Of a stretch of 64,000 nt of DNA, positions 1 to 64,000 are shown piece after piece; positions within the stretch are counted from its first letter, which is position 1, and each line of letters begins with the position of its first letter. Position numbers and translations under genes: made by a program. Below the pieces are notes generated by a model that saw only the letters and a list, made by a program, of their open reading frames with translations, was not told where the DNA came from and ran no database searches. Source of the stretch: an uncultured Dokdonia sp. (GTDB taxonomy: Bacteria; Bacteroidota; Bacteroidia; Flavobacteriales; Flavobacteriaceae); the NCBI RefSeq assembly GCF_947492535.1, contig NZ_CANLNH010000005.1, positions 186,001 through 250,000 on the forward strand, read 5' to 3'.

Positions 1-12
1 AATAGAAATGCT

Positions 13-1083
13 ATGAAAAACTTTATACTATTATTTTTTATAGGCTGTATGGGCCTGCCTGTTTGTGCACAAGGAGGTAATTATCAACTAGTGTGGTCTG
101 ATGAGTTTAATGTAGAAGGCCCTTTAGATGAAGTAAAATGGCATCACCAAACCCAATTGCCTAATGGAGATAGTTGGTACAATGGCGAGATACAACATTA
201 TACCAATCGCATAGAGAATTCTTTTGTAAGTGATGGTACTCTAAAGATAGTAGCTATTAAAGAAACATTTACAGACCAAGGATCTACCAAATCACATACT
301 TCAGCACGACTAAATTCTAAGTTTGCATTTACCTATGGTTATGTAGAGATACGAGCAAAATTACCTATAGGAATAGGTACTTGGCCAGCCATGTGGACGT
401 TAGGACAAAATATCACAGAACCTGGTGGCTATTGGTATGAAACAAATGGAGAAGTCTCTTGGCCTGCCTGTGGAGAGATCGATATCATGGAGCATTGGGG
501 AAGTAATCAAAACTATGTACAAAGTGCTATGCATACGCCTTCTAGTTTTGGAAATACAGTTAATAAAGGAGGACAAACGATTGCCACGGCTTCATCTGCA
601 TTTCATATTTATGCATTAGAATGGACGCCTGATCGTATGGTGTTTAGTGTTGATGGTGTACAACATTATACCTATGAACCATCCGTACAGAATGCTGATA
701 CATGGCCTTTTGATGCTAATCAGTATATTCTTTTGAATGTTGCAGTATTACCAGAAATTTTAGATTCTTTTACAGAGAGTGCTCTAGAAATAGATTATAT
801 ACGTGTATTTCAAGACTCTACATTATCAGTAGCAGATCAAGACTTAGATAGTAAAATCCAACTCTCTCCAAATCCAGTGATAGATACGTTGTCATTGCAA
901 GTCGCACCATCGCTAATAGGAGCTAAAGCTGCTATATATTCTATAACGGGTCAAAAACTACATACAACTGTCTTACAAAATGAGAATACTTCGATAGATG
1001 TATCTACATATACAAAAGGGGTATATTTCTTTACTCTAGAAATAGGACAAACCAGTGTTACAAGACGTGTGATTAAACGATAA
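13..1083 (+). CDS. GH16 beta-glucanase (laminarinase-like), T9SS-secreted
   Basis: This is a secreted glycoside hydrolase of family 16, expected to cut beta-1,3- or mixed beta-1,3/1,4-glucans such as laminarin. A signal peptide covers residues 1-20 (ending CAQ). The GH16 signature E-I-D-I-M-E is at residues 155-160, giving E155 as nucleophile and E160 as acid/base by family knowledge. The last 75 or so residues form a T9SS type A sorting domain (LSPNP near the start, GVYF and a basic RVIKR end), so the protein should be exported and attached or released at the surface. The ATG at 13 is used because the ATG at 8 runs directly into a stop. The exact substrate cannot be read from the sequence. 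Confidence 0.93.
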   Translation: MKNFILLFFIGCMGLPVCAQGGNYQLVWSDEFNVEGPLDEVKWHHQTQLPNGDSWYNGEIQHYTNRIENSFVSDGTLKIVAIKETFTDQGSTKSHTSARLNSKFAFTYGYVEIRAKLPIGIGTWPAMWTLGQNITEPGGYWYETNGEVSWPACGEIDIMEHWGSNQNYVQSAMHTPSSFGNTVNKGGQTIATASSAFHIYALEWTPDRMVFSVDGVQHYTYEPSVQNADTWPFDANQYILLNVAVLPEILDSFTESALEIDYIRVFQDSTLSVADQDLDSKIQLSPNPVIDTLSLQVAPSLIGAKAAIYSITGQKLHTTVLQNENTSIDVSTYTKGVYFFTLEIGQTSVTRRVIKR

Positions 1084-1281
1084 TCAGTAAGTAAAGATCA
1101 TTGTTTAAGTAATAATCTTTATATCTTTAAAATGAATAAAGGTTTTACGTACACTATAATTAAATACTAGGTATGAATACATGCATAGTCCTAGTACTTA
1201 AATCATAGAATACCTTTTTAATTTATAGATCTAATTATGAATTTATTGGTATCGCCAAAGGGTATAATACTACGAGGTAGT

Positions 1282-4200
1282 TTATTTTTTAATAATTTTC
1301 TTTATAGTAGATTTTCCTTGTGCCGTACTCGCTTCTAAGAAGTACATCCCAGACTTTAAATGAGAAATATCTATAGTATTTGTTGAGTTGCTTTTAGAAA
1401 CATTACTTCCTATGACATTATAAATACGTATCGATGAGATTTGCTGATTTGATTCAATATATAATACATCGGTAGTTGGTATTGGATATACTTGAAATGT
1501 AAATGCTGTGTTTTCAGTCACACCTAAAATTTCATCAACGACTTCTGTGCTTACAGTATTGGTTCTAATTGCAGGGTTAAAGTCAAAGAAAATATCTGCA
1601 TAATTAGTCATTATTTCACCTATTTCGATAGCAGGTTTTGGTTTGATTTTATAACTTATAAATCCATGTGACTCTGGTTCGTTTGAAGTACTATCTGGTA
1701 AATTTATATTTTCAAATGTAAAAGACACTTCGTTTTCATTGCGTATTTGAACAGTATAAGGATGGCTAATAGCTTCAAGTGATAATGTATTCCAGTCTAA
1801 ATTTTGGTGTAATATATTTTCTATAGTAACATTAATAGCACTGGCAGTCCCTGTATTCTGAAATCTAATGATATAATGTAAATAATCATCTGTCTGATCA
1901 ATTAAAATTTGATCTCCTTCTATAACAGTAATATCATTAGGGTCGTATGAGCCTATAACGGTTTGTTGTAAAGAAAATATATTATTTTCTTCAGTCTCAT
2001 CGCCGTTAATTGGATAGATCGTAGCTGTGAATTCTAAAACCTCATCTATCTCTACAATAGGAGGAGGAAGTACTTGAAATATCAATTCGATGCTCCTCGT
2101 TTCAAAAGGTTGAAAATCTAAATAATTAAAAGTAAGCACTCCATTGGTTTGACTAGCAGTTTCTTCACTACTATTTATAAACTCAAGTTTTGTATCATTA
2201 AAATCTATATCAATAGATCCGTCTAATACTGTTGTGCCTTCATTATGAAAAGTAGCTACATAAGTTACTATAAATCCAGGTCGTGCATTTCTAGTAGGTA
2301 ATATAGTAATACTAACATCATTTATCACATCAGTTGCCTGAATACAAAAATCAGCTTCAAGTGTATTATTGACACCAGAAAAAGTGTCAACATATTGAGA
2401 AGGGTTTGTTGAAAAATAAGGAGAAAGTGATATTACTTCGGTTGTGTATTCACCCTCTTGTTCAGGAAATAGTTGATAAAATCCGTTTTGGTATGTAAAT
2501 GTTTCAATTATTTCAGTTCCATTGGTTGTTTTTACTCTGGCATTTTGAACTACAAAATCATTGGTATCACAACCGTTATTGTCTTGATCATAAAGAACAG
2601 TTCCTCTAATTCTATTGGTAAGTAACCCATTATTTTTATACCAAGAAATAGCATGATTATCTTCATCTGCAGTAGTTACGATATCACTAATATCATCACC
2701 ATTTAGATCTCCAGTTGTTACAAAATTAGTTCCATCTATATCTGTAGACATTACATTTGGATTACTATCAAAATCTCCTATTCCATTAAGATGTTCGTAC
2801 CAAAACAATGTGGCATTATTACGAGATGCAATAATGACATCAAGATCACCATCATGGTCTATATCTTCAAGGGTCATTTCTCTAGGTCTAAAACTAAAAG
2901 AGGTATTATCTATGATTTGTCCAGAGCTAAAATTTGCTTGCCCATCTGTATTTTCATACCATTCAACGAGCTCATCTTCACTAGAAAATGAAACAATATC
3001 AAGGTCTCCATCACTATCAATATCTGCCGTAATTACTTTATTACTAGGGTCTGATGTGATTATATTTTGACTTCCAAAATTTCCTAATCCGTCTGTGTTC
3101 TCAAACCATGCTATCTTTCCATATCCAGAGCCATCATTAATAGCATATATAATGTCTAAATCAGTATCTCCATCTATATCAGATAATATAAGTTCATTAA
3201 CTCCGCGACTATTTACTAGTAAACTAATATTTACTGGAGCGCTAAAATTACCCTGACCATTTGTATTGATGTAATAACCAAAAGAAGCAGTGTTATTGTT
3301 ATTTTTATAATATACAATATCAAGATCACCATCACCATCTATATCTCCAGCAGTTGGGGAGTGATACCCTGTATTATCTATAAAAATTGGACCGTCAAAA
3401 CTTCCTTGTGTATCATTGCTATACCATTCAAGAGTGGAGTTTCCGTGTATTACATATAAATCTTCATAGGAGTCACCGTTAATATCTGCTGTTTTAAGTT
3501 CTGCTTCTCCATAAACTCTACCTATTACTTTCTGTAACCCCATATCTCCTAATCCATTTGTGTTATCATAGGAAACGATTCTTTCGTTAATGACACAAAT
3601 GATATCAAGGTCTTCATCATTATCAATATCTTTTATAGAAGGATATGATGGTCTAGACCAGTATTTTGAAATTTCTTTTTGTGCACTAAAAGATTCATCA
3701 TTATTTCTAGAATACCACCTTATAAAAGAGCTTCCTGTTATTAAATCTTGTAATCCATCATTATTTATATCAGCAATTTGGATGTTGATAGGACCATAGG
3801 TAAAATCATCAACCAAATCCACACCAAAAGCACCTACTCCATTATTTTCGTGTATTCTTACATCATCTAATGCTTGATGTTCAGAAGCTACAGATGCAAT
3901 ATCAAGATCTCCATCATTGTCAACGTCTTTAATGTCTAAATGATTAAAACGTTCTCTATTTCCAATAAAATATATAGGGTGGTCTGTTGTAAAATCACCT
4001 TGTCCATCTGTGTTTTCTAGCCATTTTAACTCGTTATTGATGGCAAAAATAATATCCTGATCTGAGTCGTTATCTATATCTGCGGCATGTACCTCAGAAA
4101 CAATGGAATAGTTAGGTTCAGGAAGAAAAGTATATACTTCTTGTCTATTTCCAAAAGTTCCTAAATTATCTGTATTTTCAAACCATACTATTTTGACATA

Positions 4201-4854
4201 ATTATCAGTAGAAGATGTATTTGCTATAATATCATTATCTCCATCACTATCTAAATCTGCTGCATATACAGAGTCTATATTTATCATAGATAGATCAATA
4301 TCATTAGGTACTGCAAAATTCCCTTGGCCATTTATATTTTTCAGCCATGCAAGTTCATCATAATCATATGCCAAAACGATATCTAGTAAAGTATCTCCAT
4401 CTATGTCTTCTATAAACATTGTTATAGGCGAAGAGAGATTAGACATGATAACTTGTTTAGGAGAAAATGCTCCATTATTAAGATTTTCTAACCAAAAAAT
4501 AGTATCTGTATCAAATGCTGCAACAATAAGATCTTTATCACCATCATTATCTATATCTGCAGGAACTAAAGAACTTATGCGTTCAGGATTATTGTATATT
4601 GTTTCGCTATATATAATTTTTAAATTACTAAAGGTTCCTTGCCCATCTAAATTGTCATACCATCCTATTTTTCCACTAGTAAAAGACCCAAAGACGACAT
4701 CTAGATCACCATCTTCATCTATATCCATTTCAAACATAGAATCTATACTACCTGTACTAAATGAAATATCAGATAAGCGATTATTTAATAAGTCAACTTG
4801 GCTATAACTTATAGTGTTGGTGATTAGTAATAAAATGAGTAATAATTTTTTCAA
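1282..4854 (-). CDS. FG-GAP/VCBS repeat surface protein with T9SS sorting domain
   Basis: This 1190-residue secreted protein has a signal peptide (about residues 1-18). Roughly 16 or more FG-GAP/VCBS-type repeats follow, built around D-x-D-x-D-G-D-x-D calcium-binding loops, and fill about residues 20-790, probably as beta-propellers. Next come an SdrD-like/cna-B segment beginning GTVLYDQDNNG, two DUF11-like Ig folds (the second with the Y-D-P-N-D start common in flavobacterial surface proteins), and a C-terminal T9SS type A domain ending in KKIIKK. A role in adhesion or as a surface scaffold is inferred. It runs toward the GH16 gene with about 200 bp between them. Confidence 0.9.
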   Translation of the reverse strand: MKKLLLILLLITNTISYSQVDLLNNRLSDISFSTGSIDSMFEMDIDEDGDLDVVFGSFTSGKIGWYDNLDGQGTFSNLKIIYSETIYNNPERISSLVPADIDNDGDKDLIVAAFDTDTIFWLENLNNGAFSPKQVIMSNLSSPITMFIEDIDGDTLLDIVLAYDYDELAWLKNINGQGNFAVPNDIDLSMINIDSVYAADLDSDGDNDIIANTSSTDNYVKIVWFENTDNLGTFGNRQEVYTFLPEPNYSIVSEVHAADIDNDSDQDIIFAINNELKWLENTDGQGDFTTDHPIYFIGNRERFNHLDIKDVDNDGDLDIASVASEHQALDDVRIHENNGVGAFGVDLVDDFTYGPINIQIADINNDGLQDLITGSSFIRWYSRNNDESFSAQKEISKYWSRPSYPSIKDIDNDEDLDIICVINERIVSYDNTNGLGDMGLQKVIGRVYGEAELKTADINGDSYEDLYVIHGNSTLEWYSNDTQGSFDGPIFIDNTGYHSPTAGDIDGDGDLDIVYYKNNNNTASFGYYINTNGQGNFSAPVNISLLVNSRGVNELILSDIDGDTDLDIIYAINDGSGYGKIAWFENTDGLGNFGSQNIITSDPSNKVITADIDSDGDLDIVSFSSEDELVEWYENTDGQANFSSGQIIDNTSFSFRPREMTLEDIDHDGDLDVIIASRNNATLFWYEHLNGIGDFDSNPNVMSTDIDGTNFVTTGDLNGDDISDIVTTADEDNHAISWYKNNGLLTNRIRGTVLYDQDNNGCDTNDFVVQNARVKTTNGTEIIETFTYQNGFYQLFPEQEGEYTTEVISLSPYFSTNPSQYVDTFSGVNNTLEADFCIQATDVINDVSITILPTRNARPGFIVTYVATFHNEGTTVLDGSIDIDFNDTKLEFINSSEETASQTNGVLTFNYLDFQPFETRSIELIFQVLPPPIVEIDEVLEFTATIYPINGDETEENNIFSLQQTVIGSYDPNDITVIEGDQILIDQTDDYLHYIIRFQNTGTASAINVTIENILHQNLDWNTLSLEAISHPYTVQIRNENEVSFTFENINLPDSTSNEPESHGFISYKIKPKPAIEIGEIMTNYADIFFDFNPAIRTNTVSTEVVDEILGVTENTAFTFQVYPIPTTDVLYIESNQQISSIRIYNVIGSNVSKSNSTNTIDISHLKSGMYFLEASTAQGKSTIKKIIKK

Positions 4855-5080
4855 AATAACTATGGTTTAGGTGATTTCAAATAATAACCAAATATAGTAT
4901 ATAAAACCTAGATTGACATAGCTGTTAAACAAGCTTAAGATAGGATACAATATGCTAACTAGGAGAATGATATATAAAGGTGGAAGGATAGTGTTTTTAT
5001 ATGGGAGTAAGTATCTTAATCGATCTGATAAGAAGGACTAAACGAACTAAAAATATAGATGTTCTTTACATACTTATCCA

Positions 5081-5782
5081 TTACTCTTCACACGCTTCCC
5101 AAACAGTATCTCCCTTGGGTAACGGAGCAATAAAAGTCATTTTCTCTTTCTGTACAGGATGTATAAACGTAAGTTTACGTGCATGTAGGCTAATGCTTCC
5201 ATCTTTATTAGAACGATCAAAACCATATTTTAAATCCCCACGTATCGGACTCCCGATAGCCGTCAGTTGACTTCGTATTTGATGATGTCTTCCTGTATGT
5301 AAGTCAATTTCAAGAAGGGTAAAGGTCTTTAGTTTTTTGATGACGCTATAGGTAAGACTTGCTTCTTTTGAATCTGGTACCGCTTTCGCGAAAGCGTAAC
5401 TTTTATTCTGCTTTGTATTGCGTTTTAGATAATGAGTAAGGGTTGCTTGTTCCTGTGAAGGGTGTTTTTTGACCAATGCCCAATAGGTTTTTTGTGTCTT
5501 TCGCTCTGAAAATAACTTATTGAGGCGTGTGAGTGCTTTACTGGTGCGAGCAAACACAACAATTCCACTCGTAGGGCGATCTAGCCGATGGACAACTCCT
5601 AAAAATACAGCCCCAGGTTTATTATATTTTTTGGCAATATACTGCTTGACAACATCGCTTAATGGCGCATCTCCCGTTTTGTCACCTTGTACAATATCTC
5701 CAGCACGCTTATTGATCACAATCAGATGATTGTCTTCATAAATGACGTGTAAATTAGTAGGAGTAGAGTGCGTATGTGCCAT
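5081..5782 (-). CDS. RluA-family RNA pseudouridine synthase
   Basis: It isomerises uridine to pseudouridine in rRNA or tRNA. The family motif H-R-L-D-R-P-T-S-G lies at residues 65-73, with D68 the expected catalytic aspartate, and G-R-x-H-Q-I-R is present near residue 185. At 233 residues it lacks the N-terminal S4 domain of RluC/RluD and resembles the short TruC/RluA-like forms. The target uridine cannot be inferred. It begins 6 bp after the marR-type gene and is probably co-transcribed with it. The genome-wide palindrome adds A-F-A-K-A at residues 130-134. Confidence 0.9.
   Translation of the reverse strand: MAHTHSTPTNLHVIYEDNHLIVINKRAGDIVQGDKTGDAPLSDVVKQYIAKKYNKPGAVFLGVVHRLDRPTSGIVVFARTSKALTRLNKLFSERKTQKTYWALVKKHPSQEQATLTHYLKRNTKQNKSYAFAKAVPDSKEASLTYSVIKKLKTFTLLEIDLHTGRHHQIRSQLTAIGSPIRGDLKYGFDRSNKDGSISLHARKLTFIHPVQKEKMTFIAPLPKGDTVWEACEE
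5381..5396. repeat. Palindrome copy 1 (in RluA gene)
   Basis: CGCTTTCGCGAAAGCG, 16 bp perfect. Read as A-F-A-K-A on the minus strand. Confidence 0.9.
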
Positions 5783-5788
5783 AACGAA

Positions 5789-6397
5789 TTAAGCTGTAGG
5801 TTTTGCTTCATGTTCAGGGCAATCTAGACGAATTTCATGATTTTCTAATGGTTTTTTTAGAAAATGACAATAATGCCCTCCTGATTTTTTTTCATAAAAC
5901 GCACAGCTATGACAATTACGTTGTACACTGAGAATACCAGAAGTGTTGAGACCGTAAATTAATTTTGTAATCGTATGGAATAATTGTTGTACCTCACCCT
6001 TATCTATAGTTCCTAATTGATGTTTAATAGGAAGTGCAAAATCTTCTATCTGAAGCAGTACATTAGTTCCTGTTTGCGTAAGCGCTATGGCATAACTTCT
6101 ACTATCTGTAGAAACTGTTTTCTTTTGAATATACTCTTTTTTAAGTAATACTTTTACAGCATCACTCACCGTAGGTTTTGTAATATTAAATTCTTTTGCA
6201 AGGTAGCTTACAGTGCACATCTCTAGTTTATGATTTGCAACAAATAATAAAATTTGTATCTGAATAGGACTTAGCCCTACCACTTTTGCATGTTCCCAAA
6301 GAAGTACTTTGAACGCTTCAGAAATACGCTCTAACCCTACGACAACCTTATTAGCGATGTCGTCTTGATGCTCAGTATTAAATATTGTTTTTTTCAT
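5789..6397 (-). CDS. MarR-family regulator with C-terminal four-cysteine cluster
   Basis: The N-terminal 150 residues form a MarR-type winged helix; the recognition region is around N-I-T-K-P-T-V-S-D at 71-79. After this comes an extra tail with C162-x2-C165-x11-C177-x15-C193, a spacing that suggests a bound Fe-S cluster or zinc and hence redox or metal sensing (inference). The ATG at 6397 is chosen over a TTG six bases earlier. Its own promoter carries the TTAG-AATCCTAA operator, so autoregulation is likely. The same operator precedes the lipoprotein-DUF2024 unit and the thioredoxin-like gene next door, which are its probable targets. The ligand is unknown. Confidence 0.85.
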   Translation of the reverse strand: MKKTIFNTEHQDDIANKVVVGLERISEAFKVLLWEHAKVVGLSPIQIQILLFVANHKLEMCTVSYLAKEFNITKPTVSDAVKVLLKKEYIQKKTVSTDSRSYAIALTQTGTNVLLQIEDFALPIKHQLGTIDKGEVQQLFHTITKLIYGLNTSGILSVQRNCHSCAFYEKKSGGHYCHFLKKPLENHEIRLDCPEHEAKPTA

Positions 6398-6434
6398 AAG
6401 CAAACAGTGCCTATAGCTTTTGATATGCTATAGG

Positions 6435-6442
6435 CAAAGTTA
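6435..6442 (-). promoter_or_regulatory. -7 element of the marR-type gene
   Basis: The minus strand reads TAACTTTG, an exact match to the Bacteroidota -7 consensus TAnnTTTG, about 40 bp before the start codon. Its upstream end overlaps the operator at 6440-6452, which is the layout expected for autorepression. No TTG at the usual -33 distance is seen. Confidence 0.6.
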
Positions 6443-6452
6443 GTAATCCTAA
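6440..6452. promoter_or_regulatory. Operator copy 1 (marR-type gene)
   Basis: TTAGTAATCCTAA is an imperfect palindrome (one mismatch) of the form TTAGGAWTCCTAA. It overlaps the -7 box of the marR-type promoter. It is followed by TATA-like sequence, as in the other two copies. Confidence 0.65.
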
Positions 6453-6467
6453 GTATATGATGTGCCA

Positions 6468-6731
6468 TTAATCACAATTTTGTAACTCTATAATATGGTA
6501 TCCTTTCTCTTGGATAGAAGTCACAACTTCTTCGGGAGCTGTTTCCATATGACATAAACGACATTCTGAAGTACTCAAAGATTTAATTTGAACTTCTTTA
6601 GTTGTTAAATAATCATCTCCATATTGAAAGATGGTTTCTTCTTTTACTATTTCTATAGGAGCGAGAATATCAAAATGCATTAACGTCCCATCATTTTTTC
6701 GAACATAGGTGTCCCAAACATTTACTTTCAT
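6468..6731 (-). CDS. DUF2024 family protein
   Basis: This small cytoplasmic protein of 87 residues matches the DUF2024 pattern (start M-K-V-N-V-W-D-T-Y-V, then M-H-F-D-I). The function of the family is unknown. It contains a C-R-L-C-H motif (about residues 57-61) and a further cysteine next to the C-terminus, so metal binding or redox chemistry is possible. It starts 7 bp after the lipoprotein gene and should share its operator-controlled transcript. Confidence 0.8.
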   Translation of the reverse strand: MKVNVWDTYVRKNDGTLMHFDILAPIEIVKEETIFQYGDDYLTTKEVQIKSLSTSECRLCHMETAPEEVVTSIQEKGYHIIELQNCD

Positions 6732-6738
6732 AACGATT

Positions 6739-7467
6739 TTAATTTTGCTTTACTTTATAAGGTAAAGAAAGGTCTCCACTTGCAACACTATATACTTCAT
6801 ATACACCTAACATAGGTGTATCTTCTTTACTTGTATTTACTTTCATAAAAGAAGTAACACCATCATATGAAAAATTAGTAGATCCGATACGATAATCTGG
6901 AATTAATACCTTGATAGTAGTTCCTGTAGTCACTACTTGATAGCCAGGAGAATCCATATACATTGGCATTCCTGGGTTGGTAGGAGGGAGGGTTACACTC
7001 GTATCTCCTTTTTTAAATTGTTTTACAGCAAGACCACCCTCAACACGATCGTCAGGAACGAGTACTACCCAATGTGGATGCCATATAATGCCGTCATTAT
7101 CGAAGATTTTATCTTTATTTTCATCCCATAATGGGGTGTCATCAAAGTCGGGATGAGAGGTAAGACCTAGGGCTACAATACCTTCTGTGTCATTAAAACC
7201 AACATCGGTAGGTTTTAATGTTGTAGGAAATACATAAGCTAATACAGGAGCACCATCTAGTTGCCCTACAGGAATAGGGGTGGTATGGCCTGCTTTTCCT
7301 TTCACCGTAATTTCCCATACGGTCATTTGTAAATCAGTGTGATGAGTGACTGCTACTTTTGTAATAGCAAAATCATCATTTTTATACGTTTCTTTTTTAT
7401 CTGTACATGCAATGGCAGATATCCCAGCAAAGAATAAGGCGATAATTAATGAAGTTGTTGTTTTCAT
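6739..7467 (-). CDS. Conserved lipoprotein of unknown function (operator-controlled)
   Basis: The signal peptide ends in a lipobox, A-I-A-C at residues 18-21, so the mature protein is a periplasmic or outer-membrane lipoprotein. The rest (about 220 residues) is beta-rich, with an aromatic/histidine stretch I-I-W-H-P-H-W-V-V near residue 128. Histidine plus methionine clusters (P-G-M-P-M-Y-M near 165) would suit metal binding, but this is only a suggestion. I do not recognise the family. It is followed by the DUF2024 gene and preceded by the shared operator at 7501-7511. Confidence 0.7.
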   Translation of the reverse strand: MKTTTSLIIALFFAGISAIACTDKKETYKNDDFAITKVAVTHHTDLQMTVWEITVKGKAGHTTPIPVGQLDGAPVLAYVFPTTLKPTDVGFNDTEGIVALGLTSHPDFDDTPLWDENKDKIFDNDGIIWHPHWVVLVPDDRVEGGLAVKQFKKGDTSVTLPPTNPGMPMYMDSPGYQVVTTGTTIKVLIPDYRIGSTNFSYDGVTSFMKVNTSKEDTPMLGVYEVYSVASGDLSLPYKVKQN

Positions 7468-7500
7468 ACGAATACATATTAATAGTTAAGATTTTTTAGA

Positions 7501-7511
7501 TAGGAATCCTA
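7501..7511. promoter_or_regulatory. Operator copy 2 (lipoprotein-DUF2024 unit)
   Basis: TAGGAATCCTA is a perfect 11-bp palindrome around a central A/T pair, 34 bp upstream of the lipoprotein start. It is followed on the plus strand by ACTATATAA, exactly as at copy 3. It lies in the only gap before this unit. Confidence 0.7.
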
Positions 7512-7528
7512 ACTATATAATTTAAGAA

Positions 7529-7762
7529 TTAACCAATTACATCAGCCATAGAAGCTCCAAAATTGATATGTAATACATTTCCATTTTCAGTAACTAAGGC
7601 CGGTACAGATTGTACACCTGCGGTTTCTGCTTCTGAAATTCTACTTCTGTCTTGCGCGATATCTACTATCGTTAGATTTTCTTCTCCTAGTAAGTTGATA
7701 ACATCGCTTTCTGCACTAGCGCATACAGAACATCCTGCGTGATAAAAAGTGGCTTTACTCAT
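7529..7762 (-). CDS. Small thioredoxin/glutaredoxin-like protein
   Basis: This 77-residue thioredoxin-fold protein has the redox motif C11-S-V-C14 and a cis-proline segment S-V-P-A-L-V near residue 53. It should act in thiol-disulfide exchange in the cytoplasm; no signal peptide is seen. It is shorter than thioredoxin (about 105) and nearer to glutaredoxin size. It has its own promoter and a copy of the MarR-type operator, which supports a redox-stress role for the group. Confidence 0.8.
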   Translation of the reverse strand: MSKATFYHAGCSVCASAESDVINLLGEENLTIVDIAQDRSRISEAETAGVQSVPALVTENGNVLHINFGASMADVIG

Positions 7763-7794
7763 GTGTATTTTAGTTTTAAAAATTAATAATGATG

Positions 7795-7802
7795 CAAATA
7801 TA
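7795..7802 (-). promoter_or_regulatory. -7 element of the thioredoxin-like gene
   Basis: The minus strand reads TATATTTG, an exact TAnnTTTG match about 33 bp before the start codon. The operator at 7811-7823 sits just upstream, over the spacer and -33 region. Confidence 0.6.
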
Positions 7803-7810
7803 TAAATTAA

Positions 7811-7823
7811 TTAGGAATCCTAA
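7811..7823. promoter_or_regulatory. Operator copy 3 (thioredoxin-like gene)
   Basis: TTAGGAATCCTAA is a perfect 13-bp palindrome around a central A/T pair and the best of the three copies. It is placed between the -33 and -7 regions, where a bound MarR dimer would block RNA polymerase. Confidence 0.75.
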
Positions 7824-7850
7824 CTATATAATATAAAAAAAAAGTATTAA

Positions 7851-8186
7851 TTAAGATTTTATATATACCCAAGCTTCTTTTCCAGAGCGTAATATTGTTT
7901 TTATACGTTTATAGTCAGATACTTCGTAGGTATCTGCATGTTCAAGTTCTTGTGTAGAAATTTTAAAGCAAAGGCCTTCTATAACATGTTCTTTTTTATG
8001 TGTAGGTATCGCAACTGGATGATAGGCTTCTTGACTTAGTGCTACAACTTTAGGATCTTTGATCTGTAGTTGTTCTAATCGATAACCTATTAGTGCATCT
8101 TTAGAGCCATACAATAATCTCCCAAATGTTTCTAGCTGTACATTTTCGGTTTGGAGTGTCCCGTAAGAAAAGAGATACTGATTCAT
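7851..8186 (-). CDS. Gamma-glutamylcyclotransferase-like (AIG2/GGCT fold) protein
   Basis: The 111-residue protein has the GGCT-fold signature Y-G-T-L-Q (residues 8-12) and the acidic motif D-T-Y-E-V-S-D-Y (85-92) with E88 in the position of the catalytic glutamate. Members cyclise gamma-glutamyl amines or peptides; the substrate cannot be assigned. It follows panB after about 70 bp, on the same strand. Confidence 0.8.
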   Translation of the reverse strand: MNQYLFSYGTLQTENVQLETFGRLLYGSKDALIGYRLEQLQIKDPKVVALSQEAYHPVAIPTHKKEHVIEGLCFKISTQELEHADTYEVSDYKRIKTILRSGKEAWVYIKS

Positions 8187-8224
8187 ATAGAATTGTGCAT
8201 ACGATTATATACGCTTTTGCAAAC

Positions 8225-8246
8225 CTGTCTCGTTGGCAGACAGGAG
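8225..8246. repeat. Inverted repeat downstream of panB
   Basis: CCTGTCT and AGACAGG flank a 7-base loop. It follows the panB stop on the minus strand and may slow or end transcription, but no long U tract follows. Confidence 0.4.
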
Positions 8247-8255
8247 CATAAAAAA

Positions 8256-9074
8256 TCAATACTGTTCAGACTCATTCGGGAAATCCTGAGACTTGACATC
8301 TGTTGCATATTGTTTAAAAGCATTAGTCATCTCAGTATACATATCTAGGTATCTTCTTAAAAAACGAGGATTAAACTCGTGTGTCATTCCCAGCATATCA
8401 TGCGTAACTAATACTTGCCCATCTACACCACCACCCGCACCTATTCCTATGATAGGTATTGTTAAGCTTTCGGCAACCTCTTGTGCAAGTTTTGCAGGAA
8501 CCTTTTCCAGAACAATCGCAAAGCATCCTGCTTTTTCAAGCATTAAGGCGTCTTCTTTTAGTTTTGCAGCTTCTTCTTCTTCTTTTGCACGTACTGTATA
8601 TGTACCAAATTTATAGATAGACTGTGGAGTCAATCCTAGATGTCCCATTACTGGAATACCTGCATGTAGAATACGCTTTACACTTTCTTTGATTTCTTTA
8701 CCTCCTTCTACTTTGATCGCATGACCACCACTTTCTTTCATAATACGTATGGCAGAACGTAATGCCTCTTTAGGATCACTTTGATAACTTCCAAAAGGAA
8801 GATCTACCACAACCAATGCACGATCTATAGCACGTATCACAGAAGAAGCATGATAAATCATCTGATCTAATGTGATAGGAAGTGTTGTCTCATGACCCGC
8901 CATGACATTAGATGCACTGTCGCCTACAAGAATAACATCTATTCCAGCACCATCTACAATTTTTGCCATGGTGTAGTCATAGGCAGTAAGCATTGATATC
9001 TTTTCACCGCGATTTTTCATCTCAGTGAGCGATTTAACAGTAATACGTTTATATTCTTTTTTTGCGACAGACAT
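8256..9074 (-). CDS. panB: 3-methyl-2-oxobutanoate hydroxymethyltransferase
   Basis: PanB adds a hydroxymethyl group from 5,10-methylene-THF to ketoisovalerate, giving ketopantoate for pantothenate and CoA synthesis. Typical motifs are M-L-T-A-Y-D-Y near residue 27, V-G-D-S-A-S-N near 50, H-L-G-L-T-P-Q-S near 145, and G-I-G-A-G near 205. The start at 9074 (M-S-V-A-K-K-E-Y) gives 272 residues, the usual length; the longer frame back to 9212 has no family match and would overlap the divergent gene. A TACTTTTG -7 box precedes it. Confidence 0.95.
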
Positions 9075-9093
9075 TCGGTTATGTTTTATCCTA

Positions 9094-9101
9094 CAAAAGT
9101 A
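9094..9101 (-). promoter_or_regulatory. -7 element of panB
   Basis: The minus strand reads TACTTTTG, an exact TAnnTTTG match 20 bp before the chosen start codon, which supports that start over the longer frame. Confidence 0.55.
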
Positions 9102-9134
9102 GTAAATTACATAGCTATATGAATCATGATTTTT

Positions 9135-9641
9135 ATGAAGGGTAAATATATTATTATAGGAATGGTATTTGGACTTGTTTTTTTCGCTTTCGCGAAAATC
9201 ACCACAGCTCAAACCACATCGTTATCAAATGAAGAAACGGAAGTAAAACAACTCGTAGAACGTTTTTTTGAAGGATTTCATAAACAAGACTCTATCATTA
9301 TTAAAAGTGTTGTTCACGAAAAAATACTTATGCAATCCATTGGTAAGAACAGAACAGGAGAAGTCGTATTAAGTAAACAGGACTTTAGTGGCTTCTTAAC
9401 ATCTATCTGTTCTATTCCTGATGAAACCCAATTTGAAGAGCGTATTAAAAGCTATAAAGTTCAAATAGATGATAATAAAGCGATGGCAAATGTGTGGACC
9501 CCATATTCCTTTTACATAAATGGCGAATTAAGCCATTGTGGCACCAATAGTTTTCAACTCTTTAAACGCGATGGCGTATGGAAAATCTTTTATATCGTAG
9601 ATACAAGAGATCGGGATGGCTGTGGTATTAAGCGTGGCTAG
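9135..9641 (+). CDS. Secreted NTF2-like (SnoaL/DUF4440-type) protein
   Basis: A signal peptide (about residues 1-26, ending T-A-Q) precedes a single NTF2-like domain of about 130 residues, a fold used for ligand binding or simple catalysis. The pattern E[18 protein letters not shown] at the start and W-K-I-F-Y at the end is typical. The ATG at 9135 is preferred over 9126 because it gives a normal signal peptide. The genome palindrome falls within the hydrophobic core of the signal peptide (F-A-F-A-K). Confidence 0.75.
9188..9197. repeat. Palindrome copy 2 (in NTF2-like gene)
   Basis: Core TTTCGCGAAA only. Read as F-A-K within the signal peptide. Confidence 0.85.
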
Positions 9642-10047
9642 TATCACCTTTTCTTATGTTTATATATGTAATATCTATAAAATTGACGTTAGGGTTTAAA
9701 TTTATGTAAGATAGCTTACACAACTTCACTTCATTCTCACCTTCTTTAGTTGTTAAAACCTGTTAAAGTTTTATCTTAAAAATGTCAATATGCCATTTTG
9801 TGATAAAACAGTACTGCATTGATTTTTGTTTTAAAAATCTTTATTTCAGTACTTTATTCTCTTTCTTGTGTATTCTAATTTCATAAGTGTTTCATTTTTA
9901 TTTTTTGATAACGTAAGTAGGAAAATTTCCTTAACACTAAGTTAATAGCAAGAATATAGCACTTGCGTTTAAAATTTTTGCGGTAGTTCTGGCCAAACTT
10001 TACAGTAAGAATAACAAACAAAATCAAAAATTTAAACACTAAAAAAA
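9642..10047 (+). other. 406-bp intergenic region before the lactonase-like gene
   Basis: The stretch is AT-rich with no credible open frame. It holds a promoter-like pair near its end (9963-9991). I see no strong hairpin, tRNA or repeat in it. Confidence 0.5.
9963..9991 (+). promoter_or_regulatory. Promoter of the lactonase-like lipoprotein
   Basis: TTG, 18 nt, then TAGTTCTG, one mismatch from TAnnTTTG. It lies 56 bp before the start codon. The spacing fits the Bacteroidota sigma factor. Confidence 0.5.
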
Positions 10048-11451
10048 ATGAAAAAGATCAACATAATGCTTATCGCATTTTTAGCACTATCTATTACGTT
10101 TGTATCCTGTAATTCTGATGACGATAATACACCTATTGTTGTAGGAGAAGATGATACTGACGACGATGACGATGGAACTGTAGATTTTGTAGGCGCAGTA
10201 TATGCCATGACAAATGGAGAAGGACAAGTTGCGGGAAATGTACAAGGACCTAATACAATTATAGCATACGGAAGAGCAGACGACGGATCACTTACTCCTA
10301 TTGGACCTTTTGCAACAGGAGGTAATGGCGGGGACTATGATGGAGGTGAAGGATTAGACCCTTTAATTTCTGCATATGCACTTACAAAAACAGATGATAA
10401 TCAAAACTTATTAGCTGTAAACGCAGGAAGTAATACGATTACATCTTTTAATATTGCAGATGATTTCTCTTTAGAAATAGCTGGTGAATCTTTAGATACA
10501 GGAGCTATAGGACCCAATAGTATTGCGACTACGGGAGCAGTTACGGTAAATGGAACCAGAGGATTAGTGTATGTATCTAATATTACACGCCCAGAGTTCT
10601 TAGCAGGAGGAGAGCCTATGCATCAAGGAACAATAACTGGGTACTGGTTATTAGATGACGGCTCGTTACAAGCCATAGCGGGATCTACGAGAGATCTTCC
10701 TATACGCCCATCTGCTGTGCAATTCTCACCAGATGGACAATGGTTGATAGTTGCCTCTATTAATTCTGGAGCTTCTGCTTTAGGATCTGGAAGTGAAGAT
10801 GAGTTAACCGTATACAGCGTAGGAGGCGATGGAACATTAAGTGCTTCATCAGTAGCAACTGCAACATCAACCTTAAGAAATAATGCAGAAGGAAGAAACT
10901 TACCCTCTGCGATTGGGTTCCAAATTGTAGGAAATAATTATGTGGTAGTAACAGAAGCAAGAGAATTTCAACCAGATGGAACACCACCAGCATTCCCAGC
11001 ATTACAAGATGGATCGGTATCTACGTGGCAAATACAAGGTGATGGTAGTTTAACACCTATAAGCCTTGATGTCGCATCTGGAGAAAATAATACAGGAAGA
11101 ACAGCATGTTGGTTAGACTTTACAGCCGATGGAAACACCTTCTTTGTATCTAATGCTATTGAAGCAGGATTAGCAGCATATAGTTTTGATAATGGAGTTG
11201 TAACACTACTAGATCAAACAGCAGCACAAGGAACAGGAACGGGAGGCGCAGATAACGGTCCAGATGCTTTTGCAAGTACAGAAGGATGGATTGATATGTG
11301 GATTTCTGACGACGGGCAATTCTTATACCAACTTTACGGATTAGATGGTACCATTGGAATCTATAGAATTAATGGACAATCATTAGAACTTATATCAGAA
11401 GAGTCTAACAACTTGCCTGACACAAATACACAAGGTATTGTAGCGATATAA
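10048..11451 (+). CDS. Lactonase-family beta-propeller lipoprotein
   Basis: The signal peptide ends in the lipobox F-V-S-C21. An aspartate-rich linker (D-D-D repeats at about 24-46) follows, and then a seven-bladed beta-propeller of the lactonase/6-phosphogluconolactonase-like family (PF10282 type), with repeated blades such as S-F-N-I-A-D-D and Y-S-V-G-G-D-G-T-L. It should sit in the outer membrane or periplasm. True 6-phosphogluconolactonase activity is doubtful for an exported member. A strong terminator follows. Confidence 0.8.
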   Translation: MKKINIMLIAFLALSITFVSCNSDDDNTPIVVGEDDTDDDDDGTVDFVGAVYAMTNGEGQVAGNVQGPNTIIAYGRADDGSLTPIGPFATGGNGGDYDGGEGLDPLISAYALTKTDDNQNLLAVNAGSNTITSFNIADDFSLEIAGESLDTGAIGPNSIATTGAVTVNGTRGLVYVSNITRPEFLAGGEPMHQGTITGYWLLDDGSLQAIAGSTRDLPIRPSAVQFSPDGQWLIVASINSGASALGSGSEDELTVYSVGGDGTLSASSVATATSTLRNNAEGRNLPSAIGFQIVGNNYVVVTEAREFQPDGTPPAFPALQDGSVSTWQIQGDGSLTPISLDVASGENNTGRTACWLDFTADGNTFFVSNAIEAGLAAYSFDNGVVTLLDQTAAQGTGTGGADNGPDAFASTEGWIDMWISDDGQFLYQLYGLDGTIGIYRINGQSLELISEESNNLPDTNTQGIVAI

Positions 11452-11479
11452 TATTTTGAAGTTTGTTTGATTTTGATAG

Positions 11480-11510
11480 AAAGCTAAGGAATGTAATGTT
11501 CCTTAGCTTT
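11480..11510 (+). terminator. Terminator of the lactonase-like gene
   Basis: A 12-bp perfect stem (AAAGCTAAGGAA / TTCCTTAGCTTT) with a 7-base loop is followed by TGTCTTTT. It lies between convergent genes. Confidence 0.85.
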
Positions 11511-11568
11511 TGTCTTTTATATAGGTCAAGATATTGTTTTGTAAGAACTCAGAAATACTAATATACTT

Positions 11569-13005
11569 TTAACAATCTGCCATTCCTACATTAACAGCGA
11601 GTCCACCTTCACTGGTTTCTTTATATTTTGTATTCATGTCTTGCGCTGTTTGCCACATGGTTTCGATTACTTTATCGAGTGGCACTTTGGCATTGGCAGC
11701 ATCTGTATCTAATGCCATTTCGCAGGCATTAATTGCTTTGATAGCTCCCATCGCATTACGTTCGATACACGGAATTTGAACAAGACCGCCTATAGGATCA
11801 CAGGTAAGCCCTAGATGATGTTCCATCGCAATTTCTGCAGCCACGAGCACTTGATCTGGTGTTCCTCCCATAAGTTCAGTTAAAGCTCCTGCAGCCATAG
11901 CGCTAGAAACCCCTATTTCTGCCTGACACCCACCCATAGCAGCAGAGATGGTCGCCCCTTTCTTAAAGAGACTTCCTATTTCTCCTGCAACTAATAAAAA
12001 CTTTCGGACATCTTCAAAATTGGCATCGTGATTTTCAATGACCATATAATACATCATAACGGCTGGTATAACACCTGCACTTCCATTCGTAGGAGCCGTC
12101 ACAACACGTCCTAAAGAGGCATTTACTTCATTGACAGCCAATGCAAAGCAAGACACCCATTTTAAAATTTCGCGAAAGCGGACTTCTGTACCACGTATCG
12201 CTTCAATCCATTCATATTTATCAGTATATGAGATTCCTTTTTGTAATTTTTTATGACTGTCATACGCACGACGACGTACATTTAATCCGCCAGGTAAGGT
12301 TCCTTCTGTATGACACCCCGTATACATAGAGTCTAGCATGACATCCCAAATTTGTTTGAAACGCTCATTAATTTCTTCTTCTGAGTTGAGGTATAATTCG
12401 TTTTCAAAAACAATCTGAGAAATCGATTTATTTTCATTTTTACAATAGGCGAGAAGATCTGTTGCTAGTTCGACAGGTCTTGGAAAACATTGAAATTGAT
12501 GTACTTTTAGTTCAGAACGTTTACGCTCTTCTTGCACAACAAATCCGCCTCCAATAGAATAAAACGTTTCTTCAATAACGTGCTCGCCCGCATGTGCTTT
12601 AAATGTAATTCCGTTAGGGTGGAATGGTAAAAAGTCACGATTAAATTTTATAGATTCGGCGGGATCAAAAGAAATGGTACGCTCGCTATTAAAAGAAATT
12701 TCTTTAGCTGTTTTGATGTTCTCAATCGTTGTAGGGATAGCATCAATAGCACACGTTTGAGGGTCTGCTCCAAGAAGCCCCATCATTACGGCGACATCTG
12801 TAGCATGACCTTTTCCAGTAAGTGATAAAGAACCATATAAATCTATATGTAAACGATCTACAGTATCAAATACGTTATCTTCTTTGAGCTTTTTTATAAA
12901 ACGTCTAGCGGCACGCCAAGGGCCTAATGTATGGGAGCTGGATGGACCCACTCCTATTTTTAGCATATCAAATACAGAGATACACTCTATTTCTTTTTCT
13001 TTCAT
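11569..13005 (-). CDS. sdaA: L-serine ammonia-lyase, iron-sulfur type
   Basis: It deaminates L-serine to pyruvate and ammonia. It is the single-chain bacterial form (478 residues): an N-terminal beta domain with S-S-S-H-T near 22-26, then the catalytic alpha domain. C360, C402 and C413 have the spacing (42 and 11 residues) of the three cysteines that hold the 4Fe-4S cluster in this family. The palindrome is read here as R-F-R-E at about 276-279, a frame different from most copies. It overlaps the GNAT gene by 4 bp and is likely translated in coupling with it. Confidence 0.95.
12168..12177. repeat. Palindrome copy 3 (in sdaA)
   Basis: Core TTTCGCGAAA. Read as F-R-E, a different frame from most copies. 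Confidence 0.8.
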
Positions 13006-13514
13006 GTAAGATCATATTGCATGATGTAATCTGTCTGAATTTCGGCAATCATATCGTAGTGATGTGTGCCAGTGATCTTAAAACCACACCTTTTATAAAA
13101 TCGAATTGCATCTGGGTTTTCTTCCCAAACGCCTAACCAAATGTAGTTTTTTTCCAGTTTAAGTGCTTCAGAAATCGAAAAATCTATTGCTTTTTTTCCA
13201 AATCCTTGATTTACATAGGGAGAATCGATATAGATACGTTCAATTTCGAGTCCGTTTTTATCTTGAAATTCTGTTTGTGCATTGCCTATATTAAGTTTAA
13301 GATATCCAATAATGGTATCGTTTTGTTGCATAAAATACCAATAGGAGTCTGGGGCTAAAAGTTGTTTTTCTAAATGCGCTTTCGCGAAAGCGTATACCAC
13401 ATACTTCTCCAATACGCCAGGTTTGTTCTTATGAGCAAAAGCATTTGTATATGTACGTGTGGCTAACGTACGAAGGGTATTAATATCCTGTATGTGAATA
13501 GGAGTAAACTGCAC
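13002..13514 (-). CDS. GNAT-family N-acetyltransferase
   Basis: The 170-residue protein has the acetyl-CoA binding motif A, Q-G-F-G-K-K-A (about 111-117), and the C-terminal R-F-Y-K-R-C-G-F motif of GNAT enzymes. The substrate is not predictable. The start is a GTG; no nearby ATG exists in frame. It overlaps sdaA by 4 bp, so the two form an operon. The palindrome encodes A-F-A-K-A near residue 43. Confidence 0.85.
   Translation of the reverse strand: MQFTPIHIQDINTLRTLATRTYTNAFAHKNKPGVLEKYVVYAFAKAHLEKQLLAPDSYWYFMQQNDTIIGYLKLNIGNAQTEFQDKNGLEIERIYIDSPYVNQGFGKKAIDFSISEALKLEKNYIWLGVWEENPDAIRFYKRCGFKITGTHHYDMIAEIQTDYIMQYDLT
13377..13392. repeat. Palindrome copy 4 (in GNAT gene)
   Basis: CGCTTTCGCGAAAGCG, 16 bp perfect. 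Read as A-F-A-K-A. Confidence 0.9.
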
Positions 13515-13572
13515 CTTGTAAAGATAAAGATACTAGTGATACTGATTTTGTGTTCTATTATATAAATTGAAA

Positions 13573-14238
13573 TTAACTAGCTAATATTCCCAAACCTACT
13601 ACAAAGGCATTGTTCATAAAGTGAAGTCCCATAGACCAGATGAGTCCTTGGTTTTTAATTTTAATCCATCCCATTAGAAAACCTGAAATAATACGAGGGA
13701 CAATAAGAACGAGTAACGCAAGATCAATAACAAATGTGTCTACATAGTTATTGATATGTACGAGTCCAAAAATGACAGATACAATAATGAGGATAATAGT
13801 GAGGTATTTATGAAGAAACCTACGTAATCGCTGTGTATGACTTTCTGTAATCAGATGTTTTAGAATATAAAATATGGTAAAGAGAAGTACAGCACCAAAG
13901 GCAAGGATAACTCCCCAATGTATTCCGCTAGGAAGAAAACGCAATCCTATAAAAACTGGCCACGCACTTATAAACAATATAATATCTGTATGAGTAGGTT
14001 TGATAAGTGTTCTGAACATCATTTCTTCTACAATAGGAGCAAAAATACATGCCAACACAAAAAGTTTAAATGGATTACTTTGTAGAAGTTCTTTGAGGGT
14101 CGTGTCTTCATAAGCATCTGCTTTGAGTTCAGGAATCCAGATACTGAGTATCAAAACTGTGATAAAAAAGAGGATGTATAATCCCCACATTTTAAAAAAT
14201 GTTTTAAAAAGCAGTACTGTTTTTTGGCTAGAGGTCAT
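13573..14238 (-). CDS. CPBP-family intramembrane glutamic endopeptidase
   Basis: This is a multi-pass membrane protein of 221 residues with the family motif E71-E72-x3-R76 and two later histidine motifs (L-V-H-I-N-N near 166 and L-H-F-M-N-N near 208). Members cleave prenylated or other membrane substrates or process peptides. It has its own -7 box at 14309 and is transcribed toward the GNAT gene. Confidence 0.85.
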   Translation of the reverse strand: MTSSQKTVLLFKTFFKMWGLYILFFITVLILSIWIPELKADAYEDTTLKELLQSNPFKLFVLACIFAPIVEEMMFRTLIKPTHTDIILFISAWPVFIGLRFLPSGIHWGVILAFGAVLLFTIFYILKHLITESHTQRLRRFLHKYLTIILIIVSVIFGLVHINNYVDTFVIDLALLVLIVPRIISGFLMGWIKIKNQGLIWSMGLHFMNNAFVVGLGILAS

Positions 14239-14308
14239 GTAGTAATTGTATACTTCAATAGGTATGTAAAATAATTGAATTGTTACATTAGCCTTCCTTT
14301 TAAAAAGA

Positions 14309-14316
14309 CAAATCTA
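14309..14316 (-). promoter_or_regulatory. -7 element of the CPBP gene
   Basis: The minus strand reads TAGATTTG, an exact TAnnTTTG match about 70 bp before the start codon. No clear -33 TTG is visible. Confidence 0.45.
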
Positions 14317-14361
14317 TTCTTGCAGTATTAAATAGTGTATCTAAATGACTTTAGAAATGTT

Positions 14362-14706
14362 TTATGTAATAGGTATTTCAATAATATTACCTTCAAAATG
14401 TTGTTGTAGTTCCTGACAATAAGAAACATCTATCCATATAAAATCCCTTCCATGTCCTATGTAAAGTCGCATGATTCCCTTGATGTCAATTTTATCTACG
14501 AAGGAAAGTTCGAATGGGATTTGGGTATCTGAAGATAAACACCCTTCCCAATTAAAACCTTCATCTGGCTTATCTTTTCTGTATAGCTTATAGGATACAG
14601 CTCGTGAATTTGAAAGGTCACTGGTTAGTTTGGATTCATTATCAAAAGAAAATTCAAAAACAAACTGTTTTTCGTGACAACCATTTAATATATAAGTGTA
14701 TGACAT
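14362..14706 (-). CDS. Unknown 114-residue protein
   Basis: I do not recognise this gene. It has no signal peptide and appears beta-rich, with alternating polar and hydrophobic residues; there are three cysteines (residues 10, 56 and 97). It starts 12 bp after the upstream 204-residue gene and should be co-transcribed with it. A partner or accessory role to that protein is inferred from position only. Confidence 0.6.
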   Translation of the reverse strand: MSYTYILNGCHEKQFVFEFSFDNESKLTSDLSNSRAVSYKLYRKDKPDEGFNWEGCLSSDTQIPFELSFVDKIDIKGIMRLYIGHGRDFIWIDVSYCQELQQHFEGNIIEIPIT

Positions 14707-14718
14707 TGTATTTATAAT

Positions 14719-15333
14719 TTAAGAAGTAGGAACAAGATCAAATGTAAATGGAATTGCTGTGGGACCTACACCTCCGCCTGTCATAATTAGATTTGCTTTG
14801 GTGAGTCCGTATAATGAAAACTTTTGATTAAAATCATTTATGATTGCAGCGTTTATAGTTTGTCCTTGTTCTATTTGAGAATTTACACCAACATATATTT
14901 CGGGTTGAAATTGAAATACTGCTTTTTCTCCAGGAGAAACGCCAGTTTTAGAAGCGATGATATTTCCACTTTTATAAATTAGCGCATCTATAGAACTTGT
15001 TGGAAGACTATTTTTGATCTCGACTTCATTTGGATTAGCGCTAAGGTCTGAACTTAATTGAAGAATATCTCCAGAACTTGAACGTATAATCTCCCATTTT
15101 TGACCATTAGTTGCAGCTTGTTGGTCTGATATATTTCCATAAGAATCGGCAGCTGCTACTTGAAATGACATTGGATAGGTAAATTTATGACTCCAGTTAC
15201 GACCGCAATTTTTAATGACTTTCCATGCGATAGTAGTAGAATCAAAATTGGTAGTGACGTTTTTCTGAAAAATGACAACATTAGAGTTATTCATATCATT
15301 AGAATTGTTGATAAAAGTAATTTCAATATCCAT
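14719..15333 (-). CDS. Unknown 204-residue beta-rich protein
   Basis: I cannot name this gene's function. It begins M-D-I-E-I-T-F-I-N-N-S, has no signal peptide, and looks like two beta-sandwich halves: about 1-100 with W-K-V-I-K-N-C-G, and about 105-204 ending in F-T-F-D-L-V. It resembles small stand-alone proteins I recall being annotated as hypothetical in Bacteroidota. It is the first gene of a two-gene unit that stands apart from its neighbours. Confidence 0.6.
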   Translation of the reverse strand: MDIEITFINNSNDMNNSNVVIFQKNVTTNFDSTTIAWKVIKNCGRNWSHKFTYPMSFQVAAADSYGNISDQQAATNGQKWEIIRSSSGDILQLSSDLSANPNEVEIKNSLPTSSIDALIYKSGNIIASKTGVSPGEKAVFQFQPEIYVGVNSQIEQGQTINAAIINDFNQKFSLYGLTKANLIMTGGGVGPTAIPFTFDLVPTS

Positions 15334-15519
15334 TGTACAGGTTATTTATATTGCCAGATCTTTAATAATAGGAGTCGAGCATTACCCATTAATTTGTATG
15401 ATTTGTGATCAAAATATAGGGGGTCATAAATATCCAGAAATAGCCCTTGTTATTTACACGTATAAATACGGATTTATAACATATGATTATTGAGTTACAT
15501 AGATCTTAATATATTGAAT

Positions 15520-15553
15520 ATGGAATATGTCCATTAAATGGTATTTTTTCCAT
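15520..15553. promoter_or_regulatory. Candidate repressor sites upstream of umuDC
   Basis: Two inverted repeats, ATGGA-N5-TCCAT (15520-15534) and ATGG-N8-CCAT (15538-15553), lie within 45 bp of the umuD start. A TATTTTTG -7-like box follows at 15553-15560. They could be damage-response operators, but no Bacteroidota LexA consensus is known to me to compare with. Confidence 0.35.
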
Positions 15554-15564
15554 ATTTTTGAATT

Positions 15565-15933
15565 ATGGAAATCGAAGTGTCAGGAAAAGTTAATGTCAGT
15601 AAAAACCGTCATCAAGCTGAAGTGTCAAAGCAGACAGGGTTTCCTAGTGCTGCCACACATTATATGGAAGCATCTATAGATCTTAATGAAGAACTGTCTA
15701 TTCATAAAGATGCTACATTTTATGTACGTGTAAAAGGAGATACTTGGAAGGGTTTTTCAATTCTAGACAAAGATGTACTTATTATAGATAGGTCCTTGCA
15801 ACCAAATTTTAATGATTTAGCACTCGTAGTTCAAGACGGAGGATTTAAGATACTACGTATTCCATTTGATAAAGCGCAAGAAGCATTTGTACTCTGGGGA
15901 GTCATCACATATATAATACATTGCGTACGATGA
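15565..15933 (+). CDS. umuD: UmuD-like S24 protein with altered catalytic dyad
   Basis: UmuD forms the accessory subunit of DNA polymerase V after self-cleavage. This 122-residue protein aligns without gaps to E. coli UmuD from F-P-S-A-A (residues 26-30) to about residue 98. The catalytic serine position (UmuD S60) is T60 here, in G-D-T-W, and the lysine position (UmuD K97) is L97, although K95 is two residues away. The cleavage site position is T24-G25 instead of C-G. About 16 residues of the C-terminal part are missing compared with E. coli (recalled sequence). It overlaps umuC by 4 bp. Loss of self-cleavage is inferred. Confidence 0.85.
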   Translation: MEIEVSGKVNVSKNRHQAEVSKQTGFPSAATHYMEASIDLNEELSIHKDATFYVRVKGDTWKGFSILDKDVLIIDRSLQPNFNDLALVVQDGGFKILRIPFDKAQEAFVLWGVITYIIHCVR

Positions 15934-17207
15934 TCGCAATGGTAGATTGTAATAGTTTTTATGCTTCGTGCGAACAAGTATTTAGGCCCGACTTATGGGG
16001 GAAACCTGTCGTAGTTTTAAGTAATAATGACGGCTGTATTATTGCAGCAAATAAAGAAGCAAAACAACTTGCTCATATCCCTATGTTTGAAGCCGTCTAC
16101 AAAATTAAACATATTCTTATAGAAAATAAGGTGACTTTCTTTTCTTCTAACTATACTTTATATGGAGAGATGTCACAACGCGTGATGAACATCTTAGAGA
16201 CATTTTCTCCTTCTGTAGAAGTCTATAGTATTGATGAAGCTTTTCTTGATGTGAAGGGGTTATCTCATATAGATATGTGTGCTTATGGATTTGAGATTAA
16301 AGAGCGTATTTATAAATATACAGGGTTGCCAGTAGGTGTAGGAGTCGCACCAACAAAAGTATTGGCTAAACTGGCAAATCGTATGGCAAAGAAAATTCCT
16401 AAATACAATCATGTGTATGTTATGGATACAGACGCCAAACGTATAGAAGCATTGCAATGGGCAGAAGTAGGTGATATATGGGGTATTGGAAAAAAACATG
16501 TACAACGACTTCAGGCTATTGGTGTTTTTAAAGCGATAGACTTTGTAAACTTACCGCTGGCATGGGTTCGTAAAGAGATGACTGTAGTAGGTGAACGTCT
16601 TTGGAAAGAGTTACGAGGCGAGTCCTGTTTAGAATTTATGGCAGTTCCCAATCCTAAAAAAGCGATAGGTACCGCAAAATCATTTGGGCAAAAATTACCT
16701 GACTTAGGGAGAATAGAAGAAGCATGTGCTTATTATATTACCGAAGTGGCTGAGGTATTACGTGCTCAAAAATCATGTGCAACCTATATACATGTCGCTG
16801 TGTATACAAATTATCACAGTACTATAGATAAGCAGTATAAGAATCGTATGACGGTAACCATGCCTATACCTACCAACGATACATTTGCGCTTATTGCAGA
16901 GGCGCGTAAAGCATTGCACTGTATTTATAAACCTGGATATAGATACAAAAAGGTAGCTGTAAACCTGACAGGTTTAATACCAGAACATTATGTACAAGGC
17001 AACCTTTTTGAAAAACGCTCTAAGATTTCAGATAGTAATTTGATGCATACGCTAGATGTATTGAATAGAAAATTTGGAAAAACGACCGTGTCTTCTGCCA
17101 TGATTGGAACGCGAGTAGAAGAGTGGGAACTTATCAAACGAGAGCGAAGTCCTAGATATACGACACAGTGGCGAGAGTTACTAACTATAGATGTAAAAAG
17201 GGGTTAG
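15930..17207 (+). CDS. umuC: Y-family DNA polymerase, pol V catalytic subunit
   Basis: It carries out error-prone translesion DNA synthesis with UmuD. Catalytic carboxylates are D6 (M-V-D-C-N-S-F-Y) and D102-E103 (Y-S-I-D-E-A-F). Helix-hairpin-helix residues W-G-I-G-K-K-H lie near 182, and the little-finger domain and UmuC-specific C-terminus follow to residue 425. The ATG at 15930 overlaps the umuD stop (ATGA) and is preferred to an upstream TTG. The full length matches the family. Confidence 0.95.
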   Translation: MIAMVDCNSFYASCEQVFRPDLWGKPVVVLSNNDGCIIAANKEAKQLAHIPMFEAVYKIKHILIENKVTFFSSNYTLYGEMSQRVMNILETFSPSVEVYSIDEAFLDVKGLSHIDMCAYGFEIKERIYKYTGLPVGVGVAPTKVLAKLANRMAKKIPKYNHVYVMDTDAKRIEALQWAEVGDIWGIGKKHVQRLQAIGVFKAIDFVNLPLAWVRKEMTVVGERLWKELRGESCLEFMAVPNPKKAIGTAKSFGQKLPDLGRIEEACAYYITEVAEVLRAQKSCATYIHVAVYTNYHSTIDKQYKNRMTVTMPIPTNDTFALIAEARKALHCIYKPGYRYKKVAVNLTGLIPEHYVQGNLFEKRSKISDSNLMHTLDVLNRKFGKTTVSSAMIGTRVEEWELIKRERSPRYTTQWRELLTIDVKRG

Positions 17208-17226
17208 ACGTTTTTATGTTTTGCTG

Positions 17227-17250
17227 TTTTTGCTTTCGCGAAAGCAAAAA
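17227..17250. repeat. Palindrome copy 5 (after umuC), 24 bp perfect
   Basis: The 14-bp palindrome is extended by five T and five A into a 24-bp perfect palindrome. Two more short palindromes follow (17253-17265 and 17266-17275). It may act as umuC 3' structure; no U tract follows. Confidence 0.9.
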
Positions 17251-17342
17251 AATGACAGCTTGTCAGCTTATAAGCAGTGGCATAATGATTGACTATTGTG
17301 TAGTGTAAAAAAAAATAAATAACACTTAAACACTATAATATA

Positions 17343-19259
17343 ATGAGTAAGATCATAGGAATTGACTTAGGAACTACCAATTCGTGCGTCGCTGTTATGG
17401 AAGGTAACGAGCCTACAGTGATCCCTAATGCTGAGGGTAAGCGTACAACACCATCTGTAATTGCGTTTGTAGAAGGAGGAGAAATTAAAGTAGGAGATCC
17501 AGCAAAAAGACAAGCGGTAACAAACCCAACAAAAACAATCGCTTCTATCAAGCGTTTTATGGGGAATAAATACAGCGAAAGCTCAAAAGAAGCAGAACGT
17601 TCTGCTTATAAAGTAGTAAAAGGAGATAACGATACACCTAGAGTAGATATAGATGGTCGTTTATATACACCACAAGAATTATCTGCAATGACACTTCAGA
17701 AAATGAAGAAGACTGCAGAAGATTACTTAGGACAAGATGTAACTCGTGCCGTAATTACAGTACCTGCATACTTTAATGATAGTCAGCGTCAAGCAACTAA
17801 AGAAGCTGGAGAAATTGCAGGTCTTAAAGTAGAGCGTATTATTAATGAGCCTACAGCAGCAGCACTTGCATATGGACTTGATAAAAAAGATAGCGATCAG
17901 AAAATCGTAGTATTTGACTTTGGAGGAGGAACGCATGATGTATCTATCCTAGAATTAGGAGATGGTGTATTTGAAGTATTGGCAACAGATGGAGATACAC
18001 ACTTAGGAGGAGATGATGTAGATCAAAAAATCATCAACTGGCTTGCAGAAGAGTTTATTGCAGATGAAAACATGGATTTACGTAAAGACCCAATGGCTTT
18101 ACAACGTCTTAAAGAAGCTGCAGAGAAAGCAAAAATTGAGCTTTCTTCTTCTACACAAACAGAGATCAACTTACCATATGTAACAGCTACAGCAAGCGGA
18201 CCAAAACACTTAGTACGTACATTAAGCCGTGCAAAGTTTGAGGCACTTATTGATGATCTTGTAAAAAGAACTATTGAGCCTTGTCAAACAGCGCTTAAAG
18301 CAGCAGGATTAAGTACTGGAGATATCGATGAGATTATCTTAGTAGGAGGATCTACTCGTATTCCAGCAGTACAAGAAGCCGTAGAGAAATTCTTTGGAAA
18401 AGCACCTTCAAAAGGAGTAAACCCAGATGAAGTTGTAGCCGTAGGAGCTGCAATACAAGGAGGTGTACTTACAGGAGATGTAAAAGATGTTTTACTTCTT
18501 GATGTAACACCACTTTCATTAGGTATTGAGACAATGGGGAATGTATTTACAAAACTTATTGAAGCTAATACAACGATTCCAACAAAGAAGTCACAAGTAT
18601 TCTCAACAGCCGCAGATAATCAGCCATCAGTAGAGATCCATGTATTACAAGGAGAGCGTGCTATGGCAGCAGATAATAAAACTATTGGACGTTTTCACCT
18701 TGATGGAATTCCACCAGCACAACGTGGTACGCCACAAATCGAAGTAACCTTTGATATTGATGCAAACGGAATCATCAAAGTAAGCGCTACAGATAAAGCA
18801 ACAAACAAATCTCAGGATATTCGTATTGAAGCATCATCTGGACTTACAGAAGATGAAATCGCTAAAATGAAAGCTGAGGCTGAAGCAAATGCAGATGCAG
18901 ATGCAAAAGCAAAAGAGACTGCAGATAAGATTAATGAAGCTGATGGAATGATTTTCCAAACAGAAAAGCAGTTAAAAGAATTTGGTGAGAAATTATCTGA
19001 TGATAAGAAAAAACCAATTGAAGATGCACTTGCAGAATTAAAAACAGCTTTTGAAACAAAAGATGTAGACACTATTCAACCAAAGCTTGATGCAATCAAT
19101 GAAGCATGGAAAGCAGCTTCTGAAGAGATGTACAAAGCGCAAGCAGAAGCACAAGGCGGAGATCAAGCACAACCAGGACCTGATGCACAAGCAGGAGGCG
19201 CTGGCGCAGGAGATGAGTCTAGCGATGTAGAAGATGTAGACTTTGAAGAAGTGAAGTAA
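17343..19259 (+). CDS. dnaK: Chaperone DnaK (Hsp70)
   Basis: This is an ATP-driven folding chaperone. It starts with the ATPase signature G-I-D-L-G-T-T-N-S (residues 6-14), carries the second signature F-D-F-G-G-G-T-H-D near 197 and L-V-G-G-S-T-R-I-P near 338, and the substrate-binding domain from about residue 390. The C-terminus is rich in G, A and Q and ends in an acidic tail, [11 protein letters not shown]. The length (638) is normal. dnaJ and grpE are not adjacent. A strong terminator follows at 19341. Confidence 0.98.
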
Positions 19260-19269
19260 GCAGAGAACC

Positions 19270-19323
19270 ACTTTTTGCGAAGCAAAAAGTATGTGAATCG
19301 CTTATACCCACGAAAGCGGGTAT
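19270..19323. repeat. Two hairpins after dnaK
   Basis: ACTTTTTGC-GAA-GCAAAAAGT (19270-19290) and ATACCC-N8-GGGTAT (19304-19323) lie between the dnaK stop and its terminator. They may shield the 3' end of the mRNA from decay. Confidence 0.5.
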
Positions 19324-19340
19324 CTTCATAATAATATATG

Positions 19341-19370
19341 AAACCTCTAGATAGTACTATCTAGAGGTTT
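19341..19370 (+). terminator. Terminator of dnaK
   Basis: A 30-bp perfect palindrome (arms beginning AAACCTCTAGATAG) is followed by TTATTTT on the plus strand. A further 15-bp palindrome, TTCGCTTTAAGCGAA, follows at 19376-19390. Confidence 0.8.
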
Positions 19371-19460
19371 TTATTTTCGCTTTAAGCGAATTCCTATGTA
19401 TTAAAAAATCTTTGTGTAAATATCCAATGATTTTTATTTTTTTTTATTAATTTAACTGTC

Positions 19461-19477
19461 TAGTTTACTGTAAACTA
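19461..19477. promoter_or_regulatory. 17-bp palindrome upstream of the FG-GAP/ASPIC gene
   Basis: TAGTTTACTGTAAACTA is a perfect palindrome around a central base, 60 bp before the start codon. It could be an operator. No T tract follows, so a terminator is unlikely. Confidence 0.4.
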
Positions 19478-19537
19478 ATCCTACTAAATAACATATTAGA
19501 AGTACATAATTATAATTTAATATAATAGGATTAGTAT

Positions 19538-21295
19538 ATGAAGTATCCTTACGCTACATTTTTATTTTGTTGTTTTTCGTGTCTATTTGGATACGGTCAA
19601 GTGTTATTTGAAGAAGTTTCTGAAAGTGTAAACTTTAACTTCTCAAATGCTGTTATGTTTGGTACGGGGGTTTCTTTTTGTGATTTTGATAATGATGGAT
19701 GGGATGATATTACAGTATCTGGAGATGATGGAGAATCCATAAGTTTTTTCAAAAATGTAAATGGAATTTTTGAAGAAGTTACTTATGAGTTAGATCAGCT
19801 TCCTATGTCTTTAAAACAAGCTGTTTGGATTGATTTTGATAATGACGGAGATAAAGATCTTTTTGTAGCGAGTGAAGAAGATAAAAATAGGCTCTACAGA
19901 AATGATGATTTTATCTTTACAGATATTACTGTAGCTGCAGGACTTCCTGATATTGTGCTTCAGACAAATAGTGGCTCTTGGGGGGACTATGATAATGATG
20001 GTGATTTGGATCTTTTTTTAAGTAATAGAGATTTAGACCAGGTCATACCAAATATGTTGTTTAGAAATAATGGAGATGAAACCTTTGAGAATGTCAATGA
20101 ATTATCTGGAATTGGAGATGTAAGTATGATTACGTTTCAAGGGACATTTTTTGATTATAATAATGATGGGTGGTTAGATATTTTCCTTATAAATGACAGA
20201 AAAGTTACTCCTAATATTTTATTTCATAATAATGGGGATGGTACATTTACAGATATGACCCTACAAGCTGAAGCAGGATATGTAATGGATGCTATGTCTG
20301 TAGGATTAGATGATTATAATGCAGATGGCTTTACAGATGTATATATAACGAATACTGCTTATGATTCGGACTTTCCTGTCCCTGCAAATGCACTGATGAA
20401 AAATGATGGTGATGGAACTTTTTCAGAAATAGCCATTCCATCCGGAGTGAGCTTCGATAGGATATCTTGGGGAGCAAGTTTTATAGATATGGATAATAAT
20501 GGTAGACTTGACTTATATGTAAGCGGAGTTGACGATACAAATGATAACGGAGAAGTATCGGCAGCATTTTATTATCAAAATGGTGATGGGTCATTTAGCA
20601 GAATTCTTAGTAATGGTTTTGAAACCGATTTAGCCCATTCTTTTGGGAATGCTACGGGAGATTATAATAATGATGGATATTTAGATCTTGTCGTGGCAAA
20701 TAGAGAACCCTATACATTTAATTTATGGAATAATAGATATCATGAGTCGGTAACCCATAATTGGTTAAAAATACATCTTGAAGGGGTAGAAAGTAACCGC
20801 GATGGATATGGCTCTAGAATAGAAATTAGTATAGATGGCGAAAAGCAATATAGAGTCACTACTAGTGTAGAGAGTTATTTGAGTCAAAATTCAGATACAG
20901 AGTCTTTTGGAGTAGGAGACACTACTTCTATTGATTATGTGAAAATCACATGGTTAAGTGGTCATATAGATTTTATAGAAGATGTAGTGGTAAATCAAAC
21001 ACTTACTATTACAGAAGGACAATTTCCTCTGTCGTTAGAAGACCTAGAAAATAATTTTAAATTACAGTTATACCCGAATCCTACAAGTGATATTGTTACT
21101 GTAAAAATGCCAAACATTATAGAAGGGAATAATGAAGTCAAAATATACAACATACTAGGACAACTTGTAACTACTTATTCTATAGAAAATAATGAAGAAA
21201 TATTATCTATTACTAACTTATATAGAGGAACTTATTTTTTATTATTTTATAATAATGAAAGGCTTCTTCAGACTAAGAAATTAATTAAAATGTAG
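19538..21295 (+). CDS. FG-GAP/VCBS repeat protein with ASPIC/UnbV and T9SS domains
   Basis: A signal peptide (about 1-20) is followed by seven or so FG-GAP/VCBS repeats with D-x-D-N-D-G-D metal loops (about 40-390). Then comes an ASPIC/UnbV domain (about 400-485, with N-W-L-K-I-H-L-E-G and G-Y-G-S-R-I). The protein ends in a T9SS type A sorting domain (L-Y-P-N-P-T near 508, ending K-K-L-I-K-M). It should be a calcium-binding surface or released protein; the role is unknown. It is unrelated in sequence order to the larger FG-GAP protein at 1282-4854. Confidence 0.9.
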   Translation: MKYPYATFLFCCFSCLFGYGQVLFEEVSESVNFNFSNAVMFGTGVSFCDFDNDGWDDITVSGDDGESISFFKNVNGIFEEVTYELDQLPMSLKQAVWIDFDNDGDKDLFVASEEDKNRLYRNDDFIFTDITVAAGLPDIVLQTNSGSWGDYDNDGDLDLFLSNRDLDQVIPNMLFRNNGDETFENVNELSGIGDVSMITFQGTFFDYNNDGWLDIFLINDRKVTPNILFHNNGDGTFTDMTLQAEAGYVMDAMSVGLDDYNADGFTDVYITNTAYDSDFPVPANALMKNDGDGTFSEIAIPSGVSFDRISWGASFIDMDNNGRLDLYVSGVDDTNDNGEVSAAFYYQNGDGSFSRILSNGFETDLAHSFGNATGDYNNDGYLDLVVANREPYTFNLWNNRYHESVTHNWLKIHLEGVESNRDGYGSRIEISIDGEKQYRVTTSVESYLSQNSDTESFGVGDTTSIDYVKITWLSGHIDFIEDVVVNQTLTITEGQFPLSLEDLENNFKLQLYPNPTSDIVTVKMPNIIEGNNEVKIYNILGQLVTTYSIENNEEILSITNLYRGTYFLLFYNNERLLQTKKLIKM

Positions 21296-21322
21296 CTTTT
21301 TTTATATTATAGTTATTCTTAT

Positions 21323-21889
21323 TTATATGTGATCAGTAGCATATTTTTTAAAAGTTTCTTGTACTAGGTCACTAAGTTCCTTAGGAAAATAAGGTTTTCC
21401 ATATTGGTCACGACTCTTAGCGACACCGCCTCCTACCGCATACTCAGGATTAGTATCTTGATTTATCCAACCTAGCACATCCCATCCTTGGTCTAGTAGA
21501 TTTTTTATATACTTAAGATCTGCTTCAACAACTTCTTTATGGGTATAATCACCATATCTATTAGATTCATAACTCATTGTCGTGATAGGTGCAATTTGTA
21601 ACTTGCCTTGTAATGCAGTTTCTGTTGTTCCCATAAAATTTTCCATAGCAGTAATGACGCCAGCTTGATTTGCTCCACCTGTATGTGTGTTCCAATCTCC
21701 AGCATTATAGGTCTTATGGATTTCTAAGGTTTGTCCATAGTTAGCTGAATAGGTGATAGCGACTCCTTTGGCACCGGCATCTATACGTTTTTTAGCTTCC
21801 TCAATGACTGAGGTTGCTTGTGAATCTGAGGAAAGATAATTCCCGTTATCGTCTTTATAGGGTAAAAGAAATTTTACAAAATGTCCCAT
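21323..21889 (-). CDS. Unknown 188-residue cytoplasmic protein
   Basis: I do not recognise this gene. It has no signal peptide. The pattern of helices and strands, with a G-A-K-G-V-A-I-T-Y-S-A-N-Y-G-Q stretch near residue 40 and G-W-D-V-L-G-W-I-N-Q near 135, suggests an alpha/beta fold. It stands alone between a convergent T9SS gene and the alpha/beta hydrolase gene on its own strand. Confidence 0.6.
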   Translation of the reverse strand: MGHFVKFLLPYKDDNGNYLSSDSQATSVIEEAKKRIDAGAKGVAITYSANYGQTLEIHKTYNAGDWNTHTGGANQAGVITAMENFMGTTETALQGKLQIAPITTMSYESNRYGDYTHKEVVEADLKYIKNLLDQGWDVLGWINQDTNPEYAVGGGVAKSRDQYGKPYFPKELSDLVQETFKKYATDHI

Positions 21890-21968
21890 AGTTTTGTGTT
21901 GTTATAAGGTAACACTAAAAATAAGTGCTAATAGTATTCTTTATGACCGTATTAATACGTGTTTTATG

Positions 21969-22625
21969 TTAGTGAGGCTGTTGTGTTAAATTATTAATAA
22001 AGGCTTCATTCACTTCATGTATGCCATCAAAAACTTCTACTTGAAGTCTGTCTCTAAAAAGCGCGGTCCCTTTTAATTGTTGTTCTGTTTTACGAGCTTC
22101 ATTAATATATTCATCTTTATCTCCATAGAGATACGTAACAGTAGCAGTAGGAGATAGGTATTCAAAATCGGAAGGTATTAATTCGTGCGGAATCGCCCCA
22201 GAATGTAATACAAGATGTTTACAATCTATTTTTCGGCTACTTGCCCATCGTGTAACAATAGATACCCCTTGGGAATATCCCATGAGGATGAGGTTAATAG
22301 ACTGTCCTTTCCATTTTTCAGATTCTCTCTTCCAAACGGAATCTATATAAGCGAGTACATTTTCTTTCTCTAATGCTGTATTTTCCTTGGTGAGCCAGCT
22401 GGCACCTACATATTTAAAACGTTTGTCTTGATAGTATTTACTAGGCGCTTGAGGAGCAATAATATAGTTCTCGTCTTTATTCAATCCTTCAAAATGCTTG
22501 CTAAAATAGCGTGTAAGATGCCCCATACCATGAAAAACCAACCATACGTTTTTGGTTGAGGTCGTAAAGGAGTTAAGCGTTGTATAGGTATTGGTATGTG
22601 TATATGAAATTTGATTTTCTGTCAT
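21969..22625 (-). CDS. Alpha/beta hydrolase (phospholipase/carboxylesterase type)
   Basis: A small esterase of the Abhydrolase_2 type. The oxyanion region is F-H-G-M-G-H (31-36), the nucleophile elbow is G-Y-S118-Q-G, and the acid and base are in G-D-K-D-E-Y and G-I-H-E-V. No signal peptide is seen, so it acts in the cytoplasm. The substrate is unknown. A copy of the TTTCGCGAAA palindrome lies just upstream of its start. Confidence 0.8.
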   Translation of the reverse strand: MTENQISYTHTNTYTTLNSFTTSTKNVWLVFHGMGHLTRYFSKHFEGLNKDENYIIAPQAPSKYYQDKRFKYVGASWLTKENTALEKENVLAYIDSVWKRESEKWKGQSINLILMGYSQGVSIVTRWASSRKIDCKHLVLHSGAIPHELIPSDFEYLSPTATVTYLYGDKDEYINEARKTEQQLKGTALFRDRLQVEVFDGIHEVNEAFINNLTQQPH

Positions 22626-22636
22626 TCTGTATACAT

Positions 22637-22646
22637 TTTCGCGAAA
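22637..22646. repeat. Palindrome copy 6 (upstream of hydrolase gene)
   Basis: Core TTTCGCGAAA in the 56-bp gap before the hydrolase start. Confidence 0.85.
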
Positions 22647-22681
22647 GCGAATAAATTGTTATTACTAGTATTTAAAAAAGC

Positions 22682-23263
22682 TTATTTCTTCTTAATATCT
22701 TTGAAAATAGTGTCTTTGATAGTAGGCCATTCCTCCCGTAAAATTCCATAACAGGCAGAACTCCGTCTAAAATCTTCTTTCGTAATAATATTCTTACGTA
22801 AGATGCCTTCCAAAACACCTCCTATTTTTTCGACAGCACGTCTAGAGCGTATGTTACGTTCATCAATTCTAAATTCTACTTTTTCATAATACAATTTTTC
22901 AAAGGCATATTGAAGCATTAGATATTTGACATGTTGGTTTAAACCGCTTCCGCGAAAATCGTCTCCTAACCATGTCCACCCTATATGGACTACTTTGTTT
23001 TTCTTATCTATATTTCCAAACCGAGTACTTCCTGCAAAACGCTCTAATTTCTTATCATAAATAATAAAAGGTAATGCATGTCCTAACTCCTTTTTATCAA
23101 AAGCTTCTTTCATATATGCTTTTAACTTTTTAGGTGTAGAGATATCTGACGATCCAAATTGATATAGATCCACTTCTTTAGAAAGAGGCAATAAATCTCT
23201 ATAGTGAAAAGGTTCTAGGGGAAGTAATTTTGCACGCTTATTTTCTAAGGTCTTTGCTTTCAT
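22682..23263 (-). CDS. GNAT acetyltransferase, RimJ/RimL-like
   Basis: It has the features of the RimJ/RimL group: G-W-T-W-L-G-D-D-F-R-G-S-G-L-N at about 90-104 (the acetyl-CoA loop) and I-D-E-R-N-I-R-S-R-R-A-V-E-K-I-G near 137. It may acetylate a protein N-terminus or small amine. The start at 23263 (M-K-A-K-T-L) avoids overlap with the divergent menI gene; a longer frame to 23296 would overlap it. Confidence 0.8.
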   Translation of the reverse strand: MKAKTLENKRAKLLPLEPFHYRDLLPLSKEVDLYQFGSSDISTPKKLKAYMKEAFDKKELGHALPFIIYDKKLERFAGSTRFGNIDKKNKVVHIGWTWLGDDFRGSGLNQHVKYLMLQYAFEKLYYEKVEFRIDERNIRSRRAVEKIGGVLEGILRKNIITKEDFRRSSACYGILREEWPTIKDTIFKDIKKK

Positions 23264-23295
23264 ATATCGTATCTTCGTTGTATAAAAATACGGCA

Positions 23296-23718
23296 ATGAA
23301 TTTGACTAGAGAACAAATACTGGAAAGACTTGCTCAAAGTTGTAAAAACACATTGATGGAAACACTAGAAATCAAGTATATTGATTTTGGTGAAGATTTT
23401 CTTGTGGCACAAATGCCAGTAACCCCTAGAGTTCATCAACCAGATGGAGTTCTACATGGCGGTGCCATGGTCGCACTTGCAGAGAGTGTAGGGAGTGCTG
23501 CTAGTTTTCTATTTTTGGATGGAGAAAGTATGTATGTGAGAGGTATTGAAATATCTGCAAATCATGTAAAAAGTAAGCGCGACGGTATGGTATATGCCAA
23601 AGCCACTTTTATACATAAAGGCCGTACGACACAACTTTGGAATATAGATGTGGTAGATGAAGAAGACCTATTAATATCTAAAGTAAAATTGACTACAATT
23701 GCATTACCTAAAAAATAA
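23296..23718 (+). CDS. menI: DHNA-CoA thioesterase (hotdog fold)
   Basis: A PaaI/YdiI-type hotdog thioesterase of 140 residues. The signature Q-P-D-G-V-L-H-G-G-A-M-V-A-L-A-E-S (about 45-61) carries the catalytic glutamate, as in 1,4-dihydroxy-2-naphthoyl-CoA hydrolases. It sits one base before menF in a menaquinone operon, which makes the MenI assignment likely over a generic thioesterase. The start at 23296 is chosen since the longer frame overlaps the divergent gene. Confidence 0.85.
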   Translation: MNLTREQILERLAQSCKNTLMETLEIKYIDFGEDFLVAQMPVTPRVHQPDGVLHGGAMVALAESVGSAASFLFLDGESMYVRGIEISANHVKSKRDGMVYAKATFIHKGRTTQLWNIDVVDEEDLLISKVKLTTIALPKK

Positions 23719-24839
23719 TGACAGAAGCTTCTTTCTTTGAACATATTACACAGCAATTTGATGATGCGCTTCCATTTGTAGCCTATAGAAAATCAAATAG
23801 TACTATATTACAGGGTTTCTATCAAGAAAATAGTCATACACATTATAGTAAAGATTTTAAAGAAAGCGGATTTGTATTTGCTCCTTTTGATAATGCAAAA
23901 GAGTGTATTATTATACCAGATACATACGCTATACATTGTGAGTATAGTGCTACAGGAATAATACATGATGGATCAGAAATTAACATGCCAGAAGAAGATG
24001 CTTTTCAGAAGCAACGACATCTTGAGTTAGTAGAAGATGGAATCTCTAAAATTAAGGAAGGGGTGTTACAAAAAGTTGTGCTTTCGCGAAAGCGTACTTT
24101 TCCAAATACCTTATCAAATCCTATTGCTGTTTTTAAAAAGCTATTGCAAGCGTATACCACTGCTTTTGTTTATATATGGTATCATCCTAACATTGGATTA
24201 TGGCTTGGTGCTACCCCGGAAACACTATTAGAAATAAAAAATAGAACATTACATACAATGTCACTAGCAGGGACTCAAAAGTATATTCCTGACACTATAA
24301 TCTCATGGGGAGCTAAAGAGAAAGAAGAGCAGCAATTAGTTACAGATACGATCGTTTCTAAATTACAACCACTTACTAAAAATCTTTCTGTAGGTGATGT
24401 AGAAAATCATAAGGCAGGAAACTTACTGCATTTGAAAACTGCTATTTCTGCAAGTGTAGATGAAACAGAAGTTTCTTTAAAAGAAATCATTCAGGCATTA
24501 CATCCCACACCAGCTGTTTGCGGACTTCCAGTGGAAGATGCAAAAGAATTCATTATAGGAAATGAAAATTATGATCGTTCTTATTATACAGGATTTTTGG
24601 GTGAACTCAATATTAAAAGTGAAACGAATCGTTCTACATCAAGACGTAATGTAGAAAACTTAGCGTATAGAAGTGTAAAAAAACATACGCATCTTTTTGT
24701 GAATTTGCGTTGTATGGAACATACGGTAAAAGGGACGCAAGTATATGTAGGCGGAGGGATTACCGCAGCAAGTATCCCAGAGTCAGAATGGGAGGAAACT
24801 AGACATAAGCTTGAGACTATGGGGAGTGTGTTGTTTTAA
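23718..24839 (+). CDS. menF: Isochorismate synthase
   Basis: It converts chorismate to isochorismate, the first committed step of menaquinone synthesis. The chorismate-binding domain fills the C-terminal two thirds, with K-V-V-L-S-R-K-R near 117-124, G-A-T-P-E-T-L near 160, P-T-P-A-V-C-G near 260 and Y-V-G-G-G-I-T near 350. The palindrome lies within the conserved K-V-V-L-S-R-K region and is read as L-S-R-K. The start overlaps the menI stop by one base. An entC-like role in siderophore synthesis is not supported by the neighbours. Confidence 0.92.
   Translation: MTEASFFEHITQQFDDALPFVAYRKSNSTILQGFYQENSHTHYSKDFKESGFVFAPFDNAKECIIIPDTYAIHCEYSATGIIHDGSEINMPEEDAFQKQRHLELVEDGISKIKEGVLQKVVLSRKRTFPNTLSNPIAVFKKLLQAYTTAFVYIWYHPNIGLWLGATPETLLEIKNRTLHTMSLAGTQKYIPDTIISWGAKEKEEQQLVTDTIVSKLQPLTKNLSVGDVENHKAGNLLHLKTAISASVDETEVSLKEIIQALHPTPAVCGLPVEDAKEFIIGNENYDRSYYTGFLGELNIKSETNRSTSRRNVENLAYRSVKKHTHLFVNLRCMEHTVKGTQVYVGGGITAASIPESEWEETRHKLETMGSVLF
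24080..24093. repeat. Palindrome copy 7 (in menF)
   Basis: GCTTTCGCGAAAGC, 14 bp perfect. Read as L-S-R-K within a conserved motif, the third frame. Confidence 0.85.
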
Positions 24840-24887
24840 CATATTATATTGAATTATCAGTCGAGAGTCGTATTTTTACAGGACAAC

Positions 24888-26606
24888 ATGAAGCACTCTA
24901 AAATACCAGTTGCACAATCTATCGTTAGTCTTTGCTTAAGTAAAGGAATAACACAAGTTGTGATTTCTCCAGGATCACGTAATGCACCATTAACTATAGA
25001 ATTTACCAAAAACCCAGTTATAAAAGCATATAGTATTGTAGATGAGCGTTGTGCTGCTTTTTTTGGACTAGGGATTGCACAACAAACAAGAAAACCAGTT
25101 GCTTTAGTCTGTACATCAGGAAGTGCTTTGCTTAATTACTATCCTGCAATAGCCGAAGCTTTTTATAGTGATATTCCACTAGTCGTTATTAGTGCAGATA
25201 GACCTGTAGAACGTATTGATATAGGAGATGGACAAACAATACGTCAAAAAAATGTGTTTGAAAATCACATCATGTATTCGGCAAACTTATATTCTGAGAT
25301 CGTGCCCGTAGAAACAATTACGGATAAACATCTTATTCAGAAAATAGTAGAAAGCAGGCGTCATAATGAGCAAGAGATTAATAAAGCGCTTAATATGGCT
25401 ATTGAACATAGCGGCCCAGTACACATTAATGTCCCTTTTTACGAGCCATTATATGAGATGGTTGAAGAAAAAACAGTAACACCTATACAAGTAGCACCGC
25501 GACCTATAGAGCAAGAAATAACAGATTTAGAATTACAACCCTTTGCAGATATTTGGAATACGGCTTCTCGTAAAATAGTATTAGTAGGCGTAAATCCACC
25601 TCAGGTAATAGATCAGGAAATCATTGATTGGTTAGGAGCAGATCCGTCTGTGATCGTTTTTACAGAAACAACATCAAACATAGAACATCCTGATTTTGTT
25701 ACGCGTATTGATAATATGATAGGGTCTTTAGATGATGAAGGGTTTAAAAAGTTACAACCAGATATTTTACTCACATTTGGAGGAATGGTCATTTCAAAAA
25801 AGATAAAAGCTTTTTTACGTGATTATCAGCCTAAACATCATTGGCATATTGATGTTAAAAAAGCATATGACACTTATTTTTGCTTGAATAAACATTTTGA
25901 GTTAATGCCTAATACGTTTTTTAAGCGTATTATTCCAAAATTAGAACAGGCCGCTAGTAAATATAAATCGTATTGGTTGTCTATTCGTTCTAAAAGAGAC
26001 CAATTACATACTTCATATATACAACAAATGCCTTGGTGTGATTTTAAGGCGTTTGATCATATACTGTCAGCAATACCTAATGACTCTATATTACAAATAG
26101 GGAATAGTAGTGCTGTACGTTATGCACAATTATTTGACTTAAATAAAACACTTCAAGTATATTGTAATAGAGGGACAAGCGGTATTGATGGAAGTACAAG
26201 TACAGCTATTGGAGCAGCTGTAGCGACACAACAACCTACTACATTTATTACAGGTGATTTGAGCTTCTTTTACGATAGTAACGCATTATGGAATGATTAT
26301 ATACCTAAAGATTTTAAGATTATAGTCATAAATAATAGTGGCGGTGGTATTTTTAGAATCTTACCTAACAGAGACAAAAATACTGATGGATTTGATACTT
26401 TTTTTGAAACAACACATGAATTAACGGCAAAAGAATTGTGCGCTATGTATGGATTTAACTATTTAACAGCTAATAATGAAGAAGAATGTGTTTTTGCAAA
26501 AGATCAATTATATGCATTGAATGATCAACCTTCATTACTAGAAATCTTTACACCGCGTAAAATCAACGATGAAGTGCTGTTAAATTACTTTAAACACATC
26601 AAATAA
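24888..26606 (+). CDS. menD: SEPHCHC synthase (MenD)
   Basis: A thiamine-diphosphate enzyme that joins isochorismate and 2-oxoglutarate in menaquinone synthesis. The PYR domain starts at once with S-P-G-S-R-N-A-P (about 27-34), then T-S-G-S-A-L-L-N-Y-Y-P-A near 79. The PP domain has R-G-T-S-G-I-D-G-S and G-D-L-S-F-F-Y-D near 440-470. The ATG at 24888 gives 572 residues, the family length; an upstream TTG adds 13 unmatched residues. It is the last gene of menI-menF-menD. Confidence 0.95.
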   Translation: MKHSKIPVAQSIVSLCLSKGITQVVISPGSRNAPLTIEFTKNPVIKAYSIVDERCAAFFGLGIAQQTRKPVALVCTSGSALLNYYPAIAEAFYSDIPLVVISADRPVERIDIGDGQTIRQKNVFENHIMYSANLYSEIVPVETITDKHLIQKIVESRRHNEQEINKALNMAIEHSGPVHINVPFYEPLYEMVEEKTVTPIQVAPRPIEQEITDLELQPFADIWNTASRKIVLVGVNPPQVIDQEIIDWLGADPSVIVFTETTSNIEHPDFVTRIDNMIGSLDDEGFKKLQPDILLTFGGMVISKKIKAFLRDYQPKHHWHIDVKKAYDTYFCLNKHFELMPNTFFKRIIPKLEQAASKYKSYWLSIRSKRDQLHTSYIQQMPWCDFKAFDHILSAIPNDSILQIGNSSAVRYAQLFDLNKTLQVYCNRGTSGIDGSTSTAIGAAVATQQPTTFITGDLSFFYDSNALWNDYIPKDFKIIVINNSGGGIFRILPNRDKNTDGFDTFFETTHELTAKELCAMYGFNYLTANNEEECVFAKDQLYALNDQPSLLEIFTPRKINDEVLLNYFKHIK

Positions 26607-26685
26607 AAAAATATTGGCTAAGTATTAGAAAATATTTTATCTTTAAGAACATTAAATTTTAAACCAAACAAGTAACTTTATCATT

Positions 26686-27027
26686 ATGAGCAAAAGAGAC
26701 GATCTCATCGCAAAGTATGCAGATGACTTAAAAAACAAGTGTGGAATGACTCCTGACATGGATCTTCTTACAAAGGTAACTATCGGTTGTGGACCATCAA
26801 TTTATAATGCAGATGCAGCAACTGTGTCTGGAAGTGATGAGAGCGAACTCGCTACGGTAAAAAATAATTTTTTAATTAAAAAATTAGGGCTTAGTGACGG
26901 AGCAGAATTAGACAGTGCTATTGCTAGCGTAATAGATACTTATGGAAAATCTAACCGTAATAAGTACCGTGCGGTTGTGTATTACATGCTTACAAAGCAT
27001 TTCAAAAAAGAATCAGCATATAAATAG
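26686..27027 (+). CDS. DUF2853 family protein
   Basis: A small cytoplasmic, helix-rich protein of 113 residues matching DUF2853 (start M-S-K-R-D-D-L-I, later C-G-P-S-I-Y-N-A-D-A-A and a lysine-rich end). The family has no established function. It has its own terminator and is separated from menD by 79 bp. Confidence 0.8.
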   Translation: MSKRDDLIAKYADDLKNKCGMTPDMDLLTKVTIGCGPSIYNADAATVSGSDESELATVKNNFLIKKLGLSDGAELDSAIASVIDTYGKSNRNKYRAVVYYMLTKHFKKESAYK

Positions 27028-27051
27028 GCTACTTAACTAACCAATCTATTT

Positions 27052-27086
27052 AAGCGCTTTAACTATAATATATAGTTAAAGCGCTT
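27052..27086 (+). terminator. Terminator of the DUF2853 gene
   Basis: A 15-bp perfect stem (AAGCGCTTTAACTAT and its complement) with a 5-base loop, followed by TTT. A TATTTTTG -7-like box for the next gene follows at 27104-27111. Confidence 0.85.
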
Positions 27087-27128
27087 TTTGATAGAAGTAA
27101 TTGTATTTTTGCACCTTATTTACAACGT

Positions 27129-27962
27129 ATGTTAGAAATTGGAAAATACCATAGAATGAGAATAGATAGAGAGACAGAACCAGGTCTTTTCTTATCTAAT
27201 GAAGCGGGTGATGATGTATTATTGCCTAATAAATATGTCCCAACAGAATATAAAATATGGGATGAATTAGATGTCTATGTGTACCTAGACCATGAAGAAC
27301 GTCCAGTTGCAACAACATTAAAACCATATATAGAACTTAATAGTTTTGGATACTTACGCTGTACCACAGTATCTAAAATAGGTGCTTTTTTAGATTGGGG
27401 TTTAGAAAAAGAACTCTTTGTTCCTTTTGCACAACAAGCAAGACCAATGAAGGAAGGAAGTTGGTATATCGTATACATGTACCTTGATCAAAAAACCAAC
27501 AGACTTGCTGCAACAAGTAAGACTATAAAGTATCTTTCTAATGATCAGATAGATGTTAAAAAATTTGATAAAGTAGATTTACTAATTTCTCATATTACAG
27601 ATCGTGGTGCAAATGCCATTGTAAACTCTAAATACAGAGGTCTTATTTATAAAGAAGATATTTTTGAAGATATTCGTACGGGAGATCAACTAGAAGGATG
27701 GGTGAAAAAAATACGTCCTGATGGTAAAATAGATATTGTACTTCAAGAAGAAGGTTATAAAAGCATAGAACCTAATGCACAATATATATACGAAGAGTTG
27801 GCTGCTAATGATGGTTTTTTACCATTACACGATAAATCTGATCCAGAAGATATTCAATCTCAATTAGGTCTTAGTAAAAAGAGTTTTAAAAAAGCAATAG
27901 GTACACTATATAGGGATCGTAAGATACTTATTAAAGAAGATGGTATTTATAGCATTGCTTAG
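27129..27962 (+). CDS. cvfB: CvfB-like S1 RNA-binding protein
   Basis: This 277-residue protein has the CvfB/YitL layout: three S1-type OB folds (about 1-65, 70-140 with L-R-C-T-T-V-S-K-I-G-A-F-L-D-W-G-L, and 145-215) and a C-terminal winged helix (about 225-277). Family members bind RNA and affect gene expression after transcription. It lies alone between a terminator and a convergent gene. The symbol is by family similarity only. Confidence 0.85.
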   Translation: MLEIGKYHRMRIDRETEPGLFLSNEAGDDVLLPNKYVPTEYKIWDELDVYVYLDHEERPVATTLKPYIELNSFGYLRCTTVSKIGAFLDWGLEKELFVPFAQQARPMKEGSWYIVYMYLDQKTNRLAATSKTIKYLSNDQIDVKKFDKVDLLISHITDRGANAIVNSKYRGLIYKEDIFEDIRTGDQLEGWVKKIRPDGKIDIVLQEEGYKSIEPNAQYIYEELAANDGFLPLHDKSDPEDIQSQLGLSKKSFKKAIGTLYRDRKILIKEDGIYSIA

Positions 27963-27970
27963 AGAGTTTG

Positions 27971-28393
27971 CTAATTTCTAGCATTATTTGCGGCATAAAC
28001 ACCTGCACAATATGCAGAAAATATATTTCCTCCTGTTGAAGGTTTATAAGCTATATTCTTTACTTCAGATCCATTATCACCAAAAGCATATCTATTATTT
28101 TCGCTTAGAGGTGCTATCGTAATCACTGGGTTTTTGGTATTTTTTGCTTTAAAATTACTTCTTACTGCATAAATAAAAGATTGACTGGCATTATAAATTT
28201 CTTGCCTAGAGCGTGTGTCAAATTTTTTGATCTTAGTAGGGATTTGCTCATTGTTAAGGTCATATGAAAGTAAACTTCTAGTAGTATTAGTAAGTGTTAC
28301 AGCTTTAATTTCAAAACTTGTGGTTTCAAAATCTAATCCCTGAGCAAAACCTACTATAGGAAGAAAAAGGAATACTAAAATTAATTTTTTCAT
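27971..28393 (-). CDS. Secreted hypothetical protein
   Basis: The 140-residue product starts at M-K-K-L-I-L (28393) with a clear signal peptide ending G-F-A-Q (about 1-18). The mature part has no motif I recognise; it is basic and rich in asparagine and serine. A longer start seven codons upstream would spoil the signal peptide. It converges on cvfB with 8 bp between the stops. Confidence 0.6.
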   Translation of the reverse strand: MKKLILVFLFLPIVGFAQGLDFETTSFEIKAVTLTNTTRSLLSYDLNNEQIPTKIKKFDTRSRQEIYNASQSFIYAVRSNFKAKNTKNPVITIAPLSENNRYAFGDNGSEVKNIAYKPSTGGNIFSAYCAGVYAANNARN

Positions 28394-28446
28394 ATGTGTA
28401 GTTTTATATAGCAATCTAATAAATTACTGCAAAAATCACACCATCT

Positions 28447-28860
28447 TTAACATGCTTTTGTTAAAGATAGCGATAGTGAATTAACAGCTTCATTAAGGGA
28501 TTTACATACAATAGCTTTACAGTTAGCTATTTGTTGTTCAAATTTGTACTCATTTAAGCCTTGCTCATCATATATAACAATAGCCGTTGGGTACTTTTTT
28601 TGCGCCAAAGATTTGATTTTTATAAAATCTGCGATTTTTAAAGTGTACTTATGTACTCTATTAGAAATATAACCAAAGCAATTTTTTTGTTCACTATAAT
28701 GACTTAAAAGATGATACGTCTCAGCAATACAATCAAAATCTACAATAGCGTCTTGATTATATTCAACAACTAAAAAATTTTCAAATATAAATACAGTAGC
28801 TTTCTTTAAATAATGGATTTTCTTTATTTCATTTTTTAAACTCGAATCAATCAAATACAT
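28447..28860 (-). CDS. Unknown small protein, tandem paralogue B
   Basis: A 137-residue cytoplasmic protein, clearly similar along its full length to the next gene (shared F-E-N-F-L-V, D-F-D-C, G-Y-I-S-N-R-V-H-K-Y-T and Y-D-E). The pattern of short strands and helices resembles the SpoIIAA/STAS-like or 'DUF' proteins seen in Bacteroidota, but the function is unknown. It has its own -7 box at 28939. Confidence 0.65.
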   Translation of the reverse strand: MYLIDSSLKNEIKKIHYLKKATVFIFENFLVVEYNQDAIVDFDCIAETYHLLSHYSEQKNCFGYISNRVHKYTLKIADFIKIKSLAQKKYPTAIVIYDEQGLNEYKFEQQIANCKAIVCKSLNEAVNSLSLSLTKAC

Positions 28861-28891
28861 AAAATATACTATTATGTTTTACAAGTGATTA

Positions 28892-28917
28892 CCCTTAAAA
28901 GTTAGCTGTGTTTTAAG
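28892..28917. repeat. Inverted repeat in the leader of paralogue B
   Basis: CCTTAAAA and TTTTAAGG flank a 10-base loop between the -7 box and the start codon. On the plus strand a T tract follows, on the minus strand none does, so in this gene's RNA it is a leader hairpin. Its role is unknown. Confidence 0.4.
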
Positions 28918-28938
28918 GTTTTTTTATTGATTGGTGCG

Positions 28939-28946
28939 CAAAAATA
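28939..28946 (-). promoter_or_regulatory. -7 element of paralogue B
   Basis: The minus strand reads TATTTTTG, exact TAnnTTTG, 79 bp before the start and just after the stop of paralogue A. It shows that the two paralogues can be transcribed separately. Confidence 0.5.
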
Positions 28947-28974
28947 CGATATGTAACTAGTACGTTAAGACATT

Positions 28975-29394
28975 TTAATGTAGTTTAACATTAAGTATAT
29001 TATTTGTTAAATATGTAACTGCTTTATCTAATGATTCACATAAAATAGCCTGACAATTGTTTACTTGTTTTTCAAACTTAAATGTGTTCTCACCTTCTTC
29101 ATCGTAAGTAACTACAGCCATAGGATATGCTTTTTGACCTAGCGATTTTGTTTTCATAAAATCAGCCACTTTTACAGTGTATTTATGAACTCTATTAGAA
29201 ATATAACCAAACGATTGTTTGTTTTCACTATAAGAATTAAGATAATGGTAAAGCTGAACAAAACAATCAAAATCTATGATTGCTCCTTCTTTAAATTCGG
29301 AAACCAAAAAATTTTCAAAAACGTAGATCGTTCCATTAGAAAGTTGATGAACTTTTTTCACCTCTTTGTTTATAGCTGAATTTTCTAAATACAT
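28975..29394 (-). CDS. Unknown small protein, tandem paralogue A
   Basis: A 139-residue relative of the gene beside it, with the shared core Y-I-S-N-R-V-H-K-Y-T-V-K-V-A-D-F (about 64-79) and the same spacing of conserved cysteines near 43 and 116. No signal peptide or known domain is seen. Tandem duplication followed by divergence is the simplest origin. Confidence 0.65.
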   Translation of the reverse strand: MYLENSAINKEVKKVHQLSNGTIYVFENFLVSEFKEGAIIDFDCFVQLYHYLNSYSENKQSFGYISNRVHKYTVKVADFMKTKSLGQKAYPMAVVTYDEEGENTFKFEKQVNNCQAILCESLDKAVTYLTNNILNVKLH

Positions 29395-29415
29395 ACCCCA
29401 ATATTTATTAGACTA

Positions 29416-29423
29416 CAAAGGTA
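29416..29423 (-). promoter_or_regulatory. -7 element of paralogue A
   Basis: The minus strand reads TACCTTTG, exact TAnnTTTG, about 22 bp before the start codon. No -33 TTG at normal spacing. Confidence 0.5.
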
Positions 29424-29538
29424 GCATACACTCCTTTTTATTATGTACGCATAGTAAAATAAATAACTAATAATCGATGAAAAGATTGATTTTATCGATT
29501 AAGTGTTTTGAATCAGCACTTTTGGAGCTTGGTTTGTA

Positions 29539-30672
29539 TTATAGCTTTATTTTTTTTGAAATGTTTTTTGGTAGGCCTTCTTTATGCATTAGTACAGAAA
29601 TGGCTTTAAGACGTATGTATGAAACACTCATGTATACATACCCTTCATACGCTGTACGGTCAGGATTTGTTCCCCAAGAGTTTTTTACTTTATAATAGAT
29701 CGTCCCATGTTGATCTTTAGCTTTTCCAGTAATATGCATCAAGTGATCATCAGTAGTATTGTAGTTTTCAAATTCATCTTGGCGATATTGTTGCGTAATC
29801 ACTTTTTCTTCCTCAGGTCCTAATACAGCAAGTTTTGCATTTTCTTTTTGAGCAGGAATTACAGCAACGCCTTGTTTGGAGGAAAAAGAGAGTTCGCTTA
29901 CATCACAGTCTAATGTGATGGTATAACCATTTTCTAATGCATGATCAATACTTTCTATAAATTCATCTAGTTGTACATTGTAAAAAGACCCATTAGAAAA
30001 ATTATCAGGTATATTTAGAATAAATGAGCTATACAATGGCGCATGCGTAAAAGATGTAAGAGAGATATATTCACTCGGTTTTATTCCCATTTCATCGGAG
30101 AATTCTTTGGGAGTATATCTTTTATTCTCAAATGAAAAATCTTTCACTTGTTCTCCTAAATACGTATCAAGAACAGCATTTACAGCAGGTTTCCATTTTT
30201 TACTTAATCTACGGCCTGGATTTTCTATATAAGCGTTAAGCATTGCTTCTACAACAGTTACCATTTCTGCATGGTTATGGTTGTTTTCGGTAGGGGCAAG
30301 ACCAGTGTATGCATCTATAGGTACAAGTCCAAATCTAGCAACGCTATTTATCACATCATGAGCAAGACCCCCTTCACTAAATTGTGCTTTCCCTTGCCTC
30401 ATTACATAATTTTCTGCTTTTGCAGGGTAGGTATTACGTACAGTATACATTTCAGAAAGGTCTACTTTTTTACCAGTGATACGTCCAATTTCGCTTTCTA
30501 AAAATGATGAGGTAGAAAAACTCCAACAAGTGCCTGTATTACCTTGACTTATGACTGGATTAGCGTCTAAATCTATCAGGTCAGTAAATACATATTGAGC
30601 GTTTGTGTCTTGTGCTAATACCGCTTTCGCGAAAGCAAAAACAAGAATAATACAAAAGGTGAACTTTTTCAT
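29539..30672 (-). CDS. Exported C1B cysteine peptidase (bleomycin hydrolase/PepC-like)
   Basis: A papain-fold peptidase of the C1B group. The catalytic Cys is C49 in G-N-T-G-T-C-W-S-F, His is in D-D-H-L-M-H-I-T-G (near 316), and Asn in V-K-N-S-W-G (near 333). Unlike cytoplasmic PepC it has a signal peptide (1-20, ending L-A-Q), so it acts in the periplasm or outside. At 377 residues it is shorter than PepC (about 450). The palindrome encodes F-A-F-A-K-A inside the signal peptide. Confidence 0.88.
   Translation of the reverse strand: MKKFTFCIILVFAFAKAVLAQDTNAQYVFTDLIDLDANPVISQGNTGTCWSFSTSSFLESEIGRITGKKVDLSEMYTVRNTYPAKAENYVMRQGKAQFSEGGLAHDVINSVARFGLVPIDAYTGLAPTENNHNHAEMVTVVEAMLNAYIENPGRRLSKKWKPAVNAVLDTYLGEQVKDFSFENKRYTPKEFSDEMGIKPSEYISLTSFTHAPLYSSFILNIPDNFSNGSFYNVQLDEFIESIDHALENGYTITLDCDVSELSFSSKQGVAVIPAQKENAKLAVLGPEEEKVITQQYRQDEFENYNTTDDHLMHITGKAKDQHGTIYYKVKNSWGTNPDRTAYEGYVYMSVSYIRLKAISVLMHKEGLPKNISKKIKL
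30623..30636. repeat. Palindrome copy 8 (in C1B peptidase gene)
   Basis: GCTTTCGCGAAAGC, 14 bp perfect. Read as A-F-A-K-A in the signal peptide. Confidence 0.9.
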
Positions 30673-30719
30673 TTCTATGAATACGAATAAAGGGTTATTT
30701 TTACGCTAAAATAAGGTTT

Positions 30720-31559
30720 ATGATACATCCTGAATGGAAAACTGCCAAAGAATATACAGATATAACGTATAAGAAAAGCAACGGAGTAGCTAGAATAGCA
30801 TTTAACAGACCTAATGTGCGTAATGCATTTCGTCCTAAAACTACCAGTGAGTTATATGATGCATTTTATGATGCAAATGAAGATACCTCTATAGGGGTCG
30901 TTTTACTTTCTGCAGAAGGACCTTCTACAAAAGATGGTGTATATAGTTTTTGTAGCGGAGGAGATCAAAATGCTAGAGGTAAAGAAGGGTATGTAGGAGA
31001 AGATGGATATCATAGACTTAATATCTTAGAAGTACAGCGTTTAATACGTTTTATGCCTAAGGCAGTGATTGCGGTAGTTCCGGGATGGGCAGTAGGAGGA
31101 GGACATAGCTTGCATGTAGTGTGTGATTTAACACTGGCAAGTAAAGAACACGCTATCTTTAAGCAAACAGATGCTGATGTAACAAGCTTTGATGGAGGAT
31201 ACGGATCTGCATATCTAGCAAAAATGGTGGGGCAGAAAAAAGCTAGAGAAATTTTCTTTTTAGGGCGTAATTATTCTGCACAAGACGCTTATGAAATGGG
31301 AATGGTAAATGCTGTAATCCCTCATGAAGAACTAGAAGGTACCGCATATCAATGGGCACAAGAGATATTAGCAAAGTCTCCAATTTCTATAAAGATGCTC
31401 AAATTTGCCATGAATCTTACAGATGATGGTATGGTAGGACAGCAAGTATTTGCAGGAGAAGCTACCCGACTAGCTTATATGACAGACGAAGCCAAAGAGG
31501 GAAGAAATGCATTCTTGGAGAAGCGAGCGCCTAATTTTGATAAAAAATGGATTCCTTAA
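30720..31559 (+). CDS. menB: 1,4-dihydroxy-2-naphthoyl-CoA synthase
   Basis: A crotonase-family enzyme that closes the second ring in menaquinone synthesis. Family marks are F-N-R-P-N-V-R-N-A-F near 24, the C-S-G-G-D-Q loop near 80, P-G-W-A-V-G-G-G-H-S near 120 and S-F-D-G-G-Y-G-S near 158. The 279-residue length fits. It stands apart from the other men genes. Its stop overlaps the end of the convergent SGNH gene by 4 bp. Confidence 0.95.
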   Translation: MIHPEWKTAKEYTDITYKKSNGVARIAFNRPNVRNAFRPKTTSELYDAFYDANEDTSIGVVLLSAEGPSTKDGVYSFCSGGDQNARGKEGYVGEDGYHRLNILEVQRLIRFMPKAVIAVVPGWAVGGGHSLHVVCDLTLASKEHAIFKQTDADVTSFDGGYGSAYLAKMVGQKKAREIFFLGRNYSAQDAYEMGMVNAVIPHEELEGTAYQWAQEILAKSPISIKMLKFAMNLTDDGMVGQQVFAGEATRLAYMTDEAKEGRNAFLEKRAPNFDKKWIP

Positions 31560-32476
31560 TTGATTAATTTATCTAAAAGTTTGGTAAACTTTTCAGCTCC
31601 TTGTGTACTTAGATGATTATTATCTCTATGATCTTTTAAGTTGTAATCGTTATTTGAGTTTGCATCGATATGTTGTACATTATATTTAGCGATAATCATA
31701 GATAACACGCTATCTTTTCTATGAAGTACTTCAGGAATTCTTTGTTCTTTAAACCGTTTTGTCGTAGGGGTTTCTAATAAAATGATTTTATACTTGTTTT
31801 CAGTACAAAAGTCTAGGATATCTTCAAGTTTATTTACATTTTGAGAGACATATTCTGGATGAGGTATTGTAGGGGTTATATGGATAGGTTGCTTTATAAT
31901 CGTTAAGCTATCATAGTTATGTGTATAGAATAATGCTCTCTCTATGTTTTTATTATACCCATAGACATTACAATCTACTTTAGTTGTTCCTTTTTTATGC
32001 TCATTTATTTTAGTAGAATAATAATTTGGAAAACTTATATATAAAAAATTGTCTTTGAAGTATGTGAATTTATCAGACACGGTTGCTCCAAAATAGTGGC
32101 GATACATGCTATTTTTCCATGTGTCTTTTTGGTTTGGGGCTGTCTCAAAATGTCCATAAGATATAGGAATTATAACAGTTTTTAAGGACGGTAGGGTAGG
32201 TCCTACTTGCTCTAATAATCTAGAACTTACATAATAATCTTGATCAGGGAAAGCAATATTTAATGTCTTTTGAGATAAAAACTCTGGATTAATAGCATCT
32301 CTGTTTTGAGAAGCTCCCAAAACTAATACTTCAATATCTTCTTTGTTTTTTTTATAATAATCTGATTTAATTTTTGGAGTAAGTGGGAGGTTACGTGTAT
32401 AATTCTCGACAAGAGCATATCCTATGACTACGGGAATCAAAAAAATACAAATCTGTATGACGAATTTTTTAATCAT
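31556..32476 (-). CDS. SGNH/AlgJ-DltD-like membrane-anchored protein
   Basis: One N-terminal membrane segment (about 5-25) anchors a 280-residue periplasmic domain. L-V-L-G-A-S-Q-N (about 51-58) and the C-terminal D-N-N-H-L-S (about 288-293) match blocks I and V of SGNH hydrolases, as in the AlgX/AlgJ and DltD partners of MBOAT enzymes. It starts at the last base of the MBOAT gene, so the two form one acetyl-transfer system. The acceptor polymer is unknown. Confidence 0.7.
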   Translation of the reverse strand: MIKKFVIQICIFLIPVVIGYALVENYTRNLPLTPKIKSDYYKKNKEDIEVLVLGASQNRDAINPEFLSQKTLNIAFPDQDYYVSSRLLEQVGPTLPSLKTVIIPISYGHFETAPNQKDTWKNSMYRHYFGATVSDKFTYFKDNFLYISFPNYYSTKINEHKKGTTKVDCNVYGYNKNIERALFYTHNYDSLTIIKQPIHITPTIPHPEYVSQNVNKLEDILDFCTENKYKIILLETPTTKRFKEQRIPEVLHRKDSVLSMIIAKYNVQHIDANSNNDYNLKDHRDNNHLSTQGAEKFTKLLDKLIN

Positions 32477-33915
32477 TAAAATTGAAAATAAATAAAGGCT
32501 TCTTGAGGTCTTCCATATCTAATAATCGCAAATATCAAGAAATAATACATACTCCATCGTACTACTTTTGGAAATACACCTTCCAGTTTCATAAATGGAT
32601 GTGTATATTTTTTTCTCCACACTTCTGCTATAACCATAATCGCTAGAAACCCTATTTTTCTACCAATAATAAGGTCAAGGTCATAAAAAGCAACATTCTG
32701 AGTAATTACTTCTTTAAGCATTAAAATAGTTTTATTTAAGGAGCTTGCGCGAAAGAAAATCAAAGATACTACCAGAAAGGTTACGGTATAAAATTTTGAC
32801 CAAATCACACCCGTTTCTAACCATTGGTGTAATTTTATTTTTTTTCCTTTACTCGTAATCGTAGTTCCTTCTATAACGATAAGAACCCCATGTAATAAAC
32901 CAAAAGCAAGGTAGGTCCAATTAGCTCCATGCCATAGTCCTATCATTCCCATTGTTATCAAAAGGCTTATAGCTTTTCTAGATGGTTTTGAAAAAAATCG
33001 TAACGCTTTTCCTTGAGCTAATGGTACATATACATAATCTTGAAACCATTTTGATAAGGTAATATGCCATCTACGCCAGAAACCTGTAACGCTATTGGCT
33101 AGATATGGAAGTTTAAAGTTTGTACTTAAATCAAATCCGAACAACTTTGCAGTTCCTATGGCTATATCTGAATATCCAGAAAAATCTGCATATAGTTGGA
33201 ATAAGAATAAGAAAGCACCGTAGATGATCGTAATTGAACCATAGTCTTCTGGGTGACTATATATGGCAAATACTGCAACGCCAATATTGTCTGCAACGAC
33301 TATTTTCTTAAAGAGTCCCCAAAGTAATTGACGTAGTCCATCTTTTGCTTTATCATAACTAAAAGAGCGTTCTTTACTAAACTGAGGTAATAACTTACTA
33401 GCACGTTCTATAGGACCAGCTACCAACTGCGGAAAGAAACTCACAAAACATAAGAATTTTAGAATGTCTTGAGTTGGCTCAATTTTTTTGCGATATACAT
33501 CTATGGTATAGCCTATGGTTTGAAAAGTGTAAAAACTAAGACCTACAGGAATAATAATATCTAGTGTTGTAAACGTATTTTCTGGAAGTTCGAATAGTGT
33601 TTTTAAGTTGTCTAGAAAGAAATTGTAATACTTAAAGACAAATAAGACCCCGAGATTCCAACTAAGACTACTATATAACCAGAGTCGCCTTTTTTGTTGT
33701 GTTTTGGCTTTACTGATATAGTTACCAGCATAAAAATCTACCAATGAGCTTGCAAGTATGAGTGCTAAAAAACGCCAATCCCAAACCCCATAAAAGAAAT
33801 AACTCGCAATAAGTAATACCGTATTTTGACCTTGTATACGTTTACTGCCTACTATCCAATAGAGGATAAAGACAATAGGTAAAAAGAGTCCAAAATCAAA
33901 GGAGTTAAATAACAC
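32476..33915 (-). CDS. MBOAT-family O-acyltransferase (AlgI/DltB-like)
   Basis: A multi-pass membrane protein of 479 residues that passes acyl groups across the membrane to a cell-surface polymer. Family motifs are F-S-G-Y-S-D-I-A-I-G near 246, G-F-W-R-R-W-H-I near 276 and G-L-W-H-G-A-N-W near 320 with the key histidine. The start is a GTG (M-L-F-N-S), typical in sequence for AlgI. It forms a two-gene unit with the SGNH partner. Exopolysaccharide acetylation is the likely role. Confidence 0.9.
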   Translation of the reverse strand: MLFNSFDFGLFLPIVFILYWIVGSKRIQGQNTVLLIASYFFYGVWDWRFLALILASSLVDFYAGNYISKAKTQQKRRLWLYSSLSWNLGVLFVFKYYNFFLDNLKTLFELPENTFTTLDIIIPVGLSFYTFQTIGYTIDVYRKKIEPTQDILKFLCFVSFFPQLVAGPIERASKLLPQFSKERSFSYDKAKDGLRQLLWGLFKKIVVADNIGVAVFAIYSHPEDYGSITIIYGAFLFLFQLYADFSGYSDIAIGTAKLFGFDLSTNFKLPYLANSVTGFWRRWHITLSKWFQDYVYVPLAQGKALRFFSKPSRKAISLLITMGMIGLWHGANWTYLAFGLLHGVLIVIEGTTITSKGKKIKLHQWLETGVIWSKFYTVTFLVVSLIFFRASSLNKTILMLKEVITQNVAFYDLDLIIGRKIGFLAIMVIAEVWRKKYTHPFMKLEGVFPKVVRWSMYYFLIFAIIRYGRPQEAFIYFQF

Positions 33916-33991
33916 AGGGGTTTCTTATAATTAGCCAGCGCAATATAAAAAATAGAATGATAAAGCGTCTAGCTTTTACTTATGTAAAAAA

Positions 33992-34021
33992 TAAAGGCTA
34001 TCAAAATTTTGATAGCCTTTA
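33992..34021 (-). terminator. Terminator of the MAM-like lipoprotein gene
   Basis: A 30-bp perfect palindrome (arms beginning TAAAGGCTATCAAAA) followed on the minus strand by TTTTTT. It separates the lipoprotein gene from the MBOAT gene. Confidence 0.8.
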
Positions 34022-34044
34022 TATATGTTAAAGAGAAAACGTTC

Positions 34045-35541
34045 TTAGTTTCCAGAGATAGTTACATTATCAAATGCAACATCTTCATCAGTACCCGTAA
34101 GGTGTTCTATAAAGAAACGTATGCTTACTGTAGGAGCTGCTCCTGGGTTTGCAAATGACCCTGATAATTCTCTAAAATTATTGCCAAGTACTATAGTGGC
34201 ATCTCCTAGACCATCATTTTCAGGATCAAAACCTGCAGGAGTATTACTTGTTGCTGTTGTTGGAGATATAGAGAATACAGGAGTCCATGTAGCTCCACTA
34301 TTAAACGAATATTCTACTCGTAATTCTGAAGTATTACCAAATCCATCCCAAGATACTGGTGCGCCTTCTGCAAAAAGGGCACTTACTGTAATCGTACTGA
34401 ATCCCATAGTAGATACATCATTCCAATTTATAGAAATAAAATCTGTACTAGTGTTGTAAGATCCTACGCCATCAGTGTCATTTACTCCAAAAAAACGATC
34501 TCCTTGAAAACCTGCAAAACTATTATTACCAGCCGCTAAATTTGATAATGCAACACGACCAACATAATCTTCTTCAGAAATAGATTCAGAAATATCTTCA
34601 ACTATTACTCCAAAGTCTGGTGAGCTAGGAAATTCATCACGTAGTATATATCCAGTACTTGAAGGAGTTCCAGATACAGTTTCAAAATTTTCAAATAGTA
34701 AAGTTGTTAAAGGAGGAGGACAATCACCACTAATATTACTAGTGAAATCACCTCCAACGGTTCCTATTGTACTAGAGTTCCAAGTCCAAGTTCCTGACGC
34801 TGTAGAGCAATCATCTCCTCCAGAAGGACCATTATTAAAGGTATGTGTTCCACTCCAAGTGACAGGACCGCCACCAGGATTAAAGGCAGTGCCCGTTACT
34901 CCAGGTACAGTACCACTATTTAAATTACAAGTAGTTTGATCCCCATTATCAGAACATCCAGATTGTGTTGCAACTCCATTATAAACAGTTCCTGCAAGTG
35001 TCGTTTGTGATGTTACAGTAGAATTTCCATCCATATCTGCTGCAGAAACTAAAAAATTAAATGTTTGAGTGCTACCATTATCTAATGGCGCTGGGCAATC
35101 TATACATATAAAAGTTCCTAAAATAGGATTTAACGGTGCTCTCGTTGAACTTTGTCCTACTAAAATAGAACTCTCAGCACCTCTAAACGTAACAGCTTCT
35201 ATTTCCATAATTTCTTCCTCTGCTCCCGTAGTCATTGTAAAAGAAAGCTCATTTGATGTAAATTCAATTTCTTTTCTGTTACCTACATCTATAATTTGAT
35301 CTGTAAAGATACTTACCACTTCTCCTGTAGATAAGGTAAGGGTACCAGTAGCAGAAAGTTTATCTTCAGAAAGTGTTACATCTAATGCTCCTCTCGTTAG
35401 TCCATCTGTAGTTGTAAATACTCCTTTGTAATTTTCAAGGACTACTTCTAGGTTTGTTCCTTCGTCAAGTGTTGTTTCTTCTTCTACACTACATGCTATA
35501 CATAGCATCATAATAAAAGCAAATAAGGATAATTTTTTCAT
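34045..35541 (-). CDS. Secreted lipoprotein with beta-sandwich C-terminus
   Basis: The lipobox C-I-A-C17 ends the signal peptide. Residues 25-140 form a small beta domain, and the middle part (about 145-280) is rich in Ser, Thr and Gly with paired cysteines. The last 210 residues (starting L-L-F-E-N-F-E-T) resemble the jelly-roll 'choice-of-anchor' or MAM-like domains of Bacteroidota surface proteins. No T9SS sorting domain is present. The function is unknown. Confidence 0.7.
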   Translation of the reverse strand: MKKLSLFAFIMMLCIACSVEEETTLDEGTNLEVVLENYKGVFTTTDGLTRGALDVTLSEDKLSATGTLTLSTGEVVSIFTDQIIDVGNRKEIEFTSNELSFTMTTGAEEEIMEIEAVTFRGAESSILVGQSSTRAPLNPILGTFICIDCPAPLDNGSTQTFNFLVSAADMDGNSTVTSQTTLAGTVYNGVATQSGCSDNGDQTTCNLNSGTVPGVTGTAFNPGGGPVTWSGTHTFNNGPSGGDDCSTASGTWTWNSSTIGTVGGDFTSNISGDCPPPLTTLLFENFETVSGTPSSTGYILRDEFPSSPDFGVIVEDISESISEEDYVGRVALSNLAAGNNSFAGFQGDRFFGVNDTDGVGSYNTSTDFISINWNDVSTMGFSTITVSALFAEGAPVSWDGFGNTSELRVEYSFNSGATWTPVFSISPTTATSNTPAGFDPENDGLGDATIVLGNNFRELSGSFANPGAAPTVSIRFFIEHLTGTDEDVAFDNVTISGN

Positions 35542-36008
35542 GGTAATTAAGAATAGGTTAATAGTTTCAAGCGCTAAAGTACTTTTTTTTATTTATAAAT
35601 CATATAATCAACATCTTAAGTTATATGTTTTTCTATGCGTTTTGGATAGAAAAACCAGAGGTAGTATGAAAAATATATGATTATAGTATAATAGAAAGTG
35701 AATAGTTTGATGAGCGCATAAGCCTCCCCCAAGGATTACACATTCCTATTATCATTGCAAAAATAGAAACTAGATTAATGAAAAAAACAGGTGTTTTTAC
35801 CTGTTTTTTTAGAGATACTATTTTAGCGCATTAAGCGCTATCTTCATTTTTGTAAAACATTAGAAATACACTTTATTGTCTATATTGTTTGTTTATAGTT
35901 GGTTATGATGTTTTCTAAGTCCTAGAACAAAATAACTAGTAACATATACCAAAAATGGATATACTATATATTAAAATCTTTGTAGTTGTAATATAGTGTA
36001 GTTTCGTT
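35542..36008. other. 467-bp intergenic region with several hairpins
   Basis: No credible coding frame. It holds an inverted repeat at 35627-35655 (GTTTTTCTAT / ATAGAAAAAC), a minus-strand TATTTTTG at 35758-35765, a bidirectional terminator at 35781-35810 and a palindrome at 35824-35840. A small RNA on the minus strand between about 35750 and 35627 is possible. Confidence 0.4.
35781..35810. terminator. Bidirectional terminator
   Basis: A 12-bp stem (AAAAAAACAGGT and its complement) with a 6-base loop; A and T tracts lie on both sides, so it can act on either strand. Downstream of mutB's neighbourhood, it serves no obvious gene. Confidence 0.6.
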
Positions 36009-38144
36009 TTACGAAATATGCGCTATCATAATATCTAATAATCCAATGGCAGCTTCACTTATTTTAGTTCCAGGTCCAAAAACCGCAACGGCACCAGCGT
36101 CAAATAGGAACTGGTAATCCTGTTGTGGAATGACTCCCCCTACAATTACCATAATATCTGGACGACCTAGCTTTGTAAGTTCTTCAATTACTTTTGGAAC
36201 CAATGTTTTGTGACCCGCTGCAAGCGAAGAAACCCCTAGAATATGAACATCATTTTCCATGGCTTGCTTGGCAGCTTCTTTTGGGGTTTGAAATAATGGG
36301 CCAATATCTACATCAAAGCCTATGTCTGCATATCCAGTTGCGACTACTTTGGCACCTCGATCATGGCCATCTTGTCCCATTTTTGCAATCATAATACGAG
36401 GGCGACGACCATCTAACTCGGCAAATTGGTTTGCAAGTTGTTGCGCTTTCGCGAAAGCGGGATCTTTTTTAATTTCTTTACTATACACGCCACTAAATGA
36501 TTTTATCGTTGCTTTATGCCTACCGTACACATTTTCTAAGGCATCTGAAATTTCACCTAAAGTAGCACGTTCCCGGGCAGCAACTACAGCCAGAGCTAAT
36601 AAATTATCTTTACCAGACCGAGCTGCTTCTGTTAGGTTAGTAAGCGCTTGTGTAACTTTTGCAGTGTCACGTTGTTCTTTAATGTTTTTTAATCGAGCTA
36701 ACTGACCATCTCGTACTTTTGTATTATCTACTTCAAGAATATCAAGGAATTCTTCTTCGGTTGGGCGGTATTTATTGACACCTACAATAATGTCTTGGCC
36801 ACTATCTATACGTGCTTGTTTACGAGCAGCAGCTTCTTCAATACGTAATTTAGGAATTCCAGCTTCTATAGCTTTGGTCATTCCTCCTAAATCTTCTACT
36901 TCTTGAATAAGTTCCCAAGCTTTATGAGCAATAGCATCCGTAAGAGATTCTACATAATAACTTCCAGCCCAAGGATCAACCGTGCGGGTGATTTCTGTTT
37001 CTGTTTGAAGATATATTTGTGTGTTACGCGCTATACGTGCCGAAAAATCTGTAGGTAATGCAATGGCTTCATCAAGCGCATTGGTATGTAAACTTTGTGT
37101 GCCTCCAAAAGCAGCAGCTGTAGCTTCGATACAGGTACGTGCTACATTATTAAAAGGATCTTGTTCTGTAAGACTCCATCCACTGGTTTGACAATGCGTT
37201 CGTAATGCTAATGATTTTGGATTTTTCGGATTGAATTGTGATACTAGTTTTGACCATAACATACGCGCTGCACGCATTTTGGCTACTTCCATAAAGTGAT
37301 TCATTCCTATCGCCCAGAAGAAAGATAAACGAGGTGCAAATGTATCAATATCCATTCCTGCTTTCAATCCTGTACGTATATACTCAAGGCCATCGGCTAG
37401 CGTATAGGCAAGTTCGATATCACAAGTTGCGCCAGCTTCTTGCATGTGATATCCTGAAATTGATATTGAATTGAATTTAGGCATCTCCCTAGAGGTGTAC
37501 TCAAAAATATCTGAGATAATACGCATAGAAGGCGTAGGAGGGTAGATATAAGTGTTACGCACCATAAATTCCTTCAAAATATCATTCTGTATGGTGCCTG
37601 AGAGTTTTTCAGGAGCAACGCCTTGTTCTTCTGCGGCAACAATATAAAACGCCATGATGGGAAGTACAGCGCCATTCATTGTCATAGAGACAGACATTTG
37701 ATCTAGAGGTATTTGATCAAACAATAGTTTCATGTCTTCTACAGAGTCTATAGCCACACCTGCTTTTCCTACATCACCTACCACGCGTTCATGGTCACTA
37801 TCGTATCCTCTATGCGTAGCAAGATCAAAAGCAACAGAGAGTCCTTTTTGTCCTGCAGCAAGATTACGACGGTAAAAAGCATTACTTTCTTCGGCAGTAG
37901 AAAACCCTGCATATTGTCGTATGGTCCATGGTCTTCGTACATACATAGTACTGTAAGGACCTCTTAAATTAGGCGCAATACCAGCTACAAAATCCAAATG
38001 TTCTAAGGTGTCAATATCTTCTTTACTATATGATTTTTTAAGATCTATAGTTTCTGCTGTAGGTGTAACTTCTTTAACGGTAGTATTTTTTACAGCAGTC
38101 TGTAAAGAATCTAAAGTAATATGGTCTAGCTTTTTTCTAGTCAT
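36009..38144 (-). CDS. mutB: Methylmalonyl-CoA mutase, large (catalytic) subunit
   Basis: A B12 enzyme that interconverts methylmalonyl-CoA and succinyl-CoA. The TIM-barrel domain (about 60-560) has typical segments such as [11 protein letters not shown] near 70 and S-I-S-G-Y-H near 228. The C-terminal cobalamin domain has the D592-x-H594-x2-G597 signature. The protein is 711 residues, normal for the family. The palindrome gives A-F-A-K-A near residue 563, in the linker between domains. It is the last gene of the udk-ftsB-mutA-lipoprotein-mutB run. Confidence 0.97.
36444..36459. repeat. Palindrome copy 9 (in mutB)
   Basis: CGCTTTCGCGAAAGCG, 16 bp perfect. Read as A-F-A-K-A in the interdomain linker. 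Confidence 0.9.
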
Positions 38145-38149
38145 TCGTA

Positions 38150-38722
38150 TTAGGGTGCTTCTTGCGGTGTTACATTGAGAATTTGCTGGTAATATCCATC
38201 TAATCCTATATATAAAGCGAGGTAACGATCTTTTGTTGCATTACGCCCAAAATTTCTAAAACGAGAATTAAATAATTTTGGGTTCATCGTTTTTGTGTCG
38301 ATAAGAGCATTCATTGTATTTCTTAAATCTTCATCTTTAATATTATCTATAACACATTTTACTGCTGGATGTTCATAATTAAGATGACTTGTAGCTTTAT
38401 CTTTAATAAGAATATTTGCAGCAAGAAGTTCATTTACTAGAGGCAACGTATTAGGAGTCATGATCTCATTATATTTTGCAGATCCATCCATACCTCTGTA
38501 TATAAAAGAACCATATGCTTTTATATTACTTCTATTTATAGAGTCATACTTTGTGTATAAATCGTTTTCAAAACTATACAAAGCTTCATTTAGTAAAGCG
38601 TTATGGGTTTCAGAACAAGAAATGACTTGTTCTTTATCTGCAAATTTAAAATCGAATTTAGCCTTCTGGTTACAACTTGTAATGAGTATCGTTGTTAGAA
38701 TTAAAAAAACAATTTTCTTCAT
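38150..38722 (-). CDS. Unknown lipoprotein inserted between mutA and mutB
   Basis: The signal peptide ends in the lipobox I-T-S-C17. The mature 174 residues are helix-rich and without a known motif. It lies between the two subunits of methylmalonyl-CoA mutase, 24 bp after mutA and 5 bp before mutB, so it should be co-transcribed. No functional link to the mutase is evident, as one is cytoplasmic and the other exported. Confidence 0.65.
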
Positions 38723-38746
38723 AATGTATATTTTAGATTTAAAAGA

Positions 38747-40114
38747 TTAAACTTCAGTTTTAAGACGTTCTTGTTCCATCTTTTCAGATAGACGTTGTTT
38801 TATGATAGGTTCAATAAGTGTTTTTCTTGGATTGATCTTAACAAAAGGATATAACTCTAATGCTGCTTTCATACGATCATCAGGGTTAGGGTGTTTATTG
38901 GTTCCGAGAAGAATCTTTTCTTGAGTATCAAATTGAGTTTGCTCTTTTTGAGCACTTTCTTTGATTTTACGTTGTATAGTTCCTTCTTTAAGTTGTTTTA
39001 GAAACCCTCCTTGTTGTTCTATGTCTTTAAAAAGTGCTAATGCTTTTTCTGCTAGCTGTTTTGTGATTGCTTCTATATAATAGGTTCCATCAGATGGATT
39101 GCTTACAGCATCAAAATAGCTTTCCTTTTTTAGAATAATCAATTGATTGCGAGAAATGCGTTGTCCAAAATCATTTGTTTTATGATAGATATAATCATAG
39201 GGCATATTAATCACAGTGTCTGCACCGCCTAATACCGCACTCATTGCTTCGGTTGTTGTACGAAGCATATTGGTATTGTAATCATAAATGGTTTTATTAC
39301 GGCGTGTTGGTCTAGCAATGATGTGGGTTGTGACCGCTTTCGCGAAAGCGTACTCCTGCATCAAAACAGTTGACAATTGCCTCAAGGCACGAAGTTTTGC
39401 AATTTCAAAAAAGTAATTGGACCCAATAGCTACTTGGAACGTAATAGATGGTAATGAAACATTCAGTTTTTCTAGATGTGCTAAGTATTCATTTGCATGG
39501 GCTAATCCATATGCAAGTTGCTGTATCATAGTTGCTCCAGCATTTTGATACAGATCTATATCTATAGATAACGTATTTGTTTCTTTTTGGAGTATCGTGT
39601 CAAGAATACGATGGTCTTCTTTTAAATTATGATACCAATTGCCATCTTCAGCTAAATGATTGATGAGGTCTATATGTAAATATATAGCACGATTTCCGGT
39701 TTTCTTGATGATATCTTGGTAGAAATTTTCATCTAGAAATTGTAATTTAAAATGGATAGGAACTTCTGCCTGCGTTAGTGATTTAAATAATTGCTGGATA
39801 TTAAAAGGAGCATCAGCACTAAAATAGAGTGCTTCTGTGCCAGATGATACAACTTCATTTGCGGTTTGTGCTGCTTTGCTAGCATCTTGTATAAAAATAT
39901 CTTCTCCAATATACCAAGTAGAGGGCATTCCGGGTACTTCTGGAAAATCTGTTGCCTCATCTCTATGGTAAAATGGCTTAATATCTATCCCTTCATTACT
40001 ATGCCAAACTAGGGTGTCATTATAGGATGCGCCTTTAAGATCAAACTGTATTTTTTGTTTGAAAGCTTTAGAAGACACGGAGTCAAAATTGGTAAAGAGT
40101 TTATTCTTTGTCAT
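38747..40114 (-). CDS. mutA: Methylmalonyl-CoA mutase, small subunit
   Basis: A 455-residue relative of the mutase barrel without the B12-binding C-terminal domain or most active-site residues, as in the structural small subunit of Bacteroidota and Propionibacterium. Segments such as F-Q-V-A-I-G-S-N-Y-F-F-E-I-A-K-L-R-A near 228 match the mutase family. It overlaps ftsB by 14 bp. The palindrome gives A-F-A-K-A near residue 257. Confidence 0.9.
   Translation of the reverse strand: MTKNKLFTNFDSVSSKAFKQKIQFDLKGASYNDTLVWHSNEGIDIKPFYHRDEATDFPEVPGMPSTWYIGEDIFIQDASKAAQTANEVVSSGTEALYFSADAPFNIQQLFKSLTQAEVPIHFKLQFLDENFYQDIIKKTGNRAIYLHIDLINHLAEDGNWYHNLKEDHRILDTILQKETNTLSIDIDLYQNAGATMIQQLAYGLAHANEYLAHLEKLNVSLPSITFQVAIGSNYFFEIAKLRALRQLSTVLMQEYAFAKAVTTHIIARPTRRNKTIYDYNTNMLRTTTEAMSAVLGGADTVINMPYDYIYHKTNDFGQRISRNQLIILKKESYFDAVSNPSDGTYYIEAITKQLAEKALALFKDIEQQGGFLKQLKEGTIQRKIKESAQKEQTQFDTQEKILLGTNKHPNPDDRMKAALELYPFVKINPRKTLIEPIIKQRLSEKMEQERLKTEV
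39335..39350. repeat. Palindrome copy 10 (in mutA)
   Basis: CGCTTTCGCGAAAGCG, 16 bp perfect. Read as A-F-A-K-A. Confidence 0.9.
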
Positions 40115-40433
40115 TCGTCTGGATACTATCTTCGTATTCTATGATGTAAATCTCTTCGTCAGGTTGTTTCATTAAATATTCTTCACGCGCAAAACGTTCA
40201 AGACCTGCACTATCTTCGAGTTTTTTGATTTGGGCTTGATCTTCTCTTATCTTCGTTTCAAAGTGTTCTTGGTTTCCTTTAAGTTTATCAATGTCTCCAT
40301 TAAGTTCATTGTGAATGAGCCAGGAGTTTCCATCAAACCATAACATCCAGATAATAAAAATGAGAAGTATAAGTACATATTTGTTACTTATAATTTTAAA
40401 CCATTTTTTATGTTGTAATGATTTCAATCCCAT
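40101..40433 (-). CDS. ftsB: FtsB/DivIC-like septum formation protein
   Basis: A small bitopic membrane protein of the divisome. A membrane segment (about 17-38) is followed by a coiled coil (about 45-80) and a conserved motif, A-R-E-E-Y-L-M-K. The ATG at 40433 gives 110 residues, normal for FtsB/DivIC; a longer frame to 40472 would overlap udk. It lies between udk and mutA. Confidence 0.85.
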   Translation of the reverse strand: MGLKSLQHKKWFKIISNKYVLILLIFIIWMLWFDGNSWLIHNELNGDIDKLKGNQEHFETKIREDQAQIKKLEDSAGLERFAREEYLMKQPDEEIYIIEYEDSIQTNDKE

Positions 40434-40455
40434 AATTACGAAGATACTAAAACGC

Positions 40456-41064
40456 TTACGATAAGCGCTCATTTATTATTGTACGTACAATATCTACAGC
40501 TACAGTATTATAACGATTATTTGGAATAATCATATCTGCATATTCTTTTGTAGGTTCAATAAATTGTTGATGCATAGGTTTAAGTGTGTTTTGATATCGG
40601 TTTAATACCTCTTCAAGATCGCGACCACGCTCTGCGATATCACGTTTTAAACGGCGTATTAAACGTTCATCACTATCTGCATGTACAAATATTTTTATAT
40701 CAAATAAATCACGTATTGCTGGATCAGTAAGAATTAAAATACCTTCTACTACAATTACTTTTTTAGGATGGGTAGTAACTGTTTCATCGGTTCTGTTATG
40801 CTCTACAAAAGAGTATACAGGTTGTTCTATAGATTTGCCTTCACGCAATTGTGCTAGGTGACTGCAAAGTAGTTTGAAATCTATAGAGTTAGGATGATCA
40901 AAGTTTACTTTGGTTCTTGAGTCATAATCAAGATGGGAAAGATCCTTGTAATATGAATCTTGCGAAATGATCGTAACTTCACTTTCAGGATTTTCAGAAA
41001 TGATTTTATTTACAACAGTTGTTTTTCCACTTCCAGTACCGCCTCCAATTCCTATAATAAGCAT
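40456..41064 (-). CDS. udk: Uridine kinase
   Basis: It phosphorylates uridine and cytidine in pyrimidine salvage. The P-loop G-G-G-T-G-S-G-K-T spans residues 7-15; further marks are the Q-D-S-Y-Y motif near 40 and R-R-x-x-R-D near 135. At 202 residues it matches the E. coli enzyme in size. It has a well-placed Bacteroidota promoter and is the first gene of the cluster. Confidence 0.95.
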   Translation of the reverse strand: MLIIGIGGGTGSGKTTVVNKIISENPESEVTIISQDSYYKDLSHLDYDSRTKVNFDHPNSIDFKLLCSHLAQLREGKSIEQPVYSFVEHNRTDETVTTHPKKVIVVEGILILTDPAIRDLFDIKIFVHADSDERLIRRLKRDIAERGRDLEEVLNRYQNTLKPMHQQFIEPTKEYADMIIPNNRYNTVAVDIVRTIINERLS

Positions 41065-41083
41065 GCGTTTATTTATTTTGGTT

Positions 41084-41114
41084 CAAAGGTAGAAAAAACT
41101 AATACAGTCATCAA
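41084..41114 (-). promoter_or_regulatory. Promoter of the udk-ftsB-mutA cluster
   Basis: On the minus strand TTG, 20 nt, TACCTTTG, 20 bp before the udk start. Both elements and the spacing fit the Bacteroidota consensus. Confidence 0.75.
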
Positions 41115-41132
41115 TAGACTGTGTTTGAAAAA

Positions 41133-42026
41133 TTACTCAATCACAATGGTATTTTCAAATTCTTGAACAATCGCAAAATAACCCAATGCAAAACTATTTG
41201 GTCTACCTACATTATCAAATATGTTAATGTTATCAATTCCTTCTGCATTTAGGATATTTCCTCTTACAGTCGATACGGGTACTTGGAAAGGCCCATTATC
41301 TGTAAGGTCACTTTGAATAATGAGTTGTTCCATATAGGTGTAAAAGGCTTCATCGGCACCTAGAATACTAATGGTGACTTCTTGACCAGACTCTAGCGGA
41401 AAATCATCTCCTTCATAAAAATAAGAAAACTCAAAGTCTTGTCCTTCAAAGAAGGTGTCTTCTACGGCAAGAAACTCTCCAAAATCAAAATCAAATACAT
41501 AAAAGTCTTCTCGATCTGGTTGGTCTGTAAATGAGATAATAACTTCGGTATCATCTTCATCAAATAGTGTTTCTTCACCTTGTACAATACTATCTATAGG
41601 AGTAGTGGGAACAAATGATGTTCTTGCTAAGTAGAGTTCATCTTGGTAGGTAATACTAAAGATGTATATTGGTTCTGGATTGAGAAGGAAACTAGTTAGA
41701 ATCTTATTATCTATCACAGGAGATACTGTTGTAGGGAATGGTCGGAACAGTCCAGGTTCTCCAGGTACAGGTTCATAAGGGACAAAGCTTCCATTTTCTT
41801 CATTTTGAATTTGCATACTTTGAATTTCGGCGGGTTGTATTTCTCCAAAAAAGGGAGAGCTAAGTGAGACTCTAATGTTTGCTTCCGTGAGTTCTTCAGA
41901 AGTATCTACACGGATTAATGCATCAACAACCAGACGAGGTGGTTCTGAGTCAAGGTCTACATCGACAACATCTTCGCAGCTCGTAAATAGATTTATGATT
42001 AGTAAAAATAAAAATGTCTTTTTCAT
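41133..42026 (-). CDS. DUF4249 lipoprotein, copy 2
   Basis: The lipobox F-T-S-C17 is followed at once by the DUF4249 start E-D-V-V-D-V-D-L. About 297 residues with an Ig-like beta domain. DUF4249 proteins accompany TonB receptors and are thought to sit on the outer membrane as substrate-binding partners. It is a close paralogue of the gene before it, with long near-identical stretches near the C-terminus (N-I-N-I-F-D-N-V-G-R-P). Confidence 0.88.
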   Translation of the reverse strand: MKKTFLFLLIINLFTSCEDVVDVDLDSEPPRLVVDALIRVDTSEELTEANIRVSLSSPFFGEIQPAEIQSMQIQNEENGSFVPYEPVPGEPGLFRPFPTTVSPVIDNKILTSFLLNPEPIYIFSITYQDELYLARTSFVPTTPIDSIVQGEETLFDEDDTEVIISFTDQPDREDFYVFDFDFGEFLAVEDTFFEGQDFEFSYFYEGDDFPLESGQEVTISILGADEAFYTYMEQLIIQSDLTDNGPFQVPVSTVRGNILNAEGIDNINIFDNVGRPNSFALGYFAIVQEFENTIVIE

Positions 42027-42039
42027 AGGGTATATATCC

Positions 42040-42927
42040 TTATTCTATAGTAATACTAGTTTTAAATTCTTGTGATACCGCAAAATACCCAAGCACAAAT
42101 TCTTGAGGTCTTCCTACATTATCAAAAATATTAATATTGTCTACGCCTTCTGCTTTTAAAATATTCCCGCGTACGGTTGTCACGGGAACTTGAAAAGGGC
42201 CATTATCTGTAAGATCGCTTTGTTCTATAAGTAATCCCATATAATTATAAAAGGATTCATTTGCTCCTAAAATGCTAATATTTGTAACATCGCCAGCTTC
42301 TAAATTGGTATCATAGAAGTATGAAAAATCAAATTGTTGATCTTGGAAAAAACGGTCTTCTACGGTTAGATACTCATTAAAATCAAAATCAAATACATAA
42401 AAATTATCTTGTTCTGGAATATCTGTAAACGTAACAATCACTTCGGTGTCATCTTCATCAAATAGCGTTCCATCTCCTTGCACAATAGTATCAATAGGTG
42501 GTGCAGGTGTAAAACGAGTTTCAGCGAGATAGAGTTCGTCTTCAAATGTAAATGTTAGAATAAGTCTTCCGTCTAAGAAAAAATCATTGTTTACAAGTCC
42601 GCCAGGACTTGGACCTGCTTCATCAGAACCTGGAACATATTCATTAGGATTATCTGGATCTTGAGTAAGAAAAACAACTCCAGCAATTGTAGTGATAGCT
42701 TCATTTTGAAGTTGCATACCTGTGAGTGGTGTAGGGGTGACTTCATCAAAAAATGCTCCAGTAGTGGTTACTTTAATACGTAAGGGTGATGCTTCTTCTT
42801 CCAAATTAAGTCGTATCAGTGCATCTACCACAAGCTTTGGTTGCTCTGGTGGCAAGTCTACATCTACCACATCTTCACAGCTGATGCATGAGAGGTATAA
42901 AAGTATTATGTAGCTTAGATGTCTCAC
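42040..42927 (-). CDS. DUF4249 lipoprotein, copy 1
   Basis: The lipobox C-I-S-C17 precedes the same E-D-V-V-D-V-D-L start. The protein has 295 residues. The GTG start abuts the receptor stop, so translation is probably coupled. It differs most from copy 2 in the region around residues 50-100, which could reflect different ligands. Confidence 0.88.
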   Translation of the reverse strand: MRHLSYIILLYLSCISCEDVVDVDLPPEQPKLVVDALIRLNLEEEASPLRIKVTTTGAFFDEVTPTPLTGMQLQNEAITTIAGVVFLTQDPDNPNEYVPGSDEAGPSPGGLVNNDFFLDGRLILTFTFEDELYLAETRFTPAPPIDTIVQGDGTLFDEDDTEVIVTFTDIPEQDNFYVFDFDFNEYLTVEDRFFQDQQFDFSYFYDTNLEAGDVTNISILGANESFYNYMGLLIEQSDLTDNGPFQVPVTTVRGNILKAEGVDNINIFDNVGRPQEFVLGYFAVSQEFKTSITIE

Positions 42928-45303
42928 TTAAAACTTGAAATTATAAGTTACCGATGGAATAGCACCAAAAATTGACGTACGTATGGCTTCATTTCTTCTT
43001 GTATCTTGATTCTGTCTAAAATTAATGGAAGCGGCATTTCGTCTATTATATATATTGTAGACACTAAATACCCATTCAGATTGCCATTTTCTGTTTTTAT
43101 TCTTTCTAGGCGTAAGAGTTGCAGATAGATCTATACGATGAAAATCTGGTAGCCGTTGCTCATTTCTAAACCCATAGGTAGGAATGACAAGTCCTTGGAA
43201 TTCAAACTGGCCAACAGGAAAGTTTGTAGGCTGTCCTGTTTGGTATATAAAGTTTCCTCCAAAACGCCAACTATCACTGAGTTCATAATTTGCATTTACA
43301 GAAATGTCATGTGTTTTATCATAGGGTGTATTGTACCATTGTCCTAAATTAATACCTACTTCGTTTTCATTTCTACCTGGTGTACGTTGTTCTGATTTTG
43401 ATAAAGTATATGCTAACCAGCCTGTAAATTTCCCTTCATTTTTTCGGAATAAGAACTCAAGTCCATAAGCTCTAGCTTCACCACTTAAAATGACTTGTTC
43501 GATGGCGTCATTTGCAATAAGGTCAGCACCATCTATGTAATCTATACGATTATCTATAGCTTTATAAAAAACTTCTGTCTCTATGGTATAGGCATCGTCT
43601 TTTAGATTTTTGAAAAAACCAAGTGCATATTGATCTGATAATTGGGGATCTACAAATTGGCCACTGGGTGTCCAAACATCCAATGGTGTTGGTGAACTTG
43701 TATTTGACAATAAATGAATATACTGTGCTAAATAGGTATAACTTGCTTTAATAGAAGTGTCATCATTAAATGCATAGGATAATGCAAATCTAGGTTCTAA
43801 TGTATTAAACGTAGCAAGTTTGTCACTACGGCTAAAAGAAGTGTCTACATTATTAATCTCTGCTCCTTGGTAGATAAGGAGGAAAGGATCAAAAACAACG
43901 GGGTTATCATCTACATATACATTTACTTCATCTTGTCCTAGTCGTACAAAATTACTCCAACGCAATCCATATTGTAGATTTAACTTGTTTGTAATTTTAT
44001 GTTCCACATCAATGTATGCTGCAAATTCATTGGCAAATTGTTTGGTAAGTTGGTCTTCTACAATACCTGACTCTTCGCTATTGGGTTCTATTTTACCAGG
44101 ATTAAATGAGTAGTACACATTGTTAATTCCATAATTCACTTGAATTTTGTCATTGAGGTAATGCTTTAAATCATATTTGAGATTTGCATTAGTGATCCCA
44201 GAATCCCATGTGAATCCTACAAAATCAAGATCAAGACCATAAAAGTAATCACTATAAATAATGGATAAGTTAGAGAAAAGCTTATCAGAAAAAAGATGGG
44301 TCCATCTAAAGTTCCCTACTGCATTTCCATAATTATTTGAGAAACTATCACTGATGCTAAAGTCATCTCTACCAAAGTAACCAGATAAGTAAATACTGTT
44401 ATTATCGTTAATCTTGTAATTAAGTTTTGTGTTGAGGTCAAAAAAGGAAGCTCTATTGTCTATGTCAAAAAGAGGTAGGAATAAATTTGCATAGGAAGAA
44501 CGACCTCCTACTAAAAAAGCACCTTTTTCTTTTTTGATAGGACCTTCTATGAGTAGTCTACTCGAGATAAGACCTAATCCACCATTCACTTTAAATTGTT
44601 TACTGTTTCCTTCTTTTTGATAAATGTCCAATACAGAAGAGACTCTTCCTCCAAATCGCGCAGGGATTCCTCCTTTATATAATTTTAAATCTTTAATCGC
44701 GTCTGGATTAAATACAGAGAAGAGTCCAAATAAATGAGAAGAATTAAAAATAATAGCTTCATCAAGAAGTATTAAGTTTTGATCGGCGGCACCACCACGA
44801 ACATTAAAGCCAGATGCGGCTTCACCTGCACTTGTCACACCAGGTAATAAAAGAATAGATTTGATCACATCTGCTTCTCCAAGTACTACGGGAATTCGTT
44901 TGATTGTTTCAGCAGAGAGTGAATTGACACTCATCTGTGGTTTTCTAATATTGACACGCTCTACTTTTTCTTCAATAACGATTTCATCAAGAGACTCTGT
45001 GGCCAATGTCAACTGAATGTCTTTTCGAATATCTTTATCTAATACGATGGTTTCTGTAATTTCTTTATACCCTAAATAGCTTACAACAATTTGATAGGTG
45101 CCTTCGGGTAATGTGATAGAATAAAAACCGTATGAATTTGTAGCTACACCATTTGATAACTCAGGAAATAAGACATTTACTCCTATGAGTGTTTCATTAC
45201 TCGAATTATCAGATATGGTCCCGCTAAGGGTAAATTTTTCTTGACAAAATGAAGAACCTATTCCTATACAAAACAGGAAAGCAAAGAGTATACTTTTTTT
45301 CAT
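42928..45303 (-). CDS. TonB-dependent outer-membrane receptor
   Basis: The signal peptide (about 1-20, ending F-C-Q) is followed by a carboxypeptidase-like regulatory domain (about 24-105), a plug domain with G-G-A-A-D-Q-N-L-I-L-L-D-E-A near 169-182, and a 22-strand beta-barrel to the end. It lacks the SusC length (about 1000 residues) and belongs with the receptors that pair with DUF4249. The ligand is unknown. It leads a three-gene operon with two DUF4249 lipoproteins. Confidence 0.93.
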   Translation of the reverse strand: MKKSILFAFLFCIGIGSSFCQEKFTLSGTISDNSSNETLIGVNVLFPELSNGVATNSYGFYSITLPEGTYQIVVSYLGYKEITETIVLDKDIRKDIQLTLATESLDEIVIEEKVERVNIRKPQMSVNSLSAETIKRIPVVLGEADVIKSILLLPGVTSAGEAASGFNVRGGAADQNLILLDEAIIFNSSHLFGLFSVFNPDAIKDLKLYKGGIPARFGGRVSSVLDIYQKEGNSKQFKVNGGLGLISSRLLIEGPIKKEKGAFLVGGRSSYANLFLPLFDIDNRASFFDLNTKLNYKINDNNSIYLSGYFGRDDFSISDSFSNNYGNAVGNFRWTHLFSDKLFSNLSIIYSDYFYGLDLDFVGFTWDSGITNANLKYDLKHYLNDKIQVNYGINNVYYSFNPGKIEPNSEESGIVEDQLTKQFANEFAAYIDVEHKITNKLNLQYGLRWSNFVRLGQDEVNVYVDDNPVVFDPFLLIYQGAEINNVDTSFSRSDKLATFNTLEPRFALSYAFNDDTSIKASYTYLAQYIHLLSNTSSPTPLDVWTPSGQFVDPQLSDQYALGFFKNLKDDAYTIETEVFYKAIDNRIDYIDGADLIANDAIEQVILSGEARAYGLEFLFRKNEGKFTGWLAYTLSKSEQRTPGRNENEVGINLGQWYNTPYDKTHDISVNANYELSDSWRFGGNFIYQTGQPTNFPVGQFEFQGLVIPTYGFRNEQRLPDFHRIDLSATLTPRKNKNRKWQSEWVFSVYNIYNRRNAASINFRQNQDTRRNEAIRTSIFGAIPSVTYNFKF

Positions 45304-45454
45304 AAAAAAGGATTTGTAGTAAATCTAATATCAATTTTTGAGACACAATGTTAAAAAAACAAAAACCTTATTTATGATAAGATTTTTTCGATTTTTCATA
45401 TTGTTTATGGTAAATCCATAAGTATTTGATAATGAAATCGGGTATACTTTTATA

Positions 45455-45470
45455 CGCTTTCGCGAAAGCG
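45455..45470. repeat. Palindrome copy 11 (intergenic)
   Basis: CGCTTTCGCGAAAGCG, 16 bp perfect, between the TonB receptor gene and icd. Confidence 0.9.
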
Positions 45471-45620
45471 GTCAAATTCTCACTCAATACCATCAAATTC
45501 TCATTGATACATTATTAATAGCATACTAAATAGTACATTCGTTTAAGAATTTATAGTACATGAACATAAAATTGCCAAAAGAATTATAGATTTTAAGTCG
45601 GTTAGGTTTATATGTAAAAA

Positions 45621-45643
45621 ACGAGTGCTGTTATAGCACTCGT
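45621..45643 (-). terminator. Terminator of icd
   Basis: A 9-bp stem ACGAGTGCT / AGCACTCGT with a 5-base loop; T tracts follow on both strands (TTTTTT). It ends the minus-strand icd transcript about 90 bp past the stop. Confidence 0.85.
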
Positions 45644-45713
45644 TTTTTTATTCAACTTTTTAGCGGGACCTTAATTTAAAACCCCTTTGTATTATGAATT
45701 ATATGTTGCTTTA

Positions 45714-45733
45714 TACGCTTTCGCGAAAGCGTA
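45714..45733. repeat. Palindrome copy 12 (abuts the icd stop)
   Basis: The palindrome is extended to 20 bp perfect (TACGC...GCGTA) and ends one base before the icd stop codon. Confidence 0.9.
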
Positions 45734-48001
<2,268 letters not shown>

Positions 48002-48013
48002 TTAAAAGGATTG

Positions 48014-48021
48014 CAAATATA
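48014..48021 (-). promoter_or_regulatory. -7 element of icd
   Basis: The minus strand reads TATATTTG, exact TAnnTTTG, 55 bp before the icd start. No -33 TTG at normal spacing. Confidence 0.5.
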
Positions 48022-48138
48022 GCTATTACGATGCATTTATTATAATGTAGTGAGAGGATGAAATAGGTTAATTTTTTGTAAAAAAATGGTTTTTTATTTC
48101 TTGAAGAGATCACATTAATTCCTTTCTTATGAAAAGAC

Positions 48139-48179
48139 AAAAGCCATATCAATGCAAATACATGCTTGATATGGCTTTT
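48139..48179 (-). terminator. Strong hairpin with T tracts (terminator-like)
   Basis: A 14-bp perfect stem (AAAAGCCATATCAA and its complement) closed by an inner GCA/TGC helix. A T tract follows on either strand. No gene ends here, so the transcript it serves is unknown. Confidence 0.6.
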
Positions 48180-48180
48180 T

Positions 48181-48254
48181 AGGTATTTTAAATAGTAAAA
48201 AAACTTGACGTTTGTAAGGGATGTTTCATTCCTATAAAACTATTTAAAATACCT
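48181..48254. repeat. 16-bp perfect inverted repeat with nested hairpin
   Basis: AGGTATTTTAAATAGT (48181-48196) and its exact complement (48239-48254) flank a 42-base loop that holds a 7-bp helix, AGGGATG / CATTCCT. It starts one base after the previous hairpin. Confidence 0.7.
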
Positions 48255-48298
48255 TCAAAACATGAACCATAACCTTGAATTATGATAGGATGTTTTGA
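48255..48298. repeat. 9-bp inverted repeat with nested hairpin
   Basis: TCAAAACAT and ATGTTTTGA enclose a CATAA / TTATG helix. It directly abuts the previous inverted repeat. Confidence 0.6.
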
Positions 48299-48589
48299 TG
48301 TGATCGCTTTTACTTAAGATTTTTCGATGTACACTTATTGATAGTTGTACGCTATTAATTAATACTACATCTAGCTTTTGCAGCGCTTCTTGTTAGTGGT
48401 ATCACGATCGAGTTTCTCTATAACATATGTTTTTTGAAACTAGAAAGGCTAATACAATATGAACGAAATCGCTTATTTCGTATTAAACTTAGTATAAATA
48501 TAGAAGTTATTAGAATACAAAAGTGAAAACAGTATAACTATAATTATCAACCACTTATGAACTTAGGTTGTTAACAATTGTTCATGAAA

Positions 48590-48620
48590 AAAAGCATTTG
48601 ATTATAAATCAAATGCTTTT
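48590..48620 (-). terminator. Terminator of rplS
   Basis: A 14-bp perfect stem (AAAAGCATTTGATT and its complement) with a 3-base loop, followed on the minus strand by TTTT and more. About 30 bp past the rplS stop. Confidence 0.85.
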
Positions 48621-48650
48621 CATATATATTATTTTCTAAAGGTGTTTCCT

Positions 48651-49001
48651 TTATGAACGCTTCTCTTTGATACGAGCTTTCTTACCAGTAAGACCTCTAA
48701 AGTAATAGATACGAGCTCTACGTACACTACCTCTTTTGTTTACTTCTATTTTCTGGATAGATGGTAGGTTTAATGGGAAAACACGTTCTACACCTATTGT
48801 TCCAGACATTTTTCTAATTGTAAATGTTTGTGTTCTTCCAGTTCCTCTTAATTGGATAACAACTCCTCTAAAGAACTGTGTACGGCTTTTTTCACCTTCT
48901 TTAATTTCGTAATAAACAGTAATGGTATCACCAGCACTAAATTCTGGTAAATCATTCTTTGCTATAAATTCGTCTTGTACAAATTTTACTAAATCTTCCA
49001 T
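48651..49001 (-). CDS. rplS: 50S ribosomal protein L19
   Basis: A 116-residue protein of the large subunit near the 30S interface. It has the family core G-D-T-I-T-V-Y-Y (residues 24-31) and the L19 signature V-E-R-V-F-P-L-N-L-P near residue 72. It is monocistronic: a full promoter and a terminator enclose it. trmD is not adjacent, unlike in many bacteria. Confidence 0.97.
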   Translation of the reverse strand: MEDLVKFVQDEFIAKNDLPEFSAGDTITVYYEIKEGEKSRTQFFRGVVIQLRGTGRTQTFTIRKMSGTIGVERVFPLNLPSIQKIEVNKRGSVRRARIYYFRGLTGKKARIKEKRS

Positions 49002-49074
49002 TGTAATGGATTTTATTATTTTTTAAGTTAGTGCAACGTTCACGATTTTCGTCAGAGGTTGATCTAAGCGGATG

Positions 49075-49104
49075 CAAAAGTACAATTTTAAATTACTTTA
49101 GCAA
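49075..49104 (-). promoter_or_regulatory. Promoter of rplS
   Basis: On the minus strand TTG, 19 nt, TACTTTTG, a full Bacteroidota consensus match. The bases after it, GCATCCGC, are the same as in the tRNA-Glu promoter. Confidence 0.8.
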
Positions 49105-49162
49105 TATTATTTTTGTTGTTTTTTGATTGAATACACTCTATATAATGAATGTAAACAACAAA

Positions 49163-49190
49163 AAAACTTCTACACATATGTAGAAGTTTT
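49163..49190 (-). terminator. Terminator of rpsT
   Basis: A 12-bp perfect stem (AAAACTTCTACA and its complement) with loop CATA, followed on the minus strand by a T tract. It is 22 bp past the rpsT stop. Confidence 0.85.
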
Positions 49191-49212
49191 ATAAATTTTA
49201 TCAAGCTGCGAC

Positions 49213-49464
49213 TTAAAGTGCAGCTACGTGCTTAGCCAATTTAGATTTTAAATTAGCTGCTTTGTTAGAATGAATAACATTGCGTTTAGCTAACTTATCT
49301 ATCATTGAAACTACAGCAGGGTAAAGAGTTTCTGCTTCTTTCTTAGAAGAAAGATCACGTAATTTTTTGATCGCATTACGAGTCGTTTTATGCTGATACT
49401 TATTTCTCAGTCTTTTTGCCTCGTTACTTCTGATTCTCTTTAATGCTGACTTGTGATTTGCCAT
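49213..49464 (-). CDS. rpsT: 30S ribosomal protein S20
   Basis: An 83-residue basic helical protein that binds 16S rRNA. It starts [12 protein letters not shown] as is typical, with [13 protein letters not shown] near the end. It lies 30 bp after the two tRNA-Glu genes on the same strand and probably shares their transcript. Confidence 0.97.
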
Positions 49465-49494
49465 TGTCTTACTTTAGTTATATTATAAAATATG

Positions 49495-49566
49495 TAGCCC
49501 GTAGGGGAATCGAACCCCTCTTACCAGGATGAAAACCTGGCGTCCTAGCCGATAGACGAACGGGCC
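49495..49566 (-). tRNA. tRNA-Glu (UUC)
   Basis: A 72-nt cloverleaf on the minus strand. The acceptor stem is GGCCCGT with ACGGGCT, the anticodon loop is TTTTCAT (anticodon TTC), and the T loop is TTCGATT. The CCA end is not encoded. It is identical to the next copy. Confidence 0.97.
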
Positions 49567-49623
49567 TAGGTAACATTTAAAACTCAAAACACATCAGTGA
49601 ATTTTGTTTTTAATGTTGTTTCG

Positions 49624-49695
49624 TAGCCCGTAGGGGAATCGAACCCCTCTTACCAGGATGAAAACCTGGCGTCCTAGCCGATAGACGAACGGGCC
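49624..49695 (-). tRNA. tRNA-Glu (UUC), second copy
   Basis: The same 72-nt sequence as the first tRNA, 57 bp away. It is the copy nearest the promoter at 49722. A tandem duplication is likely. No CCA is encoded. Confidence 0.97.
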
Positions 49696-49721
49696 TAGAA
49701 CAATTGCTTAAATTGCGGATG

Positions 49722-49751
49722 CAAAAATACAACTATTTTCACACGACACAA
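49722..49751 (-). promoter_or_regulatory. Promoter of tRNA-Glu x2-rpsT
   Basis: On the minus strand TTG, 19 nt, TATTTTTG, then GCATCCGC. The fit to consensus is full, and the discriminator matches the rplS promoter. Confidence 0.8.
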
Positions 49752-49778
49752 GTCTAAATTGAACTTTTTTTAAAATAT

Positions 49779-51257
49779 TTAATATGCCTTTGCAAATAGT
49801 ACACGTTGCGTAGATGGAGCACCACTATAAACACAAACTCCATCCTCTTTAGGGTTCTCTAAAGGAATACAACGTATTGTAGCTTTAGTAAGTTCTTTAA
49901 TCTTATTCTCAGTCTCAGTAGTTCCATCCCAATGAGCACTTATAAATCCTCCTTTAGTTTCTAAAATATCTTTGAATTCATCAAAGTTTTGAACTTCTGT
50001 AATATGAGAATCTCTATATGTTTTTGCTTTATCATATAGATTTTCTTGAATATCTTTTAGAAGTTGAACTACCGTCTCAACTATAGCTTCTTTAGCAACA
50101 AACTCTTTTGTAAGTGTATCCCTCCTTGCGAGTTCTACTGTCCTTTTTTCTAAATCTTTTGGTCCTATTCCAATTCTAAGAGGAACTCCTTTTAATTCAT
50201 ACTCATTAAATTTCCATCCAGGTTTGTGTGTATCTCTATTATCAAACTTAACAGTGACATTATGAAGTCGTAAGTCATTTACAATTTCATTAGCCACCTG
50301 AGAAATGGCATCTAGTTGTTCTTGGTTTCTATATATAGGAACAATGACCACTTGATAAGGTGCTAAGTTTGGAGGTAATACCAACCCTTGATCATCACTA
50401 TGTGTCATGATAAGTGCTCCCATAAGACGTGTAGATACTCCCCAAGAAGTTGCCCATACGTGTTCTTGTTTTCCTTCTTTGGTTGCAAATTTTACATCAA
50501 ATGCTTTCGCGAAATTTTGCCCTAAGAAATGTGAAGTTCCTGCTTGTAATGCTTTTCCATCTTGCATTAATGCCTCTATGCAAAAAGTTTCATCAGCTCC
50601 AGCAAAGCGTTCACTTTCCGTTTTTAATCCTTTAATAACAGGTACTGCTAAGAAATTTTCAACAAAAGTTGCATATACATTATTCATTAAATCTGCTTCA
50701 GCGATAGCTTCTTCTTTTGTGGCATGTGCTGTGTGACCTTCTTGCCATAAGAACTCTGCTGTACGTAAAAATAAACGTGTACGCATTTCCCAACGCACTA
50801 CATTTGCCCATTGATTAATTAATAATGGTAAATCTCTATAAGACTGTATCCATCCTTTATAGGTATTCCAAATAATAGCTTCACTGGTAGGTCTAACTAC
50901 AAGTTCTTCTTGTAGTTTTGCTTCAGGGTCAACGATTAGTTTTCCTTCATTATCAGGATCCGTTTTAAGTCTATAATGTGTTACAACGGCACATTCTTTA
51001 GCAAAACCTTCTGCATTTTTTTCTTCAGCTTCAAAAAGGCTCTTAGGAACAAAAAGAGGGAAATACGCATTTTGATGTCCAGTTTCTTTAAACATCCTAT
51101 CAAGCTCTGCTTGCATTTTTTCCCAGATAGCAAATCCGTATGGTTTTATGACCATGCATCCACGCACAGCAGAATTTTCTGCTAAATCAGCTTTGACGAC
51201 AAGTTCATTATACCATTTTGAGTAATCTTCGCTTCTTTTTGTTAAGTTCTTCCCCAT
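49779..51257 (-). CDS. proS: Prolyl-tRNA synthetase (short, ProS-type 3)
   Basis: It charges tRNA-Pro. The class II core has motif 2 [11 protein letters not shown] near 152 and the anticodon-binding domain from about 280. There is no bacterial editing insertion, as in the archaeal/eukaryotic-like form found in Bacteroidota. The ATG at 51257 gives the usual 492 residues; a TTG at 51299 adds 14 unmatched residues. The palindrome gives N-F-A-K-A. Confidence 0.95.
50505..50514. repeat. Palindrome copy 13 (in proS)
   Basis: Core TTTCGCGAAA. Read as N-F-A-K-A. Confidence 0.85.
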
Positions 51258-51312
51258 AAAAGGTTTTTTTGGCACAAAATTTGTGACTACATTAGACAAA
51301 TAATAATTAATA

Positions 51313-51343
51313 CAAAATTAGTTATTTTTAGTACGAACAACAA
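51313..51343 (-). promoter_or_regulatory. Promoter of proS
   Basis: On the minus strand TTG, 20 nt, TAATTTTG, ending 56 bp before the ATG at 51257. The upstream TTG start would leave a leader of only a few bases, which supports the ATG. Confidence 0.6.
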
Positions 51344-51360
51344 TTAAACACTTTAGAGAT

Positions 51361-52542
51361 ATGCAACTTTCTTCTACTCTTAAAATCACTCTAAAAACAT
51401 TCCTTTTTTCTGGACTGGCAGCTATAACACTTTTGTCTTGTAGTTCTTCACAATCTGTATACGACGACGATGGTATATATAATGGTAGTACTACTGCAGC
51501 CTCAGAAGAAGAGTCAACTGATAATTTGAGCGCCACAGATCAAGTTTATAAAAACTATTTTGAAGAAGAAGCTGAAGCACTAGGAGATATTATAGAAGAG
51601 GATGCAATATTTACAGATGTAGATTCTTATTCTTCAGAAAGCGATGCTGAGTATGTAGAAGGTGATGGGTATACTAGTAACCGTGCCGCATGGGGAGATG
51701 AAACAGAATCTACCATTGTAAATGTATATAATAACGGTCCTTTCTGGGGCGGAGGCTACTGGGGCAACGCCTACTGGGGCGGAGGTTTCTGGGGTAACCC
51801 TTATTGGGGTGGAGGTTTCTGGGGACCTAGATTCGGAGGTTTCTTTAATCCATACTTTGGATTTGGAAACTTTTATAACCCATACTACTGTTTTGGATAT
51901 GGAAACGGTTTCGGATTTAGAAATAATTTCGGATATGGAGGAGGTTATTACAATAACTTCGCATACGGAAGCAGATATAATAGAGGAAGAAGTGCAGTCG
52001 CATATCATAATGGCAGAAGAACTTCAAGGTCTGCTGTAGCACAAAGAGATGCACGAAGAGCAGCAACTAGGAGTGCATTAGCAAGTCGTACAAATAGTAG
52101 ATCAAGATCAACTTTTTCAAGAAATAGAGGAACAACAAGACCAAGAACTACAGTAAACAGTAGAGCAAGGGGGATTAACAATAGAAATGGTATTTCTCGT
52201 GGAGGTGTAAATGCAAATAACCGTAGTGATCGTAGTCGTTCATCATCAGCATCTAGACCTAGTGGAAATAGTCGTCCTAGTTATTCTAGAGGAGGGAATT
52301 CAACGAGACCAAGCGGAAATGCACGTTCTGCAAGAGGTATACGTCCTCAAGGGTCAGCAAGATCAGCAAGACCAGCAAGTCGCCCAACAACAAGGCCTAG
52401 TACTTCGAGATCTAGACCATCTTATTCTAGTCCATCAAGAAGTAGTGGTTCAAGAAGTGGTGGCTTCTCAAGAGGAAGTAGTTCTTCAAGATCATCAGGA
52501 GGTTCAAGAGGTGGTTCTCGTGGAGGTGGAAGAAGAGGGTAG
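51361..52542 (+). CDS. Low-complexity lipoprotein (acidic / W-G-rich / R-S-rich)
   Basis: The lipobox L-L-S-C27 anchors the protein. Three regions follow: an acidic part (about 30-115), a Trp/Gly/Tyr/Phe-rich part (about 118-200) with W-G-G-G-F-W-G-type repeats, and a Ser/Arg/Gly-rich basic tail (about 205-393) with R-P-S and S-R-S repeats. It should be disordered and anchored in the envelope. No enzyme domain is present. It is followed by the OmpP1 porin gene after 51 bp and may be part of its unit. Confidence 0.75.
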   Translation: MQLSSTLKITLKTFLFSGLAAITLLSCSSSQSVYDDDGIYNGSTTAASEEESTDNLSATDQVYKNYFEEEAEALGDIIEEDAIFTDVDSYSSESDAEYVEGDGYTSNRAAWGDETESTIVNVYNNGPFWGGGYWGNAYWGGGFWGNPYWGGGFWGPRFGGFFNPYFGFGNFYNPYYCFGYGNGFGFRNNFGYGGGYYNNFAYGSRYNRGRSAVAYHNGRRTSRSAVAQRDARRAATRSALASRTNSRSRSTFSRNRGTTRPRTTVNSRARGINNRNGISRGGVNANNRSDRSRSSSASRPSGNSRPSYSRGGNSTRPSGNARSARGIRPQGSARSARPASRPTTRPSTSRSRPSYSSPSRSSGSRSGGFSRGSSSSRSSGGSRGGSRGGGRRG

Positions 52543-52593
52543 ATCAACACTTTTAGACCTTATTTACAAAAACACCTAGATAGAATATTCACC

Positions 52594-54111
52594 ATGAAAA
52601 AAGTATATATACTTGTTGCACTTATGTGTGTGACACTGACATCTTATGCCCAAAGTATTACAGATGGATTACGATTAGGCACAACTGATATTACTGGTAC
52701 AGCTCGTTTTAGAGCATTAGGAGGAGCATTCGGAGCATTAGGTGGAGACTTAAGCGCTATTGGAATAAATCCAGCAAGTAGTGTCATATTCACAAGAGGA
52801 ACAACATCATTCACATTAGCCGTAGATAGTTATAATAGCGATGTAAACTACTTTGGAAATTCAAATAATACGTCAGATGAAGATGTTTCTTTTAATCAAG
52901 CTGGAGGCGTATTTATAATAGAGGCGAGTCCGAGCTCAAAATGGAATAAAATTGCACTGGCATTTAATTATGATCGTTCAGCAAATTTAGATGATCAGTT
53001 TTTTGCTTCAGGAATAGGCAATACTTCTATTGCTAGTTATTTCTCAGAATTTGCACAAGGAGTTCCATTAGATTTATTACAACTTCAAGATGGAGAAAGT
53101 ATTGCAAGTCTCTATCAGTTTTTAGGAGAGCAAGAAGGATTTGCAGCACAACAAGCATTTTTAGGTTTTCAATCTTTTATAATAGATCCAGAAGACTTTG
53201 ATAATCCTAACAACATTGCATATACTCCTAATATTGCTGGAAACTCATTCGATCAACGATACTCATTTATATCAGAAGGATATAATAGTAAAGCATCATT
53301 TAATATAGGTGCTCAATATGACGAAAGATTATCTTTTGGACTAAATCTTAATTCTCACTTTGCAGATTATACACAATCTACAGAACTAGTTGAATTTAAT
53401 GATAATGAAGGAAGCCTTATTAATGAAGTGCGATTTCAGAATAGCTTACGTACTATTTCTAATGGCTTTTCTTTCCAGTTAGGAACTATTGCAAAAGTAC
53501 ATCAAAATGTACGTTTAGGTCTTACCTATGATTCCCCAACTTGGTATACCATATCAGAAGAAGGAACACAACGTATCTCTACGAGTGGTAATGATGTAGA
53601 TGGAGATTTTACCACGTCTATAAACCCTAGAGTAACAAATGTCTTTCAAGATTATGAATTAAGAGTTCCAGGTAGATATACTGGAAGTTTAGCGTATCTT
53701 TTTGGTAAAAACGGACTCATTAGTTTTGATTACTCATACTCAGATTTTTCTAATCTTACGTTTAGACCTACAAATGATCCTTTCTTTCAAGACTTAAATC
53801 AAGAAATAGAAAATACATTAAAGGGGGTTTCTACCTTTAAAGTAGGAGGTGAGTATCGTATCAAAGAATGGAGCCTAAGAGCTGGATATCGTTTTCAAGA
53901 AAGCCCGTATGAAGATGGAGAAACGGTAGGAGATCTTACTGGGTATTCAGTGGGAGCTGGCTATAATTGGGGAAATGTGAAGTTTGATGTTGCTGTAGAT
54001 CGTTCAGAACAAGATCGCAATCAAGCATTATTCAATACAGGGCTAACAAGCCAAGCTGCAATTCAAAGAAGTAATACAGCTTTTGTAGGAACCATTACAT
54101 TTAGTTTATAA
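52594..54111 (+). CDS. Outer-membrane transport protein (OmpP1/FadL/TodX family)
   Basis: A 505-residue outer-membrane beta-barrel with a signal peptide (1-19, ending Y-A-Q). The N-terminal plug-like segment (A-R-F-R-A-L-G-G-A-F-G-A-L-G-G-D near 37-52, then G-I-N-P-A-S-S) is typical of the FadL family, which takes up hydrophobic compounds. Bacteroidota members are often labelled hemin receptors without proof. A terminator follows at 54138. Confidence 0.88.
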   Translation: MKKVYILVALMCVTLTSYAQSITDGLRLGTTDITGTARFRALGGAFGALGGDLSAIGINPASSVIFTRGTTSFTLAVDSYNSDVNYFGNSNNTSDEDVSFNQAGGVFIIEASPSSKWNKIALAFNYDRSANLDDQFFASGIGNTSIASYFSEFAQGVPLDLLQLQDGESIASLYQFLGEQEGFAAQQAFLGFQSFIIDPEDFDNPNNIAYTPNIAGNSFDQRYSFISEGYNSKASFNIGAQYDERLSFGLNLNSHFADYTQSTELVEFNDNEGSLINEVRFQNSLRTISNGFSFQLGTIAKVHQNVRLGLTYDSPTWYTISEEGTQRISTSGNDVDGDFTTSINPRVTNVFQDYELRVPGRYTGSLAYLFGKNGLISFDYSYSDFSNLTFRPTNDPFFQDLNQEIENTLKGVSTFKVGGEYRIKEWSLRAGYRFQESPYEDGETVGDLTGYSVGAGYNWGNVKFDVAVDRSEQDRNQALFNTGLTSQAAIQRSNTAFVGTITFSL

Positions 54112-54137
54112 AAGACGTATTCTATATACTAAAAATA

Positions 54138-54170
54138 AAAACAGGAGAGTCTTTTTGACTATCCTGTTTT
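54138..54170 (+). terminator. Terminator of the OmpP1-type gene
   Basis: A 14-bp stem with one mismatch (AAAACAGG...AGTC / GACT...CCTGTTTT), loop TTTTT, followed by GTTTTT. Confidence 0.75.
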
Positions 54171-54219
54171 GTTTTTATGATGTATCTTTAAGGTACTTAT
54201 CATAAAAACGAGATTATAC

Positions 54220-54762
54220 ATGAAAAAAATTATTGCTTTTGCGGGGAGTAACAGTAAAAACTCTATTAATGGTCAGTTAATTGACTATTTAGCAAATCAA
54301 ATCACGAGCGCTTCAGTTTCTGTTGTGAAGCTTACTGACTTTGAGATTCCAATGTATTCTATAGACATAGAAACAGAACAAGGATTTCCTGTAGATGCTA
54401 CGATCTTGAAGAACAAGATTTCAGAAAGTGATGGCGTTATTATATCTGTAAATGAACATAACGGATCTGTTTCAGCTTTTTTTAAAAATATTCTTGATTG
54501 GCTATCTCGTGTAGATCGTAATTTTTTAAGTAGAAAAAAGATATTTTTATTAAGCACTTCTCCTGGTGCAAGAGGTGGTAAAAATGCATTGGAGTATACA
54601 AAAGGTACACTACCTCACATGGGGGGAAATGTAGTAGAAAATTTTAGTTTTCCTTCGTTTCAAGAAAATTTTGATAGTACTTCAAAGACAATTACAAATC
54701 CTACGCTTGCGATGGGAGTGAGTGAAGTAATTGCTTCTTTCTTGCAAGAAGTAGACGGGTAA
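54220..54762 (+). CDS. NADPH-dependent FMN reductase (flavodoxin fold)
   Basis: A 180-residue flavoprotein of the FMN-reductase group. A-G-S-N-S-K-N-S-I-N (8-17) is the phosphate-binding loop, and S-T-S-P-G-A-R-G-G near 110 is the second loop. It should reduce FMN or quinones with NADPH in the cytoplasm. It converges on the amylase gene; 2 bp separate their stops. Confidence 0.88.
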   Translation: MKKIIAFAGSNSKNSINGQLIDYLANQITSASVSVVKLTDFEIPMYSIDIETEQGFPVDATILKNKISESDGVIISVNEHNGSVSAFFKNILDWLSRVDRNFLSRKKIFLLSTSPGARGGKNALEYTKGTLPHMGGNVVENFSFPSFQENFDSTSKTITNPTLAMGVSEVIASFLQEVDG

Positions 54763-54764
54763 AT

Positions 54765-56453
54765 TTATTTTCCTTTTTCTAATAAAGCAATATCAAATGG
54801 AGAGCTAAAACTAACTTTTCCGTTAATAACTCTTACTTTTTGTTTTGAATAAGTTTCTATTAGGTATTCCGCTTTCGCGAAAGCTTCATCAACCTGAAAC
54901 TCTTTTTTCCCGAAAGGGAGATTAAGACCTATCATAACATGATCAGTATATTCGCCTATCGTAAGATGACGGTTAAAGATATACGGCTTATTGCTTATCA
55001 TAGTATGTTTCCCTGCTCCAATTGCTGGGTGATTTGCTCTAAATTGACCAAGTTTTCTCCAATGCTTTAATATTTCTTTTGTTTCTGGAGAGTTTTTCTG
55101 GTCCTCCCAATTCATAAAACTACGCAGCGTTGCATCTCCTTGCGTACCTTCAATAACAAGATTTCTGGCACTTTCATCACCATAATAGATTTGTGATATA
55201 CCAGGTGTTAGTATTAATTTAGTTCCTGTTTCTTTTGCTTTTTCTCTTGTGACATCAAAGGGTTGTCCGTCATCATGTGAAGTTGCATAATTCGTGATAC
55301 TTACTTCCTTGTGAGATGAGCGATTAATACTATCATATTTAGCAAATAAGGCTTCATAATCCCCTTGTGCATCGTATTTAAACTGGAAATTGATCAAGTT
55401 GTCAAAACCGTTAGCAAAGTAATCTACTTTTGTTCCATCACCAAAGTCAAAAGAACGACCACCATCTACAGAGTAGTTATATACTTCTCCTAGCATAAAG
55501 AAATCTGTATCGTCAAGTACTTTATCAGGATGCGCTTTTTTATAGGCTGCAAATGCTTTGTCTGCCTCTTCTCTTAATACCACCCATGACGCTTCATCTA
55601 CATGTTTTGCAGTATCTACACGATAGGCATCTATTCCTAATTCACGTACATAATCAGTAAGCCATTTAATAATATAATTACGAGGTGTTTTTTTATACTT
55701 GTTTTCAGTAAAAAAAGCAGTAAGTTCATTCATTTCTTGTTCATAACGCCCTTCTGCTTTCCATTTTTCAATAAGTAATTTTGGGAGTTCAACTTCTGTA
55801 GTACTTTCAGTTAAAATATCAGGTAAGTTTTCTACAAGACTACATGCCGTAGTATTCTCATAGGTAGAAAATTTACAATTAGGGTCTTCTCTTGCCCAAT
55901 CAGTTCCCCAAAAAGGATCTTGATCAGTAACAGGACCTGTGTGGTTTAAAACAACATCCATAACAATACGTATTCCAGCAGCATGAGCCGCATCTACGAC
56001 GTCTTTTAAATCATCCATGGTTCCAAAATTTGGATCTAATTGCGTCCAATCTTTAGCCCAATACCCATGGTATCCATATGTAACTCCAGTACCTTCATCT
56101 ACTGCTCCATGTACTTGCTCAACAACAGGAGTAAACCATAATGCATTTATACCTAATTCATTAAAATATCCTTCTTGAATTTTATCTTTGATTCCTTTTA
56201 AGTCACCGCCCTCAAATCCACGCAATACAGCTGTTTTTTTTGATCGATCAAAATGGATATCATTTGTAGGATCTCCATTATTAAAACGATCTGTAAGTAA
56301 AAAGTACATATTTGAAGCTTCCCATAAAAATGGTGTCGTTACAACGTCTTCTTCTTCTTCAATACCTTTGGTGCTATCTTCTTTTTTTTCTTCTTTACAA
56401 GCTGATACTAAAAACAATAAAAGAAATAAGGGATAAAGCGTATAATTCTTCAT
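54765..56453 (-). CDS. GH13 alpha-amylase-family lipoprotein
   Basis: It acts on alpha-1,4-glucans. The lipobox V-S-A-C19 places it in the outer envelope. GH13 motifs are D-V-V-L-N-H (166-171), D-A-Y-R-V-D280 (nucleophile), G-E323-V (acid/base) and S-H393-D394. The length is 562. The palindrome encodes A-F-A-K-A near the C-terminal beta domain. It is not next to a SusCD pair. Confidence 0.92.
   Translation of the reverse strand: MKNYTLYPLFLLLFLVSACKEEKKEDSTKGIEEEEDVVTTPFLWEASNMYFLLTDRFNNGDPTNDIHFDRSKKTAVLRGFEGGDLKGIKDKIQEGYFNELGINALWFTPVVEQVHGAVDEGTGVTYGYHGYWAKDWTQLDPNFGTMDDLKDVVDAAHAAGIRIVMDVVLNHTGPVTDQDPFWGTDWAREDPNCKFSTYENTTACSLVENLPDILTESTTEVELPKLLIEKWKAEGRYEQEMNELTAFFTENKYKKTPRNYIIKWLTDYVRELGIDAYRVDTAKHVDEASWVVLREEADKAFAAYKKAHPDKVLDDTDFFMLGEVYNYSVDGGRSFDFGDGTKVDYFANGFDNLINFQFKYDAQGDYEALFAKYDSINRSSHKEVSITNYATSHDDGQPFDVTREKAKETGTKLILTPGISQIYYGDESARNLVIEGTQGDATLRSFMNWEDQKNSPETKEILKHWRKLGQFRANHPAIGAGKHTMISNKPYIFNRHLTIGEYTDHVMIGLNLPFGKKEFQVDEAFAKAEYLIETYSKQKVRVINGKVSFSSPFDIALLEKGK
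54871..54884. repeat. Palindrome copy 14 (in GH13 gene)
   Basis: GCTTTCGCGAAAGC, 14 bp perfect. Read as A-F-A-K-A. Confidence 0.9.
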
Positions 56454-56506
56454 GATGATTGATTTGAAAAGCTAAGCTACTAAATTGCATTTAAAAAGCA
56501 ATCTCT

Positions 56507-56523
56507 TTTCGCGCAAAGCGAAA
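56507..56523. repeat. Split variant of the palindrome, upstream of menA
   Basis: TTTCGC-GCAAA-GCGAAA, the same arms as the palindrome with 5 inserted bases. It lies over the expected -33 region of the menA promoter (TACTTTTG at 56533). Confidence 0.5.
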
Positions 56524-56532
56524 GAAAATAAG

Positions 56533-56540
56533 TACTTTTG
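56533..56540 (+). promoter_or_regulatory. -7 element of menA
   Basis: TACTTTTG, an exact TAnnTTTG match 20 bp before the ATG. The -33 region is occupied by the split palindrome variant. Confidence 0.55.
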
Positions 56541-56559
56541 ATATATTAAAAATGTATTT

Positions 56560-57465
56560 ATGTCATCTTTAAAAGCTTGGATTCAAGCCTCTAGATTACG
56601 GACGTTGCCATTATCTATATCCGGCATATTAGTAGGAGGCGCCATGGCGGAGCGTACGGGTTTTTTTGATTGGAAGATATTTGCTTGTGCATTATTGGCT
56701 ACGTTAGGGTTTCAAGTATTATCAAACTATGCAAATGATTACGGAGATGGAATAAAAGGAACCGATAACGAAGATAGAGTAGGACCTGCCCGTGCCATGC
56801 AAAGTGGCTTATTAACCGCATCAGATCTTAAAAGAGGGATTATAGTTACGTCTTTACTTACGAGTATTGTTGTGATCTATTTGATTTATATTTCCTTTGG
56901 AGCAGATCAATTACTTTTATCACTTATATATATGTTTTTAGGGATAAGTGCTATTGTAGCAGCTATTAAGTATACCGTTGGGAAAAGTGCCTATGGTTAC
57001 AAAGGTCTTGGAGATGTTTTTGTGTTTATATTTTTTGGCTTGGTAGCCGTAATGGGATCTTATTTTTTGTATGCACAAAAACTACCCATATATCACTTTT
57101 TAGGCGCAGCGACTATAGGATTACTATCTACAACCGTATTGCATCTTAATAATATGAGGGATCGTGAACAAGATCAAAAAGTAGGTAAAAACACACTCGC
57201 TGTTATGTTAGGAAAGAATGGTGCGTTACGTTATCATAATATGTTATTTGGTTTTAGTATCATAAGTTGGATTTTGTATTTAGTATTTTCTGAAGCAAAA
57301 CCTATGTTATTCATTAGTTGCCTTGCATTTTTACCTTTATTAGCTCATTTTATAAAAGTGCAAAAAACTAAAGACCACACAGCTTTAGATCCGCAATTAA
57401 AAGTTGTCGCCTTATCTACGTTTTTACTATCCTTATTATTTTTTATTCTTTCTATAACTATTTAA
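56560..57465 (+). CDS. menA: 1,4-dihydroxy-2-naphthoate polyprenyltransferase
   Basis: A membrane enzyme that attaches the prenyl tail in menaquinone synthesis. Motif 1 is N-D-Y-G-D-G-I-K-G-T-D (about 59-69) and motif 2 is N-N-M-R-D-R-E-Q-D-Q (about 192-201); about nine membrane segments follow. It starts a men cluster: menC begins 10 bp later. Confidence 0.95.
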   Translation: MSSLKAWIQASRLRTLPLSISGILVGGAMAERTGFFDWKIFACALLATLGFQVLSNYANDYGDGIKGTDNEDRVGPARAMQSGLLTASDLKRGIIVTSLLTSIVVIYLIYISFGADQLLLSLIYMFLGISAIVAAIKYTVGKSAYGYKGLGDVFVFIFFGLVAVMGSYFLYAQKLPIYHFLGAATIGLLSTTVLHLNNMRDREQDQKVGKNTLAVMLGKNGALRYHNMLFGFSIISWILYLVFSEAKPMLFISCLAFLPLLAHFIKVQKTKDHTALDPQLKVVALSTFLLSLLFFILSITI

Positions 57466-57475
57466 TTTCTCTTTC

Positions 57476-58525
57476 TTGAAAGCTACGTATCATAAACACA
57501 TACTCAATTTTAAAAGAGCTAGCGGTACTTCCAGAGGTATCTTAAAGACAAAAGAGACATGGTATATTGTTATTGAAGATGGTAATAAGCAAGGAATTGG
57601 AGAGTGCGGTATCTTAAGAGGATTAAGCTTTGATGATCGTCCTGATTATGAAGAACGCTTACGTTGGACCTGTGCAAATATTGAAAAAGGACCCGAACTA
57701 TTGTGGGAGGAGTTAAAAGAATTTCCTAGTATTCAGTTTGGCGTTGAAATGGCTTTTCTATCTCTCGAAGCACAAGATCCTTTTGTGTTATTTCCTTCAA
57801 AATTCACAAATTCTAAAGATGCTATAGCTATAAATGGTTTAGTCTGGATGGGTGATGAGGTGTTTATGAAAGCACAGATAGCGCAAAAACTAGAAGCGGG
57901 TTTTGATTGTATAAAAATGAAGATAGGTGCTATTGATTTTGATAAAGAGTTAGCCTTACTTCGTTCGATTCGTAAGCACTATGATGCATCAAAAATAACA
58001 GTGCGTGTAGATGCTAATGGTGGGTTCGCTTTCGCGAAAGCGCAAGAAGTTCTAAAACAATTAGCACTATTAGATATTCATTCCATAGAACAACCTATCG
58101 CAGTAGGACAATGGGAAGAAATGAAACAGCTTTGTGCAGAAACGCCGACACCTATTGCGCTTGATGAAGAACTAATTGGTATCATGGATGTAACAAAAAA
58201 GAGAGATATGCTACATGTCATTCGGCCACAATACATTATATTGAAGCCAAGTTTTGTGGGCGGATATCAAGGCAGTGAAGAATGGATAGATCAAGCAGAA
58301 GCGTTGGATATAGGATGGTGGATCACATCTGCTTTAGAGAGTAATATAGGCCTTAATGCTATAGCACAATGGACCTATGAATTAAAAGCAAAAGGACCAC
58401 AAGGATTAGGTACAGGTGGTTTATTTACAAATAATATTCAAGCTCCTTTGGAAGTTAGAAAAGGAGGTTTACACTATAATAATCAAGTAGATTGGGATTT
58501 TAATACAGGTACATTATGTTTATAG
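57476..58525 (+). CDS. menC: O-succinylbenzoate synthase
   Basis: An enolase-superfamily dehydratase of menaquinone synthesis. The catalytic lysine is in I-K-M-K-I-G (about 140-145), and metal ligands are in V-D-A-N-G (177-181), I-E-Q-P-I (about 204) and L-D-E-E-L (about 229). The start is a TTG, the only fitting codon. The palindrome encodes F-A-F-A-K-A right after V-D-A-N-G-G, beside the active site. It overlaps the CPBP gene by 10 bp. Confidence 0.92.
   Translation: MKATYHKHILNFKRASGTSRGILKTKETWYIVIEDGNKQGIGECGILRGLSFDDRPDYEERLRWTCANIEKGPELLWEELKEFPSIQFGVEMAFLSLEAQDPFVLFPSKFTNSKDAIAINGLVWMGDEVFMKAQIAQKLEAGFDCIKMKIGAIDFDKELALLRSIRKHYDASKITVRVDANGGFAFAKAQEVLKQLALLDIHSIEQPIAVGQWEEMKQLCAETPTPIALDEELIGIMDVTKKRDMLHVIRPQYIILKPSFVGGYQGSEEWIDQAEALDIGWWITSALESNIGLNAIAQWTYELKAKGPQGLGTGGLFTNNIQAPLEVRKGGLHYNNQVDWDFNTGTLCL
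58027..58042. repeat. Palindrome copy 15 (in menC)
   Basis: CGCTTTCGCGAAAGCG, 16 bp perfect. Read as A-F-A-K-A beside the metal-ligand motif. Confidence 0.9.
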
Positions 58526-59460
58526 AACAAGCGTATAAAGGATTACATGAGGGGTGGAGATATATTATCGGATTTTTAATTGTATTCCTTTTTGGATGGC
58601 AAATTATAGGAGTAATTCCATTATTTGTGAGTGCTTTTTCCAGATCTTCTAATGTAGGAGAATTTTTAGCCTCTTCTGAAGAGATGTTTATTGATTTATA
58701 TCCTGGCGAGAGTAATTTTTATTTAGTGCTTGTGATATTTACATTTATAGGAGGTTTGATAGCGCTTATTCCTGTAGTAAAATATTTCCATAGACAACGG
58801 TTTGTAAAGATGCTAACCTCTAGAGCTACATTAGATTGGAAAAGAGTGTTTTTTGCGTTTGGTATATGGGGCGCATTTTCTGTTATTACCACTTTTATAG
58901 GTTATTACTTAGCGCCAGAAGATTTACAGTGGAATTTTAATTTAATGCCATTTTTAGGACTATTGGCAATCACATTACTATTACTACCATTGCAAACTAG
59001 TTTTGAAGAATTTTTATTTAGAGGATATTTAATGCAGGGTATAGGCATGGCTGCTAAAAATAGATTAGCTCCTTTAATCATAACATCTTTAATTTTTGGA
59101 TTAATGCATGGCTTAAATCCTGAAATTGAAAAGTTAGGATATAGTGTATTGTCTGTGTACATAGGTATAGGGCTCTTTTTAGGAATTATTACATTGATGG
59201 ATGACGGAATGGAATTAGCACTAGGATTTCATGCAGCAAATAATATGTTTATTGCACTATTGGTAACATCAGATTGGACTGCGTTGCAAACCAATTCTGT
59301 GTTTTTGGATGTATCAGAACCTTCTGCGATAGGTCAAATTGTGCCTATATTTATTATTCTACCTATCCTCACATTTGTCTTTGCAAAAAAGTACAAATGG
59401 AATAACTGGAAAGAAAAACTTGCAGGACGTATTCTTCCTAAAGAAGAAGTCATAAATTAA
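58516..59460 (+). CDS. CPBP-family intramembrane protease in the men cluster
   Basis: An eight- or nine-helix membrane protein with E164-E165-x3-R169, L-M-H-G near 196 and L-G-F-H-A-A-N-N near 235. It overlaps menC by 10 bp, so the two are translated in coupling. Its place in the menaquinone cluster is by position; the substrate is unknown. Confidence 0.85.
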   Translation: MFIEQAYKGLHEGWRYIIGFLIVFLFGWQIIGVIPLFVSAFSRSSNVGEFLASSEEMFIDLYPGESNFYLVLVIFTFIGGLIALIPVVKYFHRQRFVKMLTSRATLDWKRVFFAFGIWGAFSVITTFIGYYLAPEDLQWNFNLMPFLGLLAITLLLLPLQTSFEEFLFRGYLMQGIGMAAKNRLAPLIITSLIFGLMHGLNPEIEKLGYSVLSVYIGIGLFLGIITLMDDGMELALGFHAANNMFIALLVTSDWTALQTNSVFLDVSEPSAIGQIVPIFIILPILTFVFAKKYKWNNWKEKLAGRILPKEEVIN

Positions 59461-59518
59461 TAATAACCTCATAGTAAGGTAACTTTAGCTTTATACGAAG
59501 CTTGTATTTTGGTTCATT

Positions 59519-60610
59519 ATGGTAAAAAACCCTGAACGATACATACGTGTGCATCCCAAATTTAAACTGAATGGGACGCATTATACGATAGCTTCTTTGC
59601 GCACACTAGCTTATGAGTTTATAAAAGAGGGAGAACCTTATGAAGAGTCTGTAGGTGCTTTTTTACTAGACTGGCTTAATGAAAAATCATATGTTACTGT
59701 AAAGACATCAGGATCTACCGGAGCCCCTAAGGCTATAAAGATTAAAAAAGCACACATGTCTAATAGTGCAAAGGCGACTGCCAAGCACTTTAAACTGCCA
59801 GAAAAAACAACAGCACTTCTTTGTTTACCAGCCGATTTTATAGCGGGTAAAATGATGTTAGTGCGTGCATTGGTATTAGGATGGCATATTGATATGACGC
59901 AGCCTAAATCAAATCCTTTAGATAATGTATATCGTCGATATGATTTTTGTGCAATGACCCCTTTTCAATTAGATAATTCATTATCTAGACTACATTTATT
60001 ATCTAAACTCATTGTTGGAGGAGGTAGTATTTCTGAAGTTTTAAAAAAGGAATTACAAGGAGTTTCTACCAAGATTTATGAAACCTACGGAATGACAGAA
60101 ACGGTAACGCATATAGCAGCGAGACGTGTAAATCCTAAAAAGAAAAAAGAAGGACGTATCCCTTTTAAGGCATTATCTAAAGTGAGTGTCCATACAGATG
60201 ATCGCGGTTGTCTTGTTATAAAAGCACCTTTAGTGAGTAGTGACCCTGTTGTTACAAATGACCTTGTTCTATTAGAAACCTATAAAAAATTTATATGGTT
60301 AGGTCGTGTAGATAATGTGATTAATAGTGGAGGTATAAAGTTGTATCCAGAACAAATAGAACAAAAACTATCACCAATGATTCATGTGCCTTTTTTTGTA
60401 GCTGGCATACCTGATGATGCCTTGGGAGAGAAATTAGCATTATTTGTTGAGCAGGAAGAAGCGTTTGCTTTCGCGAAAGCGGAATACGATGTATCAGATT
60501 TTGAAAAGTATGAAATCCCAAAAGTTATTTTTTCGCTTCCGCGGTTTGAACGCACAGCAAATGGAAAATTGCAAAGAGGACAGACCGTTTATAAAATGAT
60601 TAAAAGTTAG
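59519..60610 (+). CDS. menE: O-succinylbenzoate-CoA ligase
   Basis: An adenylate-forming enzyme that activates succinylbenzoate in menaquinone synthesis. The P-loop is T-S-G-S-T-G-A-P-K (about 63-71), then Y-E-T-Y-G-M-T-E-T near 186 and W-L-G-R-V-D-N-V-I near 260. It is 363 residues, about 100 shorter at the N-terminus than E. coli MenE. The palindrome gives A-F-A-K-A near 318. Confidence 0.92.
   Translation: MVKNPERYIRVHPKFKLNGTHYTIASLRTLAYEFIKEGEPYEESVGAFLLDWLNEKSYVTVKTSGSTGAPKAIKIKKAHMSNSAKATAKHFKLPEKTTALLCLPADFIAGKMMLVRALVLGWHIDMTQPKSNPLDNVYRRYDFCAMTPFQLDNSLSRLHLLSKLIVGGGSISEVLKKELQGVSTKIYETYGMTETVTHIAARRVNPKKKKEGRIPFKALSKVSVHTDDRGCLVIKAPLVSSDPVVTNDLVLLETYKKFIWLGRVDNVINSGGIKLYPEQIEQKLSPMIHVPFFVAGIPDDALGEKLALFVEQEEAFAFAKAEYDVSDFEKYEIPKVIFSLPRFERTANGKLQRGQTVYKMIKS
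60467..60480. repeat. Palindrome copy 16 (in menE)
   Basis: GCTTTCGCGAAAGC, 14 bp perfect. Read as A-F-A-K-A. Confidence 0.9.
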
Positions 60611-60701
60611 TTTTACTCACCCAACGTCTTAGTTCCCTCATTACTTGTTTTATCCCCTATTAATCTAAAGTAGGTTTGGATTGAATTTAAAAATCAATCC
60701 T

Positions 60702-62867
60702 ATGAAAACGTTATTTAAAATTGCATTTGTATTCTTTTTACACACATCACTTTATGCGCAAATAGTTACTATTACCGGAACTGTACATGAAGAAAATGGC
60801 CCATTACCAGGCGCTAGTGTCTTAGTAAAAGGGACTTCTAAAATGGTTTCTACAGATTTTGATGGGAAGTATACAATCAACGCATTAGCAACAGATGTGT
60901 TAGTGTTTTCTTATGTAGGGTATATGCGACAAGAAGTTACCGTAGGAAGTCAAACAACAATACATGTCACGTTAGCATCAAATAATCAGCTAGATGAGGT
61001 TGTCGTTGTTGGGCATGGTATAAAAAGAGAAAAGAAAGCATTAGGATATGCCGTTAGTACAGTAAAATCAGAACAATTGTCCAATCGTACAAAAGGAGAT
61101 GTAGGTCGGGTACTCTCTGGTAAAGCTTCTGGTGTAGCTATCTCAAATCAAAATGGTATTTCAGGGAGCGCAACTCGTGTTGTTATACGTGGGAATAGTA
61201 GTATAAATGGTGGCAACCAAAGGATTGAAATCACTAAAAAAGCCCCTGTTAATGGAACAAACACAACTAAAGTAGATGAAAACCAACCCATATATATAGT
61301 AGATGGTGTTCTTATAGATCCCTCTCTTGTTTCTATTGTTGCTCAAATGGATAAGGCTTTAATCAAGAATAAGAAAGTATATAATTCAAAAAAAACGACT
61401 AAACGTTTTGGAACAGAAACTAAAAATGGTTGTATAGTTATCAATACGAAACATGGAAACTACCGTGTTGAAAATGATGAAAGCTATAAAGCGTTATTCG
61501 AAAATCAATTTAAAAGTGTACTCTTTGACCCGCTTTCTACGATGGCTGTAGATGTTGATAAAGCAGGATATAGTAACATACGTAGAATGATTAATAATGG
61601 TCAAGAAATTCCAGTAGATGCTGTGAAAATTGAAGAGATGATCAATTATTTTGAGTACGCATATACACCTCCTACAGATAATAAACCTTTTGCAGTACAT
61701 TCTGAAGTAATCCAAACACCATGGAATAAAGAGACACAATTAGTACGTATTGGATTAAAAGGAAAAGAATTAAGTACAGATGAACTTCCAGTTTCTAACC
61801 TGACATTTTTGATAGATGTTTCTGGATCTATGTCTGATAGGAATAAATTACCATTACTACAATCGGCTTTCGAAATATTGGTAAAGAAGCTTAGGAAAGA
61901 AGATACGGTATCTATTGTTGTGTACGCAGGCGCGGCAGGTGTTGTGTTAGAACCAACTTCAGGAGACCAAAAAGAAACGATTATGAAGGCAATTAACAAC
62001 CTGAGTGCAGGTGGTTCAACAGCTGGTGGTCAAGGAATAGAACTCGCTTATAAAATAGCAAAAGAACACTTTGTGAAGGATGGGAATAATCGCGTTATTC
62101 TAGCAACTGATGGTGATTTTAATGTAGGACAAAGTAGTGATAAAGCAATGCAAACCCTAATAGAAGAAAAAAGAGATTCGGGTATTTTTCTAACCTGTTT
62201 AGGTTTTGGAATGGGAAATTATAAAGATTCGAAACTAGAAACACTAGCTGATAAAGGAAATGGGAACCATGCGTATATAGATACCATGCAAGAAGCGCAT
62301 AAGTTTTTAGGAAAAGAATTTGGAGGCACCCTATATACAATAGCAAAAGATGTGAAAATTCAAGTGGAGTTCAACCCTTTATTAGTAAAGTCATACAGAC
62401 TTATTGGGTATGAAAATAGATTGCTAGCAAATGAAGATTTTGATAACGATGCAAAAGATGCAGGAGAGATAGGAAGTGGGCATACAGTAACAGCTTTATA
62501 TGAGGTAGTACCTGTAGATTCCTCATATGACCCAACTCCAAGTAATACGCTTAAATATCAAAAGCAAATTCAACATTCAAATACTTCTAATGAATTACTT
62601 ACGGTGAAGTTTAGATACAAAACACCTGAAGGATCAAAAAGTAAGTTGTTTTCAGAGGTTGTATATAATGATGTTAACTCTATAGATAAAGCTAGTGAAG
62701 ATGTGAAATTTATTGCTGCCGTGGCGATGTTTGGAATGCAACTTAGAGATTCAAAATATGTGAAAGATATAAAGCAGGAAGATGTATTGGCATTAGCTCA
62801 ATCTGGTAGAGGAGAAGATACAGATGGATTTAGAGCGGAGTTTATACGTTTGGTAAAAGCTAAATAA
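60702..62867 (+). CDS. TonB-plug/vWA fusion protein (YfbK-like vWA)
   Basis: A signal peptide (1-20, ending Y-A-Q) is followed by a carboxypeptidase-like regulatory domain (about 22-95) and a TonB-receptor plug-like domain (about 100-255, with R-V-V-I-R-G-N-S-S-I-N-G and Y-I-V-D-G-V). No beta-barrel follows. Instead there is a YfbK-like vWA_N segment (about 275-335), a vWA domain with intact MIDAS D372-x-S374-x-S376 and T-D-G-D-F (about 410-414), and a DUF3520-type end. The ATG at 60702 replaces an earlier TTG. Function unknown. Confidence 0.85.
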   Translation: MKTLFKIAFVFFLHTSLYAQIVTITGTVHEENGPLPGASVLVKGTSKMVSTDFDGKYTINALATDVLVFSYVGYMRQEVTVGSQTTIHVTLASNNQLDEVVVVGHGIKREKKALGYAVSTVKSEQLSNRTKGDVGRVLSGKASGVAISNQNGISGSATRVVIRGNSSINGGNQRIEITKKAPVNGTNTTKVDENQPIYIVDGVLIDPSLVSIVAQMDKALIKNKKVYNSKKTTKRFGTETKNGCIVINTKHGNYRVENDESYKALFENQFKSVLFDPLSTMAVDVDKAGYSNIRRMINNGQEIPVDAVKIEEMINYFEYAYTPPTDNKPFAVHSEVIQTPWNKETQLVRIGLKGKELSTDELPVSNLTFLIDVSGSMSDRNKLPLLQSAFEILVKKLRKEDTVSIVVYAGAAGVVLEPTSGDQKETIMKAINNLSAGGSTAGGQGIELAYKIAKEHFVKDGNNRVILATDGDFNVGQSSDKAMQTLIEEKRDSGIFLTCLGFGMGNYKDSKLETLADKGNGNHAYIDTMQEAHKFLGKEFGGTLYTIAKDVKIQVEFNPLLVKSYRLIGYENRLLANEDFDNDAKDAGEIGSGHTVTALYEVVPVDSSYDPTPSNTLKYQKQIQHSNTSNELLTVKFRYKTPEGSKSKLFSEVVYNDVNSIDKASEDVKFIAAVAMFGMQLRDSKYVKDIKQEDVLALAQSGRGEDTDGFRAEFIRLVKAK

Positions 62868-62918
62868 GTACGACGGGGTCTATGTGATTAAATAAAACAA
62901 TAACTAAAAAATATAATT

Positions 62919-63551
62919 ATGAAAAGATATATGATATATGCATTATTGCTATTAATAGGAATACAAGTAAATGCTCAAGAAGACATAGCCACTACAGTTA
63001 TTAAACTGAAAGATTTAATCACACATGCTGCCGATGCATACCCTAATGAAGAACCACAACAGATTTATTTATTGATAGAGACAGGGGCTTCTGGTATTTC
63101 TTCAGACCATCGCTTTTATTTAGAACAAGGAATACAGTTACTTCTTAAAAGATTACAACCTGAAGATAAAATAGCAATAGGTACGTATGGAGGAAACAAT
63201 ACTACAATTGTATCGTATACGGAAGCTTCTAATAGTGATCATATCCTGAAAGAATTACAAAAAATATATACCATCACAAATCAAGATGAAGGCAAAGATG
63301 GAATTGATATGGCATATCAATTTGCAAAAAACTATTATGTAGAAGACACAGAAAATAAAGTGATTATGATGCGTAATGATCAGGTAGCTTCACAAAGCAT
63401 AGCAGCAGATTCAAAAAATGACAAGGAGAAAAAGCATAAAAAGACAAGAGCAGAACGTAAAGAAGCGGGACAATCTTACAAGTTAGGAGGAGCAATTGCT
63501 ATTACAGCACTTAGCATATTACCAGAAGTGTTAGAGGTAATAAAAGATTAA
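62919..63551 (+). CDS. Secreted protein with degenerate vWA domain
   Basis: A signal peptide (1-19, ending N-A-Q) precedes about 120 residues that align with the vWA domain of the gene before it (R-L-Q-P-E-D-K-I-A-I-G-T-Y near 88). The MIDAS motif D-x-S-x-S is replaced by E-T-G-A-S, so metal binding is probably lost. A lysine-rich segment (about 167-180) and a hydrophobic C-terminus (about 190-207) follow. It lies 51 bp after the fusion gene. Confidence 0.7.
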   Translation: MKRYMIYALLLLIGIQVNAQEDIATTVIKLKDLITHAADAYPNEEPQQIYLLIETGASGISSDHRFYLEQGIQLLLKRLQPEDKIAIGTYGGNNTTIVSYTEASNSDHILKELQKIYTITNQDEGKDGIDMAYQFAKNYYVEDTENKVIMMRNDQVASQSIAADSKNDKEKKHKKTRAERKEAGQSYKLGGAIAITALSILPEVLEVIKD

Positions 63552-63645
63552 GATGAAAGATATTGTGTTCTTTTTAAATTTTAGGCATCATTTTTGAAAA
63601 GCTGTAAAATGAAATAAAAGATGCATCTTTGTAAAAATTTTTAAA

Positions 63646-64000
63646 ATGAAACGTACAATTGTTTTAGCGCTCGTTCTTTTTCTAGGAACACTTTCGATAG
63701 GAGCTCAAAACTTAGGAAGTATTCAACGTGGCCAACGTGGGTATTCGCCTCAACCAAGACAGGTAGATGCTGGTGAGCCCGAAAAACCAGATGTAAATCA
63801 GTTGAGTATAGAAAAAGCAACACTTTATAAAGAAATGCTTGGGATAGATGTATTTGAAAAAGAAGTATTGCGTACCTATTTGAAAGATTATTATAGAGCT
63901 CGTGTTGATATAGATTATAATCCAGATTTAAAATTTGAGGATAAACAAAAACAAATCAACCTTGAGCAAAAGAAATTTGAAAAAGCACTTAAAGAAGTCT
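63646..64000 (+). CDS. Secreted protein, truncated by the window edge
   Basis: An ATG at 63646 opens a frame to the end of the window (118 codons). The signal peptide (1-21, ending I-G-A-Q) is followed by a Q/R/P-rich stretch and then charged helical sequence (E-K-E-V-L-R-T-Y-L-K-D-Y-Y and K-Q-K-Q-I-N), suggesting a coiled coil. It is the third secreted gene in a row. The rest lies outside the window. Confidence 0.7.
   Translation, partial: MKRTIVLALVLFLGTLSIGAQNLGSIQRGQRGYSPQPRQVDAGEPEKPDVNQLSIEKATLYKEMLGIDVFEKEVLRTYLKDYYRARVDIDYNPDLKFEDKQKQINLEQKKFEKALKEV

Follow-up and report, generated by a model that had tools for sequence, protein, structure and literature searches.

Results

In the present study, we analysed a window of 64,000 nt (positions 186001-250000 of contig C5) from a Dokdonia genome near D. 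pacifica (G000; 4,863,283 bases, 73 contigs), in which the palindrome TTTCGCGAAA occurs exactly in 16 places (5384 to 60478; Table 1). In 100 dinucleotide shuffles of the window, its mean count was 0.07 and the largest was 1. Twelve of the 16 copies are the full 14-mer GCTTTCGCGAAAGC, and in the remaining four the flanking GC is altered on one side; at position 32743, the 14-mer is matched with two mismatches and its core is disrupted. Conservation covers a unit of 14 bp and continues on both sides, symmetrically and more weakly, to about 22 bp; the consensus in Dokdonia is about TTACGCTTTCGCGAAAGCGTAA, in which the core GCTTTCGCGAAAGC has symmetric, AT-rich flanks. A sequence-only reading of this window had claimed 16 exact 10-bp cores, 12 of them with the full 14 bp, in genes and gaps alike, with about 0.1 copies expected and a spacing of about 4 kb. 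Our recount gave the same numbers, the shuffles came close to its expectation, the spacing was right, and the copies are indeed divided between ORFs (12 copies in 12 ORFs) and intergenic positions (four). The span it gave, 5381-60480, holds at its end, and the start is corrected to 5382.

Table 1. Copies of the palindrome in the 64,000-nt window
Feature	Position	Strand	Context
Full 14-mer GCTTTCGCGAAAGC	5382..5395	.	Inside ORF 5081-5782 (-), frame AFAKA
10-mer core, one flank altered	9188..9197	.	ORF 8256-9212 (-), frame FRE close to N-terminus
10-mer core, one flank altered	12168..12177	.	ORF 11569-13005 (-), serine dehydratase, frame FRE
Full 14-mer	13378..13391	.	ORF 13002-13514 (-), frame AFAKA
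Full 14-mer	17232..17245	.	Intergenic
10-mer core, one flank altered	22637..22646	.	Intergenic
Full 14-mer	24080..24093	.	ORF 23718-24839 (+), chorismate-binding enzyme, frame LSRK
Full 14-mer	30623..30636	.	ORF 29539-30672 (-), C1-like peptidase; AFAKA within N-terminal hydrophobic stretch
Full 14-mer	36445..36458	.	ORF 36009-38144 (-), methylmalonyl-CoA mutase with B12-binding domain, frame AFAKA
Full 14-mer	39336..39349	.	ORF 38747-40114 (-), second methylmalonyl-CoA mutase chain, frame AFAKA
Full 14-mer	45456..45469	.	Intergenic
Full 14-mer	45717..45730	.	Intergenic, flanks TACGC...GCGTA; rare close pair with the preceding copy, 261 bp apart
10-mer core, one flank altered	50505..50514	.	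ORF 49779-51299 (-), prolyl-tRNA synthetase, frame NFAKA
Full 14-mer	54871..54884	.	ORF 54765-56453 (-), alpha-amylase family, frame AFAKA
Full 14-mer	58028..58041	.	ORF 57476-58525 (+), MenC-like, frame AFAKA
Full 14-mer	60467..60480	.	ORF 59519-60610 (+), AMP-binding enzyme, frame AFAKA

Genome-wide, G000 carries 1094 copies of the palindrome vs 21 of the backwards-read control pattern. The sequence-only reading had named two outcomes that would refute it, a genome-wide count near the Markov expectation and a limitation of the copies to this window, and neither was observed. The window is typical of G000, since it holds 0.25 copies per kb and the genome 0.225. In 400 kb of genome G199, 141 sites were observed vs an order-1 expectation of 0.32. 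The carriers, with 319-1195 copies per genome, comprise all 18 Dokdonia genomes, all 23 genomes of a genus that is probably Nonlabens (g11) and the single genome of g191; no carrier was found among the other sampled genera of the same family or class (391 non-carrier genomes). A five-marker tree of 33 genomes joined Dokdonia and G190 (99/99) and kept g11 separate, and carriers fall in three places in a tree of 30 prolyl-tRNA synthetase sequences. From these trees we distinguish two or more carrier lineages; either two gains or one gain with losses would account for them. Site number climbed only weakly with genome size, and both regressions were non-significant (slope 73 per Mb vs mean 261, p 0.19, for 12 Dokdonia genomes; slope 117 per Mb vs mean 207, p 0.23, for 19 g11 genomes). 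Of seven site-free gap stretches, two consist mostly of giant ORFs, and smaller ORFs are present in the other five. The palindrome is absent from two related lytic Nonlabens phages, which also have 0 TCGCGA in 35.7 kb each; in a scan of viral contigs with the 14-mer, the matches listed include GC-rich chance matches. Separately, the palindrome was observed in a copper/heavy-metal island of a genus outside the carriers, which suggests an earlier stay of this island in a carrier, the word being a possible stamp of residence.

The spacing was examined for the first 92-100 copies listed for each of G199, G000, G216 and G190. Gaps below 1 kb made up 5-7% of the spacings vs 18-26% expected, and the coefficients of variation (CV) were 0.83, 0.68, 0.76 and 0.67, with 0.035, 0.0000, 0.0032 and 0.0000 of 5000 uniform simulations having a CV as low, respectively. 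All four genomes thus have the few close pairs and the low CV of the even spacing that an uptake sequence should show; at the 40-kb scale, G199 and G216 were without under-dispersion (1.29, 1.41). Around the G199 chromosome, 5-9 copies were present in each of 20 samples. A comparison with origin and terminus position, as the sequence-only reading had proposed, gave no significant trend in site density; its correlation with origin distance was weak (Spearman -0.33, p 0.16).

Sites within ORFs numbered 12/16 in the window, 77/141 in G199, 33/39 in G190 and 48/69 in g11; these gene fractions are approximate because the ORF callers were crude (at least 90 aa for gene context, at least 150 codons for orthologue comparisons). 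Intergenic enrichment was observed in two of the four data sets: the excess outside ORFs was significant in G199 (64/141 sites, where about 8% of bases lie) and g11 (21/69), and was not significant alone in G190 (6/39) or the window (4/16). Intergenic sites showed no clear excess at convergent or downstream positions over background, and the coding sites favour one reading frame, AFAK.

The palindrome is conserved at the DNA level. Among AFAK-frame sites (n=69), to which this comparison was limited, TTCGCGAAA was exact in 199 of 214 orthologous pairs in which FAK was kept, the pairs not being independent, and third-base identity was 624/642 (97%, 0.972) at the sites vs 3747/6644 (56%, 0.564) in the flanks. 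The sites are thus conserved beyond their surroundings and lie in permissive places, as is expected of uptake sequences. Furthermore, single-mismatch versions were rare (6 vs 129 exact). Half-sites occurred almost exclusively within full sites, so that maximal-order Markov expectations are uninformative. Orthologues with and without a copy were compared, as had been suggested by the sequence-only reading. Non-carrier orthologues were available for 82 coding sites, of which 75 had at least one ungapped alignment and 7 had gapped ones only; overall, 1121 of 1721 carrier-to-non-carrier alignments were ungapped. Judged from these alignments, the sites arose mostly by substitution. At 36445..36458, the 14-mer was exact in eight of nine other covering Dokdonia loci, with one base altered in the ninth, while a tenth (L154) stops short of the site; the seven non-carriers shown have SFKKA or SFAKA at the same length. 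The site at 39336..39349 is common to L151 and L152, and among eight other Dokdonia loci, five carry a site in another part of this gene, whereas it is site-free in three.

Discussion

The palindrome is very likely a genome-wide recognition sequence, kept by DNA-level selection or biased recombination and read by a protein. Since the site is symmetric, the reader is probably a dimer. The broad inference of the sequence-only reading, that an uptake system or a protein acting along the chromosome recognises the palindrome, in the manner of HIP1 or uptake sequences, is supported by the DNA-level conservation, the short-range under-dispersion and the restriction to few of the genera sampled. It had known of no named description for the lineage, and we likewise found no description of the palindrome in the open PMC literature.

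The pattern most resembles uptake sequences, and HIP1 next. Like the DUS of Neisseriaceae and the USS of Pasteurellaceae, the palindrome occurs in about 10^3 exact, strongly over-represented copies in each genome, is strongly conserved in alignments, lies at permissive locations, has under-dispersed spacing and is restricted to few related lineages; the flanking bases differ between genera as well, position -9 being mostly A in Dokdonia and T in g11. In contrast, DUS and USS are 9-12 bp long and non-palindromic, whereas the unit here is a 14-bp palindrome, which occurs about once per 3-5 kb rather than about once per kb and has far fewer single-mismatch versions than USS. HIP1 (GCGATCGC) of cyanobacteria is also a highly iterated, clade-limited palindrome with a CG-rich core, found in genes and gaps as is the palindrome here; the latter is longer, differs in sequence, occurs in flavobacteria and is not HIP1. 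HIP1 also differs in having extended forms, described for 12 of the genomes examined (PMC4390886), and candidate methylases. In the available text of the respective sources, Neisseria DUS are described as highly conserved, in permissive core places and missing from recently acquired genes (PMC2397512), and Haemophilus USS as relatively even, with molecular drive given as the explanation (PMC7811141).

As the likeliest of the mechanisms considered, we tentatively propose that the palindrome serves as a DNA-uptake or self-recognition sequence, uptake itself being what we infer from the pattern. Naturally competent cells would favour fragments bearing the palindrome, recombination, as the presumed copying step, would swap near-matches for exact copies, and the palindrome would build up wherever the shared genome tolerates it, until each recombining fragment holds about one. 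The ComEC family (PF03772) of the competence machinery was present in 13/13 carriers tested; it says nothing on specificity, because 22/23 non-carriers also have it (35/36 genomes in all). No report of competence in the carrier genera was found in the open PMC literature. To our knowledge, the known uptake sequences are not palindromes, and the symmetry of the site, which suits a chromosomal dimer-binding protein, counts against uptake. It is possible, if doubtful, that no uptake or self-recognition sequence had been found in Bacteroidota before this one, that none known earlier was a palindrome, and that its receptor works without type IV pili. In that case, two or more separate flavobacterial lineages would have evolved or acquired it with an identical 14-bp specificity, and each genome would have been changed to match it at several hundred to roughly a thousand sites.

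In the search for the reader, we tested for a second ParB, for identity of the palindrome with parS and for the DNA receptor proposed in flavobacteria, and all three failed. According to the available text of the sources, a Riemerella species favours its own DNA (PMC7965970) and no pilus homologues were found in Riemerella (PMC8459023). The proposed Riemerella receptor, a DUF5689 protein (PF18942), was present in 35/36 genomes, G032 being without one. In its tree (34 rows, G122 omitted as short), the carrier label needs five changes and the carriers are ungrouped, G010 being separate from the other five g11 members; it was therefore rejected as the specificity receptor. Carriers scored lower than non-carriers in Pfam for DUF5689; this was given no weight, because it recurs for ComEC and, less, for ParB. 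In the comEC neighbourhood of 10 carriers and 10 non-carriers, no ORF was common to the three carrier groups and missing from non-carriers. A 529-aa gene near comEC, 83% identical between G199 and the g11 member G219 where most neighbours share about 50-70%, was rejected as a carrier marker, being a POT-family transporter by Pfam with adjoining paralogues.

The next most likely mechanism, although we consider it rather unlikely, is a chromosome-organising or segregation site, at which an abundant dimeric protein would bind about once per 3-5 kb along the whole chromosome and compact, anchor or mark it. The perfect palindrome with its symmetric flanks, the conservation of each site, the presence of copies in every G199 sample and the lack of a significant origin trend are all consistent with such a role. 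However, copies climb only weakly with genome size, and with some 1000 redundant sites, any one of them must be under weak selection, yet hardly any near-misses occur. In addition, a single ParB-family match (PF02195) was found in 12/13 carriers, with three in G217 (6/23 non-carriers had two), which disfavours a Noc-like paralogue as the reader. Sites for parS and Noc number from a few to about 70, unlike the roughly 1000 copies here; they have in common with the motif here a palindrome with TTTC...GAAA arms and differ from it in arm spacing. Separate parS-like sites (0-1 mismatch), often paired about 1.9 kb apart, exist in the carriers with places listed, while counts at up to 2 mismatches were not above the backwards control in several genomes. 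Canonical TTTCACGTGAAA was absent from the stretches scanned, and near-canonical ones lie elsewhere. These better parS candidates, together with the lack of a significant origin trend, led us to reject the palindrome as parS, and a ParB/Noc-type site, which the sequence-only reading had mentioned, is disfavoured.

Another sequence-reading system, such as Chi-like recombination control or a self/non-self nuclease with a protecting or marking word, is improbable. The density is near that of E. coli Chi, the palindrome is restricted to few clades and the two lytic phages lack it; against this, no candidate protein was found, and Chi sites are short and asymmetric. Quite improbable is a methylation or repair mark as proposed for HIP1, in which a methylase would act on TCGCGA or the CGCG centre as a strand or self mark. 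We know of no methylase site as long as 14 bp, and the conserved unit here is 14 bp or more. Moreover, TCGCGA outside the motif is not clearly enriched, which disfavours the methylase that the sequence-only reading had considered: three of the four data sets hold about as many copies as the order-1 model predicts, or fewer (observed vs expected: G199 26 vs 29.6, g11 30 vs 29.9, window 1 vs 3.8), and the fourth holds slightly more (G190 42 vs 36.2). In favour of a mark are the CG-centred palindrome, the phages free of TCGCGA, and HIP1 itself, which in the available text of its source is tied to methylases (PMC4390886).

A selfish or insertion-type repeat (REP/MITE-like) copying into genes and gaps, also raised by the sequence-only reading, would account for many palindromic copies and for the seven gapped-only sites, but it is already largely refuted and hardly credible, given the ungapped alignments of the other 75, the lack of a longer conserved unit, the short-range repulsion among sites and the favoured AFAK frame. 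An RNA-level hairpin terminator or processing signal is just as implausible: judged by eye, the full consensus can pair into a stem of 8 bp around a CGCG loop, and intergenic sites are enriched in G199 and g11, but most sites lie within ORFs and the intergenic ones have no clear convergent or downstream preference.

That a 14-bp word is kept exact at several hundred to roughly a thousand positions, including many within genes, is a large unexplained constraint on the genome. If the palindrome is an uptake sequence, natural transformation and genetics would be opened in these marine bacteria with their proteorhodopsin lifestyle. It would also provide a specificity signal in a phylum whose studied uptake machinery has, in the available text of the source, no known pilus (PMC8459023). 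If it organises the chromosome instead, it would be among the densest such site sets known to us. The long evolutionary preservation of the palindrome and its spacing along the chromosome suggest that a protein reads it, perhaps recognising the species' own DNA.

Results

The palindrome consists of a 10-mer core, TTTCGCGAAA, within a full 14-mer, GCTTTCGCGAAAGC. The sequence-only reading had counted 16 exact cores in the window, 12 of them as the full 14-mer, with a chance expectation near zero, and both statements were reproduced, dinucleotide shuffles of the window giving 0.07 copies. The excess extends beyond the window: the 4.86-Mb genome contains 1094 copies against 21 for the backwards control (the pattern read backwards, counted as chance baseline), so that the window is typical of the genome as a whole. 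Another repeated 10-mer, CATTATCAAA, occurs 10 times in the 64-kb window, on both strands.

A protein scan of named genomes assigned the window to Dokdonia, with D. pacifica matching best (86%). Copies numbered 481-1195 in all 18 Dokdonia genomes, 319-893 in all 23 genomes of a second genus (g11, probably Nonlabens) and 559 in the single genome of a third (g191), and these genera stand out among 199 family genomes taken one per genus, where the next highest count was 34. A 14-mer search of 397 genomes of the family, covering 231 genera, found six carriers, and the remaining 391 had at most 19 copies; the backwards control was zero in 396 of the 397. In a class-wide sample of 396 genomes, the window's own was alone in having more than 4 copies. 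Further carrier genera may exist outside those sampled. Among 80 loci kept from the protein scan, at least 3 copies were found in 10 Dokdonia loci and in L161 (MAG SAT51), 1 copy in two, and none in all others. A five-marker tree of 33 genomes grouped Dokdonia with G190, a carrier outside g11, and placed g11 separately, giving two changes of the carrier label (three in an earlier single-gene tree). Two acquisitions, or a single acquisition with losses, may account for this distribution.

The unit is the 14-mer with a weaker symmetric extension. The half-site consensus is TTACGCTTTCG in the Dokdonia genome G199 and TTTCGCTTTCG in g11, and the information per site is about 37 bits in G199, 39 in g11 and 28 in G190, the core positions being fixed by construction since sites were picked via the 10-mer core. 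Exact versus single-mismatch 14-mers numbered 129 versus 6 in G199 (400 kb), 67 versus 4 in g11, 26 versus 4 in G190 and 12 versus 0 in the window; two-mismatch versions, including cores with one flank changed, numbered 18, 3, 15 and 5, respectively. Outside the motif, TCGCGA counts were close to those expected in G199 and g11, fell short of them in the window and slightly exceeded them in G190. The Nonlabens phages P12024S and P12024L (L361, L362) have no palindrome and no TCGCGA in 35.7 kb each; their gene tables look alike, so they are taken as a single observation.

Gaps below 1 kb made up 5-7% of the total versus 18-26% expected in G199, G000 (the window's genome), G216 and G190, and the spacing CV was low (0.83, p 0.035; 0.68; 0.76, p 0.003; and 0.67, respectively), both statistics using the first 92-100 listed copies per genome. 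On the complete G199 chromosome each of twenty 20-kb samples held 5-9 copies (variance/mean 0.22), and 40-kb windows of the listed stretches were not under-dispersed in G199 (1.29) or G216 (1.41). No significant change in copy count was found with distance from the origin, located roughly by parS-like sites and skew (Spearman -0.33, p 0.16). Two adjacent 17-kb palindrome-free stretches of G199 are mostly giant ORFs (4431 and 5060 aa).

Sites lay outside ORFs in 64 of 141 cases in G199, against about 8% of all bases, and in 21 of 69 in g11, against about 11% of bases; the excess was not significant alone in G190 (6/39) or the window (4/16). Within genes, AFAK was the commonest frame (G199 37/77, g11 25/48, G190 15/33, window 9/12). 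Some sites fall in N-terminal hydrophobic stretches, where AFAKAQ resembles a signal-peptide cleavage region, a placement found again in Dokdonia and G190.

Locations of individual features
Feature	Genome or locus	Position
Site in N-terminal hydrophobic stretch	window	30623-30636
Sites in N-terminal hydrophobic stretches downstream of parB	L321-L333	
parS-like sites used to place the origin		738-741 kb
Palindrome-free stretches	L334, L335 (G199:C1)	286001-321000
Metal-resistance cluster	L271-L272 (G087)	
10-mer copies in a different context	L290 (G143)	5221, 9604, 11201

The gene for the large methylmalonyl-CoA mutase has an exact 14-mer both in the window and in eight of nine other covering Dokdonia loci; the ninth has one base changed and a tenth ends before the site, and the seven non-carriers shown have SFKKA or SFAKA of the same length there. 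In the other mutase chain the window site is common to the two closest loci, and of the eight remaining loci three lack a site in this gene and five have one at a different place in it, which indicates turnover. Over three regions, 82 coding sites could be aligned to orthologues from non-carriers: 75 had at least one ungapped alignment and seven had gapped ones only; the aligned 14 bases of the non-carriers differed from the motif at 3-14 positions, most often 6 or 7. Most sites were therefore formed by substitution, starting from sequences that differed from the motif at several bases, yet intermediates are scarce. The nine central bases were kept in 199 of 214 orthologous pairs with FAK conserved; FAK was altered in 70 further pairs and 21 were gapped. 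Third-base identity was 624/642 at sites versus 3747/6644 in flanks (1268/1820 for flanking F, A and K codons), stated without a p-value because orthologous pairs share history.

Discussion

Among the possible roles, an uptake or self-recognition sequence is ranked first because of its likeness to three reported systems, as far as the available text of each source goes. In Neisseria, uptake sequences are reported to show high conservation and to occupy permissive places of the core genome; recently acquired DNA lacks them, and they often arise by recombination with several changes together (PMC2397512). High conservation and permissive location are also seen in the palindrome set, and its scarce intermediates fit such gain. 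In Haemophilus, biased uptake is credited for relatively even spacing (PMC7811141), and Riemerella columbina prefers its own DNA, k-mers of up to about 10 bases having been counted (PMC7965970). Because the motif is palindromic and strict, we hold the uptake reading at somewhat less than an even chance. ComEC was nearly universal in the genomes tested, and the comEC neighbourhood showed no ORF common to the three carrier groups yet missing from non-carriers. A DUF5689 protein, proposed as the Riemerella DNA receptor in the available part of PMC8459023, was rejected as the reader (the protein that would recognise the motif), since its distribution and tree do not track the motif; the tree (L383-L417) is a mosaic across genera.

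Next after uptake comes recognition by a chromosome-organising protein. Regarding a second ParB, 12 of 13 carriers had one ParB-family match only; parS-like sites (0-1 mismatch) were separate from the motif in carriers with places listed, and their counts at up to 2 mismatches were not above the backwards control in several genomes.

No description of the palindrome in these flavobacteria was found in the open PMC literature, most subscription papers being outside the search, and the 12- or 14-mer was absent from the ranked open papers. In the text available, one of ten papers with the 10-mer concerns words missing from the human genome (PMC8034619), Elhai's HIP paper covers cyanobacteria (PMC4390886), and methylation of TCGCGA is reported for MGIIA archaea rather than for flavobacteria (PMC9516812).

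Among the matches listed, 14-mers of non-carriers often formed clusters of 10-30 kb, and two copies separated by exactly 933 bp were seen repeatedly (G078, G087, G101, G254, G160). In the non-carrier G143, three 10-mer copies have in common a longer, different context (TTTCGCGAAAGACAGACA...) and apparently belong to another repeat. The G087 cluster encodes efflux pumps, metal P-type ATPases and a multicopper oxidase, which is a copper/heavy-metal resistance island with several palindrome copies in a genus otherwise nearly without them. A former stay in a carrier would be the simple explanation, judging from the annotation of G087 only. The palindrome may mark the past residence of DNA in a carrier.
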